From: Cystobasidium ongulense | Lineage: Eukaryota; Basidiomycota; Cystobasidiomycetes; Cystobasidiales; Cystobasidiaceae | Direction of reading: 5' to 3' | Assembly: GCA_022835595.1 (NCBI GenBank) | Contig: BQUP01000004.1 | Location: forward strand, 1,736,001-1,800,000 | DNA length: 64,000 nucleotides | Shown: piece by piece, positions 1-64,000 of the stretch | Numbering within the stretch: the first letter of the stretch is position 1 | Layout of the letters: each line of letters starts with the position of its first letter | Notes under the pieces: model-generated | The model's input: only the letters and a program-made list of their open reading frames with translations | Told to the model about the DNA's origin: nothing | Database searches by the model: none | Translations under genes and position numbers: made by a program

Positions 1-1044
1 TTGTCGTGCTCTGCCCGCTCTGGCTTTGGTTTGCATTGGCGAGCATGGCGGACGAGATGGCAAGGACGCCGGGCGGATTCGACTGCCGCGGACTGTCCAT
101 GGCTCTCGATGGACTGCGTGATGGTGGGTTGCTGGATGTCATGGTAGTTTGCTGGTGGTGTGGTGTGGTATCTAATAACAAAAGCAGCTTCAGCACCTTT
201 CTCTCATCTTCAATCCTGCCAAACTGGGCGAGGCTGCACCATCGCCCACCGCCTTGGTAACTGTAAACGGGTCACTCACGGGGAATGCTGGAGAAGATAA
301 AGCTGATGTCACCGCGTCCTTGAACTCATTCGGTGTAAGTGTAAAGGTCTCTTGCAGCGTGATATTGGTGCAAGAAGGACCTCAAACGGGTCTGTCGCTC
401 TCGCCTGGCCGGCTGGCCACGAATGATCGGTGGCAAATGGCTACATACAGTCAATGGGCAAGTACAACGTGTAAAGACGCTTGCAAGTGTGCCTATTCGA
501 AGCAATGCAACTTCCAGCTTTTGTTTCGGACGACATCTTCTGTGGAGCGTGCAGCTTCAAACCTATGAATCTAAGGACATCTTCTGGGGGCGTACAGTAA
601 CGACACGAAACCTGCTATCGAGGTATCCAGCTTTCAAGGATCTGCCTGCATATAAGATCATCTTCTACTGAATCTACCTTTTCGGAAGTCCGGACTCCAA
701 CAACAGCAATCATCGTACTACCAGCATAAGCAATACGCGTCTTGATCAGCTTTCTAGACCTCATTATCCTATATATCGGATTCTCCGCGCTTTTTCGGGC
801 GGCCATCGCTCAACGGTCCCTGTACCTTCGAGCATGCAGAAAGCAGCTTGCACCATAAATATTCAAGAGAGTTGAACACATGCGCCAGTCGGATCTTCAG
901 GTGTAGCTTGGTTTCCACCACCGTTCCTTGTAATTGAATAGGGATAGTGCGACGTCGACTGTCTCCTTTTGAAGTCCGGAAATGCTTGAGGGTCTCTATG
1001 GGATCCTCGACGATTCCAGCAAGGAATCCGAAATCCGATAAATG
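1..1044. other. Gene-free left edge
   Basis: I see no ORF with convincing coding character and no RNA gene in this stretch. The open frames are short, mutually overlapping and lack recognisable domains. It may hold the 3' part or untranslated region of a gene whose body lies further right on the minus strand. Confidence 0.4.
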
Positions 1045-2119
1045 CTAGCTTCTCGATGGTATTATCTCCATCGTATTTATAGCTATGCGGCCAAGAATCG
1101 CTTTCACAGTTGGAATCAAAGATTTTGAAGCCCCAAGCCGTCCCACTAAAGTGCGCACTAACAGCAACAGCATGGACTGGATGTGCGCCAAACTAGCATT
1201 CGACAGCACAAATTCGTGCTTCCTTTTGCTGCGCTGAAGCGGAGCGGAAGCGTTTGTTCGGTCCAACCATTCCAGCTGGAAATTCATTTGTTCCATAACA
1301 CTCCCTTTGAAGACAGCTTTACCTCTGCCATAGCACATAAAGTACTCTCGGCGGCGCTTCAAGATCACCTTCAGGCTCTTACACCATCCAAGCAAGCCAT
1401 CTATGTGACCTAGAACGCCGGAATCTACCTCTTCTTGTTCTTGTTCGCGAACTGCGGTCAGGGTGGCGACTATACTCGACAATCTCTTAAAGTAAGACCA
1501 TCTGGAAGTTCCCCACGATCTATGGGTTCCTCCATACTTGTTGATGCCCGTCGTGAGTAGTGATTGCCGTGTTCTGTATTAATGAAGGGATTTGGATCCG
1601 CCTCGAGTAGTGGTTCTGCGTCGCCACATTCCTCCTCGATTTGCTCCAGCTTGTGCGTGAGCTCGTCACCCAGGTGGAGAGAAAGCTAATCAAACGAAGC
1701 AGGTGGTCAACGACATGGAAGTCACATAACTTGCGAATACTGTCTTACCGGTTAACCTTCCCAAAGAGCATTGCAAGCGCATCGCCAGCAAGTAACACGC
1801 CATCCGGGCGATTCGTAGCCTGGGCTACCCGCCAGAGTGTAGCTCGCTTTTCGTAGTGTGAGAAAGCGCGTAGATATGCTTGTCCTAGGTGAGGGTCGTA
1901 TGTGTATTCTGACGACTTTACTGACCTCTCCATACTGGGGAAATTGTCACCCTTGACAGCCGCCCGAAGAACATTGATAAGGGGTTGGCGGCGAGGGTCT
2001 GCTCCGCCCTGCAGAGGTTTAGCTAAAAGTACGGGCACGTTGACGCATTCTGGTTCGTGTACCCTGCTGAGAGAACGACACAGCCAGGCCGCACACCGAA
2101 CGCCCAGAAGATCAAGCAA
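1045..2119 (-). CDS. Possible multi-exon unknown protein (weak)
   Basis: I do not recognise this protein. Two coding-like segments lie on the minus strand. One, about 1745-2119, ends at an exact splice donor (GTAAGA) followed about 60 nt later by a TTGATTAG acceptor. Another, 1045-1482, is rich in E, K, R and L and reads as helical. Between them a frame rich in acidic residues (ELTHKLEQIEEECGDAEPLL) also looks coding. I could not chain all three in one phase, so the model is incomplete and the ends given are only outer limits. The leftmost frame ends at 1045. No ATG start was found for the right segment, so further exons may lie to the right. It could also be a decayed gene. Confidence 0.22.
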
Positions 2120-3820
2120 AGAAGTGCGAGCTGAAGTGAATTTCGGATGCGACCAGTGTGAGATCCGGCTTTGAAGTCAAATAGGTTGGCCAGCATTTTT
2201 TCAAGGTCGCCGACGGAGCAAGAAGATTGTTGCGTCTGATGTCAGCCACGATTGGATCATCATGTTTGCACTCAGGGATTGGTTGAATTCAGCTTGCGAG
2301 TATTGTTTGAGGGAAGAAAGCTTTGTCGAAGAAGTTGATACTGAACACCAATAGATGTCTTACCAGGAGTCAATCATATATCTGTGCAGGATCTTAGCCG
2401 GGCAGTACCAGCTGTCCTCTAAGCAGAGCATCAAGACCTGTATGCGGGATGCTTTTTGTAATAGGCCTAGTGATAAGGAATAGGCCGGTCTTAAGCATGA
2501 CCATTCTGGCCGAGGCTTATGTGAGAAGCATGTAACGGATGTGACAGGAGAGCTGTTTGCATTTTGCAGGCTTCGTCTTGAGTCTTGATACTTAGTTAAT
2601 ATTGGTGACCGCTCAAAGTGAGCGGTGCAGAAGCAAGAGACGAAGAGGAATCGCGAGCTGCTTTTATACACCAAATGTGGAAGGTAGTACTTGGAAGGCT
2701 TATTCAGCATCGGACGTCCGCCTTCCAAGCTTCCATGTCCGTGGATACTAGAAGGATCGGATAGTTCTGCATCCAAGAAATGGATATTCGTTTCGAGGAA
2801 GGGAAGCAGAGGAGATCGGCGTCCTGTGCAAGAGTTCAGTGATGTCAAATAGAACCTCCAATGAGAAATACAGATTGCTCCGGCCGACATTTCGGTAGCT
2901 TGGGTCGGAGCAGAGTCGAGAACCACCTTGAAGCTCGCGTCAGACTTGCGGGCGCAGTCTATGTGGCGACCGGGCAAACGAAAAGCCAAGAGACGTCAGA
3001 AAGCCCGCACCCGGTTATTTTCAAGGCGTTGATTCGTATATTAGCCTCGCTGTCGGTATTGCTTGACACAATGACTACAGACTTAGCGCCGACGGGTGCA
3101 TGCGACTCGATCATCGTCCGACGTCCGTCGCTCGCCTGCTTTATATCAGCATGTGTATCAGACTGACAGTCGGAAAGGCAGGTAACACACTTTGCCGGAC
3201 AGGCTTGGGTTCAGAAGCCTGCAGCCCACTGATTGTTCCTGTTCTTGCCCTGTCCCTGAGCTTGCCATGCCAAGCGATCACGTGATCACCGATATTCAGC
3301 TAGACTGCCAGACTAGCATGTTCCTGAGACATGAAGGCCCTGCAATCACTACATGAGTAGTAGCTTGGACTGTGGAAGTCCGGGTTACAGAATCAGAAAC
3401 TGAAGAGCCCATTCGTCGGGCTGGCGACGGTTTGAGTTCTGTAGTGGGCTTGAACAGGTACATAGGTAATACCAACGAGTCGCGGTGCTTCAGATAAACA
3501 GAAAGTATTCTCAGATCTTTCAGACCTGTGCTGAATCCTATCTGTGCCTTCCAGAACGTCCCAAACCTTTTGCCGGCCAAACTTTCCCCAGAAGTCTCTT
3601 GAGCGATTCCAGCTCCAAGTTTCCAGCGTCTGGACCCGCGGATTGTATTGAGAGGCATTAGTAGCATCCAGGTATGCGTCTGTCATGTGCAGTGCAGCGT
3701 CCATTTATTGCTGGCCTTTCCTTGGCCTCAGGAAGAAAAAAACGGATGAGGGTCCGGAAAAATTCAGGAAAAATAACTAAAAATGATCTACGAACATCCT
3801 GAGATGATCTACAGTCTTTC
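2120..3820. other. Unassigned gene-poor stretch
   Basis: Open frames on the minus strand at 2360-2989 and 3296-3704 have no recognisable domain and no clear splice links, so I do not call them genes. A perfect 12-bp palindrome centred on CACGTG (GATCACGTGATC, 3276-3287) lies here. Confidence 0.35.
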
Positions 3821-3821
3821 T

Positions 3822-3905
3822 GGAGCAGCAGCGGATTGAACGCTGGACGTCCTCATGAATCCTTACAGATGCGGATGAGACGCTCTACCACTGAGCTACA
3901 GCCCC
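3822..3905 (-). tRNA. tRNA-Ala (anticodon CGC) with a 13-nt intron
   Basis: On the minus strand a full cloverleaf folds. The acceptor is GGGGCTG/CTGCTCC, the D-arm GCTC-AGTGGTA-GAGC, the anticodon stem TCTCA/TGAGG, the variable loop ACGTC, and the T-arm CAGCG-TTCAATC-CGCTG. An A follows at the discriminator position (3821). The anticodon loop is 20 nt, which fits a 7-nt loop TCCGCA-A plus a 13-nt intron at the usual 37/38 site. Anticodon CGC and the G3:U70 pair, the main alanine identity element, agree on tRNA-Ala. Oddities are C rather than T at position 33 and a T6:T67 mismatch in the acceptor stem, so reduced function or a pseudogene is possible. Confidence 0.72.
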
Positions 3906-5101
3906 GATATATTTAGAGCATGAAATTCCTGGTTTGCATAGATATACACAAGACTCTCAACAAGTGCTAGATCTCTAAGAATCTCGAAAGACCAGGCTTC
4001 TGCTTTGCAGGGCGATCTCAAGTCGTCTCAGAGGCTCATGAAGCCGCTGCACACATCGGACACAATGTCTTCCGCATGCATAAATCTTTGAAGACCAAGC
4101 TTTTCCTTTTCGCAGGTTGAGCTTTAACGGACTTACCAGCATGATGGCAGCTTAGCACTAGACTTTGCCGCATATCAATACTACTTACAAGCATATATCA
4201 CTTGTATATGCAAGTTCATGATATGTCTGGTCGCAAGTTTACCCTTCAGGCCGGCGCTGAACTTGATCCAATCGCGTCGCTTTCCCATATGGAGGAACTG
4301 CCTCTCTAAGTCGTAAGCCACTGATACAGTCGATCCTACGTTCCTGGAGAAGAACCTGGAATCAATGACTGAAATGCATTATAGTCACGTGACGACAGGC
4401 GAAGACTGTCGATAATCGCATCGTTCTTCGCTCTCATCGCTGTGTAGGCAGCTAGTTGATATTGTTAGTCTGTGCGTTAAGGAGGGTGAGCTTCCAAACC
4501 GTGACCTCACAAGAAAGTCTTCCTTTTCATTTTGCGCGTGGGACATAACTTTTTGCACTTGGTCTTGTAGTGATCATTTCTCAGATCACGACCGCTTCTC
4601 TGCATCAGCGAATTCTGCGATAACAAGTCCACTATCCCTCACTCGTCTGAAATGGTCGTTTACAGAAACATTCCTTAAGGAGATCAGAAGTATCTACCAG
4701 TACTGTGGTAATGTCCACGTACGAGCTGTCGGACACGAAGGACATTCTTTACACATTCCAAGGTGATTAAGCTGTCCCCGAGCTCGAGAGGAAAACATGC
4801 ACAGGTCATTCAATACTTACCTTCTATTCGAACTTCCAGACGTGCATTTAGTTACTGTCCAACAAGTCAAGGCATAGAATGCAAAAAGGCTGGCCAGTAT
4901 TTGTGCAATATATATTCCGTTGAAGAGATTGTCTTTGCATTGCATCCAGGGCGCTTGCAGGTTGAGCTACAGCGAAATCAAATACTGTTGTAAATACTCA
5001 GTAAAGATTAGATAACAATGACACCTAGTATAACACAATCTTCTTCGAAGGGGTGAAGTGCTCCCTCGGACATGTGTCTGTTTATTGTTTGGCTGATGAG
5101 A
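3906..5101. other. Intergenic, no gene seen
   Basis: No coding or RNA gene is supported here. A 10-bp palindrome GTCACGTGAC (4384-4393) is the second CACGTG-centred palindrome within about 1.1 kb. The short open frame at 4763-4993 has no domain and no coding signal I trust. Confidence 0.4.
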
Positions 5102-5377
5102 CTATTGTGAGGGAGGAAGAGATGCACGAGGCGCGCGAGCGCCTTGCGCGAGGGAGGTAGGGTGATGTCGCTGCTTCGCGACGAGTTGGGTAGTGAAATC
5201 GCGTTGGGCTTTGAGAAAAGCGCAGCGTGTCGAAGGTAGGTTGCTGCCTTGGAGAGTCGCAGCTAGCGGTTTGAGAGGGTAGTGATGGAAGTCTTCTGCA
5301 GATGCGAGGTAGATGAAGGGTGTATTTGAAGGATTGAGGGGCCAATAAATCAAGTATGGCATTGTGGAAGTACCCAT
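5102..5377 (-). CDS. Small unknown ORF (91 aa)
   Basis: A single-exon ATG-to-TAG frame of 91 codons lies 78 bp beyond the DHH1 stop on the same strand. Third codon positions are strongly pyrimidine-biased and the product is proline-rich with a basic C-terminal half. It has no signal peptide, membrane segment or domain that I recognise. A second frame over the same DNA is also open (5082-5399), which weakens the case. It may instead be part of the DHH1 3' UTR. Confidence 0.3.
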   Translation of the reverse strand: MGTSTMPYLIYWPLNPSNTPFIYLASAEDFHHYPLKPLAATLQGSNLPSTRCAFLKAQRDFTTQLVAKQRHHPTSLAQGARAPRASLPPSQ

Positions 5378-5455
5378 AACAGGGTGACACGTCCGGCACT
5401 AGGTAGTTGAACCATTTCGCAATGTGCGGAGTGCAGAGTGGCGTTCAGCGGTCAC

Positions 5456-7735
5456 TTAAAGCTGATGAGCAGGCTGACGACCTGTAGTGGATCGATCCAC
5501 CTGATTGTCCCGCTTCTGGTTTTGCTGCTGATTTGGTTGATATTGGTTCTGATTCGATTGATACTGATTCTGGTTCTGATTCTGATAATTGCGGTTTTGG
5601 TTTTGGTTACGGTTTTGACCTCCACCGGCACGACCTCCTCTGCCATAGCTTTGTTGTGGACGTTCGGTGTACGTGGGTTCATCCATAGGAGTCTTGATCA
5701 TGGCAGCTTGAGTTGGGGGAATGAATGGTCCATCACGTGGCATAGGTGCGCCAGTAGCAGTAGCAACATCACGATTGTGCTCGTTGTTTTGTCCGTTCTG
5801 TGTACCTGCAGGTCCCAAGCCAGCCGATGGAGAAGGCGTTTCGAGTCCAGGAGCGACGTAGAGTGACTTGTCAATAACAGGTGGGATAGGTTGTATTTCG
5901 GTTCCAAGTTCCTGCTCAATTCTGTACAGGTTGAAACGATCTTCATAGGTAATAAGGTTGATAGCGAGACCAAGGTGACCGAATCGACCTGAACGACCTA
6001 TGCGATGAAGGTATGTTTCTGCATTCTTGGGGAAGTCGAAGTTGATGACTACGTTAACAGCTTGGATATCGATACCACGGGTGAGTAAATCTGATATAAA
6101 TTGAAGCGAGCCAGACGATCAGCATCGCAGACACCCAATAACATAACGATACAAGTAGCTACATACCTGAGCAGACAAGGTTACGGCAAACGCCATTTCG
6201 GAAATCGTGGAAGACGCGATTACGATCCTTTTGGAGCATTCTAGCGTGTGAATAGAAGCAAGAGTAGCCGAGCTCGGTGATTTTCTTGGCAAGGAGTTCT
6301 ACTCGGTTTGTGGAATTGCAAAAGATTATAGATTGATTGATTTGTAGCTGTGGTTGAATAAGCGATCATGTATTTAGTTTGTCGATGGCCTGTGAATACT
6401 CAGAACAGCACACTCCTCACCTTCGAGAAAAGAGTGTTGAGGCAGTGGACTTTCTGTCTTTCTTCGAGGAAAGCATAGTATTGCGTCACACCTCGTAAGG
6501 TGAGTTCGTCCATGAGATTGATTTCATAAGGCTTGACTAGATGTTTGTCCTGGAAAGGTGAAACAGTGGATCAGCCGCTTCCTGTTGTGCTGACAGATGA
6601 TCTGGACAGTAAACTCACCTTGAAATCTTTAACGATGATGGGGAAAGTAGCGGAGAAAAGCATAAGTTGTCGCTCCTTAGGTAAGAAGTTGAGGAGTTGT
6701 TCGATGACGACGGTGAATTCGGGACTGAGAAGCTTGTCTGCTTCATCCATAACAAAAGTCCCACATGTGGATAAATCGGCAACGCCTTTGCCAGCCAAGT
6801 CGAGTATTCTTCCTGGTGTTCCGACCAAGACGTGCACTGTCTGTGACAGACGTAAAATATCATCCTTTAGACTTGTACCTCCTGTTGTGACCATGACTTC
6901 GACTCCGAGATGTTTGCCTAGCGTTTTGCAGACTTGTGATGTTTGCAGAGCCAGTTCACGGGTGGGGACTAGGAGGAGTGCTTGAATCTTGTTGACTTTG
7001 GTGTTGATCTTCTCTAATGTTGGAATTACGAATGCAGCTGTCTTGCCGGTACCCTGGATGGTAGAAGGTCGATAAGGTGAGCTTTCATTAGCTTGTCGGC
7101 TTTTCCACCATTGGACACCCAAACAACGCAAACTTACGTTCTTTGCTCTCGCCAAGATATCTCTTCCTGCTAACGCTATGGGGATAGCTTCTTCTTGAAT
7201 GGGTGATGGTCTTTCAAACTGCCGATAGGGAAGGTCAGATAACCGCCTGTTATGAATTCACCTTTAGCAGCCGGAACATGAGATGCTTACTCCTGCTTCA
7301 AAAATGCCCATCAATAGTTCCTAAGTGTAAAGAAGTGTCGCCTTCGCGGTTAGCCTTGTTCATGCTTGAGCTGTGCAGCTTTCAACGCCAAGGTTGACTG
7401 ACTCTTTTAAGGAAATAGTCTTCAAATTCATTGCCCTTAGTCTTGAGGACATCCTGGGAAAGGGCAAGCGCAGCGTAAGCACTTGAGTCTGGTAGTTCCC
7501 GTATCATACGTGCTTCAGTCTCACATCTGTTTGCGGTCTGTTGTCTTTCGGGGGTAGTTTCATTTCGCTTCGCCATGCTGAAGGGTCGCTGCTGGATGGG
7601 GCGTAACCGTATTGTCGGACAAGAATCGTGAGCTGCTGGAACGATGCTACGCGGGGTCTCCAACATCAACACGGTCAATTGTACGCACCTTTGGCCTTGC
7701 GTGCCTGATGAGGATGATCCTGCTACTGCTGCCAT
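5456..7735 (-). CDS. DHH1: DEAD-box RNA helicase Dhh1/DDX6
   Basis: This is an ATP-dependent RNA helicase that in known fungi represses translation and activates mRNA decapping in P-bodies. The spliced protein shows motif I GTGKT, Ia PTRELA, TPGR, II DEAD, III SAT and [12 protein letters not shown] in order, with the family-specific N-terminal stretch [12 protein letters not shown] could join nine exons with GT-AG borders. They start at the ATG at 7735 ([10 protein letters not shown]) and end with a TAA-free Q/N-rich tail at 5456. One exon (7291-7320) is only 30 nt and encodes [10 protein letters not shown]. The C-terminal 70 or so residues are almost entirely Q, N, R, G and Y, a low-complexity tail typical of P-body proteins. 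Identity as Dhh1 rather than another DEAD-box protein is clear from the N-terminal and core sequence. Confidence 0.97.
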
Positions 7736-8386
7736 GATGGTTAGAGAGGTTCGAGGTGCAGCGGTTGCTGGGAGATGTTGCTGCCGGATTGAGGCACAGC
7801 AGTCGAGCTGGGGAGTTTGTCGCTCGTAGGCTGCACGCAGAAGCTGTTATAAGCGTGTACAGCTGTGTTCAGGGAGTGAGATGGGTTGTGTTGAGTGGTG
7901 GGGTGTTGGAGAGAGCGAGAAAGATGGGCAGCCACACGCAGCTGCTCTCAAGACAGGCAGATGGGCGACGGGATATCATTGTAACAGAGGCGAGACGATG
8001 GCTGCAGCGAATGCGACTGTGCTGTATGCTACGTGTATTCCCATGCTCTCTCTGTATGCTCCTGTTCGACCCAGTCGTGTGCATGACAGCAACCTCTTGC
8101 TACAAGCGTTACAGGTACATCGACCTATATCCCATCAACAACGCGACGGGCAAGACATTATAACAGACTGAAGCAAGTGAACAAAACGAGGATGTCCCAG
8201 CTAATCGTTGACTTGGGTGAGTCGTCAGATAAGGCTGGCCAAAGCCACGAACACGCTAGATAGGTCAAAGCAAGATGAACCGCAGCTACACTGAAGGCTA
8301 GGTCAGCTGTTAGCAGTAGTCAAAGTTACCCATTGATACTTTAAGCCATTTCACTGTAACTCTACATTTCAACGTTGTCGAGAGGC
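7736..8386. other. DHH1 upstream region / RPN3 downstream region
   Basis: This 650-bp gap lies between the DHH1 start and the RPN3 stop, both on the minus strand, so it should hold the DHH1 promoter and the RPN3 3' end. Open frames run through it on both strands but none has a domain or proper splice context. Confidence 0.45.
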
Positions 8387-10459
8387 CTAAATGTCTCCTG
8401 CGCCTTCATCGTCATCATCCGGGCCATTCTGCTCAATCTCCGCTACAAGTTCTCGTTCTCTTTCTCTTGCGTCGGCAGCTTTGCTCAACTCCTTCTGATG
8501 AGTCTTCATAGGGAATCTCATAGCCTGCAGAGTGATGGAATGCATACCTCGGTATTAGTAGTGTGCGTTGTGGCACGGATTAGACGAAACTCACCTTAAT
8601 GCTATCGTTGTGCAGTTGGAGGCAGAACTGTATTCTCTGATGGAATGCTTTTTGAGGCTCGTTTGTGCCATAAACATCAAGGACATCCTTGCTCTTCATG
8701 TAGCCCTTCTCATGGTCGAGTGAAGCTTCAATGACACCATCTCGAATTGCCTTTGCGCAAATGTACTCGACTTCCTCTTCGCTATCTAAACGAAGCTTCT
8801 TGCAGATCTCCTGCAGTGGTATGCGAGAGTATGCAAGGGAGAGAGTACGAAGCGCAGTCTTGATAACATTGTGACGTAAGCGAAGAATCAATGTGTAGGT
8901 ACCATCATGAATGTATTGTTTTTGATGTGCTTTTAGAGCCGTAGTGAAGGCTTCAATGTCTCCGACTCGGACAGCTGCGATACAATAGCGTCAACAAACT
9001 GCATGATTCTGTAGCATACAGGTATGTGTGTACTCACCTTGCACAATTTGAAGGTAAGGGACAAGAGCCTTTTTCAGTACTGGTTGTCTGAAGACACTGC
9101 GCTCTGGGATGTCTCCCATGAGCAGTTCGACCACGATGAAGAGCTTGTATACCTGCGCAAGTATGTCAGTGCCCTCGAGCTTGAGAAACATGCCCGAGAC
9201 CAATCACCGCTCACAATCTGTAAGAAGCCAGGGGCGACAGTCGCGTGGGGAGCACGTCTAATGGCTTGCTGGAGATGTGTATGAGCTTCTGTGTAGTTGA
9301 GCTGGATAGCACGTATGCGGCCTGGAGACGTGCCCATGGCACCGTGTCAGTCTCACGCAACGCAGGAGCAGGCCGGCAAGTGGCAACTCACCGACGTAAT
9401 ACAGCCAGCGAGCCAATTGATTGTTTCCAGCTGTATCCGGGAAAGTCGTCTTGGCAATGAGCTTGTCTGCTTGATCATACAGATTGAAGGCAAAGTAGTT
9501 GCGTAAAAGAAGGTTGAGAAGGGTCGCTTGAAGATCGTCATCCTTGCGCAGAGCAGCGACTCGTTGAGCAGCAAGGAGATGTCTGTGTTATAGATGCACA
9601 ATATATGTCAGTATACTCCTATTGCGTAAGCAAGGTAGAGCGCAAGGGAAGTTCTGCTTACGGTCGGATGCTGGCCAGCTCGTCCGCGTCACCGGCAATC
9701 TCGTGCAGACGTGCGTAATAGAAATACACTCGGGCAGCTAGCTGGTCCAACGTTCGTCTATTCATGTTTCCAAGTCGTATGATTGTGTTATCGACCAACG
9801 CTTTGCCCTGCAGAATGTAAGGTATAGTATTAGCAATAGGCATGAAAGGTGGGCAAACCTGCATGCATATGGACCTGCATCTGCACACACGTACCTTGTC
9901 GATTTGGTTTGCATCTAGCAGGTAGACGATGACCAACAGAGTGAGATAGATATCTTCCTCTGGTAGGATTGGCTCTTGATTGTTACGCATTGGCGTTCCT
10001 GGCCGCGTACCGCTCGGAGTGGCACCTCGACTGGAGGTCAGGCCAGTAGCGGACAAGATGCTCTTGACCACAGCAACGGGCTTGCTGTCGACCTCCATAC
10101 TGTCCTTTGCAGCCTCGTTGATGTATCCGAGGAGCACACCACGCTGCTTGTCGTCTGTAAACCGATGGGTTCATCAGCCTACGGAAGCTATGCTCGCACG
10201 CAGGCGACTCACTGGTCGGGAAAGCAGCTTCAATGGCATCTTTCAGAGCTGCTGCATCGAGTCGCTTCCTGATGCTGCCTAGCGTGCGCAGGACCTTTGT
10301 CGTGAGTCGCGGCTCGAGGATGCTGACTGCAGACCTGAGGAGGGTGAGGTTGTGCTGGATGTCGGCCTGCACCGACGCAGCGGGCTCGCTCGCCGTTGCA
10401 TCTGCCGTTGAAGCGTCCTTGTGTGCGTCTGCAGACACCATCTCTGCGTCTGCTGCCAT
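8387..10459 (-). CDS. RPN3: 26S proteasome lid subunit Rpn3 (PSMD3)
   Basis: Rpn3 is a non-ATPase subunit of the 19S lid and helps scaffold the regulatory particle. The start at 10459 opens an alanine- and aspartate-rich leader ([15 protein letters not shown]), followed by the helical repeat region. The C-terminal PCI domain is plain: [20 protein letters not shown], then [20 protein letters not shown] and a [15 protein letters not shown] segment. The last exon, spliced after HNDSIK, begins AMRFPM and ends at TAG (8387-8389) with an acidic [10 protein letters not shown] tail. Short introns interrupt the gene throughout. It starts 320 bp from the oppositely oriented RPT5, so two subunits of the same particle share an upstream region. 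Confidence 0.96.
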
Positions 10460-10779
10460 GTTGCTGCTATGTTGAAGGTGTTGGCTAAAGGACAATGACG
10501 CGGCGATGGCAATGGATTGTGGAAGTCGTCGATACAAAGACTTTCCATTCTCAAAGCTATATATTGAGTGAATACCGGAAGCATATGTAGTGAGGTATAC
10601 GCTCTAAGAATGCTCCAATCTTTGCACTATATGCTCTCCAGAATTGCTCTTCCAAATCACAGCTCGCCGCCACACTGCACGCTCTTGTGCACACCGACTT
10701 GCACCACTGGACTGACAATCACAGCGGACCAAGCCAGCACAGCACACACATCGTTCTCAGGGTTGGATAGAAGCACAAG
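10460..10779. promoter_or_regulatory. Shared divergent promoter of RPN3 and RPT5
   Basis: This gap separates the start codons of two 19S proteasome subunit genes transcribed away from each other, so it must hold both promoters. I searched by eye for the yeast PACE element (GGTGGCAAA or its complement) and did not see it. A TATATA stretch lies near 10558-10563. Confidence 0.7.
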
Positions 10780-12596
10780 ATGAGCGACTCGCAGCCTCCC
10801 GCTGGCGCAGACCGTCCTGCAGACGACAAGGCCTCGTCATCATCAGCACCGAACGCGACCGCCAACGGCGCTGGAAGCAGCAGCAGCACCAGCCAGAGCG
10901 ACACCAAGGACGCAACAATGGAGGTGGAGGAAGACGAGTGGCCAGAGGAGATCAAGAATGCGAGTCCGGAAGACCTGATGACCAGAGTCCGTATGCTCGA
11001 CAACGACATTCGGGTAAGCCTGGCTTGCAAGGAACTGCACTGCTCTCAGCAGGCTGCAGCTGCAACCGCTACATGTTAGTCAACTAACGCATGCCGTCGT
11101 ATTCGCATCGCTACCTTCACAGATCATGCGCTCTGAACAGATCCGTCTCAATCACGAAGAGAACAATATGAAGGAGAAGATCAAGGATAACACGACCAAG
11201 ATTAGAGACAACAAGCAGCTTCCATACCTCGTAGCCAAGATTGTAGAAGTGTGTTTGTTCCCACATATGTGTCGTGAGAGTACCCAGCTGACACACCTGC
11301 CCATTGCTTCTGGCCTTGCCTTGTTCCTCCAGATTCTCGATATCGACGAACAGACTGACGAAGCTATCGAAGGCGGAGCTGTCGATCTCGACGCTACACG
11401 GACGGGAAAAGCAGCAGTCATCAAGACTACAACGCGGCAGACTGTTTTCCTACCTATTGTCGGTCTAGTAGACGCCGCCAAACTCAAGCCCGGCGATCTC
11501 GTTGGTGTTCAGAAGGAGTCCTATCTCGTCCTAGATACCCTACCTGCCGAGTACGATACCCGTGTAAAAGCTATGGAAGTCGACGAGAGACCGACGGAAA
11601 CCTATCAAGACATTGGTGGGCTGGACAAGCAAATTGAAGAGTTGGTAGAGGCTATCGTATTGCCTATGAAGCATCCAGAGAAGTTCAAGACGCTGGGTAT
11701 CAAGCCACCGAAAGGCTGCTTGATGTATGGACCTCCAGGTACGTCAAAAGGATTGCTAGAGAAACAGTCTTCAGCGAGGCTAACACCGCGTGCCCATTAT
11801 AAACAATTGCAGGTACCGGAAAGACATTACTCGCCCGAGCTTGCGCAGCTCAGACCGATGCATGCTACCTCAAACTCGCTGCGCCCTCGCTCGTTCAAAT
11901 GTTCATCGGAGATGGTGCCAAGTTAGTCCGCGATGCCTTCGAATTAGCCAAGGAGAAAGCACCAGCTATCATCTTCATCGATGAACTCGACGCTATCGGC
12001 ACGAAACGATTCGACAGCGACAAATCAGGAGATAGAGAAGTTCAGAGGACCATGCTGGAGCTTTTAAATCAACTTGATGGATTCGGCTCAGATGATCGTA
12101 TCAAGGTCATTGCTGCGACGAATAGAATTGATATTCTCGATCCTGCACTCTTAAGATCTGGTCGACTGGATAGAAAGATTGAATTCCCTCTACCAACGGA
12201 AGAAGCTCGTGCCGCTATCATGGAAATTCACTCGAGAAAAATGAAGTGTTCAGGCAAGGTCAACTTTGAGGAATTGGCGAGAAGTACCGACGAGTTCAAT
12301 GGTGCGCCAGCTTATGCCTCATTCTTTGCTTTTTTCGAATAATCACTGAACTTCATTCTCTTTCGCTTGCCACTTTTAGGTGCTCAATTGAAGGCAGTCG
12401 CAGTTGAGGCGGGTATGATTGCGCTGCGAGAAGGAGCGACTGTAGTAGGTCACGAGCACTTCCTCAGGTAAGCACACGTTGTCGCCAGACTCTTCGCCTC
12501 GACGGATTGCAGTTTATTGATGGCTACCCATCTCTTTTCAGCGGTATTATGGAGGTCCAAGCACGAAAGAAGAACGATCACTTCTACTATGCTTAG
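10780..12596 (+). CDS. RPT5: 26S proteasome ATPase Rpt5 (PSMC3)
   Basis: Rpt5 is an AAA+ ATPase of the 19S base hexamer that unfolds substrates and opens the 20S gate. Exons encode an N-terminal acidic, serine-rich leader, the coiled-coil start ([20 protein letters not shown]), the OB domain, and the AAA domain with Walker A GPPGTGKT (split by an intron after GPPG), Walker [12 protein letters not shown] and arginine-finger region [12 protein letters not shown]. The protein ends HFYYA, the HbYX-type tail that docks into the 20S alpha ring and that Rpt5 is known to carry. The start is the ATG at 10780 and the stop TAG at 12594-12596. The [12 protein letters not shown] segment and the tail favour Rpt5 over the other Rpt paralogues. 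Confidence 0.97.
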
Positions 12597-13111
12597 TCCT
12601 TCTCTGTCTTCTCTGTCTTTTTGATGTATGAATGACGATAACAATGTATCGCTAGCGACACTTTGCTGCAACGGATGCAATTTGCGGTCAAACACTTATC
12701 TGCTCCGGCTACTCGACATCTTTTACTGATACCGAGAAACGCAGCGGGTCCGACCGGTCAAAGCTTCTGCAATTTAGTGGAAAAAGGCGCAGTGTAGGAG
12801 CTGTCATTGTCTTTACAGCGCTAGAAGGTTGCGTACAATAGTAAAACGAGCGGAAAAGATTTGCTGAAAAAATATACATAAGACTGTAGTTCGTCGCATA
12901 AAGCTAGTGTGGCATGAGAACAAGAAAAAAAACTCAGAGCAATGGGGCACTGTCTACATTGAACGATAGGTTTGAATACTGCTGACAGGAACGCAGATTC
13001 CAGATGAAGAGGCGACGAGATTGTTTGTGTCGGAGACGATTGATATCTAAGGATGTTTGGGCCAAGTACGGGTATAGTCATTCTTGCATGCTTAGATGAA
13101 ACATGGTAGGT
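12597..13111. other. Convergent intergenic region
   Basis: The gap between the stops of RPT5 (plus) and the MAPK gene (minus) should hold two 3' UTRs. It is A/T-richer than its flanks, and I see no gene in it. Confidence 0.5.
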
Positions 13112-15050
<1,939 letters not shown>

Positions 15051-15632
15051 GGTTTGAGGCGAAATGGCTGCAGTTGGTATCCTCTTGCTCGAGGAGAGAG
15101 AAAGGTGGATGGGTGGTCGACTTTGATCGAATTGATGGAGGCGACTCTGTTCAGGACCGACTGGATGTGGATGGAAGCAAGCAGAGAGTAGAGCAGAGCA
15201 GATGAAGGTATACAGATCCACCGCGAGATAACTGGCCATCTGCCGTCTGCACGTCAAAGGAAGCTGCCGGCGTGGCGTGGCGCGCATGCTCGCCGTGATA
15301 TGCTGGAAGGCTTCCACAGACGCACGAGACCCATTCACACCTTGACATTCGACCATCGCATGAGCCACACAGCAAGCCCATTCAAGGTACCTTAACAAGC
15401 CCACGCGCAAACACGGCCCTGGACTGCCCATTAGCTGCCTTCCAGGCCCGCGGTCCTGGTGCCAAAGCTCCATCCAACTTGTGGCTCGACGAACAACGGC
15501 AACGCCCCCATCTAGAGAACAGGATAGGAGCATCCGCCAGCAGAGTTCTGCCCTCCCTTGCAAGACTTTCATGCTCGCATTCCGGTACATCATCAAAGGT
15601 CACTCAAGCAAGCGCAGCTCGTGCATCCAGCA
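15051..15632. promoter_or_regulatory. Divergent promoter: MAPK and dynactin p27
   Basis: This 582-bp gap lies between two start codons facing away from each other. I see no obvious pheromone-response element. Open frames that cross it on both strands look like chance readings. Confidence 0.5.
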
Positions 15633-16644
15633 ATGACCACTACAGCTCCAGAAGCCAGCACTTCGGCTACCGGTACTCCTGCAACAACTGTCAATGCTCC
15701 CGCCTCGTGTGTCTAACTTTTCAGAATGCTCAATGCGTGTTTTCTGCTCGCTACGCCTGTTCTGACTCGCGACTTGACATGTCCTGACAGAAAGGATCGG
15801 ATAACCGTTGGCAGTAAGGCTACCGTCTGTCAAGATGCCGACTTGCGCGGCGAGATCTCCATTGGCGCAGGTATAACTTGCTCTCTTGTATCTTATACTA
15901 GAGTTTCTATGTGAATCTGACACCGAATCTACTTTGACATTCGCCTCTCATGTTCACAGGCTGCGTACTGCATCCTAGATGTACCGTCTTCGCTTACGCC
16001 GGGCCCATCATACTCGGCGATTGTTGTATCGTCGAGGAGAATGTCATTATTGTCAACAGGTGAGCTTCAGTCGACATATGTCAGAAAGTGCCGGTCGTTT
16101 CTTTTGCAGTCAAGATTGACACGGTTACTGTCACCCGCTTAGATCGAAGGAACCCATGACTATCGGCTCCTACAATCACTTTGAAGTTGGTTCGCGTAGG
16201 TCGATGATTTTCTGGCGCGTCAAACACATAATGGACTTACGCACGACTCCCCATAAAGGCATTGAAGCCCAATCTATAGGAAGCTACAACACCTTTGAGC
16301 CAAAGAGTCGAGTCTCGTCCAGCATAACCATTGGTGATCACTCCACAGTCGGGGCCGGCTGCACATTGAGCTCGGATCAAGCAGCGAGCGAAGAAGACTG
16401 GGCAAGTCTCGACACGGAGTCGCAAGAGAACGTGGAAAATAACGAGACCGAGACAGGCGCAGATCAAGCCAAACCAATAGTAGTCGAGCATCTACCAGAT
16501 TATACCGTCGTGTACGGCGCAGCTAATGAAAGGAGGAAATGGAGTGGTGAAGGGAAACTTCAACAGACTGCTTTGATGCATAAGCACCTTGCATATCTGA
16601 GTGAAACACTGCCCAAGCATTCAAGGTTGAAATTGTTCACGTGA
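15633..16644 (+). CDS. Dynactin subunit 6 (p27), left-handed beta-helix protein
   Basis: p27 is part of the pointed-end complex of dynactin, the cofactor that links dynein to cargo. After a serine- and threonine-rich leader (MTTTAPEAST), spliced exons give a hexapeptide-repeat beta-helix: ITVGSKATVCQDADLRGEIS, then GCVLHPRCTVFAYAGPIILG, a VEENVIIVNRS segment, and SIGSYNTFEPKS. This order and the PIILGDCCIVEENVII block match DCTN6. The C-terminal part has a roughly 45-residue acidic insert (EEDWASLDTESQENVENNE) before the conserved DYTVVYGAANERR and the ending LKLFT at TGA 16642-16644. At least five short introns interrupt it. A bacterial-type acyltransferase is unlikely, since the catalytic histidine context is absent. 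Confidence 0.9.
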
Positions 16645-17221
16645 TTTATTCAAAGTTGACGCATGGTACGGGACGCAGTGGGAGCTTGTGCGAGTAATTA
16701 GGGAGTTGTGGCATGTACTAGTAGTAAGACATGCTTACATCGTATCAATGGTATCAGTGCAGTTGAACTGTCGGAAAGCAAAAAAAAAAGTACCAAGCTC
16801 CTCCGAAAAGTGCCGTTTTCCCGAGGCCCGCTGTGGCAAACGATGCCGGACGGAGGCTCAAACATTGAAACTTGATGCTGGTTTTCAGCTATGCACAACT
16901 GGATCGCTGAAATCCAGATAAGCTTGTATGCACTGGCTTCCAACTGCGGGAAGTAGACGGTCATCCGCAGAGACCACGCCAGACTCTGCCAGCGAAGACG
17001 ATGGCAATCCGCCGACGATGATGATGATCGGGCTGGTCCAGCATCCGAACACGCTGCGAGGAAACACTGGCGTTGCGCAGACGAAGAAGACGGTATACTT
17101 GAAAGACGACGTGCTGTCTTCTTCTACAAATGGCTACTTCCTGTAAGTCGTCACCTCCGTCCGCGAGCATTTGGAAAAAGCTGAGACGTTGCTCCGGAAC
17201 TCTTTCGCTGATAACTCGGCA
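16645..17221 (+). other. Upstream region of the LURP-one-like gene, possibly with a 5' exon
   Basis: An open frame from 16928 (MHWLPTAGSRRSS) runs to a good donor, GTAAGT, at about 17143. It could be a first exon of the gene that follows, but I could not find an acceptor giving a convincing intron length. Otherwise nothing is recognised. Confidence 0.3.
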
Positions 17222-17954
17222 ATGACACGCTACAATATTTGGGGAAAACCAATACGACCATCAAGCGTCAAAGACGAGACGGGAGAGACTTGCTGTAGGA
17301 TACACGGAGAAGCTGCATTGGTGCAGAATTCTGGATTCGACATACCAAAGGTGTTCTACAAGAATGCGAAGAGTACGTTGCACTATTCGGATATTGTAAG
17401 ATCTTGCTGACCATATTATTCCTTACAGTCTTCACGGATGGTTGGGGAAGACCACTGTTCACACTGAAAAGGAAACAAATGAGCATACATCAGAGCTCAC
17501 AAGTATACGATTTGACGGGGAAGCCACTGTTGGAAACGAGAAGCAAGTTCAGCTGTGAGTACATAAGCTAGGGTGAAGAAGTCAGGAGATCTCTCTAATG
17601 TCCATTCCTTGAATCCATTATAGTTACGAAAAACAAGATGGGAGCGTCTTTCGTCAACCTGTACGATGGACAACCTGTGGAAGTCGAAGTGTCAGGGAAA
17701 TATACAACTCGAGAAGCGACAATAAAGCTTTCAACCGGTGAACTATTAGGACGGATTCTCCGCACTGGATCTGATCAGTATGCCGTAGAGGTAAGATGTG
17801 AATGGTTCCTCGTCGTCGACTTGAAGGTCTCGTCAGACTAAAACGTGATCTTCGGCAGATTTACCCCGGCGTGGGTATACTCTTGTTGATCCTTCTCGCA
17901 GTAGCATATAGTGAACAAGGGCAGGAGAACAATAGAAGCGCCTGGACGACTTGA
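17222..17954 (+). CDS. LURP-one-related / tubby C-terminal-like protein
   Basis: The spliced frame has the alternating beta-strand pattern of the LOR (LURP-one-related, DUF567) fold, a scramblase/tubby-like barrel whose function is mostly unknown. It runs FTDGWGRPLFTLKRK, VYDLTGKPLLETRSK, VEVSGKYTTREATIKL, LGRILRTGSDQYAVEI, then the hydrophobic closing helix YPGVGILLLILLAVAYSEQ that fills the barrel in this family. Three introns with GT-AG borders join cleanly in phase (AATGCGAAGA to TCTTCACG, AGCT to TTACG, GTAGAG to ATTTAC). The stop is TGA 17952-17954. The start is uncertain: the ATG at 17222 (MTRYNIWGKPIRPSS) is the simplest choice, and an upstream exon from 16928 is possible. Confidence 0.6.
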
Positions 17955-18310
17955 TACCCTTGCTTTTCACCTATTAATATCGCAAATATACCCCTAGCTC
18001 GTCAGTGTGAAGGCTACAAGTCCCGACTATTCCGCCACCGAGGTTAACACGACACCGAACGAGTATTTTCTGTGCATTGCATTTAGACCTTCCTTTCTCT
18101 GTTGTTGTTCCAATAAATGCTCTTGATGTCATGCAGCTTGCCCGACGTAAACTCCCAGCTTTCCCATTGCCGGATGCGATAACAACGACCAGCTAGCAAT
18201 CGACTTTACGCGTCTTTCGTATCGACCAACAACGCGTATTAATCCAACCTTCATCAAACATCTAGGACAGCTAGACCTAGGCAGATAACAGAGAAGAGGC
18301 CTGCTACACC
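17955..18310. other. PRI1 upstream region
   Basis: This 356-bp gap lies between two plus-strand genes. I see no gene in it. It should hold the preceding gene's 3' UTR and the PRI1 promoter. Confidence 0.45.
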
Positions 18311-20200
18311 ATGGCAAGGTCACTCGACGTGGTGGATCTGTTCGAGGATGATGGACTGGACGAGAAAGCAATGTCAGTGGAAACAATCGCCAGGCTGACA
18401 AGCATTCAATGGCAGACAGCTGCTGATTAGTGGGAGTCTTATGCACACAGGGTTCGCATAGCTTCACGCTTCGACGCCAAAGACTTCGACGACCTCTCCA
18501 ATCCTGCAGTCATGACCGCCTTCTATCGCCGACTATTCCCAGCAAAACAACTATATCTCTGGCTAAACCAGGATCACGGTGTGTTCCTATCACAGAGCTA
18601 GGAGGATTAGTGTTGTCTGTTCAAGGTGAACCTGACGCGTCATCTACTCTTTGTTGCTCTCCTACCACCGCAGTTCCGAGCCGACTCTGGACAAACCGCG
18701 AGATTGCCTTTACTCTCGCTAACGATGCCTATCTCGTAAGCGGTGTCCCTTCACGCTCAGTATGGAGCCTGTGATTGAAAACAATATGGTCTTATCCCAC
18801 ATAGCGCTACAACTCCTTCCAATCATATACCGACTTTCACAAAGAAGTTATACGACTCAATCCAGCACGTTTCGAAATAGGAGCAATCTACAACCACAGA
18901 CCAAAAGACAAACGAACGCAATTGAAAGCAGCATTAAAACCACAACAACGCGAATTGGTATTCGATATTGATATGACTGATTATGATGAAATCAGAACTT
19001 GCTGTAGGGACAAGAGGATTTGTACGCGCTGTTGGAAGTTTATCGCTACTGCTGTAAAGGTCCTGGATAGGACGCTGAGAGGTGAGTAGTCGTAGCCCAT
19101 TGATTAGTCTGTTGATTCACTTGCTGACGCGTGTGAGAATTGCAGAGGATTTCGGATTTGTACACCTTCTTTGGGTCTACTCTGGTCGTCGAGGTATCCA
19201 TTGCTGGATATCAGATCAAGCAGCCTTGAGTCTAACAGATGATCAACGACGAGCTATAGTAGGTTATCTAGAAGTGGTGAAAGGAGGAGCACATCAACAT
19301 AAAAAAGTAGATTTACAAAGACCTTTACATCCATTTTTGAAAAGAACAGTAGAAACAGTTTTAAATTCACCTTTTATCAAAGTTATTCTTGAAGATCAAG
19401 ATTGTTTTAGACATGAAATTGGCTGGGAAGCTTTATTGAGATTATTACCTACTTCAGATGAGAAATTCTTAGGTATGAGTCAGAAATTGGAAGGTCAATG
19501 GAGGAAAAATGATTATTCTAGTAAAGAAAAATGGCAGATGTTTGTTGGCGCTGCTAAAGAAGTAGTAGAGAGCGAGACGAATGCTAAGAAGGTGGGCCAA
19601 AACAGACTGCTGTTGTACGGTTACCGCAGTCAATGCTGACTTCTCTTCTTCGCTTAGCGCATGCAATTGAGCGATAGGCTCAATGCCACCATCGAGGACA
19701 TCAAACTACAATACCTCTACCCAAGAATCGACGCAGAAGTTTCAAAGCACCAGAACCATTTACTCAAATCACCTTTTGTAGTTCATCCAGGTACAGGAAG
19801 AGTATGTGTACCTCTAGATCCCGCAAAAGTAGATGAATTTGATCCAGAAACAGTTCCTACCGTTGGAATGCTATTGCGTGAACTGGACCGAATTAAACCT
19901 GAAGAAGTATCTAAGGTGAAGAAAGAAGAAATGGACACTCAAGATGAAGGAAACAAGGAAAATTCTCAAGGAGATGCCAAGCAACCTCAAAGTAGAGAAA
20001 TCGGTTGGGAACAAACTTCTTTGAAACCTTATGTTGAAATGTTTGAAAAACATATAAATGCTATTATCAAAGACAATATACGTTCTAAAAAAGGTAAGCT
20101 CGCCTCTTTCTTCTCTGACTATCTTCTGTGTTCCTATTGACCAAGGTCCTCTCCTGTTAAATCCTTTTTAGCTGTCAAAGCCGAAACATTCGATTTCTGA
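18311..20200 (+). CDS. PRI1: DNA primase small catalytic subunit
   Basis: This is the catalytic subunit of primase in the DNA polymerase alpha-primase complex and makes RNA primers for replication. The ATG at 18311 opens MARSLDVVDLFEDD. Later exons give PSRLWTNREIAFTLANDAYL, RYNSFQSYTDFHKEVIRLNP, then the active-site block VFDIDMTDYDEIRTCC with the catalytic aspartates, the zinc-binding CCRDKRICTRCWKF and WVYSGRRGIHCWISD, all hallmarks of PriS/Prim1. A lysine- and glutamate-rich linker (around 19900-20000) precedes the C-terminal helix KPYVEMFEKHINAI. The last exon is short (AVKAETFDF) and ends at TGA 20198-20200. Codon use after about 19290 is more A/T-rich than the gene's first half. Confidence 0.97.
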
Positions 20201-20765
20201 TAAGCGTCAAACGGATTCTTTTCGATTCGGTCTTGTAATCTTTCACGCCAGTTGATGCTATATACTGTCCCTCTGAGCGATGTGTAAAGTTGACATGGAC
20301 ACGAGCATGCAGAGTTAGTTATGATATCGTGAAGTCCGGCTGTACTAGGGGCAGCTTGTTGCAATGAATATCATCGAGATCTATCAGTCTGAAAACACTC
20401 TTACATGGATGAAGGTCGACATCTACACGGGACGTTTGCTCTGGCTCTTGCAACTTTGGAACGAAGTTACTGCATACCAAGGAAGTTTCCCAGCGTTGTG
20501 TCGAGCTCAAAGTCGCATCAAAGATCCTGAGGTAGGGGTTATACGTTCCACGAGCCGTCCATAGCATCAGAAGTGATACAACTGTCATTTCATAATTACA
20601 CACGTTCGTAATTAACATATAGAATTTTGCTCCCGTTGAGGAATGAATCATATTGGCAAATACTTCGTTAAAAACTGCATGAGGGGCCTGACCTCCCTAA
20701 TTCGACTCAATTGAGTATAAGACGTAACCATTGACTACTGTTTACTGCTTTGACCTTTATTCTAA
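20201..20765. other. Convergent intergenic region
   Basis: This lies between the PRI1 stop and the stop of the minus-strand cytochrome-b5 gene. Open frames at 20319-20651 (minus) and 20364-20564 (plus) overlap each other and have no domain, so I see no gene. Confidence 0.45.
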
Positions 20766-21957
20766 TCATCTAGCACCACCTTCTGCTTTCGCATCGCAGG
20801 GTTCTGGTAATGGTGCATCTTCAGGTATAGCTTCGTGTAGTACCTTACCGACCTTGTAGTACTTGGCGTGATTGTCGAAGAAGGATTTCCAGCCATCTAA
20901 AGCCTGATAGAGTGAGAGAAGGGGTATCAGCATGAACCATTGCTTGACTTTTGTCTCGCCTTCCCCCCTCCTGTTTTCCACGAGACCCAAGCGAGGAGAA
21001 TCATGAAAAAGAGGAGCCAAGCCACTTTTTGTTCCTCTCACCTTTTGTTCCTTGTCTGAGAAACCTCTAATATCATGCGTGAGATGCGTTTGAAAGCAAC
21101 CAGTTACAAAAGCTCTTGCTCCATCTTTGCCTGCGAAGTGATTGTATGATGCGCCCTGGAGAGCACATACACAACGAGAGAGAGGTTGTACTATTAGATG
21201 AAATGATGAAAAAGGTATTGTTATAGATAATTAGATAATGAGAGCGCACCTTTCCGTACATCCTTGGATTTGCAGAGACATCATATACTGATTGATCAAT
21301 GGCGAGGTAGATTGGAAGTGCAGGGTTTGAGCCGTCATAGGTGAGAAGTTCTGTTTCCGAGAATGTTTTCATCTGTAGTTGTCGAGGTAGGCTTTCTTGT
21401 CAGCTTGATACGTTATACTTGGCAGTTCTCTCCTTCGAGAAAGCCGGTCTTTCCTGAGTCAAGTCATGTGACTTTGCAGGCAAGACGGGGGGACACGGCG
21501 TGACTGAACTCACAGGTCGTGGAAGCCAGTTCATGGGATTGCTCCATTTGCCTTTGTAACCGAATGTCCATGTTTCTGTCATTGCTCTGGACAGTAAGAG
21601 TGTGCCGAGTACGAGGACAGCGAGGTATCTGAACAGCGTCCGGGATACCTGAGTCGTCCGTTCAAAGATGGGGGGCGATGATGCTTTCTCCATGCTCGCT
21701 GTTTTCGCCTTGTCGTCTGTAGATGAGGAAGATGGCTGCTGCTGCTTGATGTCCCACGTATGCTTCTTCAAGAATGGGAGATTTGCCCTTTTCTTGCGGT
21801 ATAGCTTGCCGTTGCGCGATACTTTGGGCAGCGCTGCTTCGTGCTCGTCTGCGGGCTGTGGGTGGGCGAAGAACTGGGGGCTGTCTGGCAGCAGTGATGG
21901 TGGTGGTGGTGACGGCGGAGGACAAGGCAGGCTGCTGCTGCTCCCGCTCTTGTCCAT
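20766..21957 (-). CDS. Dap1/MAPR-like cytochrome b5 heme-binding protein
   Basis: This is a membrane-anchored heme protein of the MAPR family; yeast Dap1 supports Erg11 in sterol synthesis. Exon 1 carries a proline- and serine-rich N-terminus, a basic patch (KLYRKKRANLPF) and a single transmembrane helix (FRYLAVLVLGTLLLSRAM), then GKWSNPMNWLPRP. The next exons give FSETELLTYDGSNPALPIYL, AIDQSVYDVSANPRMYGKG and SYNHFAGKDGARAFVTGCF, the MAPR heme pocket. The last exon is LDGWKSFFDNHAKYYKVGKV to TGA 20766-20768. The start is taken at 21957; an in-frame ATG at 22062 would add 35 residues. ERG6, also a sterol gene, lies just beyond on the same strand, which may be coincidence. Confidence 0.86.
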
Positions 21958-22418
21958 CGTGTCGTTATCGTGTCGTGTCTCTCTGCTTTCACTCTGAACT
22001 CTAAAGCCAGCAGGCGAGTCGGGTCGGTCTTGGGCCAAACATTCACCGTGAAATCCATCCATCCATCCATCCCGACTTGATCATGTCAGACCCGCCGACC
22101 CGACGTGACTCGACTCTGATGCGACTGGTCTCCACTCCACCTAGCAACTTCAAAGCAGACACTCGCACGGTGCGCTCGCTCGCAGTCCACATCCCCCTCG
22201 CATGCCATCACACTTTGACCTTCCAAAAGCCCATGAACAACGCCAGAAAGAAAGCCGGCCTAGCGAATTATTGCCAGACTTGCTACTACAAAGGTACACG
22301 GTAGAGATCGAAGAACAGACGACAAACGAATGTAGTGGGCACATCAACGATGGGGGGTATTAAGATCGGTCAAGCATGCATCTCTCCGCGTGTCTAGACT
22401 AGATCGATGAGGGAACGT
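21958..22418. other. Gap between ERG6 and the Dap1-like gene
   Basis: This 460-bp region lies between two minus-strand genes. It should contain the Dap1-like promoter and the ERG6 3' UTR. A plus-strand frame at 22077-22304 has no recognisable content. Confidence 0.4.
22053..22072. repeat. (ATCC)n microsatellite
   Basis: Five tandem ATCC tetranucleotides lie just upstream of the Dap1-like gene. The complementary unit GGAT recurs three to four times at about 24297-24310, upstream of ERG6. Confidence 0.85.
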
Positions 22419-24050
22419 CTACTGTCCGTTAGTGTGCTCAGGCTTGCGGCAGACGAAGAGTTCTGAGGGGAGAATAAAGCATTTATAAATCAGTACGCAA
22501 ATCATAATATCGAAAGCCAGACGAGTAGTAAAGGAGAGAAGAAAGAGAAAGAAACAAACTCACGCATAGGGGTGAATAATTTCTCCCTTCCACCAGCAAC
22601 CAGAGCATCGGCAGCAGTTTTTAAAGCTTCACCAACATCATAAGTTCCTTTAGGTACAAAACCCATTTTTTCTAAAACCCAAACTGTATTTTGCGTAAAG
22701 AATTTTCCTATTGTTGTCATTCTTGCTACCATTACTGCGTCCCATAATGTTTGGATCTTTCGAATATCTCCTTCGAGGGGGTAGTACCATGGCTGGAAAA
22801 CACCTCAAGACACGTCAGTCGTTGATCCTCTTGCATATAGAATACATGAGTATTGTCATTGAGCGAAGGATCAACTCACAATCTCATCTGGTCTATCAGC
22901 GAGATCCTCATCATAGATAATCTCAAATCCAACGCTCTTGAGCGCGTTTCGAGCATTATCAATGCTGCGCATCTCAGGAATACCATCTCCTACTTCGATT
23001 CCGTGTGCGATGTGTCTGTGGTGGGCGTTGTTCTTGTCATATGCGTCTGTCATGCACCATTCGTACACACCGAACTGCAATGGCATGGAACGTCAGTAAG
23101 GCTCGCTATATGGACAGATAGACCAGAACTTGGTAGATAACTTACGACACCGCCTGGCTTCAAGACCTTCAAGATCTCACCATAAATACCCTCGAAATTA
23201 GGAGCATGTACAGTAGCTTCAATAGCATAAACAGCGTCCACCGAACCAGGACCAAACATTTCTGATAATTTCATAAAATCACCTTTGACAAAATCCAATT
23301 GATTTGTTAAACCTGCTTTTGCTGTATATTTAGTTGCTCTTTCAACTTGAAATTGATTATTGTTCACTCCTGTAATATGAGCACCACTGAATCTTGCTAT
23401 TTCTCGAGCTGGTCCTCCTACTCCACATCCAATATCTAAAACTCTCATACCGGGTTTAAGACCCATTTGAGCAGAGAGGAAATGCTCATGTCGTGCTAGT
23501 GCTTGATAGAAGGCTTCTCCCTTGTAGTACCTGCATTGTGGTTCGAAGGGAAAGAGAATATTGTTTTCAGCGATCAAGTGTTTGATATCAAAAGATGGGA
23601 AACCTCCGCCTCACCTGGCGAAATGGAAAGACGTGCCCCAGCCGTACTCGTACAGCTCGGTAGCGCCATCGTAGTATCCGTTCTGTAATGATACGAAGAG
23701 GGAGGAACGAGAGGTTGCATTGAAGAGATGGCGAATCGAGAGAGAGGCACAATGCATGAGAAGGCGCGTGGGTAAAGGAAGGCAAGACGAGATAGACGGG
23801 CAGGAAAGAATACAGTCAGCATTGGAGGGACAGCAATATCACGAGCCAATTAGTGATAGTGCGGTGGTAAACTCACGACCACATCAGTATAGGCATCCTT
23901 TCTAGCATCCATCTGCTCTGCCGTATCTTTTGTAGAATCTGCATTCCAGTGCTTGGTGTACGAGGCTATTCCAGCTCTATTTCTTACATCACCATCTGTT
24001 CTCTTGCTTAGTGCAGATGTGTTGCTTCCATTGGTGGTTGCGTTGACCAT
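22419..24050 (-). CDS. ERG6: Sterol 24-C-methyltransferase
   Basis: Erg6 transfers a methyl group from S-adenosylmethionine to C-24 of zymosterol in the ergosterol pathway, at the ER and on lipid droplets. The start at 24050 opens [13 protein letters not shown] short exon carries the sterol-binding [13 protein letters not shown]. The SAM motif [19 protein letters not shown] and the Erg6-specific [10 protein letters not shown] and [12 protein letters not shown] follow. The C-terminal exons cover [19 protein letters not shown] and a final [11 protein letters not shown] ending at TAG (22419-22421). Introns are short and frequent. A GT dinucleotide run lies immediately 5' of the start. Confidence 0.97.
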
Positions 24051-24988
24051 GTTGAAGTACGCGTGTGTGTGTGTGTGTTTTTGTGGAGTGTGTGTGTTTT
24101 GCTGCTGCTCTGGGAAAGATTGAGGAACTGGAACCACCCACTTCAGGCGATAAAAGACAGTTGGGAGTTGAAGGAAAGGTTGTCCGTTGAGGGAGTGTCG
24201 CCTTGTCGATGTGCTGTCCTGAACCAACGAGTGTGCGTTGAATGCGAACGGAAGAAAGAGCCTTTCCTAATTCTCGTTTCAACAACTTCAAGGCATGGAT
24301 GGATGGATGGGCCTGCGCACTCGCTCGTACGAGGTGGCGAGAAAAGGCTGCAAAGCATGGCGCTACGCGTCGGCTATTGGATGGAAGCAGGCAGAGCATG
24401 GCCTGACATGACATGACACGCATGACATGAGGTGCAGTTGTCGATATGCTGCCACACCCTGCTCTTCTGCTTGTCGTGCTCTGTCCTGCCTATCCACCCA
24501 TTAATCGACGCGCTGCTCGAGTGAGCAGTACATACACAGAGCATCAGTCGAAGCTCAAGGCAGTCAGTGCTGGACTGGCTCCAGCTCCATGCTCGCCTAT
24601 AGGTGAATGCTTGTAGGCCTTTCCACGGTCACGACGATATTCCGCCCATCCGCAGCCTTCCAGAGCAGCAGCAGCGTGTAATCAATATAAATGTACACGC
24701 ATCACAGGAACGACAAGCAGACGGGCGAGGTGTGTCCATCCTGATCTACATCCTACTCGCTTGTGCATGCACTGCGACTGTCCGCCTGCCTCGACCTTCT
24801 TGCCCACTTGCCCACACTGACCGCGACCTGCCCATCGCTCACTGCTTGACCTCGCTCCAGAAGAGAAGCAAAGCGTCCAACCTCCAACGCGGCACGACAA
24901 GGACGGACGGACGGACTGGAGTGGGAAGCCAGCAGACTACACGCGTAGGCTAGCTAGCTGCGGTGTGCCCATCTAGACGTGTTCTACA
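24051..24988. promoter_or_regulatory. Divergent promoter of ERG6 and the nucleoporin gene
   Basis: This 938-bp gap lies between two start codons facing away from each other. A GT run at 24063-24078 sits at the ERG6 side and a GGAT tetranucleotide run at about 24297-24310. I recognise no sterol-regulatory element. Confidence 0.5.
24063..24078. repeat. (GT)n microsatellite in the ERG6 leader
   Basis: Eight GT units start 13 bp upstream of the ERG6 ATG, followed by a second shorter run near 24090. Such a tract directly before the start could vary in length between strains. Confidence 0.85.
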
Positions 24989-27900
24989 ATGGCCTTTACA
25001 TTCGGAAGCGGTGGTGGATTCGGACAGCAGAACCAGACACCGGGCGGACAGCAGCAGCAACAGCAGCAATCCACGCCTGCTTTTGGTGGATTTGGTGGTG
25101 GTGGTGGTGGTGGTAAGGAGCATGTTGTATACCTCTCTTGTCTCCTTCAACCTACTGATGTCGCTCTCTGTACCTCCATCTATCCTGCGTCCCGCACACG
25201 AATCGCTGCCCAACAGCTTTTGGCTCGACACCTGCAGCAACTGGATTCGGACAGCAGCAACAGCCACAGCAACAATCTACTGGCTTGTTTGGAGGAGGTG
25301 CGCTGGTCCTTACCTTGAACAGCTGCTAGTCTCGTGGAAAGTTATCACAGAAAAACTGACATCAACCACCCTCTCGTCCATCCTCGCCTTTTCGTGCTCT
25401 CTCCAGGTGGATTTGGAAGTACAGCAAACTCGACACCTGCATTTGGAGCTAGCAATACAGGCACTACTGGTGGTGGTCTATTCGGTTCAGGCAATAATAC
25501 TTCAACCCCTGCTTTTGGTGGTGCCGGTGCTGGATCTGGAGGATTCTCGTTCGGTGGGTTCTTCTTGGTCCGGCTAGCATGACGATGGTGCAATGTAGCA
25601 AGGCACTGTAACAGAACGCGCTAACATTTGACCTGTCCCTCACGTCTACTGTCATATAGGCGCACAACAACCTGCTGCAGGTGGTGGTGGTGGTCTATTC
25701 GGTTCATCCGGTAATACAGGAGGAGGAGTATTCGGGTCAAGCGGTGGATTCGGTGCTTCTAAACCATTAGGAGTAGGTAATACTCTAGGAGGAGGAGGAC
25801 AAGATCCAAATAGTACTTCAAAACCAAATCCAGCTTGTCCTGTACCTACCAATGGTACAGCAGACGTACCTTCTGATCCTCAAAATCCAAATAGAGTTCT
25901 ACTTTGGAAAGATGAAAGAACGGGTGAACAAATGGGTGCAGATGGTAAAATGGCAACTTTTACAGGAGAAAAATTAAACTTTGATAATGTTGTCGCTTTT
26001 CCTATGTATTGGCATGTTTCGCCAGAGGTGAGTCAACCCATACTTTCTCTCCTCACTCTCTCCCCTGTCAGATCGCATCTGAGCACTGTATCGTTTGTAC
26101 CTACAGGAGCTGCGCGTACAAGACTACCAACAAGGGCGGAAAACTGCACCTACTGCTGCTACAACAGGCTTCGGTGGTGGGTTCGGACAAAGTACCTCAA
26201 CACCTGCATTCGGAGCAAGCGGTGGTACAGCCTTCGGTCAAACAGCTAATACATCAGGAGGAGGTTTATTCGGTGCTAAACCCGCTACTCCAGCTGGAGG
26301 TGGTTTATTTGGATCAGCAGGCGCTTCTGGAGCAGGTGCATTTGGAAAACCTGCTACTCCTGCTTTCGGTCAAGCTACCCCCGGTACTACTACAGGTGGA
26401 TTATTCGGTCAACCTGCTCAGAATCAAGGTGCTACAAACGCTTTTGGCGGTGGTGCCTCTGCAGGCACTTCCGGTTTCGGAGGGTTCGGACAGGCTGCAA
26501 CCCAGAACAAGCCTGCTTTCAGCTTTGGATGTAGGTGGACAGATATAGTTATGGGATCCTCGAACCAAGCTGAAAACTCATGCGTTCTCCTTTACAGCTG
26601 CTCCTGCCGCTCAACCTGCTAGCGGTGGCCTTTTCGGACAAACCAATACAGCAGCCCCAGCATTTGGGCAGCCTGCTACTCAGCAACCTTCTGGCTTCAG
26701 TTTTGGCCAGAACAACAGTCAACCGGCCGCTTCTACTGGTTTGTTCGGGCAGAACAAGCCTGCCGGTACTGGTTTGTTCGGAGGTGGAGCGGCTGCTACA
26801 GACAACAAACCAAGTTTCTCATTTGGTGGTGCGACAAATACAGCTGGTCAGCCTTCCACTGGCTTATTCGGACAACCAGCACAACAGCCAGCTCAGCAAC
26901 AGCCAGCAGCGGGAGGCGGATTGTTCGGTAATCTAGGTCAATCAACTCCTTCATTTGGTCAGAATAATAATACTGGAACAGGAGGTGGCCTTTTCGGTAA
27001 TACTGCTAATAAACCTGCAGGGGGTGGCTTATTTGGAAACACTGGTACGAATGGTGCCGCTGCTGCACCAAGCTTCAGCTTTGGTGGAAATGCAACTGGC
27101 CAACAGCAAAATGCTCAGCCTGCTAGCACTGGTTTAGGAGGCGGACTATTCGGAGGTGGAGGCGGTTTATTCGGTAATAATCAGAACCAGCAGAATAACC
27201 AACAGCAACAGCAACAACCTCAACAGGCTGGTACTGGTCTCTTCGGTGGTGGCGCAAGCACCTTCGGCACAGGAACAACAGGCGGAGGCGGTTTATTCGG
27301 CAATCTTGGTCAGAATCAAAATCAAAATCAACAGCAACAACCTCAACAGCAGTCTACGGGTTTGTTCGGTTCAACAACATCTGGATTAGGAGCAAGTGGA
27401 TTCGGTGGAGGATTTGGACAATCTCAAAATAATCAGCAAAATCAATCTTTAATGGGTCAATCTCAGCAAGCTCCGTTGCAACCTTTAAATCTTTCAATCG
27501 ATCAAAATCCTTATGGCAATAATCCTATTTTCGCAAATGTACAACCTGCCAAACCCTCTGAAGGACCAAGAGCATATGATGCTGATCAATCAAAGAAACA
27601 GCTCCCTCTTCATATCTCATACAGAGGTACCCCGAGATCGTCTGTCAAGATTAACAAACTCCGTGGCTTCGCTACATCAGTTTCTTCTCCTGGCTTGGGA
27701 CAGTCGAGATTTGGCACTCCAGGTACACCTGGGACACCACTTATCAACAGTTTAAGCAGGCCTGGAACAGCTTCACCTGCTCCTGCAAACCCTACCGGCG
27801 CATTAGATCTTAGCTTTAGTCTCCCACCGCAAGCCTTTGCTGCTAGACCTAGTGTCAAGAAACTTATTATTGACAAGAAACATCGAGAGAATCCTGATTT

Positions 27901-30900
27901 ACTCTTTGGTCGTGGTAGAGCTGCCTCTGGAACGGCTACGCCTGTCAATGAACAAAGTCCCGCACCTGGTGGCACAAATCAAAGAGCTGTATTCAATCCG
28001 GATGCCGAATTCGCAGAGAGATCTTCCGTACCGCTGTCTCGAGATGGATCACGTACTTCAACGACAAACAAGGGCAAAGCTGCTATCACCAATGGAGCAG
28101 CCAGCGAGGACAGCAGGTCCAATACACGCAACATCGCTACACAGCCGAACAAACCCCTCCAAGAAGGCGATTACTACACGAAACCTGACTTTAAAGTCTT
28201 ACAATCAATGTCGGAAGAGGACCTTTCTGAAGTGCATGACTTTGTCGTTGGCCGCGTTGGCTATGGAGAGATCTGCTGGCTTGAACCTGTTGATCTTACA
28301 GGACTATCTTCCCTCCGCGAACTACTTGACAAGGTCGTTATCATCAAAGACAAAGAAGTTATGGTCTATCCTGACGAGTATGATGATGAAAAGCCCGAAG
28401 TTGGACAAGGTCTCAATGTACCCGCCGTCATATCGCTTCAGAATTGCTGGCCTCTGGACAGAGCAACACGAGAACCACTTAAAGATCCAAATCATCAAAG
28501 AGTCAAACAACATATCAGAAAACTTGAAAAGAAGGAAGATACAGAATTTGTTGACTATGAAGTCTCTACTGGTACCTGGACTTTCAAGGTCGCTCACTTC
28601 AGTCGATATGTATGTTAGAATTCTTGTCTTTTTCTCATCTTTTTATTCTTGGAATATTACCCTCGAAAAGGCACAACCGAATCCCATCATTTGTCAGGCT
28701 TTGCTGACTTGTTTGCTTTTTTTCCCCTTCTTCTTCCTTGCTTCTATATACGTTCCCACTCTCTGCTTGTAGGGCCTGGATTCCGATGATGAGGATGGTG
28801 AAGGAGATGAGACTATGCAAGAAGGCCAACAAGCTAGCTCTCCCGCTGTACAGCGCAAGAAAGCTGTACAAGAACGCTCTTCTCGCAATCAGAAGAAGCA
28901 GCGTGTCACCGACTCCCCTGTCAGCGATACTACCGAAGACGACGAGGACGAAGATCTCGATTACGACGATGAAGCTCCCCCTCAAGCTACGCTCGAAGAT
29001 GAATCGATGGAAGACGAGTCTGCGACCGAGAGATCTTTCAGTCGCACTCCCGTTCGTCGGTCGGAAAGTCGCACTGAACTTGAGGACGGTAGCGAGTCGG
29101 ACGAAGAGCCACGTAGACGCAAGCGGTCCGTTATCGTCCCGACCCCGCGTATACAGTATCCACGTCGAGATCAACGAAACTTGCGCCAGCTGTCCGAATC
29201 TGCTACATCGCGTACAACATCGGAAATCCCACAGCAACGACCATTACCACAAAGGCTAGGGCTAGAACCAAAGAAGCTGGCCGTAATGCAAGCGAGCTTC
29301 TTTAGCAAACCGAGAAAGGACGACAAAGCGGCTGAACAGGCAAGCATCTCGATTCCTTATGCCCGGGAACGTGAACGCCAACAAGCGGTTGAAGCACCTA
29401 GGTATACCCAACCGGATGCGTCTGCTCCGGTGCAGGAGGAGCAATACATACCTCAATATCGACCTCTTCGACAATGGAAAGCTGTGCCACTTGAACAGAG
29501 TCTAGTACACGGCAAAGAGGGCAAGCTTCTGGACGCAGGTCTGATGCTTGATAGATCTTTCCGCGCGACATTCGGTCCCCAAGGCCAGCTGGTGACTCTA
29601 GGAAGCATTGCTTCTTTCGCCAGCGCTCCTGTAGCTACACAGCAAACAACAATCAGCATCCTTAAGCCGCGGATTTTTGCAGATGATGTATCGGCTGAAA
29701 GAGACGCGGCGGCAAGGACGTTACAAGTACAACATGCCCACACAAAGATTGAGGCGGACTCTGATACTCTCCCTTTCGCCTCTACCTTGCCCGACCTCCG
29801 GTTCCATCACTTCGTTGGCGCCTTCCAAGCCCAAGATAAGTCTACCGAAGCCACTCTGTGGAAGTTAGGAAACGCATTATTCGATGAAATCGAACTGGGA
29901 CTTCCTGATACTGCAACGAGCGAGACGTTGGATCGAGTCTCCAGATTACGGCGAAGAGACGCTTTCTCAAAATGGCTTCGCGAAGCGGTCGCTCCTGCTG
30001 TTGAACAAGATCTCCGGCGTATAGCAACTGGACCGGCCGAAGGTAAAAGTGCAGCAACTGTCTTTGCTCTCCTCACTGGTAACCAGATTGAACGTGCCTG
30101 TCAGGCGGCATTGGCAGAAGGCGAAGTTCGCTTGGCAACGCTGCTATCTCAGGCGGGTGGAGATGACGAATTTCGAGCGGATATCGATCTTCAACTAGCC
30201 AAGTGGAGGGAATACCGCGTTGACCCTCTTATCGGCAAGAACTATAGGAAGATCTACGAACTCTTAAGCGGAAATGTCAATATTTCCCCAGGTATCCAAG
30301 GGCCGAGCAAAGTCGAGACCAGCGAGTCCATCAAAATCAGCGAAGATCTCGACTGGAAACGCGCGTTTGCGTTGCGGTTCTGGTATGCAGAGTTTGAAAC
30401 AAGCATCTCCAAATCTTTGAAAAGATACAATGCAGACGCTCGCCAGGACGATCAACTCGCTCAGCCCCTTCCCGAATATAAGCTTGATAAGTCTTCTAAT
30501 ATATGGTCGGTTCCAGATGACTACGAATCACATGACATCCTGTACGAGATCATCGAGCTGTACTCGGACGTCAGCAAATCCTTGGAAGGTGCTTTGTCAC
30601 CGCGAGCGGCCTCGTCGTCTCCATATGCATATCGACGAACTTGGCATCTATATCAGGTGCTATCTCGCTCTCTTCAAGTCAGAGCGTTCGAGGATGTCGA
30701 TGCTGATGGGTATAGCGAGCTTTCGCAATCCGTTATCGAGAGCTATGCAGACGAGTTGGAGAAATTATCGCTCTGGGAATGGGCAGCGTTCGTTCTGTTG
30801 CACCTTGTCGATGCTGATAGGTTCGTGTAGTCCGCCTTATCTTCCGTATAAATTGTCACAGACTAATTGTATTGTATTGCAGTCGTGAAAAAGCAGTCCG

Positions 30901-31054
30901 CGAGTTGCTGGCTAGGCATGTCGGAGACTTCGATCAGAACGCCGAATCATTCCTGGTGGATAACTTGTCGATACCACTGCGGTACTTGACTGAAGCCCGT
31001 GAGATATATGGAGAAGCTGACCAACAGGAAGATCGTACGGACCTAGCAGAGTAA
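24989..31054 (+). CDS. NUP145: NUP98-NUP96 precursor nucleoporin (yeast Nup145 type)
   Basis: One gene encodes both products of the self-cleaving nuclear-pore precursor. The N-terminal half is a GLFG/FG-repeat region of several hundred residues with Q/N-rich spacers. It includes a GLEBS-like Rae1/Gle2-binding stretch (PMYWHVSPEELRVQDY) formed across an exon junction at about 26028-26106. The autoproteolytic domain spans about 28190-28609 (KVLQSMSEEDLSEVHDFVVG to HFSRY). Cleavage in this family lies between F and S of HFS. A 163-nt intron (28610-28772) follows Y directly, then GLDSDDEDGEGDE and an acidic linker open the NUP96 half. That half is alpha-solenoid (FALRFWYAEFETSISKSLKR) and ends at TAA 31052-31054. 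At least seven introns are present. Confidence 0.96.
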
Positions 31055-31699
31055 CTCGAGAGGCTGTCAAGAAGGTCGTTTTGTAGATTATAGCTACATT
31101 AGTCATGCCTGCTTATCTTGGACAGTGATGAAAAGGCGTAATATCGTATCACTCCACTGCAATCATGACAATGGTCTTCATGCTTTTAAGCTTGATCGCA
31201 CATACTTCCTAAGTGTAGCGATTCAAGCCCGGGTTGAACAGTATCTTCAGTGATGGGATGGCCGCAATCTTTCTAGGTACTTCGCAAAGAAGTCCTGTGA
31301 AGCGTAAAGCTCCAGAATGTATGTAGTTAGGTATCATGTAGACCTACGACGGGTGTTAGAATGGTGCCGAAACGAATAAATGCCGAAGAGTCTGGTACTG
31401 TGCATATTTCTGGATTGACAGTTTTGGAGTAGGTTGTGTGTACCTGATCGAAAAGGTAGAGCCCGGTATACAGCTGGCGAGGTTTCAAATATGTCCGGCT
31501 GATGGGTTGAAAAAGTCCGACTTCTTCTAGACTTGAGCTTATTCTTAGTCACTCTGTGTCAAGATAATTACCATGGGTTTGGAGAAGACCATCACCAACT
31601 GGAGTAGGCCAAAACTTTTCACATGGAAGACACCCGCATGCATGGCTGACTGAATGGCTAATCATTGCAAAATGCTGTATCGCGATAGATTCCCGGCAG
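31055..31699. other. Intergenic; may hold the first exon of the ceramidase gene
   Basis: I see no complete gene here. The first coding exon of the following gene should lie in this region, because its earliest recognisable exon begins at a splice acceptor (31698-31699), but I could not find an ATG exon with a matching phase. Confidence 0.4.
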
Positions 31700-33217
31700 C
31701 ACGCTTTAGAAGATGCTTTCTGGGGACCAGTATCAGCTTCAATAGTGCGCCCAATGGCATAGCATATGATCTTCCTTGAAAAGCAGCTGATTTCCTGAAT
31801 CTTCCTGCGCCGATCACCTCTACGTCTTCACTGGCCATGGCAGAACTGGTGTGAAGCTGATTATGATGTTTCGAGGCAAGCAATACGAGACTTCTGCAGC
31901 ATTAGTAATCTACCGCTGATGATCCTGCCTCCTGTAACAGGCATATCGCCGAATTCATCAATACCTTGTCCAATCTACCGTTTATACTTATGGCAGTGTT
32001 CGGCATACGGTCATCACTACAAAACGAGATACCAACGAAGCTCTGGCTCCCTTTCGTCGGAATTGGGATGGTTGGATGCGGATCTTTCTTGTTTCACATG
32101 ACGGTAGGCAAATGTGAATCTGGGCCTTTCCTGGTTTCTGAAGATGTTGATCTTTTTCGCAGCTGTCGTACCAAATGCAACTATTGGAGTGAGTCTATAC
32201 AAGAATCTCAGTACACCTTGCAATTACCGCTCGCTAAGAGCATATTACAGCGAGCTTCCTATGCTTTTCGCTGTTACATTGAGTAAGTCACTTGGGCACA
32301 TAAAAGAGCTATGATTGCTTATTACCTTTGCTCCGTTAGCCGCAAATTGCGTCTGGAATAGCCAAAAACCCGGTGACCCTCAGCCTATTCCCTATATCGG
32401 CACCCTGCTTCTATTCCTTGTTACTAGCGTCACCGCTGCGTATCTGTGTTACCCGGAGTAAGCAAAGGAGGACAAGCTACCACGATTAGACCAACGCTGA
32501 CTGCAGAGTCTGGCCCTCTTGTAACAGCCCTGTCCTTCAGTGTGTAGACCTCGGTGTCCTCTCTCTCGTGACAATTTGGCCTGACTTGCTTTCTCACAGC
32601 CAAGCTGCATTCGCAGGCATCCTCATTTCTGGAGTAGCACGGGCTGCCTATTTATGCCACACAAATCTCCTATCAACAACATTCGAGCTGGCCCGTAATA
32701 AGGAGTTCGTAAGGCTACAACTGAAAGGGGTTTTCTTCTTTGTACGCGTGCCCGGTCCTACTTTTTGTCGGGCAAAAGGACTGATCATGTGGTATATTTC
32801 CTGCCAGGCATCGGCTTTTGGGATCTGGCTTGTTGACTGCTTCGCCTGTGACGCGCTCACCGATATCAAAACTCTTGTGGGAAAGCCTTTGTCATTCTTG
32901 TTCGAATTGGTAGGTTGGGGTTTATCTGCATCTAGTGAAGTAACCTACTGAAGATATTCCTTAAACAGCATGCGTGGTGGCACATTGGCACCGGCCTAGG
33001 AAGCTACTACTTGGCAACAAGTGTTCAGCTCTTGATTCTATCCTTGAATGAAGATCCTCATGATATCGAGCTTGGATATGCCTTCTACAATTTGCTGCCC
33101 TTCGTGAAGCGCGTGCGGTCGCCACATACCCGAAATGGGCAAGTCATTCATAAAGAAAAGGTCATAGTCAGCCAGAATGGCCTTTCGAAAGAGAATGGCG
33201 GAGAAGTTCATCTATGA
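31700..33217 (+). CDS. Alkaline ceramidase (Ypc1/Ydc1/ACER family), start not resolved
   Basis: This multi-pass ER/Golgi enzyme hydrolyses ceramide to a sphingoid base and a fatty acid. Spliced exons give the family's signature order: AFWGPVSASI, NWCEADYDVSRQAIR, HIAEFINTLSNLPFILMAVF, GCGSFLFHMT, LSYQMQLL, DELPMLFAVTL, and near the end HAWWHIGTGLGSYY. The histidines of FHMT and HAWWH are the expected metal ligands. Two neighbouring exons are tiny: 26 nt at 32163-32188 and 32 nt at 32251-32282. Several hydrophobic segments support about seven membrane helices. The stop is TGA 33215-33217 after a basic tail (VIHKEKVIVSQNG). The earliest exon I can support begins at an acceptor, so the true start lies upstream. 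Confidence 0.87.
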
Positions 33218-33518
33218 ATTGGTCTGAAGCTTGTGAAGCGACTTTATTGGGAATACAAATTCGCTTGTGCTCATATCCGTATATACTTAGCCCGCAGCTG
33301 GACGGAAAGCTCTACCGGCTCAAACGTTGTACTTTCGTCGCAATAGAACACGGACCGATGACTGACGAGACCTGAGGTTGAAGTGCAGCTTCTCAAGCTC
33401 CCTATAGCATCGCTTCTGACCCTTGCCAGCAACACATCCTACGGTATATGGACACGTGATCTCGGTGCATTAAACAATCTGAGCTGAGCCAGGCAGGCTT
33501 TCTCTCACGCCAGCAAGT
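33218..33518. other. NOC4 upstream region
   Basis: This 301-bp gap between two plus-strand genes shows nothing beyond presumptive UTR and promoter sequence. Confidence 0.4.
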
Positions 33519-35797
33519 ATGTCACTCAGCAAAGTCAGAAGCAAAAAAAGTGCTGTTGGCTCCGTTTCTGCGAAGAAGATCACGCCTAAAGCCTCTACGT
33601 CAGCCCCAGCGGCACCTACAGCACTGCAGCAGATAACGCATCTGGAGAAGAAGCTCACTGCCAGCAGTACTAAAAATGCGGACCTCAACCCCATAGTCGA
33701 CCTCCTCGAGCTCGCGAACAAGAACAGTAAACTCAAAGTACGGATAGCTGCTTTGAATGCACTACACAACGTATTCTCCGTCCTTATCCAGCAAGGCAAA
33801 GTTATTGGAAAAGTCAGACAGAATGGTGATCAAGCTGCAGATGCACAGGCTACTGCTCTTCTGGCAGTGAGAGAATGGGTCAAGGGACGCTGGAATGACT
33901 ATCAAGAGATGCTGTGTGCTCTGCTGAGCAGTCAGGAGCCTTCTCTAGCGGTATGCTATGTGCAAACGAATGCTTTGGCAAAGCTGATCGACCACTTCTC
34001 ACACCGCGCCAGATCGCATCGCTCGGTATTCTAATGAGCTTGTTGAAGACTTCGTCTCATCATTTGTCGGAACTTCAACGACCAGCAACATATATCTTCG
34101 ATGCCGCTCTCTGGCGACGCATCATGCAAGGCATCTTGCTCTCGCCACACGCACCTCCAGCCGACTTGCAAGCAGAATTCGTCAACAAATACCTGAATGC
34201 CTACGATGATATCCGATACCATTTCTTGAAGGTGATAGCGTGAGTCAGTGTCTCTGTTGCTGCCAGCGCTATATCTGACCCTTTGTCCACAGTGAATTAA
34301 GTCAACTGGCAGCTGCTCAAACAGAGACCTTCCGATCAGCTGCTCTCTTCATGCTTGAATCATTGACTACAATGCCTACATCAGAAGAGGATCTGAACGG
34401 ATTCTGGGCAGGAGAACCCCCCTTGAAGAGTGCGCGAGGAGGAAAGTCTGGCCAGAGTGGGAACAAGAAGCGCAAGCGCTCGGGCAAAGACATAGGAGAT
34501 ATCGATACTAGCACCGGCATCTTCGATGACAGCGATGATGATGAATCCGACAACGGTCTGCCAAGCTCTACTGCTGTTGCTGCCAAGGCAACGGGTCAAC
34601 ACGAGCTTCGCAACTTGCAAATGCATCGTAAAGCATTCAGCAGCGCTTGGAGGAGCTTCTTGGGTACCGGGCTCGTTGAAGAAGACGTGAAACGCGTACT
34701 TGTCATGTTGCATCGACAAGTTCTACCGCATCTCGTGGAGCCAGGCATGCTGGTAGATTTCCTTGCTGACTGCACGGATTATGGTGAGTCAGATGTCAAC
34801 GCTTCCTCTTCTTGGCTATTCACTAATCGTATGCTACAGGAGGAACCGTTGCACTTCTAGCACTGAACGGGCTGTTCACCCTGATAACACGGCATGGGCT
34901 GTGAGTGATACATCTCAGCTGCACAGGCGCATCACTGACGCACATGTTTTCTACAGCGAATATCCCAATTTCTTCACGAAGCTTTACAATCTATTGGATG
35001 CAGAAGCGTTACACGTTCGATATCGTCCACGCTTCATGCGGATGCTTGACATCTTCCTCGCGTCTCCGTGAGTTTACTTCGTTCACCGAGAGGGCTCTCA
35101 TCCTAACAGCGTTTCCTGCAGTCTACTTCCGGTTGCCATGGTCGCCGCCTTCGTGAAAAGGCTCGCGCGTTTATGCTTGCAAGCTCCACCAGCTGCCATA
35201 ATCACAGTCATTCCCTTCACATACAACCAGATGAAGAGGCACCCTGCTCTCATGACAATGGTTCATTCCGCAGAGGTAATCGAGGCTGATGCCATTTATG
35301 AAGGTCAGTACAGTTTTACATACCTGATTAGTACTTGAGCTAAGATAGTGTATGTACAGATCCCTATCATGCGGAAGAGTCCGATCCTCTGAAATCCGGG
35401 GCTGCAGAATCGTCACTGTGGGAGTTGACATCAATGCGCAAGCATTATCATCCTAGTGTAGCCACGTTGGCCAAGATATTCGAAGAAGCCTTTACCAAAC
35501 CGAACTATACCATGGAGGACTTTTATGATCATACATATACAACAGTGAGTAGCACATCGCTCTTTTGAGTATTCTCAGTCCCAAGCAGCTGATTGGCAAT
35601 GCTTCCAGCTGTTCCAAACGGAGACCACTCGGCCGCTCAAGAAAGCACCGGCTCTTGCAGCAAAACCTGCTGACAAAGACTGGGACTTCTTCTTTCCAAC
35701 GAAAGCTCAATTTGAGGACTCCGCCCAAGCCGAGGAAGCTCAGCTCCAGTTGGAAACGAAAGGCGACATTGTCAGTCAGATGTGGCGCTTTGCCTGA
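33519..35797 (+). CDS. NOC4: Ribosome biogenesis protein Noc4 (UTP19)
   Basis: Noc4 partners Nop14 in maturation and export of the 40S subunit. The ATG at 33519 opens a basic, low-complexity leader (MSLSKVRSKKSAVGS), then helical repeats (LLELANKNSKLKVRIAALNA). A basic linker follows (KKRKRSGKDIGDID at about 34469). The CBF/Mak21 domain has GGTVALLALNGLF, EYPNFFTKLYNLLDAEALH, RPRFMRMLDIFLASP and LLPVAMVAAFVKRLARLCLQ. Late exons give PLKSGAAESSLWEL and a lysine-rich C-terminus ending SQMWRFA at TGA 35795-35797. Domain order and length fit NOC4 rather than the larger NOC1/NOC3 proteins. Introns are 50-90 nt. Confidence 0.93.
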
Positions 35798-36086
35798 ATA
35801 AGAATGCAGATTCCTGCCTTGTCATGATGTTGCTTATAATTGTAGCTCAGCAGTTCAGGGCTAAGCTAAGCCGATGTAGTATTAATAAAGATTTGCAGCA
35901 GCGTGGAACGATAATCGATAAATGGTAGCAACTACAACACGATAGTGAAAGGGACCGAAATAACACTCAATGGATGTTGGCTTCAATAAGGCTAAACTAC
36001 ACATTCGTGTTTAGCAAAAGTGTTCATTATGCACCGAAAATCATAAATAGCGAATAAAGAGACGGTAAAGAAGAAAATGTGGTATA

Positions 36087-38999
36087 TTATGATGAAGAAG
36101 CTGATGATGCTGTGGCAGGTCTTGTCTTGTCACTCAGGCCTTGAAGCGTTTCTCGGCAGTATTCAAGCTTGCTGAAAAGGAAGACGAGACCGTCAATCGT
36201 CCTCTGCTTTGCGGGATCACTCGACGATAGTACGGGTCCTTCGCCTAGGATGTTGAGCTTTTCTGCCCGTCGAAGAAGCTTGGCCAAGGGGTAGCACTTC
36301 AGTTTGTAATCTGGCCCGATGAAGGTGACTACAGTTGCGCCTTCCGTTAACAGAATCTTGGTGTGATCAAAGAAGTTGAACTGTGAAGAATCAATAAGGT
36401 CAGCTGGATGTGCAGATCTAGATAAATGTCTGGCCCGCTTCTTACCTGAACAACGTCATTACTGAGCTTGAAGACAATAGCATTCTTCATTCTGTAGTAC
36501 TTGACAAGGAAATCCATGCCTTTAGTGCGGTCCTGATCCGAGAAGACCCAGTCCACATCACGCTCGAGCGTCTTTGTCATGTACTCTTGGAAGTAGGTCA
36601 TAAGGTAAACTTTACGATCTAGTTCCTCGGGGAATACTTGAATACCATAACTTCGTCTCGAGTAGACATTGGCGCGACGATTCGAGATATAGTCGAAAGT
36701 TCTGCCGGACGGAGATAATTAGCGTGATCCTTTAAGATTGGACCACGAAGAAAAACTCACTGTCTCGCTGGAGCCATGACCATGGATGTAGCATCGTTGA
36801 AGTGAACCCCGGCCGATCCGTCGGTGAGCTGATAAGCTGTTCCATACTTGTGAGTGTAATCGATCCATGCGGTGATGAAGACTTTTGGCGTTGCGACGCT
36901 TGCGGGCTCCGGCAATCTCAAAGTAGCGTTGCCGGGGACGATGGTCTGTTCCAAAGTCTTCCAGCATGTCTCGAAGATATCTCGGCTTGGCAAAGCTACT
37001 CTTGAATCCGCATCCAAGTCTTTTGCTACGACAGGGGATGATGTGGATGATGGCAGTTTGCGCTTTGCTTCCGCAACGGAGAAAGTCGAAGTGCTTGTTT
37101 GTAAGCGTTTGGGTGAAGTAACGTTACCAGCATTGTTTGTGACTCTAAGAGCTCTCATAGCACCTTCTAACCCTGAATCAGTCTCGCTTCCCTGCTTCTG
37201 TGGGTCCTTAGTTCTTCTATCCTGAGCACGGGTCATTCTTCGAGCCGGAGAAGCATTGTGGGGGGATGCGTTTCCTGGTGCCATATTCTCCTTGTCACTA
37301 TCGCGTCTGTCCACGCTCATCCGAGAAGCAGAAGCACTCGAACTGATAGCTCTTCTTGCAAGCTCATTCTTTTCCTTCTCTTTCGCAGCAGCAATAGCTC
37401 TCGGACTGACCATGAGAGGTTTCCTAGCTGATCTAAGTAACTCAGAGATTGGCGAACCTGGCTCGAGTACCTTTTTGACCTCTTTCTCCAAAGCCAACTC
37501 TTGTGCGATGACACTTGTACCGTTTGACATGGCAACAACCTTCTCGGGTGGTTCTGGGTGACCATACTCTGCGGTTGCGTATGTCTCTCCTCCGTCCGAG
37601 ATGGATGGCGTAGAAGCGTCCATGGGTGTCATTGATACACCAGAGATGCGTTGTACGTGTGCTTGATTGCGTTGGCTTTGCGAGGCAGTAAGCATGGAGA
37701 AGTCGGGTGCTACTTCAGCTGCAGAAGGTGGGATAGAACGAGGGAAGGGGCCGGAGTGTTGGAAGGGATGTTCGAGAATTTCATACACCGATGGTCGACT
37801 TTGAGGTTCTCGGTTGAGAATAGCCTCGATGAGCTCCATGGCATCTTCGCAAATGTCAACACTGGCAGGGAAGCTATACTCTAGGTGCTTGATTTTCTTG
37901 TAGATTGCCTTTACGTCCTTTGTTTGGAAAGGTGGTTTGCCGACAAGCATTGTGTAGCTGTAGTAAGGACGACGGTCAGTACAGGCACTATGTAGCATGG
38001 AGCGCAATAACAACCCACATGATAACGCCTGTTGACCAAATATCGGCCTCGAAGCTGTGTCCCGTCGACTGATCAAAGAGGATTTCAGGCGCAATGTAGT
38101 TTGGTGTTCCGCAAATGGTTCTGATGATGGAAGTTCAGGTTAGGCTGAGCTCGGCCGATGACGGATGCCAATAGGATAATGCGACTGACTTTTTGCGCTC
38201 GCCTGGGAACTTGACCAATGCTGCCAATCCGAAATCACCGACCTTTAGGTTCATATCAGCATCCAGCATTAGGTTACCGAGTTTCAGATCTCGATGGATG
38301 ACGGAGTTCTGGTGCATATATTGAGCAGCTCCAATGAGCTGAGTGAGGTAGTATCGTGTTTCAGGCTCGGTGAAGCGCTTCCTTCGGCGTAATAGATCAA
38401 GCATGGACTGAGAAGGGAGAGGCAGCAATATTAGTCGCGTACTCAGAGAGTGACAGACTGAGAAAGGCGAGAATGGGCGAGGCTTACCCCGTGTGCGCAT
38501 AGCTCAAGTTGCATATAGACACAACTAGTATCTTCGAAGCAGCATTCAAACTTGATGATATTCGGGTGGTCCATGACTTGATGGAGTTTGATTTCGGCAA
38601 ACAGCTGTGATGGGCGATCGATAGACAGACAGGTTCGGGAGGATTAGAATTCGCGTTAGTACCGATAAGCAGTGTTTCTTTAAGCGCTAGTCCATCTCAG
38701 CATATGACGAGTAGACTTACCTTGCTTTTGGTCTTTGTACTCTTGAGCTGCTCCTTCGAGATGACCTTTATCGCCTTTTCCAAGCCAGTGAGGGAGTCTA
38801 CAGCAGCGTAGACTCTGGCGAAACCACCTTCACCGAGCATGCGGCCGCGAGTGAGGTAGCCATTCTCGTTGCGCTTGATGACGAGTGGAGGTTCGCCATG
38901 AAGCTCAGTGAGCTTGCCTTTGTCGTTCTTGAGCTTCGGAGGGCTCTTAGGAGGGGCAGCGGCGGCGGCATGGGGAGGTGCGACAGCGGCGGAGGCCAT
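36087..38999 (-). CDS. CDC5: Polo-like kinase (Cdc5/Plo1)
   Basis: This is a mitotic serine/threonine kinase controlling mitotic entry, spindle function and cytokinesis. The start at 38999 opens an alanine- and proline-rich leader, then the kinase domain: [63 protein letters not shown] and the activation-loop [19 protein letters not shown] expected of polo kinases. A long linker rich in serine and basic residues follows. Two polo-box regions are then visible: [20 protein letters not shown] and, after a short exon ([16 protein letters not shown]), the [17 protein letters not shown] stretch. The stop lies at 36087. The divergent neighbour is the SGNH-like gene 1.3 kb away. Confidence 0.96.
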
Positions 39000-40342
39000 T
39001 GTTGAGATGAGGTAGGTGTGAGAAACGGTATTGATGGTGGCGATAGGACAATGGCAGGACTTGGAGGACCAAGATGTCACCCAGCTGCTTGTATTGATGC
39101 GTTTCAGTCCTGTTCACGAGGCTTGCTGGTCGATGTTGCCTTGAGAAATGCCAGCCAGGACAGGACAGGCCAGGACACAGCCAGAGTGTGGGAGCAGAGT
39201 GTCTGTAGCTATTAGACTGCCTCTGACCAGTGTATGGCTGCTCTTGATGTCGATGCAAGCAATGAACCTCCTCCAAGCTGGCTGTCCGTCGAATCTCTCA
39301 CAACAACAGCATCCCGATCGAATTCGCGTGTCCAGCTTGACGCAAGAGTGAAATGCAGAGAGGTTCAGCTGACCAGGTGAGAAGCAGTAGTAGTTCGTGG
39401 TAGGCTGAGTTGCCTTGCATGTTCATGGCTTCGATATGTTTGTTCTGTAAACAATATTATTTGCTGCAACCACCTTGAAGCTTCACTTCACTGGTCACGT
39501 GCACAAAGGATTACCTAAGTTGCACCACTTCTAGAGCCATGTTCAAGCTACAGAACGTAGAGCAACTTGGAAATTACTTTGCTAGGCCTTATTATCATGA
39601 CTGCGCAGAATTCACCCGCAATGACTTTCGTGTGCCGTCATGGGCGCCTGCTCCAGCGTATACGGTCTACATTGGGTGCCAGCTTGTAATTACCGTAAGA
39701 GCAATCATTACTAACGACTCCCCTTACTAGAGTGCATCCTTGATAGTCAATATTAGCAATACCGTACCGTACTGTAGAACGGTTGTAACTCCTCGTCTAC
39801 TCGACCCACTTCGCATAAGAGGCCTCTAAGCTGTACGATTTGCATCCGAAAGCATTACAGTGATCGCTAATTTGACCTTCCAAAAGCGGAAGCAGAGCCA
39901 GCCAGCCGCAGAGCACTTCACACTGTGAGCAATAGCAAGCGCTTATGCCAGGCGAAGCGGCGCATTAATAAATGAGTGAAATTTGCCTAGCATCATTCAA
40001 AAGCCAGCCAGCCTGCCTGCCATTTCGCTACACCGTCACAGTCGTAGTCGGAAGCCTGGAAGCAAGCGCGCGCAACTGCGAAAGTGGTGGCGATCATCAT
40101 GCTCGTGCAATAGTGCTACGCAGCGCCTCAGCCTCATATTCTGCTATTCTCTTTTTTCTCTCCATAGTCATACTTGTCGCAACTTCCCCCTCCCGCTATT
40201 GTGTCTGGGTCGTAAGGCGCGCTAGAGTTCAGCTGCGCCGAAGCTGGTCATCAAGTTGCAGGAGCTAGGTCAAGCTTCTAAGCCAGTTTCTCAAGCTATT
40301 ATCACAGAACCACTTCACTTCAAGACTTTGTCCGCCCACACA
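39000..40342. promoter_or_regulatory. Divergent intergenic region: polo kinase and SGNH-like gene
   Basis: This 1.3-kb region lies between start codons facing away from each other. It holds one CAGGTG hexamer (39374-39379), the complement of the CACCTG motif that clusters at 51.4-52.0 kb, and a TCACGTG site near 39496. One copy in this length is expected by chance. I see no gene; the frames at 39539-39730 and 39972-40268 lack domains. Confidence 0.45.
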
Positions 40343-42438
40343 ATGGCTCGCTTCAAGCGCCGGCAGGTCATCCTGACCATCCTCCTCATCATAGCCATCT
40401 ACCTAGGGCTCTCGTTATTTTCAGAACAAGGCGCAAAGCTCGGAGTAGGCGCACCAGCATGGATGCCAAAACCAATCATTCCAAACCGGATATCACACAA
40501 GCAAGCACCGTTGATGAAGACACCAGTATACGCAGCTGCTCCTGGGTTCGAAAGCGCTTTGCCGTCGTGTAGAATTACAGATCTACCCGATGATCCACTT
40601 GTGGCGGAGTATGGACAGAATAACATAAGACTCAGCAGAACGTACGAAGGGTCTGGTGTGAGAGTGAGGAGAGTACTGCAGAAAGCTATCAGAGGCGAAC
40701 CTATAAAGATTGCAGTCATGGGTGGATCAGTATCAACTGTAAGGACCATATTCCATGGCTTATGCGAGGCAGACATGCACAAGCGTTGACTGACGGTAAA
40801 CAACATTACGACAGGGCCATAGTTTGACATGGCCTCACACAGCGGAGAATCATATGTAAGTATGATTCTATTGCCGAAAAATTATGCTACAGACTCTAAC
40901 TCTCTCTACTCGCCATCAGGCATCTTCGCATACACAAGTGGTTTCAAGACACCTTTCCTGAAGCAGAACACACCATCAACACAGATTCCGCTATTCCTGC
41001 CGTCACAGCAAGATACTTTTCCGTATGTCCCTGCATTGTCATAGTGTAAAGTCCTTTGCTAATCCAGCGAAACTCCCCTTCTTGCCTACAGTATTGCATA
41101 CACGAAACTCTACCTGACGATGCCGACCTTATTCTTCTCGAACTGGACATCAATCATGATGATCCAAGTGCAGAATCTTTGCGCTCCACTGAAGCAATGT
41201 ACCGGACTATCCTATCGCTTCCAAATCAGCCAGCTGTTATCTACATGAGCGTGTTTGCGTTGGTCTTGTGAGTACTGTCACATGGATACCTGCTAAGAGC
41301 ATTCTCTGAAATACTGTTCGTTATGCAGCCAAGATATGACTCACGGCTGGAGACACTCTGCTTTGATATCTCAGTGGTTGGACGTGGTCAGTGCAGCATG
41401 ACAGATACAGGATATCGCTGGGTAGTACTGATGATCCTGCGTTCTGCCCGCAGCCCGAGATCAACCTTAGAAATTGGTATCTACCCCATATCATGAAGCA
41501 TCCTGAGGCTATCCCACCCATGTTCCTCAACTTTGCAGATGATCTCGATCCTCGTGAGTCGCACACACATCTACCAAGTCTATCTCTATGAACGACTCGC
41601 TGACGTTTGACAATTTGGATAGGCCATGTTAATGGCAAGGGTCACCGGGCAATAGCAGAGTGAGTTTATTGGCGAACAGATAATTTATCTACAAGGGACT
41701 GACTTCAGCTTACTTCGCTTCGCAGTATGGTCATTGCCTACCTTCGCGAACAGCTTTGCATGCTTTTGCGCGATGGTCCGCTTGAGAAGCCGCCTTCTGA
41801 TCCCATGTGGCCAGGGACAGATATCTCAAGGAGCTTGCCAAGAGTGAGTTCCGCACTTCGGTACACATAACCGTTTCATACCGATAATTGACAAATACTG
41901 CATCAGCTTGGAATGCTCCAACCCTTTGATGAAACATCCAGCATGCCGGTGCTTTACCCGAAGTGTCAATCTATAACATCGACCAAATTCCCTCTTCAAC
42001 CTATATGGGCCAATGGCTGGGAATCTGTAGATCGAAACGATAAGAAGAGCTTCGAAGCTACTATTCCTGGTTCAGAAATCGTAAGAATTATAGGAGATCA
42101 CTCAGCCCGTGGAGGGATAGTAACTGACTTGAACTGTCTATTCCATGTTCGAACAGAGCTTTAACGTCAATACCGATGCAGGCCTTTTAGGCATGTTCTT
42201 CTGGATGACCAACAAAGATGGATTTGGTCAAGTGGCATGCTGGGTCGACGACGATCAGCGTGAAGAGCGTATTAGACGCGTCTCAGCATATAACCCTTAT
42301 CCAGCAGCATCCACATTCGAGCATTCTGGAGATCTATGGAATGATCTATCGCCCGGGCAGCATACCTTGACTTGCAGACTGGAAACTGGATCAACTGGTG
42401 GCAATATTTTCCGTATTGCAGCGACTGTTACGCGTTAG
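40343..42438 (+). CDS. SGNH/GDSL-hydrolase-like protein with signal-anchor
   Basis: This is probably an esterase acting on acylated glycans, but the substrate is unknown. The N-terminus MARFKRRQVILTILLIIAIY is a basic patch plus a membrane helix, so a type II Golgi or secreted protein. Exons join to give SGNH block I MGGSVSTGHSLTWPH with the candidate nucleophile serine. Later come LLELDINHDD and a block V-like DDLDPRHVNGKGHRAIAE with candidate D and H. After a linker, a C-terminal beta-rich module (AGLLGMFFWMTNKDGFGQVA, CWVDD) ends at TAG 42436-42438. About nine introns. It is the first of the carbohydrate-related genes on the right of the window. Catalysis is inferred from motif spacing only. 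Confidence 0.74.
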
Positions 42439-42843
42439 AGCAAAATACGAAGAGTCCATGTTGAGATCAAACGCAAGACAACGGGGATCGTTATATAGAT
42501 ATCTCGCACAACGCACAAATCGTTCTGTACAAACACTTACTAAACTGGCTCGTAAAAATGTCACATATAGATGTAGCATTAGATACTTCGTTGCATTCTT
42601 CCAAAAGTAATAGACAATCTATCATCGCCTCGCAACTATGCCATAGAGCACCGGTGGTTTGGACAATCGAAAGCTATACATTGTCGCACAGCAGGCTGGC
42701 AGGGCACTGGTGGAAAACGCGATGAGAAAGGAAGCATGTGCGCTTAAATTGAAACAAGACAACAAGAAACGTCGAAGGTAAACCGTGATAGAACTACTGC
42801 AGATACATGATGGACGATGAAAGATAGACTAGAGGTATCAAGT
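42439..42843. other. Convergent intergenic region
   Basis: This lies between the stops of the SGNH-like gene and H2B. No gene or conserved element is seen. Confidence 0.45.
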
Positions 42844-43423
42844 CTATTTCGTGCTGCTGTACTTCGTGACACCCTTTGTTCCTTCGGAGATAGCGTGCTT
42901 GGCCAGCTCGCCGGGGAGGATGAGACGGACGGATGTCTGAATTTCGCGTGATGAGATGGTAGACTTCTTGTTGTATGAAGCGAGCTTGGATGCTTCGCCG
43001 GCGATTCTCTCGAAGATGTCATTGACGAAAGAGCTGAAGGTAAACAAGGAAACCGGTCAGCATACAGCCAATGGAGTACAAGGCAGTGAGAATGAGCTGA
43101 GACTCACTTCAAGATCATCATGGCCTTGTTGGAGATACCAGTGTCTGGGTGAACCTGCTTCAAGACCTTGTAGATGTATGTAGAGTATGTCTCTGTGCGC
43201 TTCTTTTTGCGCTTCTTCTTGTCATCGGAGGCAGCTGCTGTCTTCTTGGTAGCCTTGCCAGCTTTACCGCCAGTAGACTCTATAAGAGGGTAGTCGAGAT
43301 CAGTATGGACCTTAAGTATCCTCAAAAGGGTAGTAGAAACGCACTGGCAGCCTTGCCGCCAGTTGATGCTGGGGCTTTTCCACCGGTGGAAGCAGGTGCT
43401 TTGGATGCTGGCTTGGGAGGCAT
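42844..43423 (-). CDS. HTB1: Histone H2B
   Basis: This is a core nucleosome histone. The start at 43423 opens [20 protein letters not shown], an alanine- and lysine-rich tail. The next exon carries [20 protein letters not shown] and [15 protein letters not shown], and the last exon [20 protein letters not shown], then ending [18 protein letters not shown]. The C-terminal KGVTKYSS contains the lysine known to be mono-ubiquitinated in fungi. Two introns interrupt the gene, unlike the intronless histone genes of many ascomycetes. It is divergent from H2A. Confidence 0.99.
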
Positions 43424-44210
43424 GGTGAATTTGGTGGTATGGGGAGGATAGAAGAAGAAAGTGCGTGTTGGAGAAAGAAAAGAAGCGGATGCGGAGGTCT
43501 TGAGCAAGAAGGAAAGCGTTGTTTGGGATCGTTTGTTTTGCCCGTTGCCGTCTTTCATTCCTCAGCCGGCTGGCCACCGTAAATTCCGAAGTGACCAAAT
43601 TGTGGCGAGTGTCTTTGTAAGTTATTGCGCAAGCGAGCAAGCGAGCACGCAAGCACTCCATGCATCTATACTCTAGAAGGATGCATATTAGGCCCATAGA
43701 GGTTTCTTACCGAGAACAAGGCGCTGTCACTCTAATGTCGAACCTCGTCCTGCTGTACCCCTGCGTGGAGCCGTACCGTCTACTAGAAGCAGAAAGCTCT
43801 TGCGTGCCTGCTTCCAACTTCCCACTGGCTTAGACCTCTTGCGTGCTCGTCCGGCGCTACTGTGCCTGCTCCGGGAGACTAAGGGAGGGCTGAGGCTCGG
43901 TGCATACTAATTATGCAATGCAAGACAGTGCTGCTGGCATATCAAAGCTGAATATCATTCTTGTGATGTATGCGAACTCTTGGTCGTCTACGCTGCTTGC
44001 GTGCTCGCTGGTGCTCGAAAATTAATGCTCGATTTTCGGGCAAGCGGGCTTTGGAATGAGGCCCGCCAACCCGGCCTGGTAATTGTTTTGAAGTTCGGTT
44101 GAAGAAGTGAGAGAGCATCATCAGTCAATCAGCCTCTCTTCTTCCTTCATCCCCATCCGCTCCCCTGCTTTCCTCCCCTCCGCCCACTCACACCTCACAC
44201 ACTTCCAAAC
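43424..44210. promoter_or_regulatory. Shared divergent H2B/H2A promoter with a repeated CTTGCGTGCTC motif
   Basis: The 787-bp gap between the two histone starts contains the 11-mer CTTGCGTGCTC on the plus strand at 43838-43848 and 43996-44006, and on the minus strand at 43643-43653. A 9-nt match CTTGCGTGC lies at 43799-43807. Four copies of a 9-11-mer in 0.8 kb is far above chance. A bidirectional histone activator or cell-cycle site is the natural reading, but the factor is unknown. It does not resemble the S. cerevisiae Spt10 site or the fission yeast AACCCT box. Confidence 0.65.
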
Positions 44211-44839
44211 ATGTCTGGCAAATCAGGAAAAGTCGCTGGCGATGCTAAGGCTCAGCAATCCAGATCCTCCAAGGCTGGTCTTCAATTCCCTGTTGGTCGT
44301 ATCCACCGAATGCTACGAAAGGGCAACTATGCTCAGCGAATTGGTGCTGGTGCTCCAGGTGAGTCAGGACCTCGACGAACTTCATAGTCTTCCAAACTTT
44401 TGTACTGACTTTCTTCCTCTTGCGCGTCCAGTCTACCTAGCAGCTGTCCTTGAATATCTAGCTGCTGAAATCCTCGAGTTGGCCGGAAACGGTAAGCTGC
44501 ATATCTCTTGCTTGATTTAATGTCTTGAGCTCATCCCATTCCATCTTGCTAGCCGCTCGCGACAACAAGAAGACCCGTATCATTCCAAGACATCTCCAGC
44601 TTGCTATCCGAAACGACGAGGAACTGAACAAGCTTCTCGGCCACGTGACTATCTCGCAGGGTGGTGTCCTACCAAAGTATGTCCACTTATTGTTTACTAT
44701 ATCCAAGCTATCAGCTTTTTACTAACGCACGCCTTCGCCTCGCAGTATTCACGCCGAACTACTCCCAGCAAAGACTGGTGAGGCCACCGGTGGAAAGGGC
44801 AAGTCTGGAGGCAAGGCGGCCGCCTCGCAAGAAGTCTAA
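44211..44839 (+). CDS. HTA1: Histone H2A
   Basis: This is a core nucleosome histone. The ATG at 44211 opens [20 protein letters not shown], followed by [60 protein letters not shown] and a [20 protein letters not shown] junction. It ends AAASQEV at TAA 44837-44839. The SQE plus a hydrophobic terminal residue is the H2A.X-type phosphorylation motif that canonical fungal H2A carries; here the last residue is V instead of the usual L. Three introns. A start-to-start spacing of 0.8 kb with H2B implies co-expression. Confidence 0.99.
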
Positions 44840-45356
44840 GTTAGTCGAGTCCCGCAGCGTCGTCCCAGTCTTCCGCTTCAGATGTAGCCATCGCCTCGTG
44901 TCGGATATGTTCCAGATCTAGTTGTTGTTTTCACTGTTCCACTTTCGAATTTCATCGTGCATTCACCGCAATGTTAGCTTAATCTTGTCTGACAACGTGT
45001 CGGCGCAAGTTCTTGCTCTCTTTTCCAATGACCTTCAGGGCTTTCTCTCCTCCACCTTATCACCATGTCCGGCGCTGAGATAGGATGTGTCGTGTACTGA
45101 CGCTCGAGGGTGAAGTGCTACTCGTTGAGACCAGCAAGATGAACAAGGTCAAATCCCGATCGCGGCATCGTCGCTTTCGGATATTCGCCTATGTTCGTTA
45201 ACCAGGAACTACCTGATTGACTGCGAGGACATAGACTAGAGTCGGCTCGCAATGGGCCTGCTATTCGCCATGAACCTTGGCTACCCATTCCACTAGAGCC
45301 GGACACCTTCGGACGCATACTGGACAAGCCGTGACAGGGCCGGGCTATCAAGCAGG
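44840..45356. other. Intergenic, H2A 3' side and GT92-like promoter
   Basis: This 517-bp gap lies between two plus-strand genes. No gene is supported. Confidence 0.4.
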
Positions 45357-46892
45357 ATGCTGCGAACACTCGCTATGCGTTATCGATATCTACCATTACT
45401 GCTCCTTGTACCCGCCATCGCATTATGGAAGATTAACTGGCTATTCAATTTCGACTATTTGCAAGCTGCTCCCTCGACTTTGACTTCGACTTCAACTTTG
45501 ACAGAAGCTGCAAGGCCAGCTCAAGGTCGACAGCTCTTCGCCTCAGAAGATCACAAAGACACTGTCTTCACCGTAGACAATGTAAACTACAAGTGGACAA
45601 CTATCCACGCAAACGTGTTAGAGGAAGAAGATAGCCGGTACATGGAGGTCCTAGCGTTTCTTGAAGGTGAGCATACCAGCTACGTTTTAGAATTGCGTTT
45701 CAAAACTCCAAGTCCCTAACTGCCGGTTTTGACTAGATCTTACCTATGATGGACCTATTTCTGTACATCATCAAGTAATTGTACCCCCGAAAATCGCTAA
45801 ATTAGTAGACAAGGTGACTTGCGCTTTCGAAGGCACTGACAAGGGTACGACTGCCTCGATACGCTACGAAATGCCGCATGCTTGGTACGCGGTGCTACTT
45901 CGATGTCAAATACCAAAGGACGTCTATCTCCCTACCAAATCTCGTGTAGACCTTCGTCTGAAGCGCTCAACGACTACTATCAAGCACGACATTCGACTCA
46001 AGCCATACGCAACAGCCAACCCCCGCAACACATCAGATTTAGCCTTTTGCCTATCACCTATGTTTGGAGAACTCGACCTTTTCAAGATTCTGGAGTGGCG
46101 CCTGCATCATGCTCGTTTAGGAGTGAAAACGGTGCATTGGTATAGCCGAAGACCCAACGTAGCGCTCGAGACTTTGGTAAGAATACTGAACCACGATGAA
46201 GGTTTGAAAGACTCGTGGAAGGAAGCATCGCCAATCAGTCCTGATACTTTTGAGACGGAACGACTACAAGAACATGGACTTTATGGAGATCAGGTGAGCC
46301 CATTGGTATACATCGCCGAGCATGCATAGCTGACTTGATTTCCTGGGGCTATCAAAAGGTTCTATATTACATCGACTGTCTGGAACGCTCCAAGCATCTC
46401 CATCCAACCCGTTGGCTGGCTTTCATCGATCTTGACGAGTTTTTCCTGCCGGAACCCTTCAGTCTTTCTGCAGTGGATGACTTCTTGGATCTTAGCAAAC
46501 ATGAAGATGTCGCAACAATATGCCTGGATCGAAATCAAGCAGACACAACGCCAACTCGAGGGCGGGAGACCGAGCTTCTCTTCGAACATCTGACCGAACT
46601 TGTCGAACGCAAAGAGGATCATCCAACAGATAATCGCAAATGCATGCACCGACCAAGCTCTCTACTTGTTCCATTCGTGCACTGGCCATTACTTCTCAGA
46701 GAAGGACAGCCGGGCAAAGACCTCGTGTACAACCGCGAAGGGGACTCTCTTCGTTTACTTCACGCATCTCGAAAGCCTTATTGGGGAGGCAAAATACCCC
46801 TCGTAAAGACAGATGAATATCAAAAGCACATCCAGCACTTGCGCCGTTCTGTCAATTATTACCTTCGGACGTACTCAGAGTTATTTCAGTGA
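45357..46892 (+). CDS. GT92-like (DUF23) glycosyltransferase, type II membrane protein
   Basis: A basic N-terminus and a hydrophobic helix (YLPLLLLVPAIALW) give a signal-anchor, so the catalytic part faces the Golgi lumen. The GT92/DUF23 pattern is visible: FCLSPMFGELDLFKILEWRL, HHARLGVKTVHWYSR, then after an intron YYIDCLERSKHLHPTRWLAF and IDLDEFFLP with the metal-binding D-x-D. Downstream are a cysteine-basic RKCMHRPSSL and an H-S-R-x-P stretch near LLHASRKPYWGG. The start is ATG 45357 or, in frame, 45375 (MRYRYLPLLLL). Two introns. The donor and acceptor substrates cannot be read from the sequence; known GT92 members transfer galactose. The family assignment rests on motif order. Confidence 0.74.
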
Positions 46893-47592
46893 TGCTGTGA
46901 GTAGTCAAGTCAATAGTGCGAAGTTCTGCACGTACGAGCAGGCGTTTGTAGCAGTCACATTAACACATAGAAGGGTCCGGACAATGTATCAAAGCATGTA
47001 GCACTTCACACAAGAAACAAATTCGTGTTCGTCCTGGGAAGTTGAGAATGCTCAGCAGATATCGTTGAAGAAAGTTAATAAGTTATGGTCTGGCAAACCT
47101 CTAATTTACCTGACTTGCCTGATCTTTTCTGCGGGGTCCATCAAGCCACGCTTTCCCAATTAGTACCGGCACTGCAAGTTGATCGGGAATGGGTCTTTGG
47201 CGACTTTCAGCTGTCGAGAGACCATCTTTCGCACCGGTATTGTGCGACTACCTGGCACATAGATATACCTAAGATCCAGTATCCCAACAACTGCGGTGCT
47301 GCTCTAGTCTAGTCCTGGCAAGCGGCGGCGACGAAGGCTCGATTGGGTCGCGCTGTCAGGTGTAGAGGAACTTGAAGGCGAGTTGGCGAGCCGACCTGCA
47401 CCATCCAATAGCTCGACTGTGCTGATGCTGGGTGCAGATTACTGGTAGTCAAGCAACACCGAGGCTAGCTCTAAAAAGCTCTTGACTCGACGGGCTCTTC
47501 CAGCTGAAGCGAGTGCGGTAGCCACCAAGACATTTACGCTATTATAGCAAGGAAATAAGCAAGCAGAAGAAGTAGAAGACACTACAAAGACG
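46893..47592. other. Intergenic, upstream of the GT43-like gene
   Basis: This 700-bp gap lies between two plus-strand genes. One CAGGTG hexamer lies at 47357-47362. A frame at 47085-47312 has no domain. No gene is called. Confidence 0.4.
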
Positions 47593-49233
47593 ATGCAAAG
47601 ACGATCATCCGTCCTGCCGTCTTCGTTCGCATCGAACAGAATTGCACGCCCTATTGATGGCCAATCTCCTAGACAGGCTGTCTCTACGGCCCGATATGTC
47701 CGCCTGCTCAGGCAGCTTGGTACCTTCGCGACCTTGTTTGGTGGATTCCTCTACTTGATACACCATACGGGTTCTTCCCACTCTATCAATGGGTGGCTAT
47801 CTTCCAATCGGAACCCATACAATGGTCCTCTCATCTGTCCGGATTGCAATACTTCGGTTCCAGGTAGCTACCTCACTTCAGAGTCCTTTGCCGGAGTCGA
47901 ACTTCCGTCACGGCAGCAGGTACGGAGGACTAAGCCTAATTCACCTACTGTAGCCAGATATCTTCTGCACCACATTGTTATGGAGCCAGTTATGCACAAG
48001 ATCTGGCTATCGTGGGAGACAGCTGGCAAGCTGCTCATCAACTATTTCACCCATCCGGACGTACTTCTGGCGTACTCATTAGAAGCCTTACGACTGGATA
48101 CCCCTACACTATATATGTACACCCGGACGGGACCAGGTGGCAAGCTTGCAGACACTGTGAAACGCATAAAGTACTTTTCGCGTCACGTGGAAGCTGTCCG
48201 CGGCTACGATGAGCTTATAGCAGAGAAGGGATTCTTGGACAGTGTGCCAGCCAAAAACAGACAGCTAGTCTGGGTTGTGGTAGAAGACAACGCTCAGATC
48301 GACCTGCAGCTAGCTGACTATTTAAGGAACACCTCTATTCGTGAGTGGACCAAATATGCGCTGGATATTAAAGCTGTGCTGACACCGATGGGCAATGACG
48401 CACTACTAGCTTACATCTACTTTGCCCATGGACCGACAAACTGGCTCGGAGTAGCACAATGGAACGCTGTTGACCGAGCCGTAGATGTCTTGCGGAATAC
48501 ATTTTACGCGTAAGTCGGCGGAAGTGCAAAGCAAAGGGATAATGCTGATGTATAACCTCCAATTCAGAGATGGGCCAGTAATCAATGTAGATGACGATTC
48601 CCGGATATTGCCAGAACTACTGAGGCGGGTCTGGAGAGTAGGTTACATATATCCAGATTCGACTTTTGCCGAAAGCCCCCACTAACGGAAATTGACAGGT
48701 AAAGCGGGCGATAACATGGCCAGTCGGCAACCTTGGACCACAATGTAGGTAAACGCTCACTCTTAACTGATTAGGACGCTATTGATGCAGTGAGGAATCA
48801 ATAGGGGAAGGCCTGATGTGCAAGAATGGAAAACAAGACTACTGGCGACTGGGTGGCCTGCCAGAGCGTGTATTTCCCCTGGAGTAGGTGAGGAATTTGG
48901 CTGTTCAGAGTCCGGCCTGACCACACCCTTCTCTTCCAGTATGAACGGATTTGCTATCAATAGCAGTATGATAGGCACGCAAGGCCCTATCGCCCCTCCA
49001 TCTTACGTCAATTTTGACCTCACCGGAGCAGAAACGGTATGGATGACTTGACCGTTGTCTTCCGCAGATGATAAGCTGAAATGGACATATACCAGATTTT
49101 CCTGGAGCGCATATACAGCAAGAGAGAAGAGATTGAGTGCCTCTGTGATGATACCATCGCAGAAGACTGTTTTGTGTCATGGCATAACTGGGAGGAACAG
49201 CCGGAACGAAATGTTCCAGGTCTGACAGCCTAA
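47593..49233 (+). CDS. GT43-like glycosyltransferase, type II membrane protein
   Basis: The N-terminus has about 45 basic residues and a membrane helix (LGTFATLFGGFLYLI). The stem is followed by a nucleotide-sugar-binding region with LVWVVVEDNAQIDLQLADYL and the acidic triad in GPVINVDDDSRILPELL. Then RVKRAITWPVGNLG follows, close to the WPVG segment of GT43 beta-1,3-glucuronyltransferases and xylan-type GT43 enzymes. MNGFAINSSMI matches the conserved GFAVN stretch. The frame, joined over at least four introns, ends NVPGLTA at TAA 49231-49233. Similarity is spread over four landmarks in the right order, so I hold GT43-like as probable but remote. It is tandem to the GT92-like gene and convergent with GT8. 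Confidence 0.66.
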
Positions 49234-49482
49234 ATCGAATACTAGAAGATCAGTTCAGACAGGAAGCAGGTACATAGCCGAATCCGAATCACGAAGATCA
49301 ATTCCAAAGGAAGTACTTCACAGCAATACATTGTTCAGATTCTGCACTGATGCCAAGCAAATCACCAATAATGCTTCGTCGGTCTAGTATGCATGTTGTA
49401 CAGTTGATTGCGTTACCAGAACACTGATATCATATACCCTTATACCTCCGATCCGAGTACAATTATTCCCTCTTATATTATG

Positions 49483-50660
49483 CTATGAAACCTCGCATTT
49501 CGCTGTTCTGTTCAGTGCGTCCATCTCATCCTTGACTTGCCACCAAAATTGGAAGATTTCCTCGTATTCTTTGCCATTCTGAACGTCTCGGTGTTGTGGC
49601 CACCAGTGTGGTTTGACCAGAGTAAAATGTACAATCTTGAAGGTTGGTCTCATTTCATTCCACAAATCTGGATATTCCATGCGCATAGCCAGATTCGCGT
49701 TGTAAATGACTGGTAAACGATGTGCATGCACGCGGTAGATGTCGTTCAAGAAGCCTTGTTCTGCCCAGTCCGGGACCCATTCTACGGTGTCCATCTTTGA
49801 TGATAGATCTTTGAAGACTTCCTCGTTCGGCTTGATGAGGAGGACACCTGCATTGAAGTCAAGCGTGAAGCCTCTTCCAATCCAGATATCGGGGACCTGA
49901 AACGTTTTTAGAAACTCAGACCCGAAATGACAGCACAAGAGTCATCGCTCCGTAGACTCACTGCTGCAAAATCTCCCGGATGGTCCCATATCTCATCAAA
50001 GTTATTCGTAATTACCGTGTCGCCGTCCAAATACAAGAGTCGGTCAAAGTCGGTTTGCTGCCATAAGCGAAGCTTTGTAAATTGATCCTGGTAGCGTTCA
50101 GGTATTCCTCCTCGAGTGCTTCTTAGCGACTCGACTGGCCTTGTCTCCCAGCCCCCAGCTTGAAGGATGCACAACGTTTTTTGTGATATCCGATCAGGGA
50201 AATACAACAGCACTCGACGTGCCTGAATATTTGCACGTTGAAGGGAATGCCCTAGGACTTGAAGAGAAAGGGTATAGTTCTCATCGTAAAGCGTCGATAT
50301 TACTGCTCTCCGGGAACTTGGGTCTGGGACTTGAACAATTGATGTAGATTGCAACGACTTCGCTTCGAAGATGCGGGGTCTGAGATATGCCACTTCGTAC
50401 AGCCTGACACGATAATGAGATATTGGTAGCAGGATGGGTTAATGAAGCACGGCTATAGATCTAGGAAGATGAACAACTTACAACGTTGCGACCATGAAAC
50501 ACACAAATATGATAGTGGTCGGGTACTTCCGAGGGTTAAAATAGCTTCGCCGTCCGGTCGAAGATATTCTGTCTATCTTGCTTAAAAGTGTTTGGCTTTC
50601 GAGCGAAAGCCTCCGACCATCCATGCGGTTTTCTTTCGAGATAGAAAGGCGATTGTGCAT
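49483..50660 (-). CDS. GT8 glycosyltransferase (glycogenin/galactinol-synthase type fold), membrane-anchored
   Basis: Exon 1 starts at 50660 (MHNRLSISKENRMDGRR) and ends with a membrane helix (TIIFVCFMVATL), spliced in phase to LYEVAYLRPRIFEAKS. The GT-A core follows: AVISTLYDENYTLSLQVLGH, YQDQFTKLRLWQQTDFDRLL, and the metal-binding YLDGDTVITNNFDEIW, where DGD is the D-x-D site. Then FNAGVLLIKPNEEV, WAEQGFLNDIY, and KIVHFTLVKPHWW, with the H-F-x-x-x-K-P site typical of GT8. The stop is at 49483-49485. The anchor makes it a Golgi enzyme rather than cytosolic glycogenin. Known fungal relatives act on glycolipids or surface glycans, but the substrate here is unknown. Confidence 0.85.
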
Positions 50661-52132
50661 CGTAGCGTGCCGGTATTGTTCTCTCGCCCAGAAGCTTCAC
50701 TGCCTGCTTATAACTGGAGCTTGGTGAGTTGTACTCTGCAACCATGCACGAATGATGAACCAGAAGTGGGCAAAAGAGAGAAACTGCAAGTAGGAAGAGC
50801 AGCACAACGTTCGGTGCACCCTAGTCATTACTGCTACTAGAAGGAACATAATCGAGAAAATATTCGCCTGTTTTAGTGGCTAATTTGCCTTCTCGCTGAG
50901 GGCTACGGTAGGTGCCAGCTGCAGTCGTGCGCCTTTCCGGGATCCCGACAGATTGCCAAAGTGCCTCCGTCGCCAGGCCTGGGCACTTATCTCAATTGCT
51001 TTCCTCGTACAGTATTTAGGTAATTTAATAGGCTGCGAAAAACATTAGGCACGCTGTCAATACACGAGGATGACAGCTGTCGATGTTGATGTCTCGGGTC
51101 AGTGCTTGCAGGGTTTTTGGGCTTTTTGGGCGTATTATTTGCTCAGCTGCCAGATCTCTCGCCTAAATGAAAGTTAACAGTAATTTATTAGCGGGATTGC
51201 CTTGTGCCTTGCTGCTTTTCGACGGTGTTTTCGATTGCCTGCCTTCTGAGCTACTTCGGACATACGCCCGGGGAATGTAATCTGCCACGAAATACGGCGT
51301 ACCGCCAACGATCCAGAAGAGCGGATACGCGGTTCTTTACTCGTAGAGCGCGTCTTGCACCTGCAAGTTGACCCTTGCTAGTTAAGGCAGAGAAACAACC
51401 GTTTAAAATCATGCCAGACTTCTCAACTCAACATGAGTTACTTGGAAAGTGTACACTCTTCCAGAAATCATAAAGGCCAGCGCACCTGACTACCGGTGCA
51501 CCTGCGGGACAAGCTTCAGCTAGGTTATCTTCCAGGTCTCACCTGCACTCTGAAACCAGTGCCGGAAACTGCACCTGGGCCTGCATTGGTGCATTGGTGG
51601 TGTTCACCGATGATTTGCACCGGCCCTAGCCCTGCACCCTCATTAATGGCCGACTGCCGTAGGCAGCTGTAGCTGGATCACTCTCCGGAAGCATTTGCGC
51701 AAGCCTTGATCTACTTGCCTGAATAGGCAATTCGAGGACGCCGAGACTGTCTCGACACCTATGGTGCATGTACCTGCCATACCAGAGCATATTGGGCATT
51801 TTTTGCCCACCTGCCGCTACACACTTTTACCAGCGGCAAGTTACAGACGATAGCTGATGAGGAGGAGCAGGCATCAGCGAAATGGAAGTCATCGCCTACA
51901 TATGAGAGCTCGATCACCTTTTTTGCTTGTGTATGAGATCCACACCTTGTACCTCTTCAGCTTGCAGTATTACGTCCACTCTCACTTCGGGCTGCGTGCA
52001 TCATACGCACCTGCTGCGGTAGCAGTTCTGCCAGCGTACAAGTGCTCTCGTGTTTCGCAGGCGATTAGACTCTCGCTTGCGCGACTCGCCACCGTGCTTT
52101 CGCTGGTATCATATCTTGGAGAACAAGCAAGA
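50661..52132. promoter_or_regulatory. Divergent promoter region of the GT8 and GT18-like genes
   Basis: This 1.47-kb gap lies between two glycosyltransferase genes facing away from each other. It contains a striking cluster of CACCTG hexamers, listed separately. Beyond that I see no gene; an open frame from 51857 continues into the GT18-like gene and may be an alternative N-terminus. Confidence 0.5.
51358..52013 (+). promoter_or_regulatory. Seven same-strand CACCTG hexamers
   Basis: CACCTG occurs at 51358, 51483, 51499, 51540, 51572, 51808 and 52008, all on the plus strand, with no complementary CAGGTG among them. Chance predicts about 0.3 copies on both strands in this length. The first is part of CTTGCACCTGCAAG, an inverted repeat. 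CACCTG is a bHLH/zinc-finger type E-box. A site cluster controlling the two flanking glycosyltransferase genes is an inference. Confidence 0.6.
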
Positions 52133-53952
52133 ATGCTAGGTTCAGGCGATAGGCAGGCGTGGAACCGTCGAAGCTCTCGGTTTGAAGCGGTCTTGCCCCG
52201 TTCGTCTCAGAAGGAGAAGCCTGGGTCATCCGGCTCTTTCAAGACCAGCATGTCTGTCCCAGTCCGATTCTTGGTCAAAGCAAGCCGAGCACTTCTGGTA
52301 GCTGCAGTCGGTTCATTCCTTTTACTGGTACTGCTGAGAAGGTCTTCAAGCGACGATGGCGCAACTCAAGCTCCCAATGCATCAAATCGAGCGGTGACAT
52401 TCATCAAAAACCGCTGGACTTCCGCGTCTACGAGCTCTTCAAACGCAAGACCCGCGGAATGGGCGATCAAGGTCGCAGAAGCTATACTGCCAGATGCCAG
52501 AACAAGTACAGCTCAATGGGAACAAGAGCGACTCATTGATTTGGCCAAGGTAATCGAGTGCCGAGCGAACGATAATTGTACAGACAAACAGAAGCACGTC
52601 GTCATAAGTGGAGTTGGTCGGTGGAAGTGGAGTTTAGACGAGACATTCGAGAGACCTGCATTCTTCCCCAATGGCGAAGCGGGTAAGCCTGGGCTATAGT
52701 GCTATTTGTCTACCGAGCTAATGTACTCGGTGCATACAGTGCTTGGCAAATCATGGATATCGACAATCAAAGAAATGGGATACCCGTTTATTCACATCGC
52801 TGATTATTGGGGTGGTGACGACTCAGTCCGAACCATATCACGTCTGTACCGCGCCATCGGAGACAATGTAGCTACTGTATTGTTTGATTACGTAGCAGAG
52901 TCAGTTGGAAGACCCCCACGATTCTGACGGTATACGAGCTGATGCGAATACTTCCAACTAGACGTGTATGCACGCAAGAAGACCGACTTTGCAAGCAAAG
53001 TGAAGAGAATCCACAAGGGATACCTGAGTGGAAGATCTTCCAATGGTGAGTCACTGCCTCCGTGACAATGCACGAATTCGACTGTGTCTGAGCAATATGT
53101 AAATCTCTCTTTGTATCAACAGGGATCGTAAGGCTTTTAATCGACACCATGCAGTACCCTGTCTTATGCTGATTGTCATTTGGTATATCACACAGCTCTG
53201 GGAGCCGTTCCCGAACCAAAGTATAGAGAGCCATGGGGCTTAAAGGCCTTCCCCATCTGGCCAGGCGCCAAAGTCACCTATGTAGGCTTCGAGATGGAAA
53301 GCAGTTGTCAGGGCATCCCCTTCACGCCGCACGACAAACGTGAAAACATGATTGTGAGTACAGATGCTTGACACCGCAACTGCTGTGCCCGATTCTTAGT
53401 CCTATTCCTTAGTACGTGTTCGGCAAAGAGAAGCATTACTTCGATCCTGAGCGCAATCGTAATGCTTGGTCGAACGAGACGTACCAGAGAATAATTCGAG
53501 AAACCGGAGTGCGTATCGAAGCTGGGATACTGGACAATGATCCAGAAATACACATCCCGGATGGAATTACAAATGTCGGAACAGAGACTAGAGGTGACTT
53601 TATGAGACGTATAGCGAAAGCGAAGCTTCTACTAGGAACTGGACTTCCCCACGAATCGCCAACGCCAATGGAAGGTCTTTGCGCTGGAACACCCTTCGTC
53701 AATATGGAGCTCAATCCAGGATGGCATCAGCATCCTATGTTGGCCCGCGAGGCGCCGCCTTACGTGTACAGCGTACCAGCTAGAGACGAAGATAAGCTAC
53801 TTGCCGCAATACATGAAGCCCTAGCACACCCCCTGGATAGACCATTCCTACCTGAATTGGCAACAAAGGCTTCATTTATGGGCAGACTGAAAAAGCTCAT
53901 CGAAGGCGACTGGAAGGCGAGGTGGGAGACTGCTCGTTTAGAAGATGCATAG
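52133..53952 (+). CDS. GT18-like (MGAT5-type) glycosyltransferase
   Basis: The ATG at 52133 opens a short cytosolic tail and a membrane helix (RALLVAAVGSFLLLVLLRR). An in-frame ATG at 51857 would add 92 residues and is less likely, as it would extend a 40-residue tail to well over 100. The stem is serine-rich. Joined exons carry KHVVISGVGRWKWS and MYSVHTVLGKSWISTI, then YVGFEMESSCQGIPFTPHDK, YVFGKEKHYFDPERN, and LLLGTGLPHESPTPMEGLCA followed by GTPFVNMELNPGW. The last block is the GT18 nucleotide-sugar site (animal enzymes have VGLGFPYEGPAPLEAI there). Animal GT18 enzymes add beta-1,6-GlcNAc to N-glycans. The stop is at 53950-53952. Confidence 0.83.
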
Positions 53953-54400
53953 AACTATAGCACGACTACCGCCAGCATATGTGACAATAATCAGGAGTGT
54001 GTATAATCATAGATCACATGCCTTTTGTATGCAATATTCTTTATTACCGCAATATGTACCAAGACATGGAACAATCTTGTAAACGGAGGCAGCACGAGCC
54101 CTGCACTATTCTCGAGATCACGTGCTTTCAGCGATCAATCGTTTGCAGCTGTTTCCTCCTCCCAAAGGATATGGTATCGTTTGCACTGGCTGTAACGTTG
54201 CAGTGAGTTCAATGCAGCAAGAGAGTCGGGCCAGCTTCTCTGCAGCACAATCCCATAATACGCTCGCCACCGTCGTTTGGCAGGAGGTCTTTGCTGCATC
54301 AACACTACTTTTGACGACGCCTTTTTACGTTCTGTCGCACATGCATGAGCATGCCTGCAACCCACCAGCCTCATTATCGGTAGACTAGAACGCTCTCGAG
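53953..54400. other. Intergenic, BTB/CAP-Gly gene upstream region
   Basis: This 448-bp gap lies between two plus-strand genes. No gene is supported. Confidence 0.4.
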
Positions 54401-57400
54401 ATGCCCGACCGTCTGGCTCAAGCTGGCCGTCATGCTGCAATTGCTGGAGCAAGTGCCGCCACGACCACGATGATGTCGGACGCAACAGCACACGCGGTCA
54501 AGCGCAGCAAAGAGCAATTCACTGCAGACATGCGCAAGCTGCTCGACGACGCAAAGAGGTATCTGGGAGATGTATGCTGGCGGCTGGAGGGGGAGGACGA
54601 GCTCATCTATGGCCATCGCGGTGAGCTCCAGAGGATAGACCGCGTTTTTTTGCTCAGCTTATACTCTCTCTAACTCGGACTCATCGTTCTACAACAGCAA
54701 TACTATATGCACGAGCAAATGCAGCCTTTCAATCTCGCTTCCTCAATCCAAATGGTAGTGCTCGTTTGCAAGCAATCATGTCAGGCTCGAGTCTCTCGCT
54801 TCAGTCACCCACCTCGCCCATGCCTGGAGCCAGCTTGACCCTTGAGGCGGATGTGCGCCCCCCGTCGCGGTCTGTGTCTCCAGGTGCACTATCAGTAGGG
54901 TCCTTTGCAACCTCCTCACACTCTGTCAACCCCGCGTCTGTTCCGAGGTCGCCTATACCAGTATCTGGAACAGAATCGGCATTCTTCAAGAGCCTGCTCG
55001 ACTTCTTCTATACTGCATGTACACCCATGGGTGAAGTATTCACTTTCCTCTTCGAAGATAGCTCATATGTCGACAAGGAGGATGCAATGGACCGACTGTC
55101 TCAGGTGAACCTACCAGTGTCCGATCCCTTCACTGCGCACGAAGTTAACATGCTTTATACGTGTTGCAGGATCTTCTTTTCATGTGGCGGAGCAAATTGT
55201 TCGCAGACATGCAGATAAAGCTTTCCGAAACAGTTGGCTACATACAGGAAGACGACGAAGGCTCTTCCTCCGATACTCGTACCATAAGCGAGGAGCGGCT
55301 CTTTCCAGCCCATCGCGCTATTCTCGCCGTGCGCTGTCCATACTTTAACAGCATATTCCTGTCTCCGTTTTCCGATTCAGACTCCTCCCTCTTCACCCTA
55401 CCAAGTCCACCATTCACTCCTGCAGCTCTTCACTTCGTTCTGGCGTACTTGTACACCGGATCCTTCTCCCTCAATCGGACCTTCGATCTTGCTGTAGCCA
55501 TGGATATCTGGAAGTGTGCAACATACCTCAACCACGATCTACTGCAAGAAGAGGTACAATGTAGGATTGAAGACATGTGTCACGGGTTCCGAGGCTGCTG
55601 CAAAACGTGTCGCAGTCGCGCAGTACGTACATATGTGTTTGCCACTATGCCCGAAGTCAATGCCAAGCGTCTTCAGTTGCTGGGTAAAGACGTCGTTTTG
55701 GAGCATTTTGGCGAGCTATGGGACAAAGAAGTCGGTGGTCTCCCCTATAGTACACAGAAGGAACTCCTGGTCGACAAGTGCTCTCGTACAAATGCTTCGA
55801 ATGCAGCGGCTGCCATGAGGGGCATCATGCGCATCCGGACCCGGTTAGCAGGCGAGCGCAATGCTGCATGGGCAGATCATATAATATCAATGCTTGTACC
55901 CCTTGAGGATAGAATAAAACACTTCCTTAAGAACAACTTTGCAGAAATGGCAACTTCTCCGTCATTCATCGACCTCGTGGAAGGCATAGGTTTTTCTAAT
56001 GATGTCCTCGAAAGGCTCCTCATGTTACTGGCAGAAGGCTTGTCAGAAAAAAATGCAGCTTCAATTTATGAGCTCCTAGTTGGCAAGCTTTTGCTTAGAG
56101 AAGAAGGTATCGCAATGGATGCGCGAGCTAGACTGGAAGATGCACGGCAGGATATCCTACGATACATCAAGGCACGCTGGCTTGGCATCAGGAGCCAAAA
56201 CGGCTTCGAGGCTCTGGAGAATTGGTGTCTGAAAGAACTAAGTGACGGTACGTCGGTACCACAGCTTGCAGAACTTGGCATGCATCGATAACAATCTTGC
56301 TTTACAGAGCTAGAGCAGCCGGTCGATGAGCTGCTGCAGTGTTCGCCAACGATGCCGACATTAACGACGAAAACAGGTCTAAAATTATCAAACACAAAGG
56401 TACACAAGGTGGACAGCGATGCGTTCTCTATCGTTTCTTCCATAAATATACAGCGTGTGGGGTCTAGGGAACAAAAGGCTATAAGGCCGGAGGAGATTAG
56501 CGACATAAGTGCCCAGATATCAGACAGCCTCGCTAGCATCGATATCACTCCCTCCATACCGTCCACTTCCAAGCTAGGGGCCCAGCAAGGATTAGATGCT
56601 GTATCAGTACCGAGAAAGAAGGGTCCTGCGATTCCCTCGCTAAGGGATAGACAATCCCCGATAATGACTAAATCGGCACGATTACGTCAAACAAGTACGG
56701 CATCGAAGATGTCAGCCCAAGGTACTGAAGCGCGTAAAAGTGCTAGGCTCACCAGTCCTCCATCAAGTACCTCGCTCCCATCCAATGCAGCGACACCTAG
56801 TCATCCACCCACGACCGGGAAGAAAGCCATTGCGACTCCCTCTCGCCCGGCATCGATTTCGTCAATCAGCAATCATGTCATAAGTCCTGACATTGAGCAT
56901 CGCTCTCATGGAGCGAAGACACTTACTTCTCCCAAATTTGCATCGAGCGGGCGACCGAGCTCAGCAGCATCGACCGTCAGCAAACGACGGCCATCCATTT
57001 CGTCCGTCAAATCAGGTCGTAGTACTACTGCCTCTGCGAAGCAGTATCCGACAAAGAGCGCTGCCTCTCCGTGCCCAGCAGTTCCATCCTTACCCCGAAC
57101 ACTGGCAAAGTCGTCAAGGACGGACGAGGGCTCGCCAAGTAAGAAGGAAACCTCGTCGGGCGGGCGCACGCCACCCGGCATAACTCTACAAGTCGGCATT
57201 GAATGTGTCATCACGCACGGGCAAAGCAAATTTAAAGCCACCGTACGCTACATCGGCAAAGTCTACTTCGACAATGAAGACTACGTCGGAGTGGAAGTGC
57301 CAATAGATAACAGCGATCTTCCGGATGATCTCCAATGGACAGATGGCATTGTGGACGGAGTTAGAGTAAGGGCACGGGACTTTGTCTAAGCGACTGTCTG

Positions 57401-57706
57401 GATGTGCGCTGATTATTTCGTATAGTACTTCACCTTGACTCAGAGAAAAAAGTTCGAGATCACGAAAGCTCGCTCTGGCGTGAGACCAGTATCCAGAGAC
57501 TCCGGAGGCAAAGGCGCGGGGCGACCTGCGACCTCGACCCCTGCTACTCGCGGGTTATTTGTCAAACCATCTCAAGGTGAGGCAGAATCGCTATGTTGAA
57601 CGTCTTGTGCTGACGAATTCTAGACACTAGTGGTCTATGTCTTCTGAGTTTCCATCATCATATTTTGCTACACGACCGGTACGGAAACCCTGCTATTACT
57701 ACATAG
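54401..57706 (+). CDS. BTB/POZ plus CAP-Gly domain protein
   Basis: The ATG at 54401 opens an alanine-rich leader. After a serine-rich linker the BTB domain reads SKLFADMQIKLSE, then LFPAHRAILAVRCPYFNSIF and LHFVLAYLYTGSF. A helical BACK-like region follows (VAMDIWKCATYLNHDLLQEE, then a cysteine cluster CCKTCRSR). A long low-complexity, serine/proline-rich linker (56500-57160) leads to a C-terminal CAP-Gly domain: RYIGKVYFDNEDYVGVEVP, DGIVDGVRYF. The CAP-Gly is completed by a final pair of exons (YFTLTQRKKFEITKA). The stop is TAG 57704-57706. BTB proteins often bind Cul3 and CAP-Gly domains bind the C-termini of tubulin and EB1, so a microtubule-directed ubiquitin adaptor is possible but inferred. 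I know no standard gene name. Confidence 0.9.
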
Positions 57707-57739
57707 AATAATGCCTATTCTATTCATGAGAATTCTGCT

Positions 57740-59551
57740 TCATCGGAGACTGAACCGCTCGAAGGTGAATGCAGTCACTAGCACGACGGCTGCGCCTGCC
57801 GCTGTCATAACGGTGATGTGGTAGTTGAAGCATAGGATGCTGACCGCCAGGGTCAAGACAATAGACGTCGACAGCGCGAATCCCTTGGCCACGTTGTCTG
57901 CGTGCTTGATCTAATCGAGTATCATTAGACAAGCTCATGCTTTAACTCCACTGTTAACTGTTAACTCACCACGAGTGCTGTCAGCAATCCTCCGATTGCC
58001 TGAATGACTATAACGATCCATGTGAAGGCGTTGAAACCCTCGAAGAAGGTAATAAGGAAGTCCGTCGTCGTGCTGCTGCTGGACACGTAGTTGTACGCAA
58101 TCGTGCAAATCAAGCTGAACAATGCGAGTTGGATATTCTTGATCCAAAGCGAGGGTGGAGGAGTAGACTGGCTTGTGCTTTTGTCTGACTGTGGTACCCG
58201 TATCGCAGGGGATTGATCCAGCAAGGCTACGGTATGACGCCGGCCAGCCCAGGCAGGCACTTTCAAGTCGTTTCCAAGCTGCATTGGAGACAAAGTCGAC
58301 TCCAGCTGTACAGAGAGTCTTCCATAAGGAGCGCGTATCGGTTGATTCATCTTGGAGTCATCAGCCGCCTGGATTTGTTGCGGTTTCATGAGCAGCAGTT
58401 CGAAGTACGTTGCCGCGATCGCGCTGGCGAAGCATGACACGATGACTGCCGTCAATCCCATTACTTGCGAGCGGCTTGGCCGAGCGGTAGCTAGACGCCA
58501 ATCAAGGCTCTGTGTACTCTGAGGAGAATCGCTCGCTTGCCCGGGCTTGGGCGCCAGCTGAATACATGCTACGCCTAATCCGAGGAAGAGAAGCGAGACC
58601 CATTGAAGCGGGGAATATCGGCGGCCAAGCATGAAAACTGCACATAGCGCAGTAATAAGGGACTGTTCGGAAGTTCAGCTTTAGGTACTGCAAAACGGCA
58701 TGATCAAACGGAAAATCGTACCTTAAGCTGAAAGGTGATTTGGAAAACAGCCATACTCAGGTTACGAGCAGCAACATAGCTGGAGAAGGCTTCATTAGAT
58801 CCGCTCAAAGCTAAGACTCTAGAGTTTTCTCGCTCACATCAAGATGTTTTGGACGGAGAACAAAATAGCTGGTAGCGCCATCTTGTACAGACCCGGAGCT
58901 GTTGTCTGCGCCCAAACTTCCTGTAGCACTGACGCTTTTACTTGATTTGACGTCGAGGAAGTTGTCGCACTGGAATCTGTTTTGTAGAGCCCAGACCACC
59001 TTCCTGTATCGTTTTGAAGTGGCATGGGTGGAAGTAAGTTGGCCGTCGATGCTGAGCTCTCTGCCACAAATGTGCTTCTCCGTCTTGCGACATCTATGGT
59101 GACGGTCGGGCATAGCCCATTGTCGATTCCAGTCGCTTTCGACTGCCGCCTTTCGGGAAGATCTGTAGCTAAAGTCGATAGCTCCTCGGCCGGCTTGGAC
59201 TGCTGCGAATGGACTTCGCGTGCAGCGAGTGCGACAGACAGGACCAGCTTTGCGAGTTCTGAAGAAAACGGTAAAGGCTTAGCGCACGTGACAGAAGGCC
59301 AAAGGGTGTGAAAGACAGGCTTACCTGTGATTATGACAGCGCTTGAAGCACTGTATTGCTTTTCACCATTATGTTTTCGACTGGACAGATCCAGACTAAT
59401 AGACGCAATTACTGCTGAAGTAAGTGAACTGTAGAGATGTGATCGCCAAGGGGTGTAGAATATAGCAGACTCACACAACGGCCAGCAGTGTTGACTGCAA
59501 GCAGATAGCAGCTAAACTAGCCAACTTCTTGACATTCCGAACCGTATGCAT
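57740..59551 (-). CDS. Nucleotide-sugar transporter (SLC35A-type)
   Basis: This is a Golgi multi-pass antiporter that imports UDP- or CMP-sugars for lumenal glycosyltransferases. The start at 59551 opens MHTVRNVKKLASLAAICLQS. Exons then give SASSAVIITELAKLVLSVAL, LYKMALPAILFSVQNILMYV, AVFQITFQLKSLITAL, LGRRYSPLQWVSLLFLGLGV, LWIKNIQLALFSLICTIAYN, FFEGFNAFTWIVIVIQAIGG and IKHADNVAKGFALSTSIVL, the full nucleotide-sugar transporter series. Two hydrophilic inserts of roughly 70-100 residues interrupt the usual short loops. The stop is TGA 57740-57742. The exact sugar cannot be read from the sequence. It is divergent from the HtrL-family gene. Confidence 0.92.
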
Positions 59552-60614
59552 TCTCACAGTCTACTGCCGCTCTTCCGATAATCCAACACCGAAGTCAGGA
59601 TGCGAGAAATGCAAGTTGTTCGGCTCTGCGGGCGCTTTTGGCGAAAGCAAGACTGAGTGGGGGCTGAGCTGGTGTGGATCGCGAGTGTCAGTGGTTACTC
59701 AAAGGCTGAACGAGTCGAGATGGTCTTGTACTGCTTGGTTGCAGGATTTCAAGTTTGCCACCATGGCTTTGCTGGGCACGAATGCTGGCGTGAAACGTCG
59801 CAGGTGCAGGTCTCCTCAATACGCTAAATATTGTCTTTCTGCCTCGGAAGGTATTCAAAGGGCCTTTCAAACACTATAAAAGATAGTAGTAGTAGGCACG
59901 GTGTCCGCTTCAGACGCTTCATTGTTCGCGTCTGGCAAGAAATTACCGACACTCGGCAGGAACATTCGGAAGCAAATCCATAAAAGTGAGCCGCCAGGGC
60001 AAGATTTCCGGCACACCTGCAGGTCGCCGCACTGATGGAAGGTGAAAGGCTGCGGTACCAGAGTATAGCAACCGTGTCTCGGCAGTCCCTGTGTGCTTTA
60101 CAGTTTTTGAAGCTTTTGGCCCCAATGAGCTTGGCCGGCGGGGCAATACAATGGCGCAGGTCTCACAGGAAAGTGGGAAGACATCATTCACCAATAGTAA
60201 TGGCATACCGGCAGTGACATACCCTCTCTGTGGCACCGGGGGCAAAATGCGTTACCTGCTGGAAGGGTTCTGCCCAAGTATTCAGGCGTGAGAAGTGGCA
60301 GCAAAGGACAGAGTCTGTAAAGCGGCGCAATCGTACACTGCAAGGAGGAGATGTGCAATCTATCAACATCACTTTGTTCTTACACTATCCGCACTTGTCT
60401 TGCTCGCATTCATCGATCTTACGCCGACATCCCGCTAGCCACTACAAGCGAACTATTCGGATAAGACAGCAAAACTTGCAAAGCCTTGCATAGCGGCACT
60501 TGACCTTGTCTGGGTCCACGAGACATCCGGGACTATAATAACAGCAATAACAGCTCTCAGTCTGCTCCGTCATTCCACCAACAATTCTCGAACACTACTC
60601 TCACGCTTCACCCG
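59552..60614. promoter_or_regulatory. Divergent promoter: nucleotide-sugar transporter and HtrL-family gene
   Basis: This 1.06-kb gap lies between two start codons facing away from each other. A CAGGTG lies at 59801-59806 and a CACCTG at 60014-60019, the latter inside the perfect palindrome ACCTGCAGGT (60015-60024). Two copies per kilobase are only slightly above chance. I see no gene; minus-strand frames around 59943-60245 lack domains. Confidence 0.45.
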
Positions 60615-62169
60615 ATGTCAAACACTCGCAGCAGCTGCTCTTCAGAGACTAGTATGGAGGAACGAAGTCTGGAATCCTGGACCGACAAGAGCACACACAG
60701 TATGGCGTTGGATCGCGACAAGGAGAGCACCAGCCCGCTTCTTCCTCGGTGGCGGACAAGTCGACGACATCAAGCGAACCCCAGCGTGTCACGTGCTCCT
60801 CTTCTGTTGCGAGTCCATCTTGGGTGGCTCGTAGCAGCTGCCTTGTTCGTGCTCCTCTTGCTGCAAAGCACAACCTCGACATGGAAGGAACATCTTGAAC
60901 AACGGATTTCGCCGAAAGCCCTCGCAGACACCAATGTTACTTCGGCAGCTTCCATCGAGGCGAAGGGTGTTACGGTAGTATCTGCATTCTTTCTGGTTTC
61001 AAACGGGAGGAAGCATACATCAGATGGTGTGTCGCGCAAGAATCTTGATGTCTCCAAGCAAAGGTGCTAATTATTGGCTCTTTCGGATGAGCGCAGACTA
61101 TTGGCGGTGGATCCGAAACTTCCTTGAGAATGTGGAACAACCTATCGTCTTCTATACTTCGCCAGACCTGCTGGACCGATTTATCGAGATGAGAGGAGAC
61201 AAGGTGATCAAATTTCCCCAGTCATTGTCAACCAAGCCTGACCCATCTTTATGCAGCCGATTGTCTGGAAGACAGACTATGCCGATGCTGCCGATATGCC
61301 ACCTATCCAAGCGCTGGGAGGGGCAGAGTGGGCGCAAGCTATGGAGTGGTCAGATCCGGAGCAATATAAGCACGTCGCAGGTGTCTATTCCCCATGGACT
61401 GCTAAACCTTGGATGGTACAGCAAGTGAAAAACTCGAACCCGTACAACTCTGAGCATTTCTTCTGGGCGGATGCGGGAGGCTTCAGAGAGGAAAGCGTCA
61501 AGCACCATTTCAGAGGTCTACCCAACCAATTAGAGAGACTTTATAACGGTCTACCGGACGACACCGTCCTCCTAGCCGATGCCCTGTTGATATGGCCCGA
61601 AGGACAGGCCGGAGTTGAATACGCCAAAGAAGCCAGTAAGCAATTCAAAGAGTCTGTTTCTAGCTTACACTGCAATTCTGATTCGTTCTCTATCTTCCTC
61701 AGCGGAAAAAGGATGGATGGACCGCGGTGATTGCCATATTCAGGGCGGTTGGTTTGGCGGCAAGTCGCAGGGCATTGACTGGTGGTACGAAGAGACGCTT
61801 CGAATCACAATGCTTCAATCTATGCTTCATCGCTTTGCCGGAAAGGAACAAGATACTTGGACCCACGTGGCCCGACTCAATTATGAGAGAGTCGCCATCC
61901 AGAATGTGAGATCGCTAAGCACGTTGCAGCAGTATTTCGCGGTCTTACTGAATTTGCTCATGTTCATACAGAATTTCCTGAATAAAGGCGTCAACTCTAC
62001 TTGCGGAATAGACCCCTGGTTCGCTTATGAATATTGGGCCGATGGCCCAGAGTGCGAAATACCTTTATGGGATGGTCCGGCTGAACACGCTGTATTCGAG
62101 CAAGCGATTTTATCGAGCACGACAGAGAGTGATCCGAAATACCTCATTGAAGAAGATGGACCAGCCTGA
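60615..62169 (+). CDS. HtrL/YibB-family glycosyltransferase-like protein
   Basis: The ATG at 60615 opens a serine-rich cytosolic tail and a membrane helix (LGWLVAAALFVLLLLQS), so a type II anchor. The spliced frame carries the HtrL/YibB pattern: VTVVSAFFLVSNGRKHTSDD, DYWRWIRNFLENVEQPIVFY, then IVWKTDYADAADMPP, NPYNSEHFFWADAGGFREES and the acidic-aromatic core WADAGG. Two more introns lead to GGWFGGKSQGIDWWYEETLR and a conserved C-terminus GVNSTCGIDPWFAYEYWADG. The stop is TGA 62167-62169. Bacterial relatives are annotated as glycosyltransferases or polysaccharide-modifying proteins. Donor and acceptor are unknown. Confidence 0.8.
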
Positions 62170-62473
62170 GGTGAAGAAGGATGCGTTGTATGTCATAACA
62201 CAATTAGTACAGTTGCAAAAATCTCGTTAGTCCCGATATGGTGTTGTCAAAGGAAGACATTATACTTGTACAGTAAGCAGAACGGATTTCATGCGCAACG
62301 TCTAAGAGCAAGTGCAGACCAGCGGCCGGCCGGTTCTGTTGCGTGACACACATGATGCAGTCAAAAGGTAACATGATACAAGAAAGTCGAAAATTAATGT
62401 GACAAAGACATGACTGAACTGATGACGCAGCACAATGTCGTGCCAAGCTTGCAGTGCCACGCGATGAAGAATT
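62170..62473. other. Convergent intergenic region
   Basis: This lies between the stops of the HtrL-family gene and the DUF1996 gene. No gene is seen. Confidence 0.45.
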
Positions 62474-64000
62474 TCAGGGGTAAGCAGTGGCAGGAGACGG
62501 TTGGAACCAAGCTTTACTCTTCGGTATTTTACCCCCCCTTGTAGGGAGAAGAACAGTTTTAGATTTCCCACGTGTTTTGGCCAAAATTGGATGGCAAGCA
62601 GGCTTTGGGCCAGATGACCATGGTAAGTTCTTAAAGAGTTATCGTCTGTATCAGCGAAAAGCGACTCGTCACAAGGGGTCTGGCGACCACTTACGCATCC
62701 CGGCAGGGCTCTGATCGGTCTAGCAGTGCCATTGTACCATCCAACCTCTTCCAGTGGCCCAGAGGGGATCTCGTTCTCGGTCCTGCATCCACCCCAACTA
62801 TCGTAATCCATGTATGGTTTGAGGAACGGGCATCCCTCCCTACGAAAGTTTGGAAAACAAGCTTAGACCGCAAACTAAACTTGCGGATATGAAAGACAGC
62901 TTACTCCACAGGTTCTGTAACATTGATGCTGCCGACTGGACAGTTTTTTAATATCCCTTCCAGGACGCCACGTTCCCATCCGTTGACCATGTCGCCATGC
63001 AAGCCATATCCAGTTGTGTCCTGTGGAGCCGTCAGCTATGCTAAGATTGTACAGTCAGGTAGGGGCTCAGCTCACGCCATTGGCTAGGATGTACTGCTGC
63101 TTGTTCGTGTGATAAGGGACATCGGCTCTACAGCAGAGCGGCCAGTCAGCAGTGCTGGGCGAAATAGAAGGCTTGTAACTAAGCTGACCCGAAGTGAAAA
63201 CTCTCTATGAGAATCGAAGGCACCCGATGTTCGAATCCAGCCGGACACCAGGGCCCGTTAAACCAGTCACTGTGGATACCGCAAGCATTCAGCTTACAAG
63301 CATCAAAGAGCTGTCTCGAAGTGGTGAACACTGACTATGAATACCGCATATGCGCTTTGGGATTTAATGGATCGTACTTTTTGCCGTTCCTGGACAATCT
63401 TCATCATCAGATGCGCCGCTTTCTTATTATCTGCACGGCAGGTACACTCACCAGCAATTCGGCATGAAAATTTTGGTAACAAGCAGGTTACACGGAGTCG
63501 TTGGCAGCGTGAACGTCTGCTCGCCATAGCGGCTTCCATCTTCCGCAACTGTAGCGCAGCTGATTAGCGCTTTCCTTCCTACCTGATCTTCTGGCTTACC
63601 CTGCTCGCAATAGTATACCATGGCTGAGTCTTCAATCGAGTCGGGGTCGCGACTCTTTCTGGCGGGATTGCCTCCAACTTCAGAAGAGCAAGTCATTTCT
63701 TTGAATTCCGGTAAATCCAGTCAACCAGGGTAGAGCTCACCCATCATGAAATCGTACGGGAACGGCTCCATGGCAGTTCCATTCGGTCCATAGTCGTAGA
63801 ATTCATAATATACACGCGTACCTGATAAGACAAGAGGATACCAGGACATAACATCAGTACGAGCCGTTAACTACTTCAAGCGCGTATACGAACCCGTGTC
63901 CATCCCGATGTAAGATCCATTTTCGAGAACTCGGAAGACCTAGTGTGCCAATATAGGACGAGTGAGCATCGCTGTACGATATAAGACGAGAGTTGATTAC
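62474..64000 (-). CDS. DUF1996 domain protein, 5' end cut by the window
   Basis: The gene enters from the right edge, so the start and any signal peptide lie outside. Visible exons give the DUF1996 landmarks: RVYYEFYDYGPNGTAMEPFP, KIFMPNCWNGKKYDPLNPKA, WFNGPWCPAGFEHRVPSILI, YILANGDTTGYGLHGDMVNG and WERGVLEGILKNCPVG, then EEVGWYNGTARPIRALPGC and, after a 65-nt intron, NLPWSSGPKPACHP and the TGA 62474-62476. The order of FMPNCWNGK, HRVPSIL, GDTTGYGLHGD and LPGCN matches the family, which is secreted and found beside WSC domains in fungi. Function is unknown, and a cell-wall or polysaccharide role is only suggested by the neighbourhood. Confidence 0.8.

Follow-up and report, generated by a model that had tools for sequence, protein, structure and literature searches.

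Fungi seldom have the genes of a glycan pathway in a cluster, and the galactosaminogalactan (GAG) cluster is said to be the best known of them and to have been solved because its genes adjoin. Do the eight carbohydrate-related and secreted-protein genes that lie close together in this DNA, which its intron style and family distribution mark as basidiomycete, serve one glycan as well? We examined them in a window of 64,000 nucleotides, the whole stretch analysed, together with its flanks. Gene models were made with a purpose-built gene finder whose intron penalty was raised, as lower-penalty settings over-split genes; families were assigned by Pfam cut-offs and solved relatives by PDB search. 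The GT43 C-terminus, the transporter splice site, and the HtrL N-terminus were corrected by hand against paralogs or known motifs. As shown in Table 1, all eight genes named in the preliminary description (SGNH, GT92, GT43, GT8, GT18, transporter, HtrL/YibB, and DUF1996) were recovered between 40343 and 64455 as intact spliced frames (8/8) by the gene finder, Pfam, and PDB searches.

Table 1. Genes of the cluster and those lying between them (window coordinates).
Feature	Length (aa)	Coordinates	Strand	Remarks
GDSL/SGNH-type protein	494	40343..42438	+	10-exon model; 6hfz match
Histone H2B, intervening		42844..43558	-	3-exon model; identity by eye
Histone H2A, intervening		44211..44839	+	4-exon model; identity by eye
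GT92 glycosyltransferase	466	45357..46892	+	Pfam 8.1e-16; DLDEF motif
GT43 glycosyltransferase	425	47593..49233	+	corrected 7-exon model; Pfam 1.2e-19; DDD motif
GT8 glycosyltransferase	281	49483..50495	-	Pfam 3.2e-9; first exon of model uncertain
GT18 glycosyltransferase	459	52250..53952	+	Pfam 3.1e-12; one 5-base exon doubtful
BTB and CAP-Gly region, not carbohydrate related		54401..57706	+	two models; Pfam BTB 3.2e-4, CAP_GLY 1.1e-7
Nucleotide-sugar transporter (SLC35A type)	491	57740..59551	-	corrected 6-exon model; Pfam 1.2e-65
HtrL/YibB-like protein	432	60615..62169	+	N-terminal anchor by eye; sub-cut-off Pfam match
Secreted DUF1996 protein	336	62631..64000, continuing outside window to ~64455	-	Pfam 3.7e-44

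A block I serine and a block V DxxH are the hallmarks of SGNH/GDSL hydrolases, and the SGNH protein contained both, as GGSVS and DPRH. It carried an N-terminal anchor at residues 9-27 and matched the solved GDSL-like protein 6hfz at 2.1e-12 in the PDB search, with GGS and DxxH kept; no Pfam family was found at E<=1. Its C-terminal domain was common to two paralogs (C1:2971677-2973419 and C10:705801-706715).

Four glycosyltransferases (GTs) were predicted as consecutive genes in the order GT92-GT43-GT8-GT18; GT18, GT43, and GT92 are better known from animals and plants. Each scored above its Pfam gathering cut-off: GT92 (PF01697) with 58.8 bits against 23, GT43 (PF03360) with 71.4 against 27, GT8 (PF01501) with 37.2 against 24.3, and GT18 (PF15024) with 46.3 against 28, the best stretch of the last covering profile positions 250-372 of 557. 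The GT92 protein had an N-terminal anchor at residues 12-30 and matched a plant galactan synthase (8d3t, 9.8e-4). In the GT43 protein, whose gene ends with a stop codon at 49231-49233, the DDD triplet, which we take to be the metal-binding motif, aligned with that of the 3-beta-glucuronosyltransferase 2d0j (1.1e-7, obtained with the model before its C-terminus was corrected), and the N-terminal hydrophobic stretch was weak as a membrane anchor. The DxD motif of GT8 was present as DGD, and the closest solved proteins of this model were Gat1 (6mw5, 9.3e-22) and glycogenin-2 (4e-15); the model contained no anchor, and none of the upstream hydrophobic stretches, in three frames, could be joined to it confidently. 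The GT18 protein, the sole GT18 match in the genome at E<=0.001, had an anchor at residues 11-29 and matched MGAT5 (9f5h, 7.8e-7) over residues 255-383. According to an excerpt of a survey of 103 fungi, 4 have GT18 and 3 have GT43 (PMC3652786), and a passage of another states that few basidiomycetes have GT92 (PMC4469406).

The transporter (PF04142) reached 222.2 bits against a cut-off of 27 and matched the CMP-sialic acid transporter 6oh4 at 5.7e-36. The adjacent gene had been described as HtrL/YibB: both the gene and its anchor are present, the latter on an exon (60615-61026) joined to 61097 through the splice sites GTGTGT/GCGCAG, but its family score fell short of the Pfam cut-off (PF09612; 20.5 bits against 24.1, 4e-4, over 28 residues). 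A genome search found no second copy of it, and a PDB search with an N-terminally short model returned one implausible weak match only. The DUF1996 protein (PF09362) covered the full domain (profile 1-237 of 237) with 152 bits against a cut-off of 27; its start, in the flank past the window end, was signal-peptide-like, and no PDB match was found at E<=1.

The cluster genes occupied both strands, with housekeeping genes in between. The intervening genes included the expected histone pair, but the supposedly single BTB/CAP-Gly gene was predicted as two adjacent models, possibly one gene. No repeats of at least 40 bases were detected in 36000-64000 and no tRNA within the 64-kb window. Recent transfer was considered as well and left no sign, GC3 being 0.46-0.57 in seven cluster models against a flank mean of 0.502 (SD 0.061).

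In an all-against-all BLASTP, the best match between any two cluster proteins had an E-value of 0.15, bearing out the earlier view that no family is shared and that tandem duplication is not the cause of the grouping. Paralogs of SGNH, GT43, GT92, GT8, the transporter, and DUF1996 sat at unlinked places, showing that linkage is unnecessary for these families; among the matches found beyond the window, members of any two of the eight families were always more than 24 kb apart. Glycan-related neighbours within 5 kb were found elsewhere for two of the eight families (SGNH-GT69 and DUF1996-GT32), a number equalled in 108 of 5000 random placements; at 20 and 60 kb such pairs were not significant (362 and 785 of 5000).

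The density of GTs was compared with 5000 random placements per GT count, on a gene total of about 6,900 extrapolated from a 264-kb sample. Basidiomycetes have on average 69.5 GT genes (range 41-95), with 98 in Microbotryum, as given in a part of PMC4469406. With 41, 70, 98, and 150 GT genes, four strictly consecutive GTs arose in 0, 0, 1, and 5 of the 5000 placements, respectively. Of the 43 other models that scored at least 15 within the surrounding 164 kb, 30 were scanned, each by its longest exon alone. None was a GT; the scan gave one glycosyl-hydrolase core, a single transporter of the TPT family, and a hexapeptide match below threshold. Taken together, these data showed the families, the spliced frames, the absence of kinship, and the tight linkage of the eight genes, a linkage of non-homologous genes beyond chance such as is expected of a polysaccharide pathway cluster.

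The reading we favour, at about even odds, is that the eight genes act as one Golgi module that decorates one glycan. In such a module, the SLC35A-type carrier would import a UDP-sugar (UDP-Gal or UDP-GlcNAc) to the Golgi, and the anchored enzymes, a galactosyl-type GT92, a glucuronosyl- or xylosyl-type GT43, and a GlcNAc-type GT18, perhaps with the HtrL-like protein, would lengthen side chains on a backbone presumably built by genes elsewhere. The anchored SGNH protein may put on or take off acyl groups, the DUF1996 protein would be secreted and active at the wall, and GT8 may be cytosolic or carry an undetected anchor. The proposed Golgi-type setting agreed with the several type II proteins and the transporter, to which the signal peptide of the secreted DUF1996 protein is added. 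Signal-anchors, attributed to most of the proteins, were clear in four of the eight (SGNH, GT92, GT18, and HtrL), weak in GT43, and missing from the GT8 model; the attribution is thus roughly correct, GT8 excepted. The preliminary description went too far in calling the set complete, as no recognisable polymerase, epimerase, or donor-making enzyme occurs among the cluster genes. Its reading of a single surface-glycan pathway is partly supported: the clustering beyond chance, the lack of tandem duplication, the Golgi-type and secreted proteins, and a possible GlcA donor are on its side, and it has against it the incomplete set, the seemingly unanchored GT8, and the sub-cut-off HtrL. No description of this eight-gene set was found in the open-access PMC literature.

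It is quite possible, though short of an even chance, that the genes are neighbours without a common product, each enzyme acting on its own glycan and the linkage reflecting a chromatin neighbourhood, history, or drift. The mixed strands, the interspersed H2A/H2B and BTB/CAP-Gly genes, the seeming lack of an anchor in GT8, and the unlinked paralogs of six families all fit this explanation, as does the weakness of the promoter evidence. The word AGCGGC occurred within 500 bp upstream of 6/8 cluster genes, against 4/71 other genes and 0/3 intervening promoters, and an equally strong 6-mer arose in 5/500 random gene sets; its background at 800-1000 bp upstream climbed to 16 and 20 of 71, and upstream 7- and 8-mers were not unusual (8/60 and 7/60 null sets were as good). 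This single 6-mer only weakly suggests co-regulation of the cluster. A gene density hard to reach by random placement and several members from families reported as rare in fungi speak against mere proximity.

Improbable, in our view, is a division into two adjoining units, a left-hand one of GT92-GT43-GT8-GT18 and a right-hand one of the transporter/HtrL pair and DUF1996, SGNH being a neighbour apart from both: the BTB/CAP-Gly region does divide the set, and there are divergent intergenic stretches between transporter and HtrL (1.06 kb) and between GT8 and GT18 (1.75 kb), but AGCGGC was found on either side of that split. A chance grouping within a GT-rich genome is very unlikely. In its favour, GT totals can be high, and should HtrL not be a GT, only four GTs would be certain; 4 GTs within 9 genes arose in 1.5% of the placements when 98 GTs were assumed and in 6.9% when 150 were. 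The strictly consecutive run and the GT-free scanned neighbours oppose it.

The one-module reading can be set beside known systems. In the parts of PMC4817252 that describe it, the GAG cluster of Aspergillus fumigatus comprises five co-regulated genes, uge3 (epimerase), gtb3, agd3, ega3, and sph3, and its authors describe clustering of this sort as "relatively unusual" for fungi (PMC4817252). As here, non-homologous fungal genes, among them a glycosyltransferase and a modifying enzyme, are grouped there; they serve one exopolysaccharide. Judged by gene names, no family is in common, and the present cluster adds a transporter to four or five different GTs. Co-regulation and a common product have been proven for GAG and are putative here. 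The capsule of Cryptococcus neoformans, as described in portions of PMC12493134 and PMC11150766, is a Golgi-type glycan that contains Gal, GlcA, Xyl, and O-acetyl groups and depends on the UDP-Gal transporter UGT1. The basidiomycete host and the nucleotide-sugar transporter are shared with our locus, as would be the Golgi-type glycan proposed for it, but the enzymes named there are of other families (Cxt, Cap59, Ggt2 of GT31, Cgm1, and Cas), and those portions name no fungal enzyme for glucuronosyl transfer. Members of the CAP59 and CAP10/GT90 families in the present genome were located outside the window.

The animal GT43 B3GAT, GT18 MGAT5, and SLC35A transporters resemble the cluster proteins in their catalytic domains and conserved motifs, but the E-values were modest (1e-7 and 8e-7) and the GT18 alignment spanned 129 residues, so that acceptor specificity is not transferable. 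A more specific proposal, which we regard as rather doubtful, is that this is a dedicated Golgi cluster for a new kind of heteroglycan, acidic and acylated, whose side residues are Gal, GlcNAc, and GlcA (or Xyl), GT43 being a glucuronosyltransferase that works with GT92 and GT18, families of which fungi reportedly have almost none. A basidiomycete cluster that includes GT18, GT43, and GT92 would open a surface glycan, and the transfer of glucuronosyl residues in fungi, to direct genetic study. A gene of the UDPG (UDP-glucose) dehydrogenase family was found elsewhere in the genome, making a GlcA donor possible.

The locus was modelled with a small splice-aware gene finder trained on the window plus a further 200 kb of its genome (19.77 Mb in 19 contigs), which gave a median intron of 67 bases with the donor GTRAGT and, extrapolated from its sample, ~6,900 genes genome-wide. 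The splice sites of the GT43, transporter and HtrL models were adjusted by hand, and all frames remained open. Spliced open models and family matches confirmed the eight carbohydrate-related genes of the preliminary description, HtrL being the sole member below its Pfam family cut-off. One exon of the GT18 model (52250-53952) is just 5 bases long (53123-53127) and is either a genuine micro-exon or an artefact of modelling. Flanking the cluster are a Polo-box kinase gene to the left (window 36087-38999) and, to the right, a gene for a 2-oxoacid dehydrogenase acyltransferase (flank 65131-67741).

Genes of the cluster and intervening genes (window positions)
Gene	Position	Strand	Basis
SGNH/GDSL protein	40343-42438	+	gene model; PDB sequence match
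H2B	42844-43558	-	gene model; intervening
H2A	44211-44839	+	gene model; intervening
GT92	45357-46892	+	Pfam, PDB sequences
GT43	47593-49233	+	Pfam, PDB sequences; hand-corrected
GT8	49483-50495	-	Pfam, PDB sequences
GT18	52250-53952	+	Pfam, PDB sequences
BTB/CAP-Gly	54401-57706	+	Pfam; intervening
Nucleotide-sugar transporter	57740-59551	-	Pfam, PDB sequences; hand-corrected
HtrL/YibB-like	60615-62169	+	hand-corrected; below Pfam cut-off
DUF1996	62631 to ~64455	-	Pfam; extends beyond window

GT92, GT43, GT8 and GT18 are four predicted genes in unbroken succession. When 41, 70, 98 or 150 GT genes were dropped randomly among ~6,900 (5000 trials each), a consecutive run of four arose in 0, 0, 1 and 5 trials, respectively, and five GTs within nine genes, with HtrL counted as the fifth, in 0, 0, 1 and 9; a looser test, four within nine genes, gave 0.04%, 0.3%, 1.5% and 6.9%. 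Basidiomycete GT totals average 69.5 (range 41-95), with 98 in Microbotryum, according to PMC4469406. Scanning the longest exon of 30 out of 43 surrounding gene models revealed no GT; a single glycosyl-hydrolase core and a single TPT-family transporter were met, at least 30 kb from the cluster, and one GT90 lies in the contig C2 sample stretch, outside the 30 scanned genes. As proposed previously, tandem duplication does not explain the clustering, because the eight proteins are mutually unrelated.

In the table of PMC3652786, GT18 occurs in four and GT43 in three of 103 fungi, every one Basidiomycota, and that of PMC4469406 assigns GT92 to Microbotryum (5), Sporobolomyces (1) and Mixia (1) and to none of the remaining basidiomycetes listed. 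Their side-by-side occurrence here is notable. The closest kind of system is the GAG cluster of Aspergillus, although its gene set, as outlined in PMC4817252, differs, and Cryptococcus capsule synthesis, as described in PMC12493134 and PMC11150766, relies on other families. PMC8355462 records CAP gene homologues in Tremella and Cyphobasidium, and GT18, GT43 and GT92 are absent from its main text. The present gene set was not found described in the open-access PMC literature searched.

In the favoured reading, the proteins form a Golgi module decorating a glycan whose synthesis is elsewhere, in which an SLC35A-type carrier would import donors, GT92 would add Gal-type, GT43 GlcA- or Xyl-type and GT18 GlcNAc-type residues, SGNH would edit acyl groups, and DUF1996 would be a secreted partner. 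These putative sugar assignments follow known activities of other family members, and a UDPG dehydrogenase family gene on contig C5 makes a GlcA donor possible. A hydropathy scan (19-residue span, threshold 1.6) detected N-terminal anchors in SGNH, GT92 and GT18, several membrane spans in the transporter and no anchor in the GT8 model; GT43 fell under the threshold, a hydrophobic stretch was seen by eye in the rebuilt HtrL N-terminus, and that of DUF1996 is signal-peptide-like. On this topology the suggested Golgi anchoring holds for four of six enzymes (SGNH, GT92, GT18, HtrL), is uncertain for GT43 and is unsupported for GT8, which may be cytosolic and whose nearest solved proteins are Gat1 and glycogenin. 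A one-pathway interpretation is plausible but unproven, with roughly even odds that most or all of the eight genes share one pathway.

The 6-mer AGCGGC lies within 500 bp upstream of 6/8 cluster genes versus 4/71 others; the three intervening promoters, examined to 800 bp, lack it. The contrast fades at 800 bp (6/8 versus 16/71; at 1000 bp, 7/8 versus 20/71), a 6-mer of equal strength occurred in 5/500 random gene sets, and the best upstream 7-mers and 8-mers were not unusual. Since three word lengths were tried, the word is a weak sign of co-regulation.

Own-genome paralogs were searched exon by exon (E<=0.001), and the counts are therefore lower bounds. GT18 and HtrL matched the window copy only; the searches gave three for SGNH, four for GT92, five transporter genes, five DUF1996 matches beyond the window, five GT8 places (one presumably resembling UGGT) and, for GT43, two in addition to the window copy and a tandem neighbour at C4:802k. 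Outside the window, no two of the eight families lay within 24 kb among the matches found, the closest pair being GT8 and a transporter ~54 kb apart on C2. With GT69, GT90 and GT32 added, two pairs fell within 5 kb (SGNH-GT69 on C10, DUF1996-GT32 on C2), and at least two did so in 108/5000 random placements; no clear excess was observed at 20 kb (three pairs; 362/5000) or 60 kb (five pairs; 785/5000). At most, the close pairs hint at an association of these families with glycan genes elsewhere.

At C10:705801-710692, a CAP59/GT69-family gene lies ~3 kb from the SGNH paralog, whose model (L050:334-1549, in the stretch L050) lacks the N-terminus and has DPIL in place of the DPRH of the window copy, so a catalytic His may be missing. 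Three DUF1996 matches occupy ~14 kb at C2:1845656-1863452, with a GT32 gene ~4 kb off. Two adjoining GT43 genes and a GT90 gene ~16 kb from them were noted at L026 (C4 ~801-804k) and C4:818303-818977.
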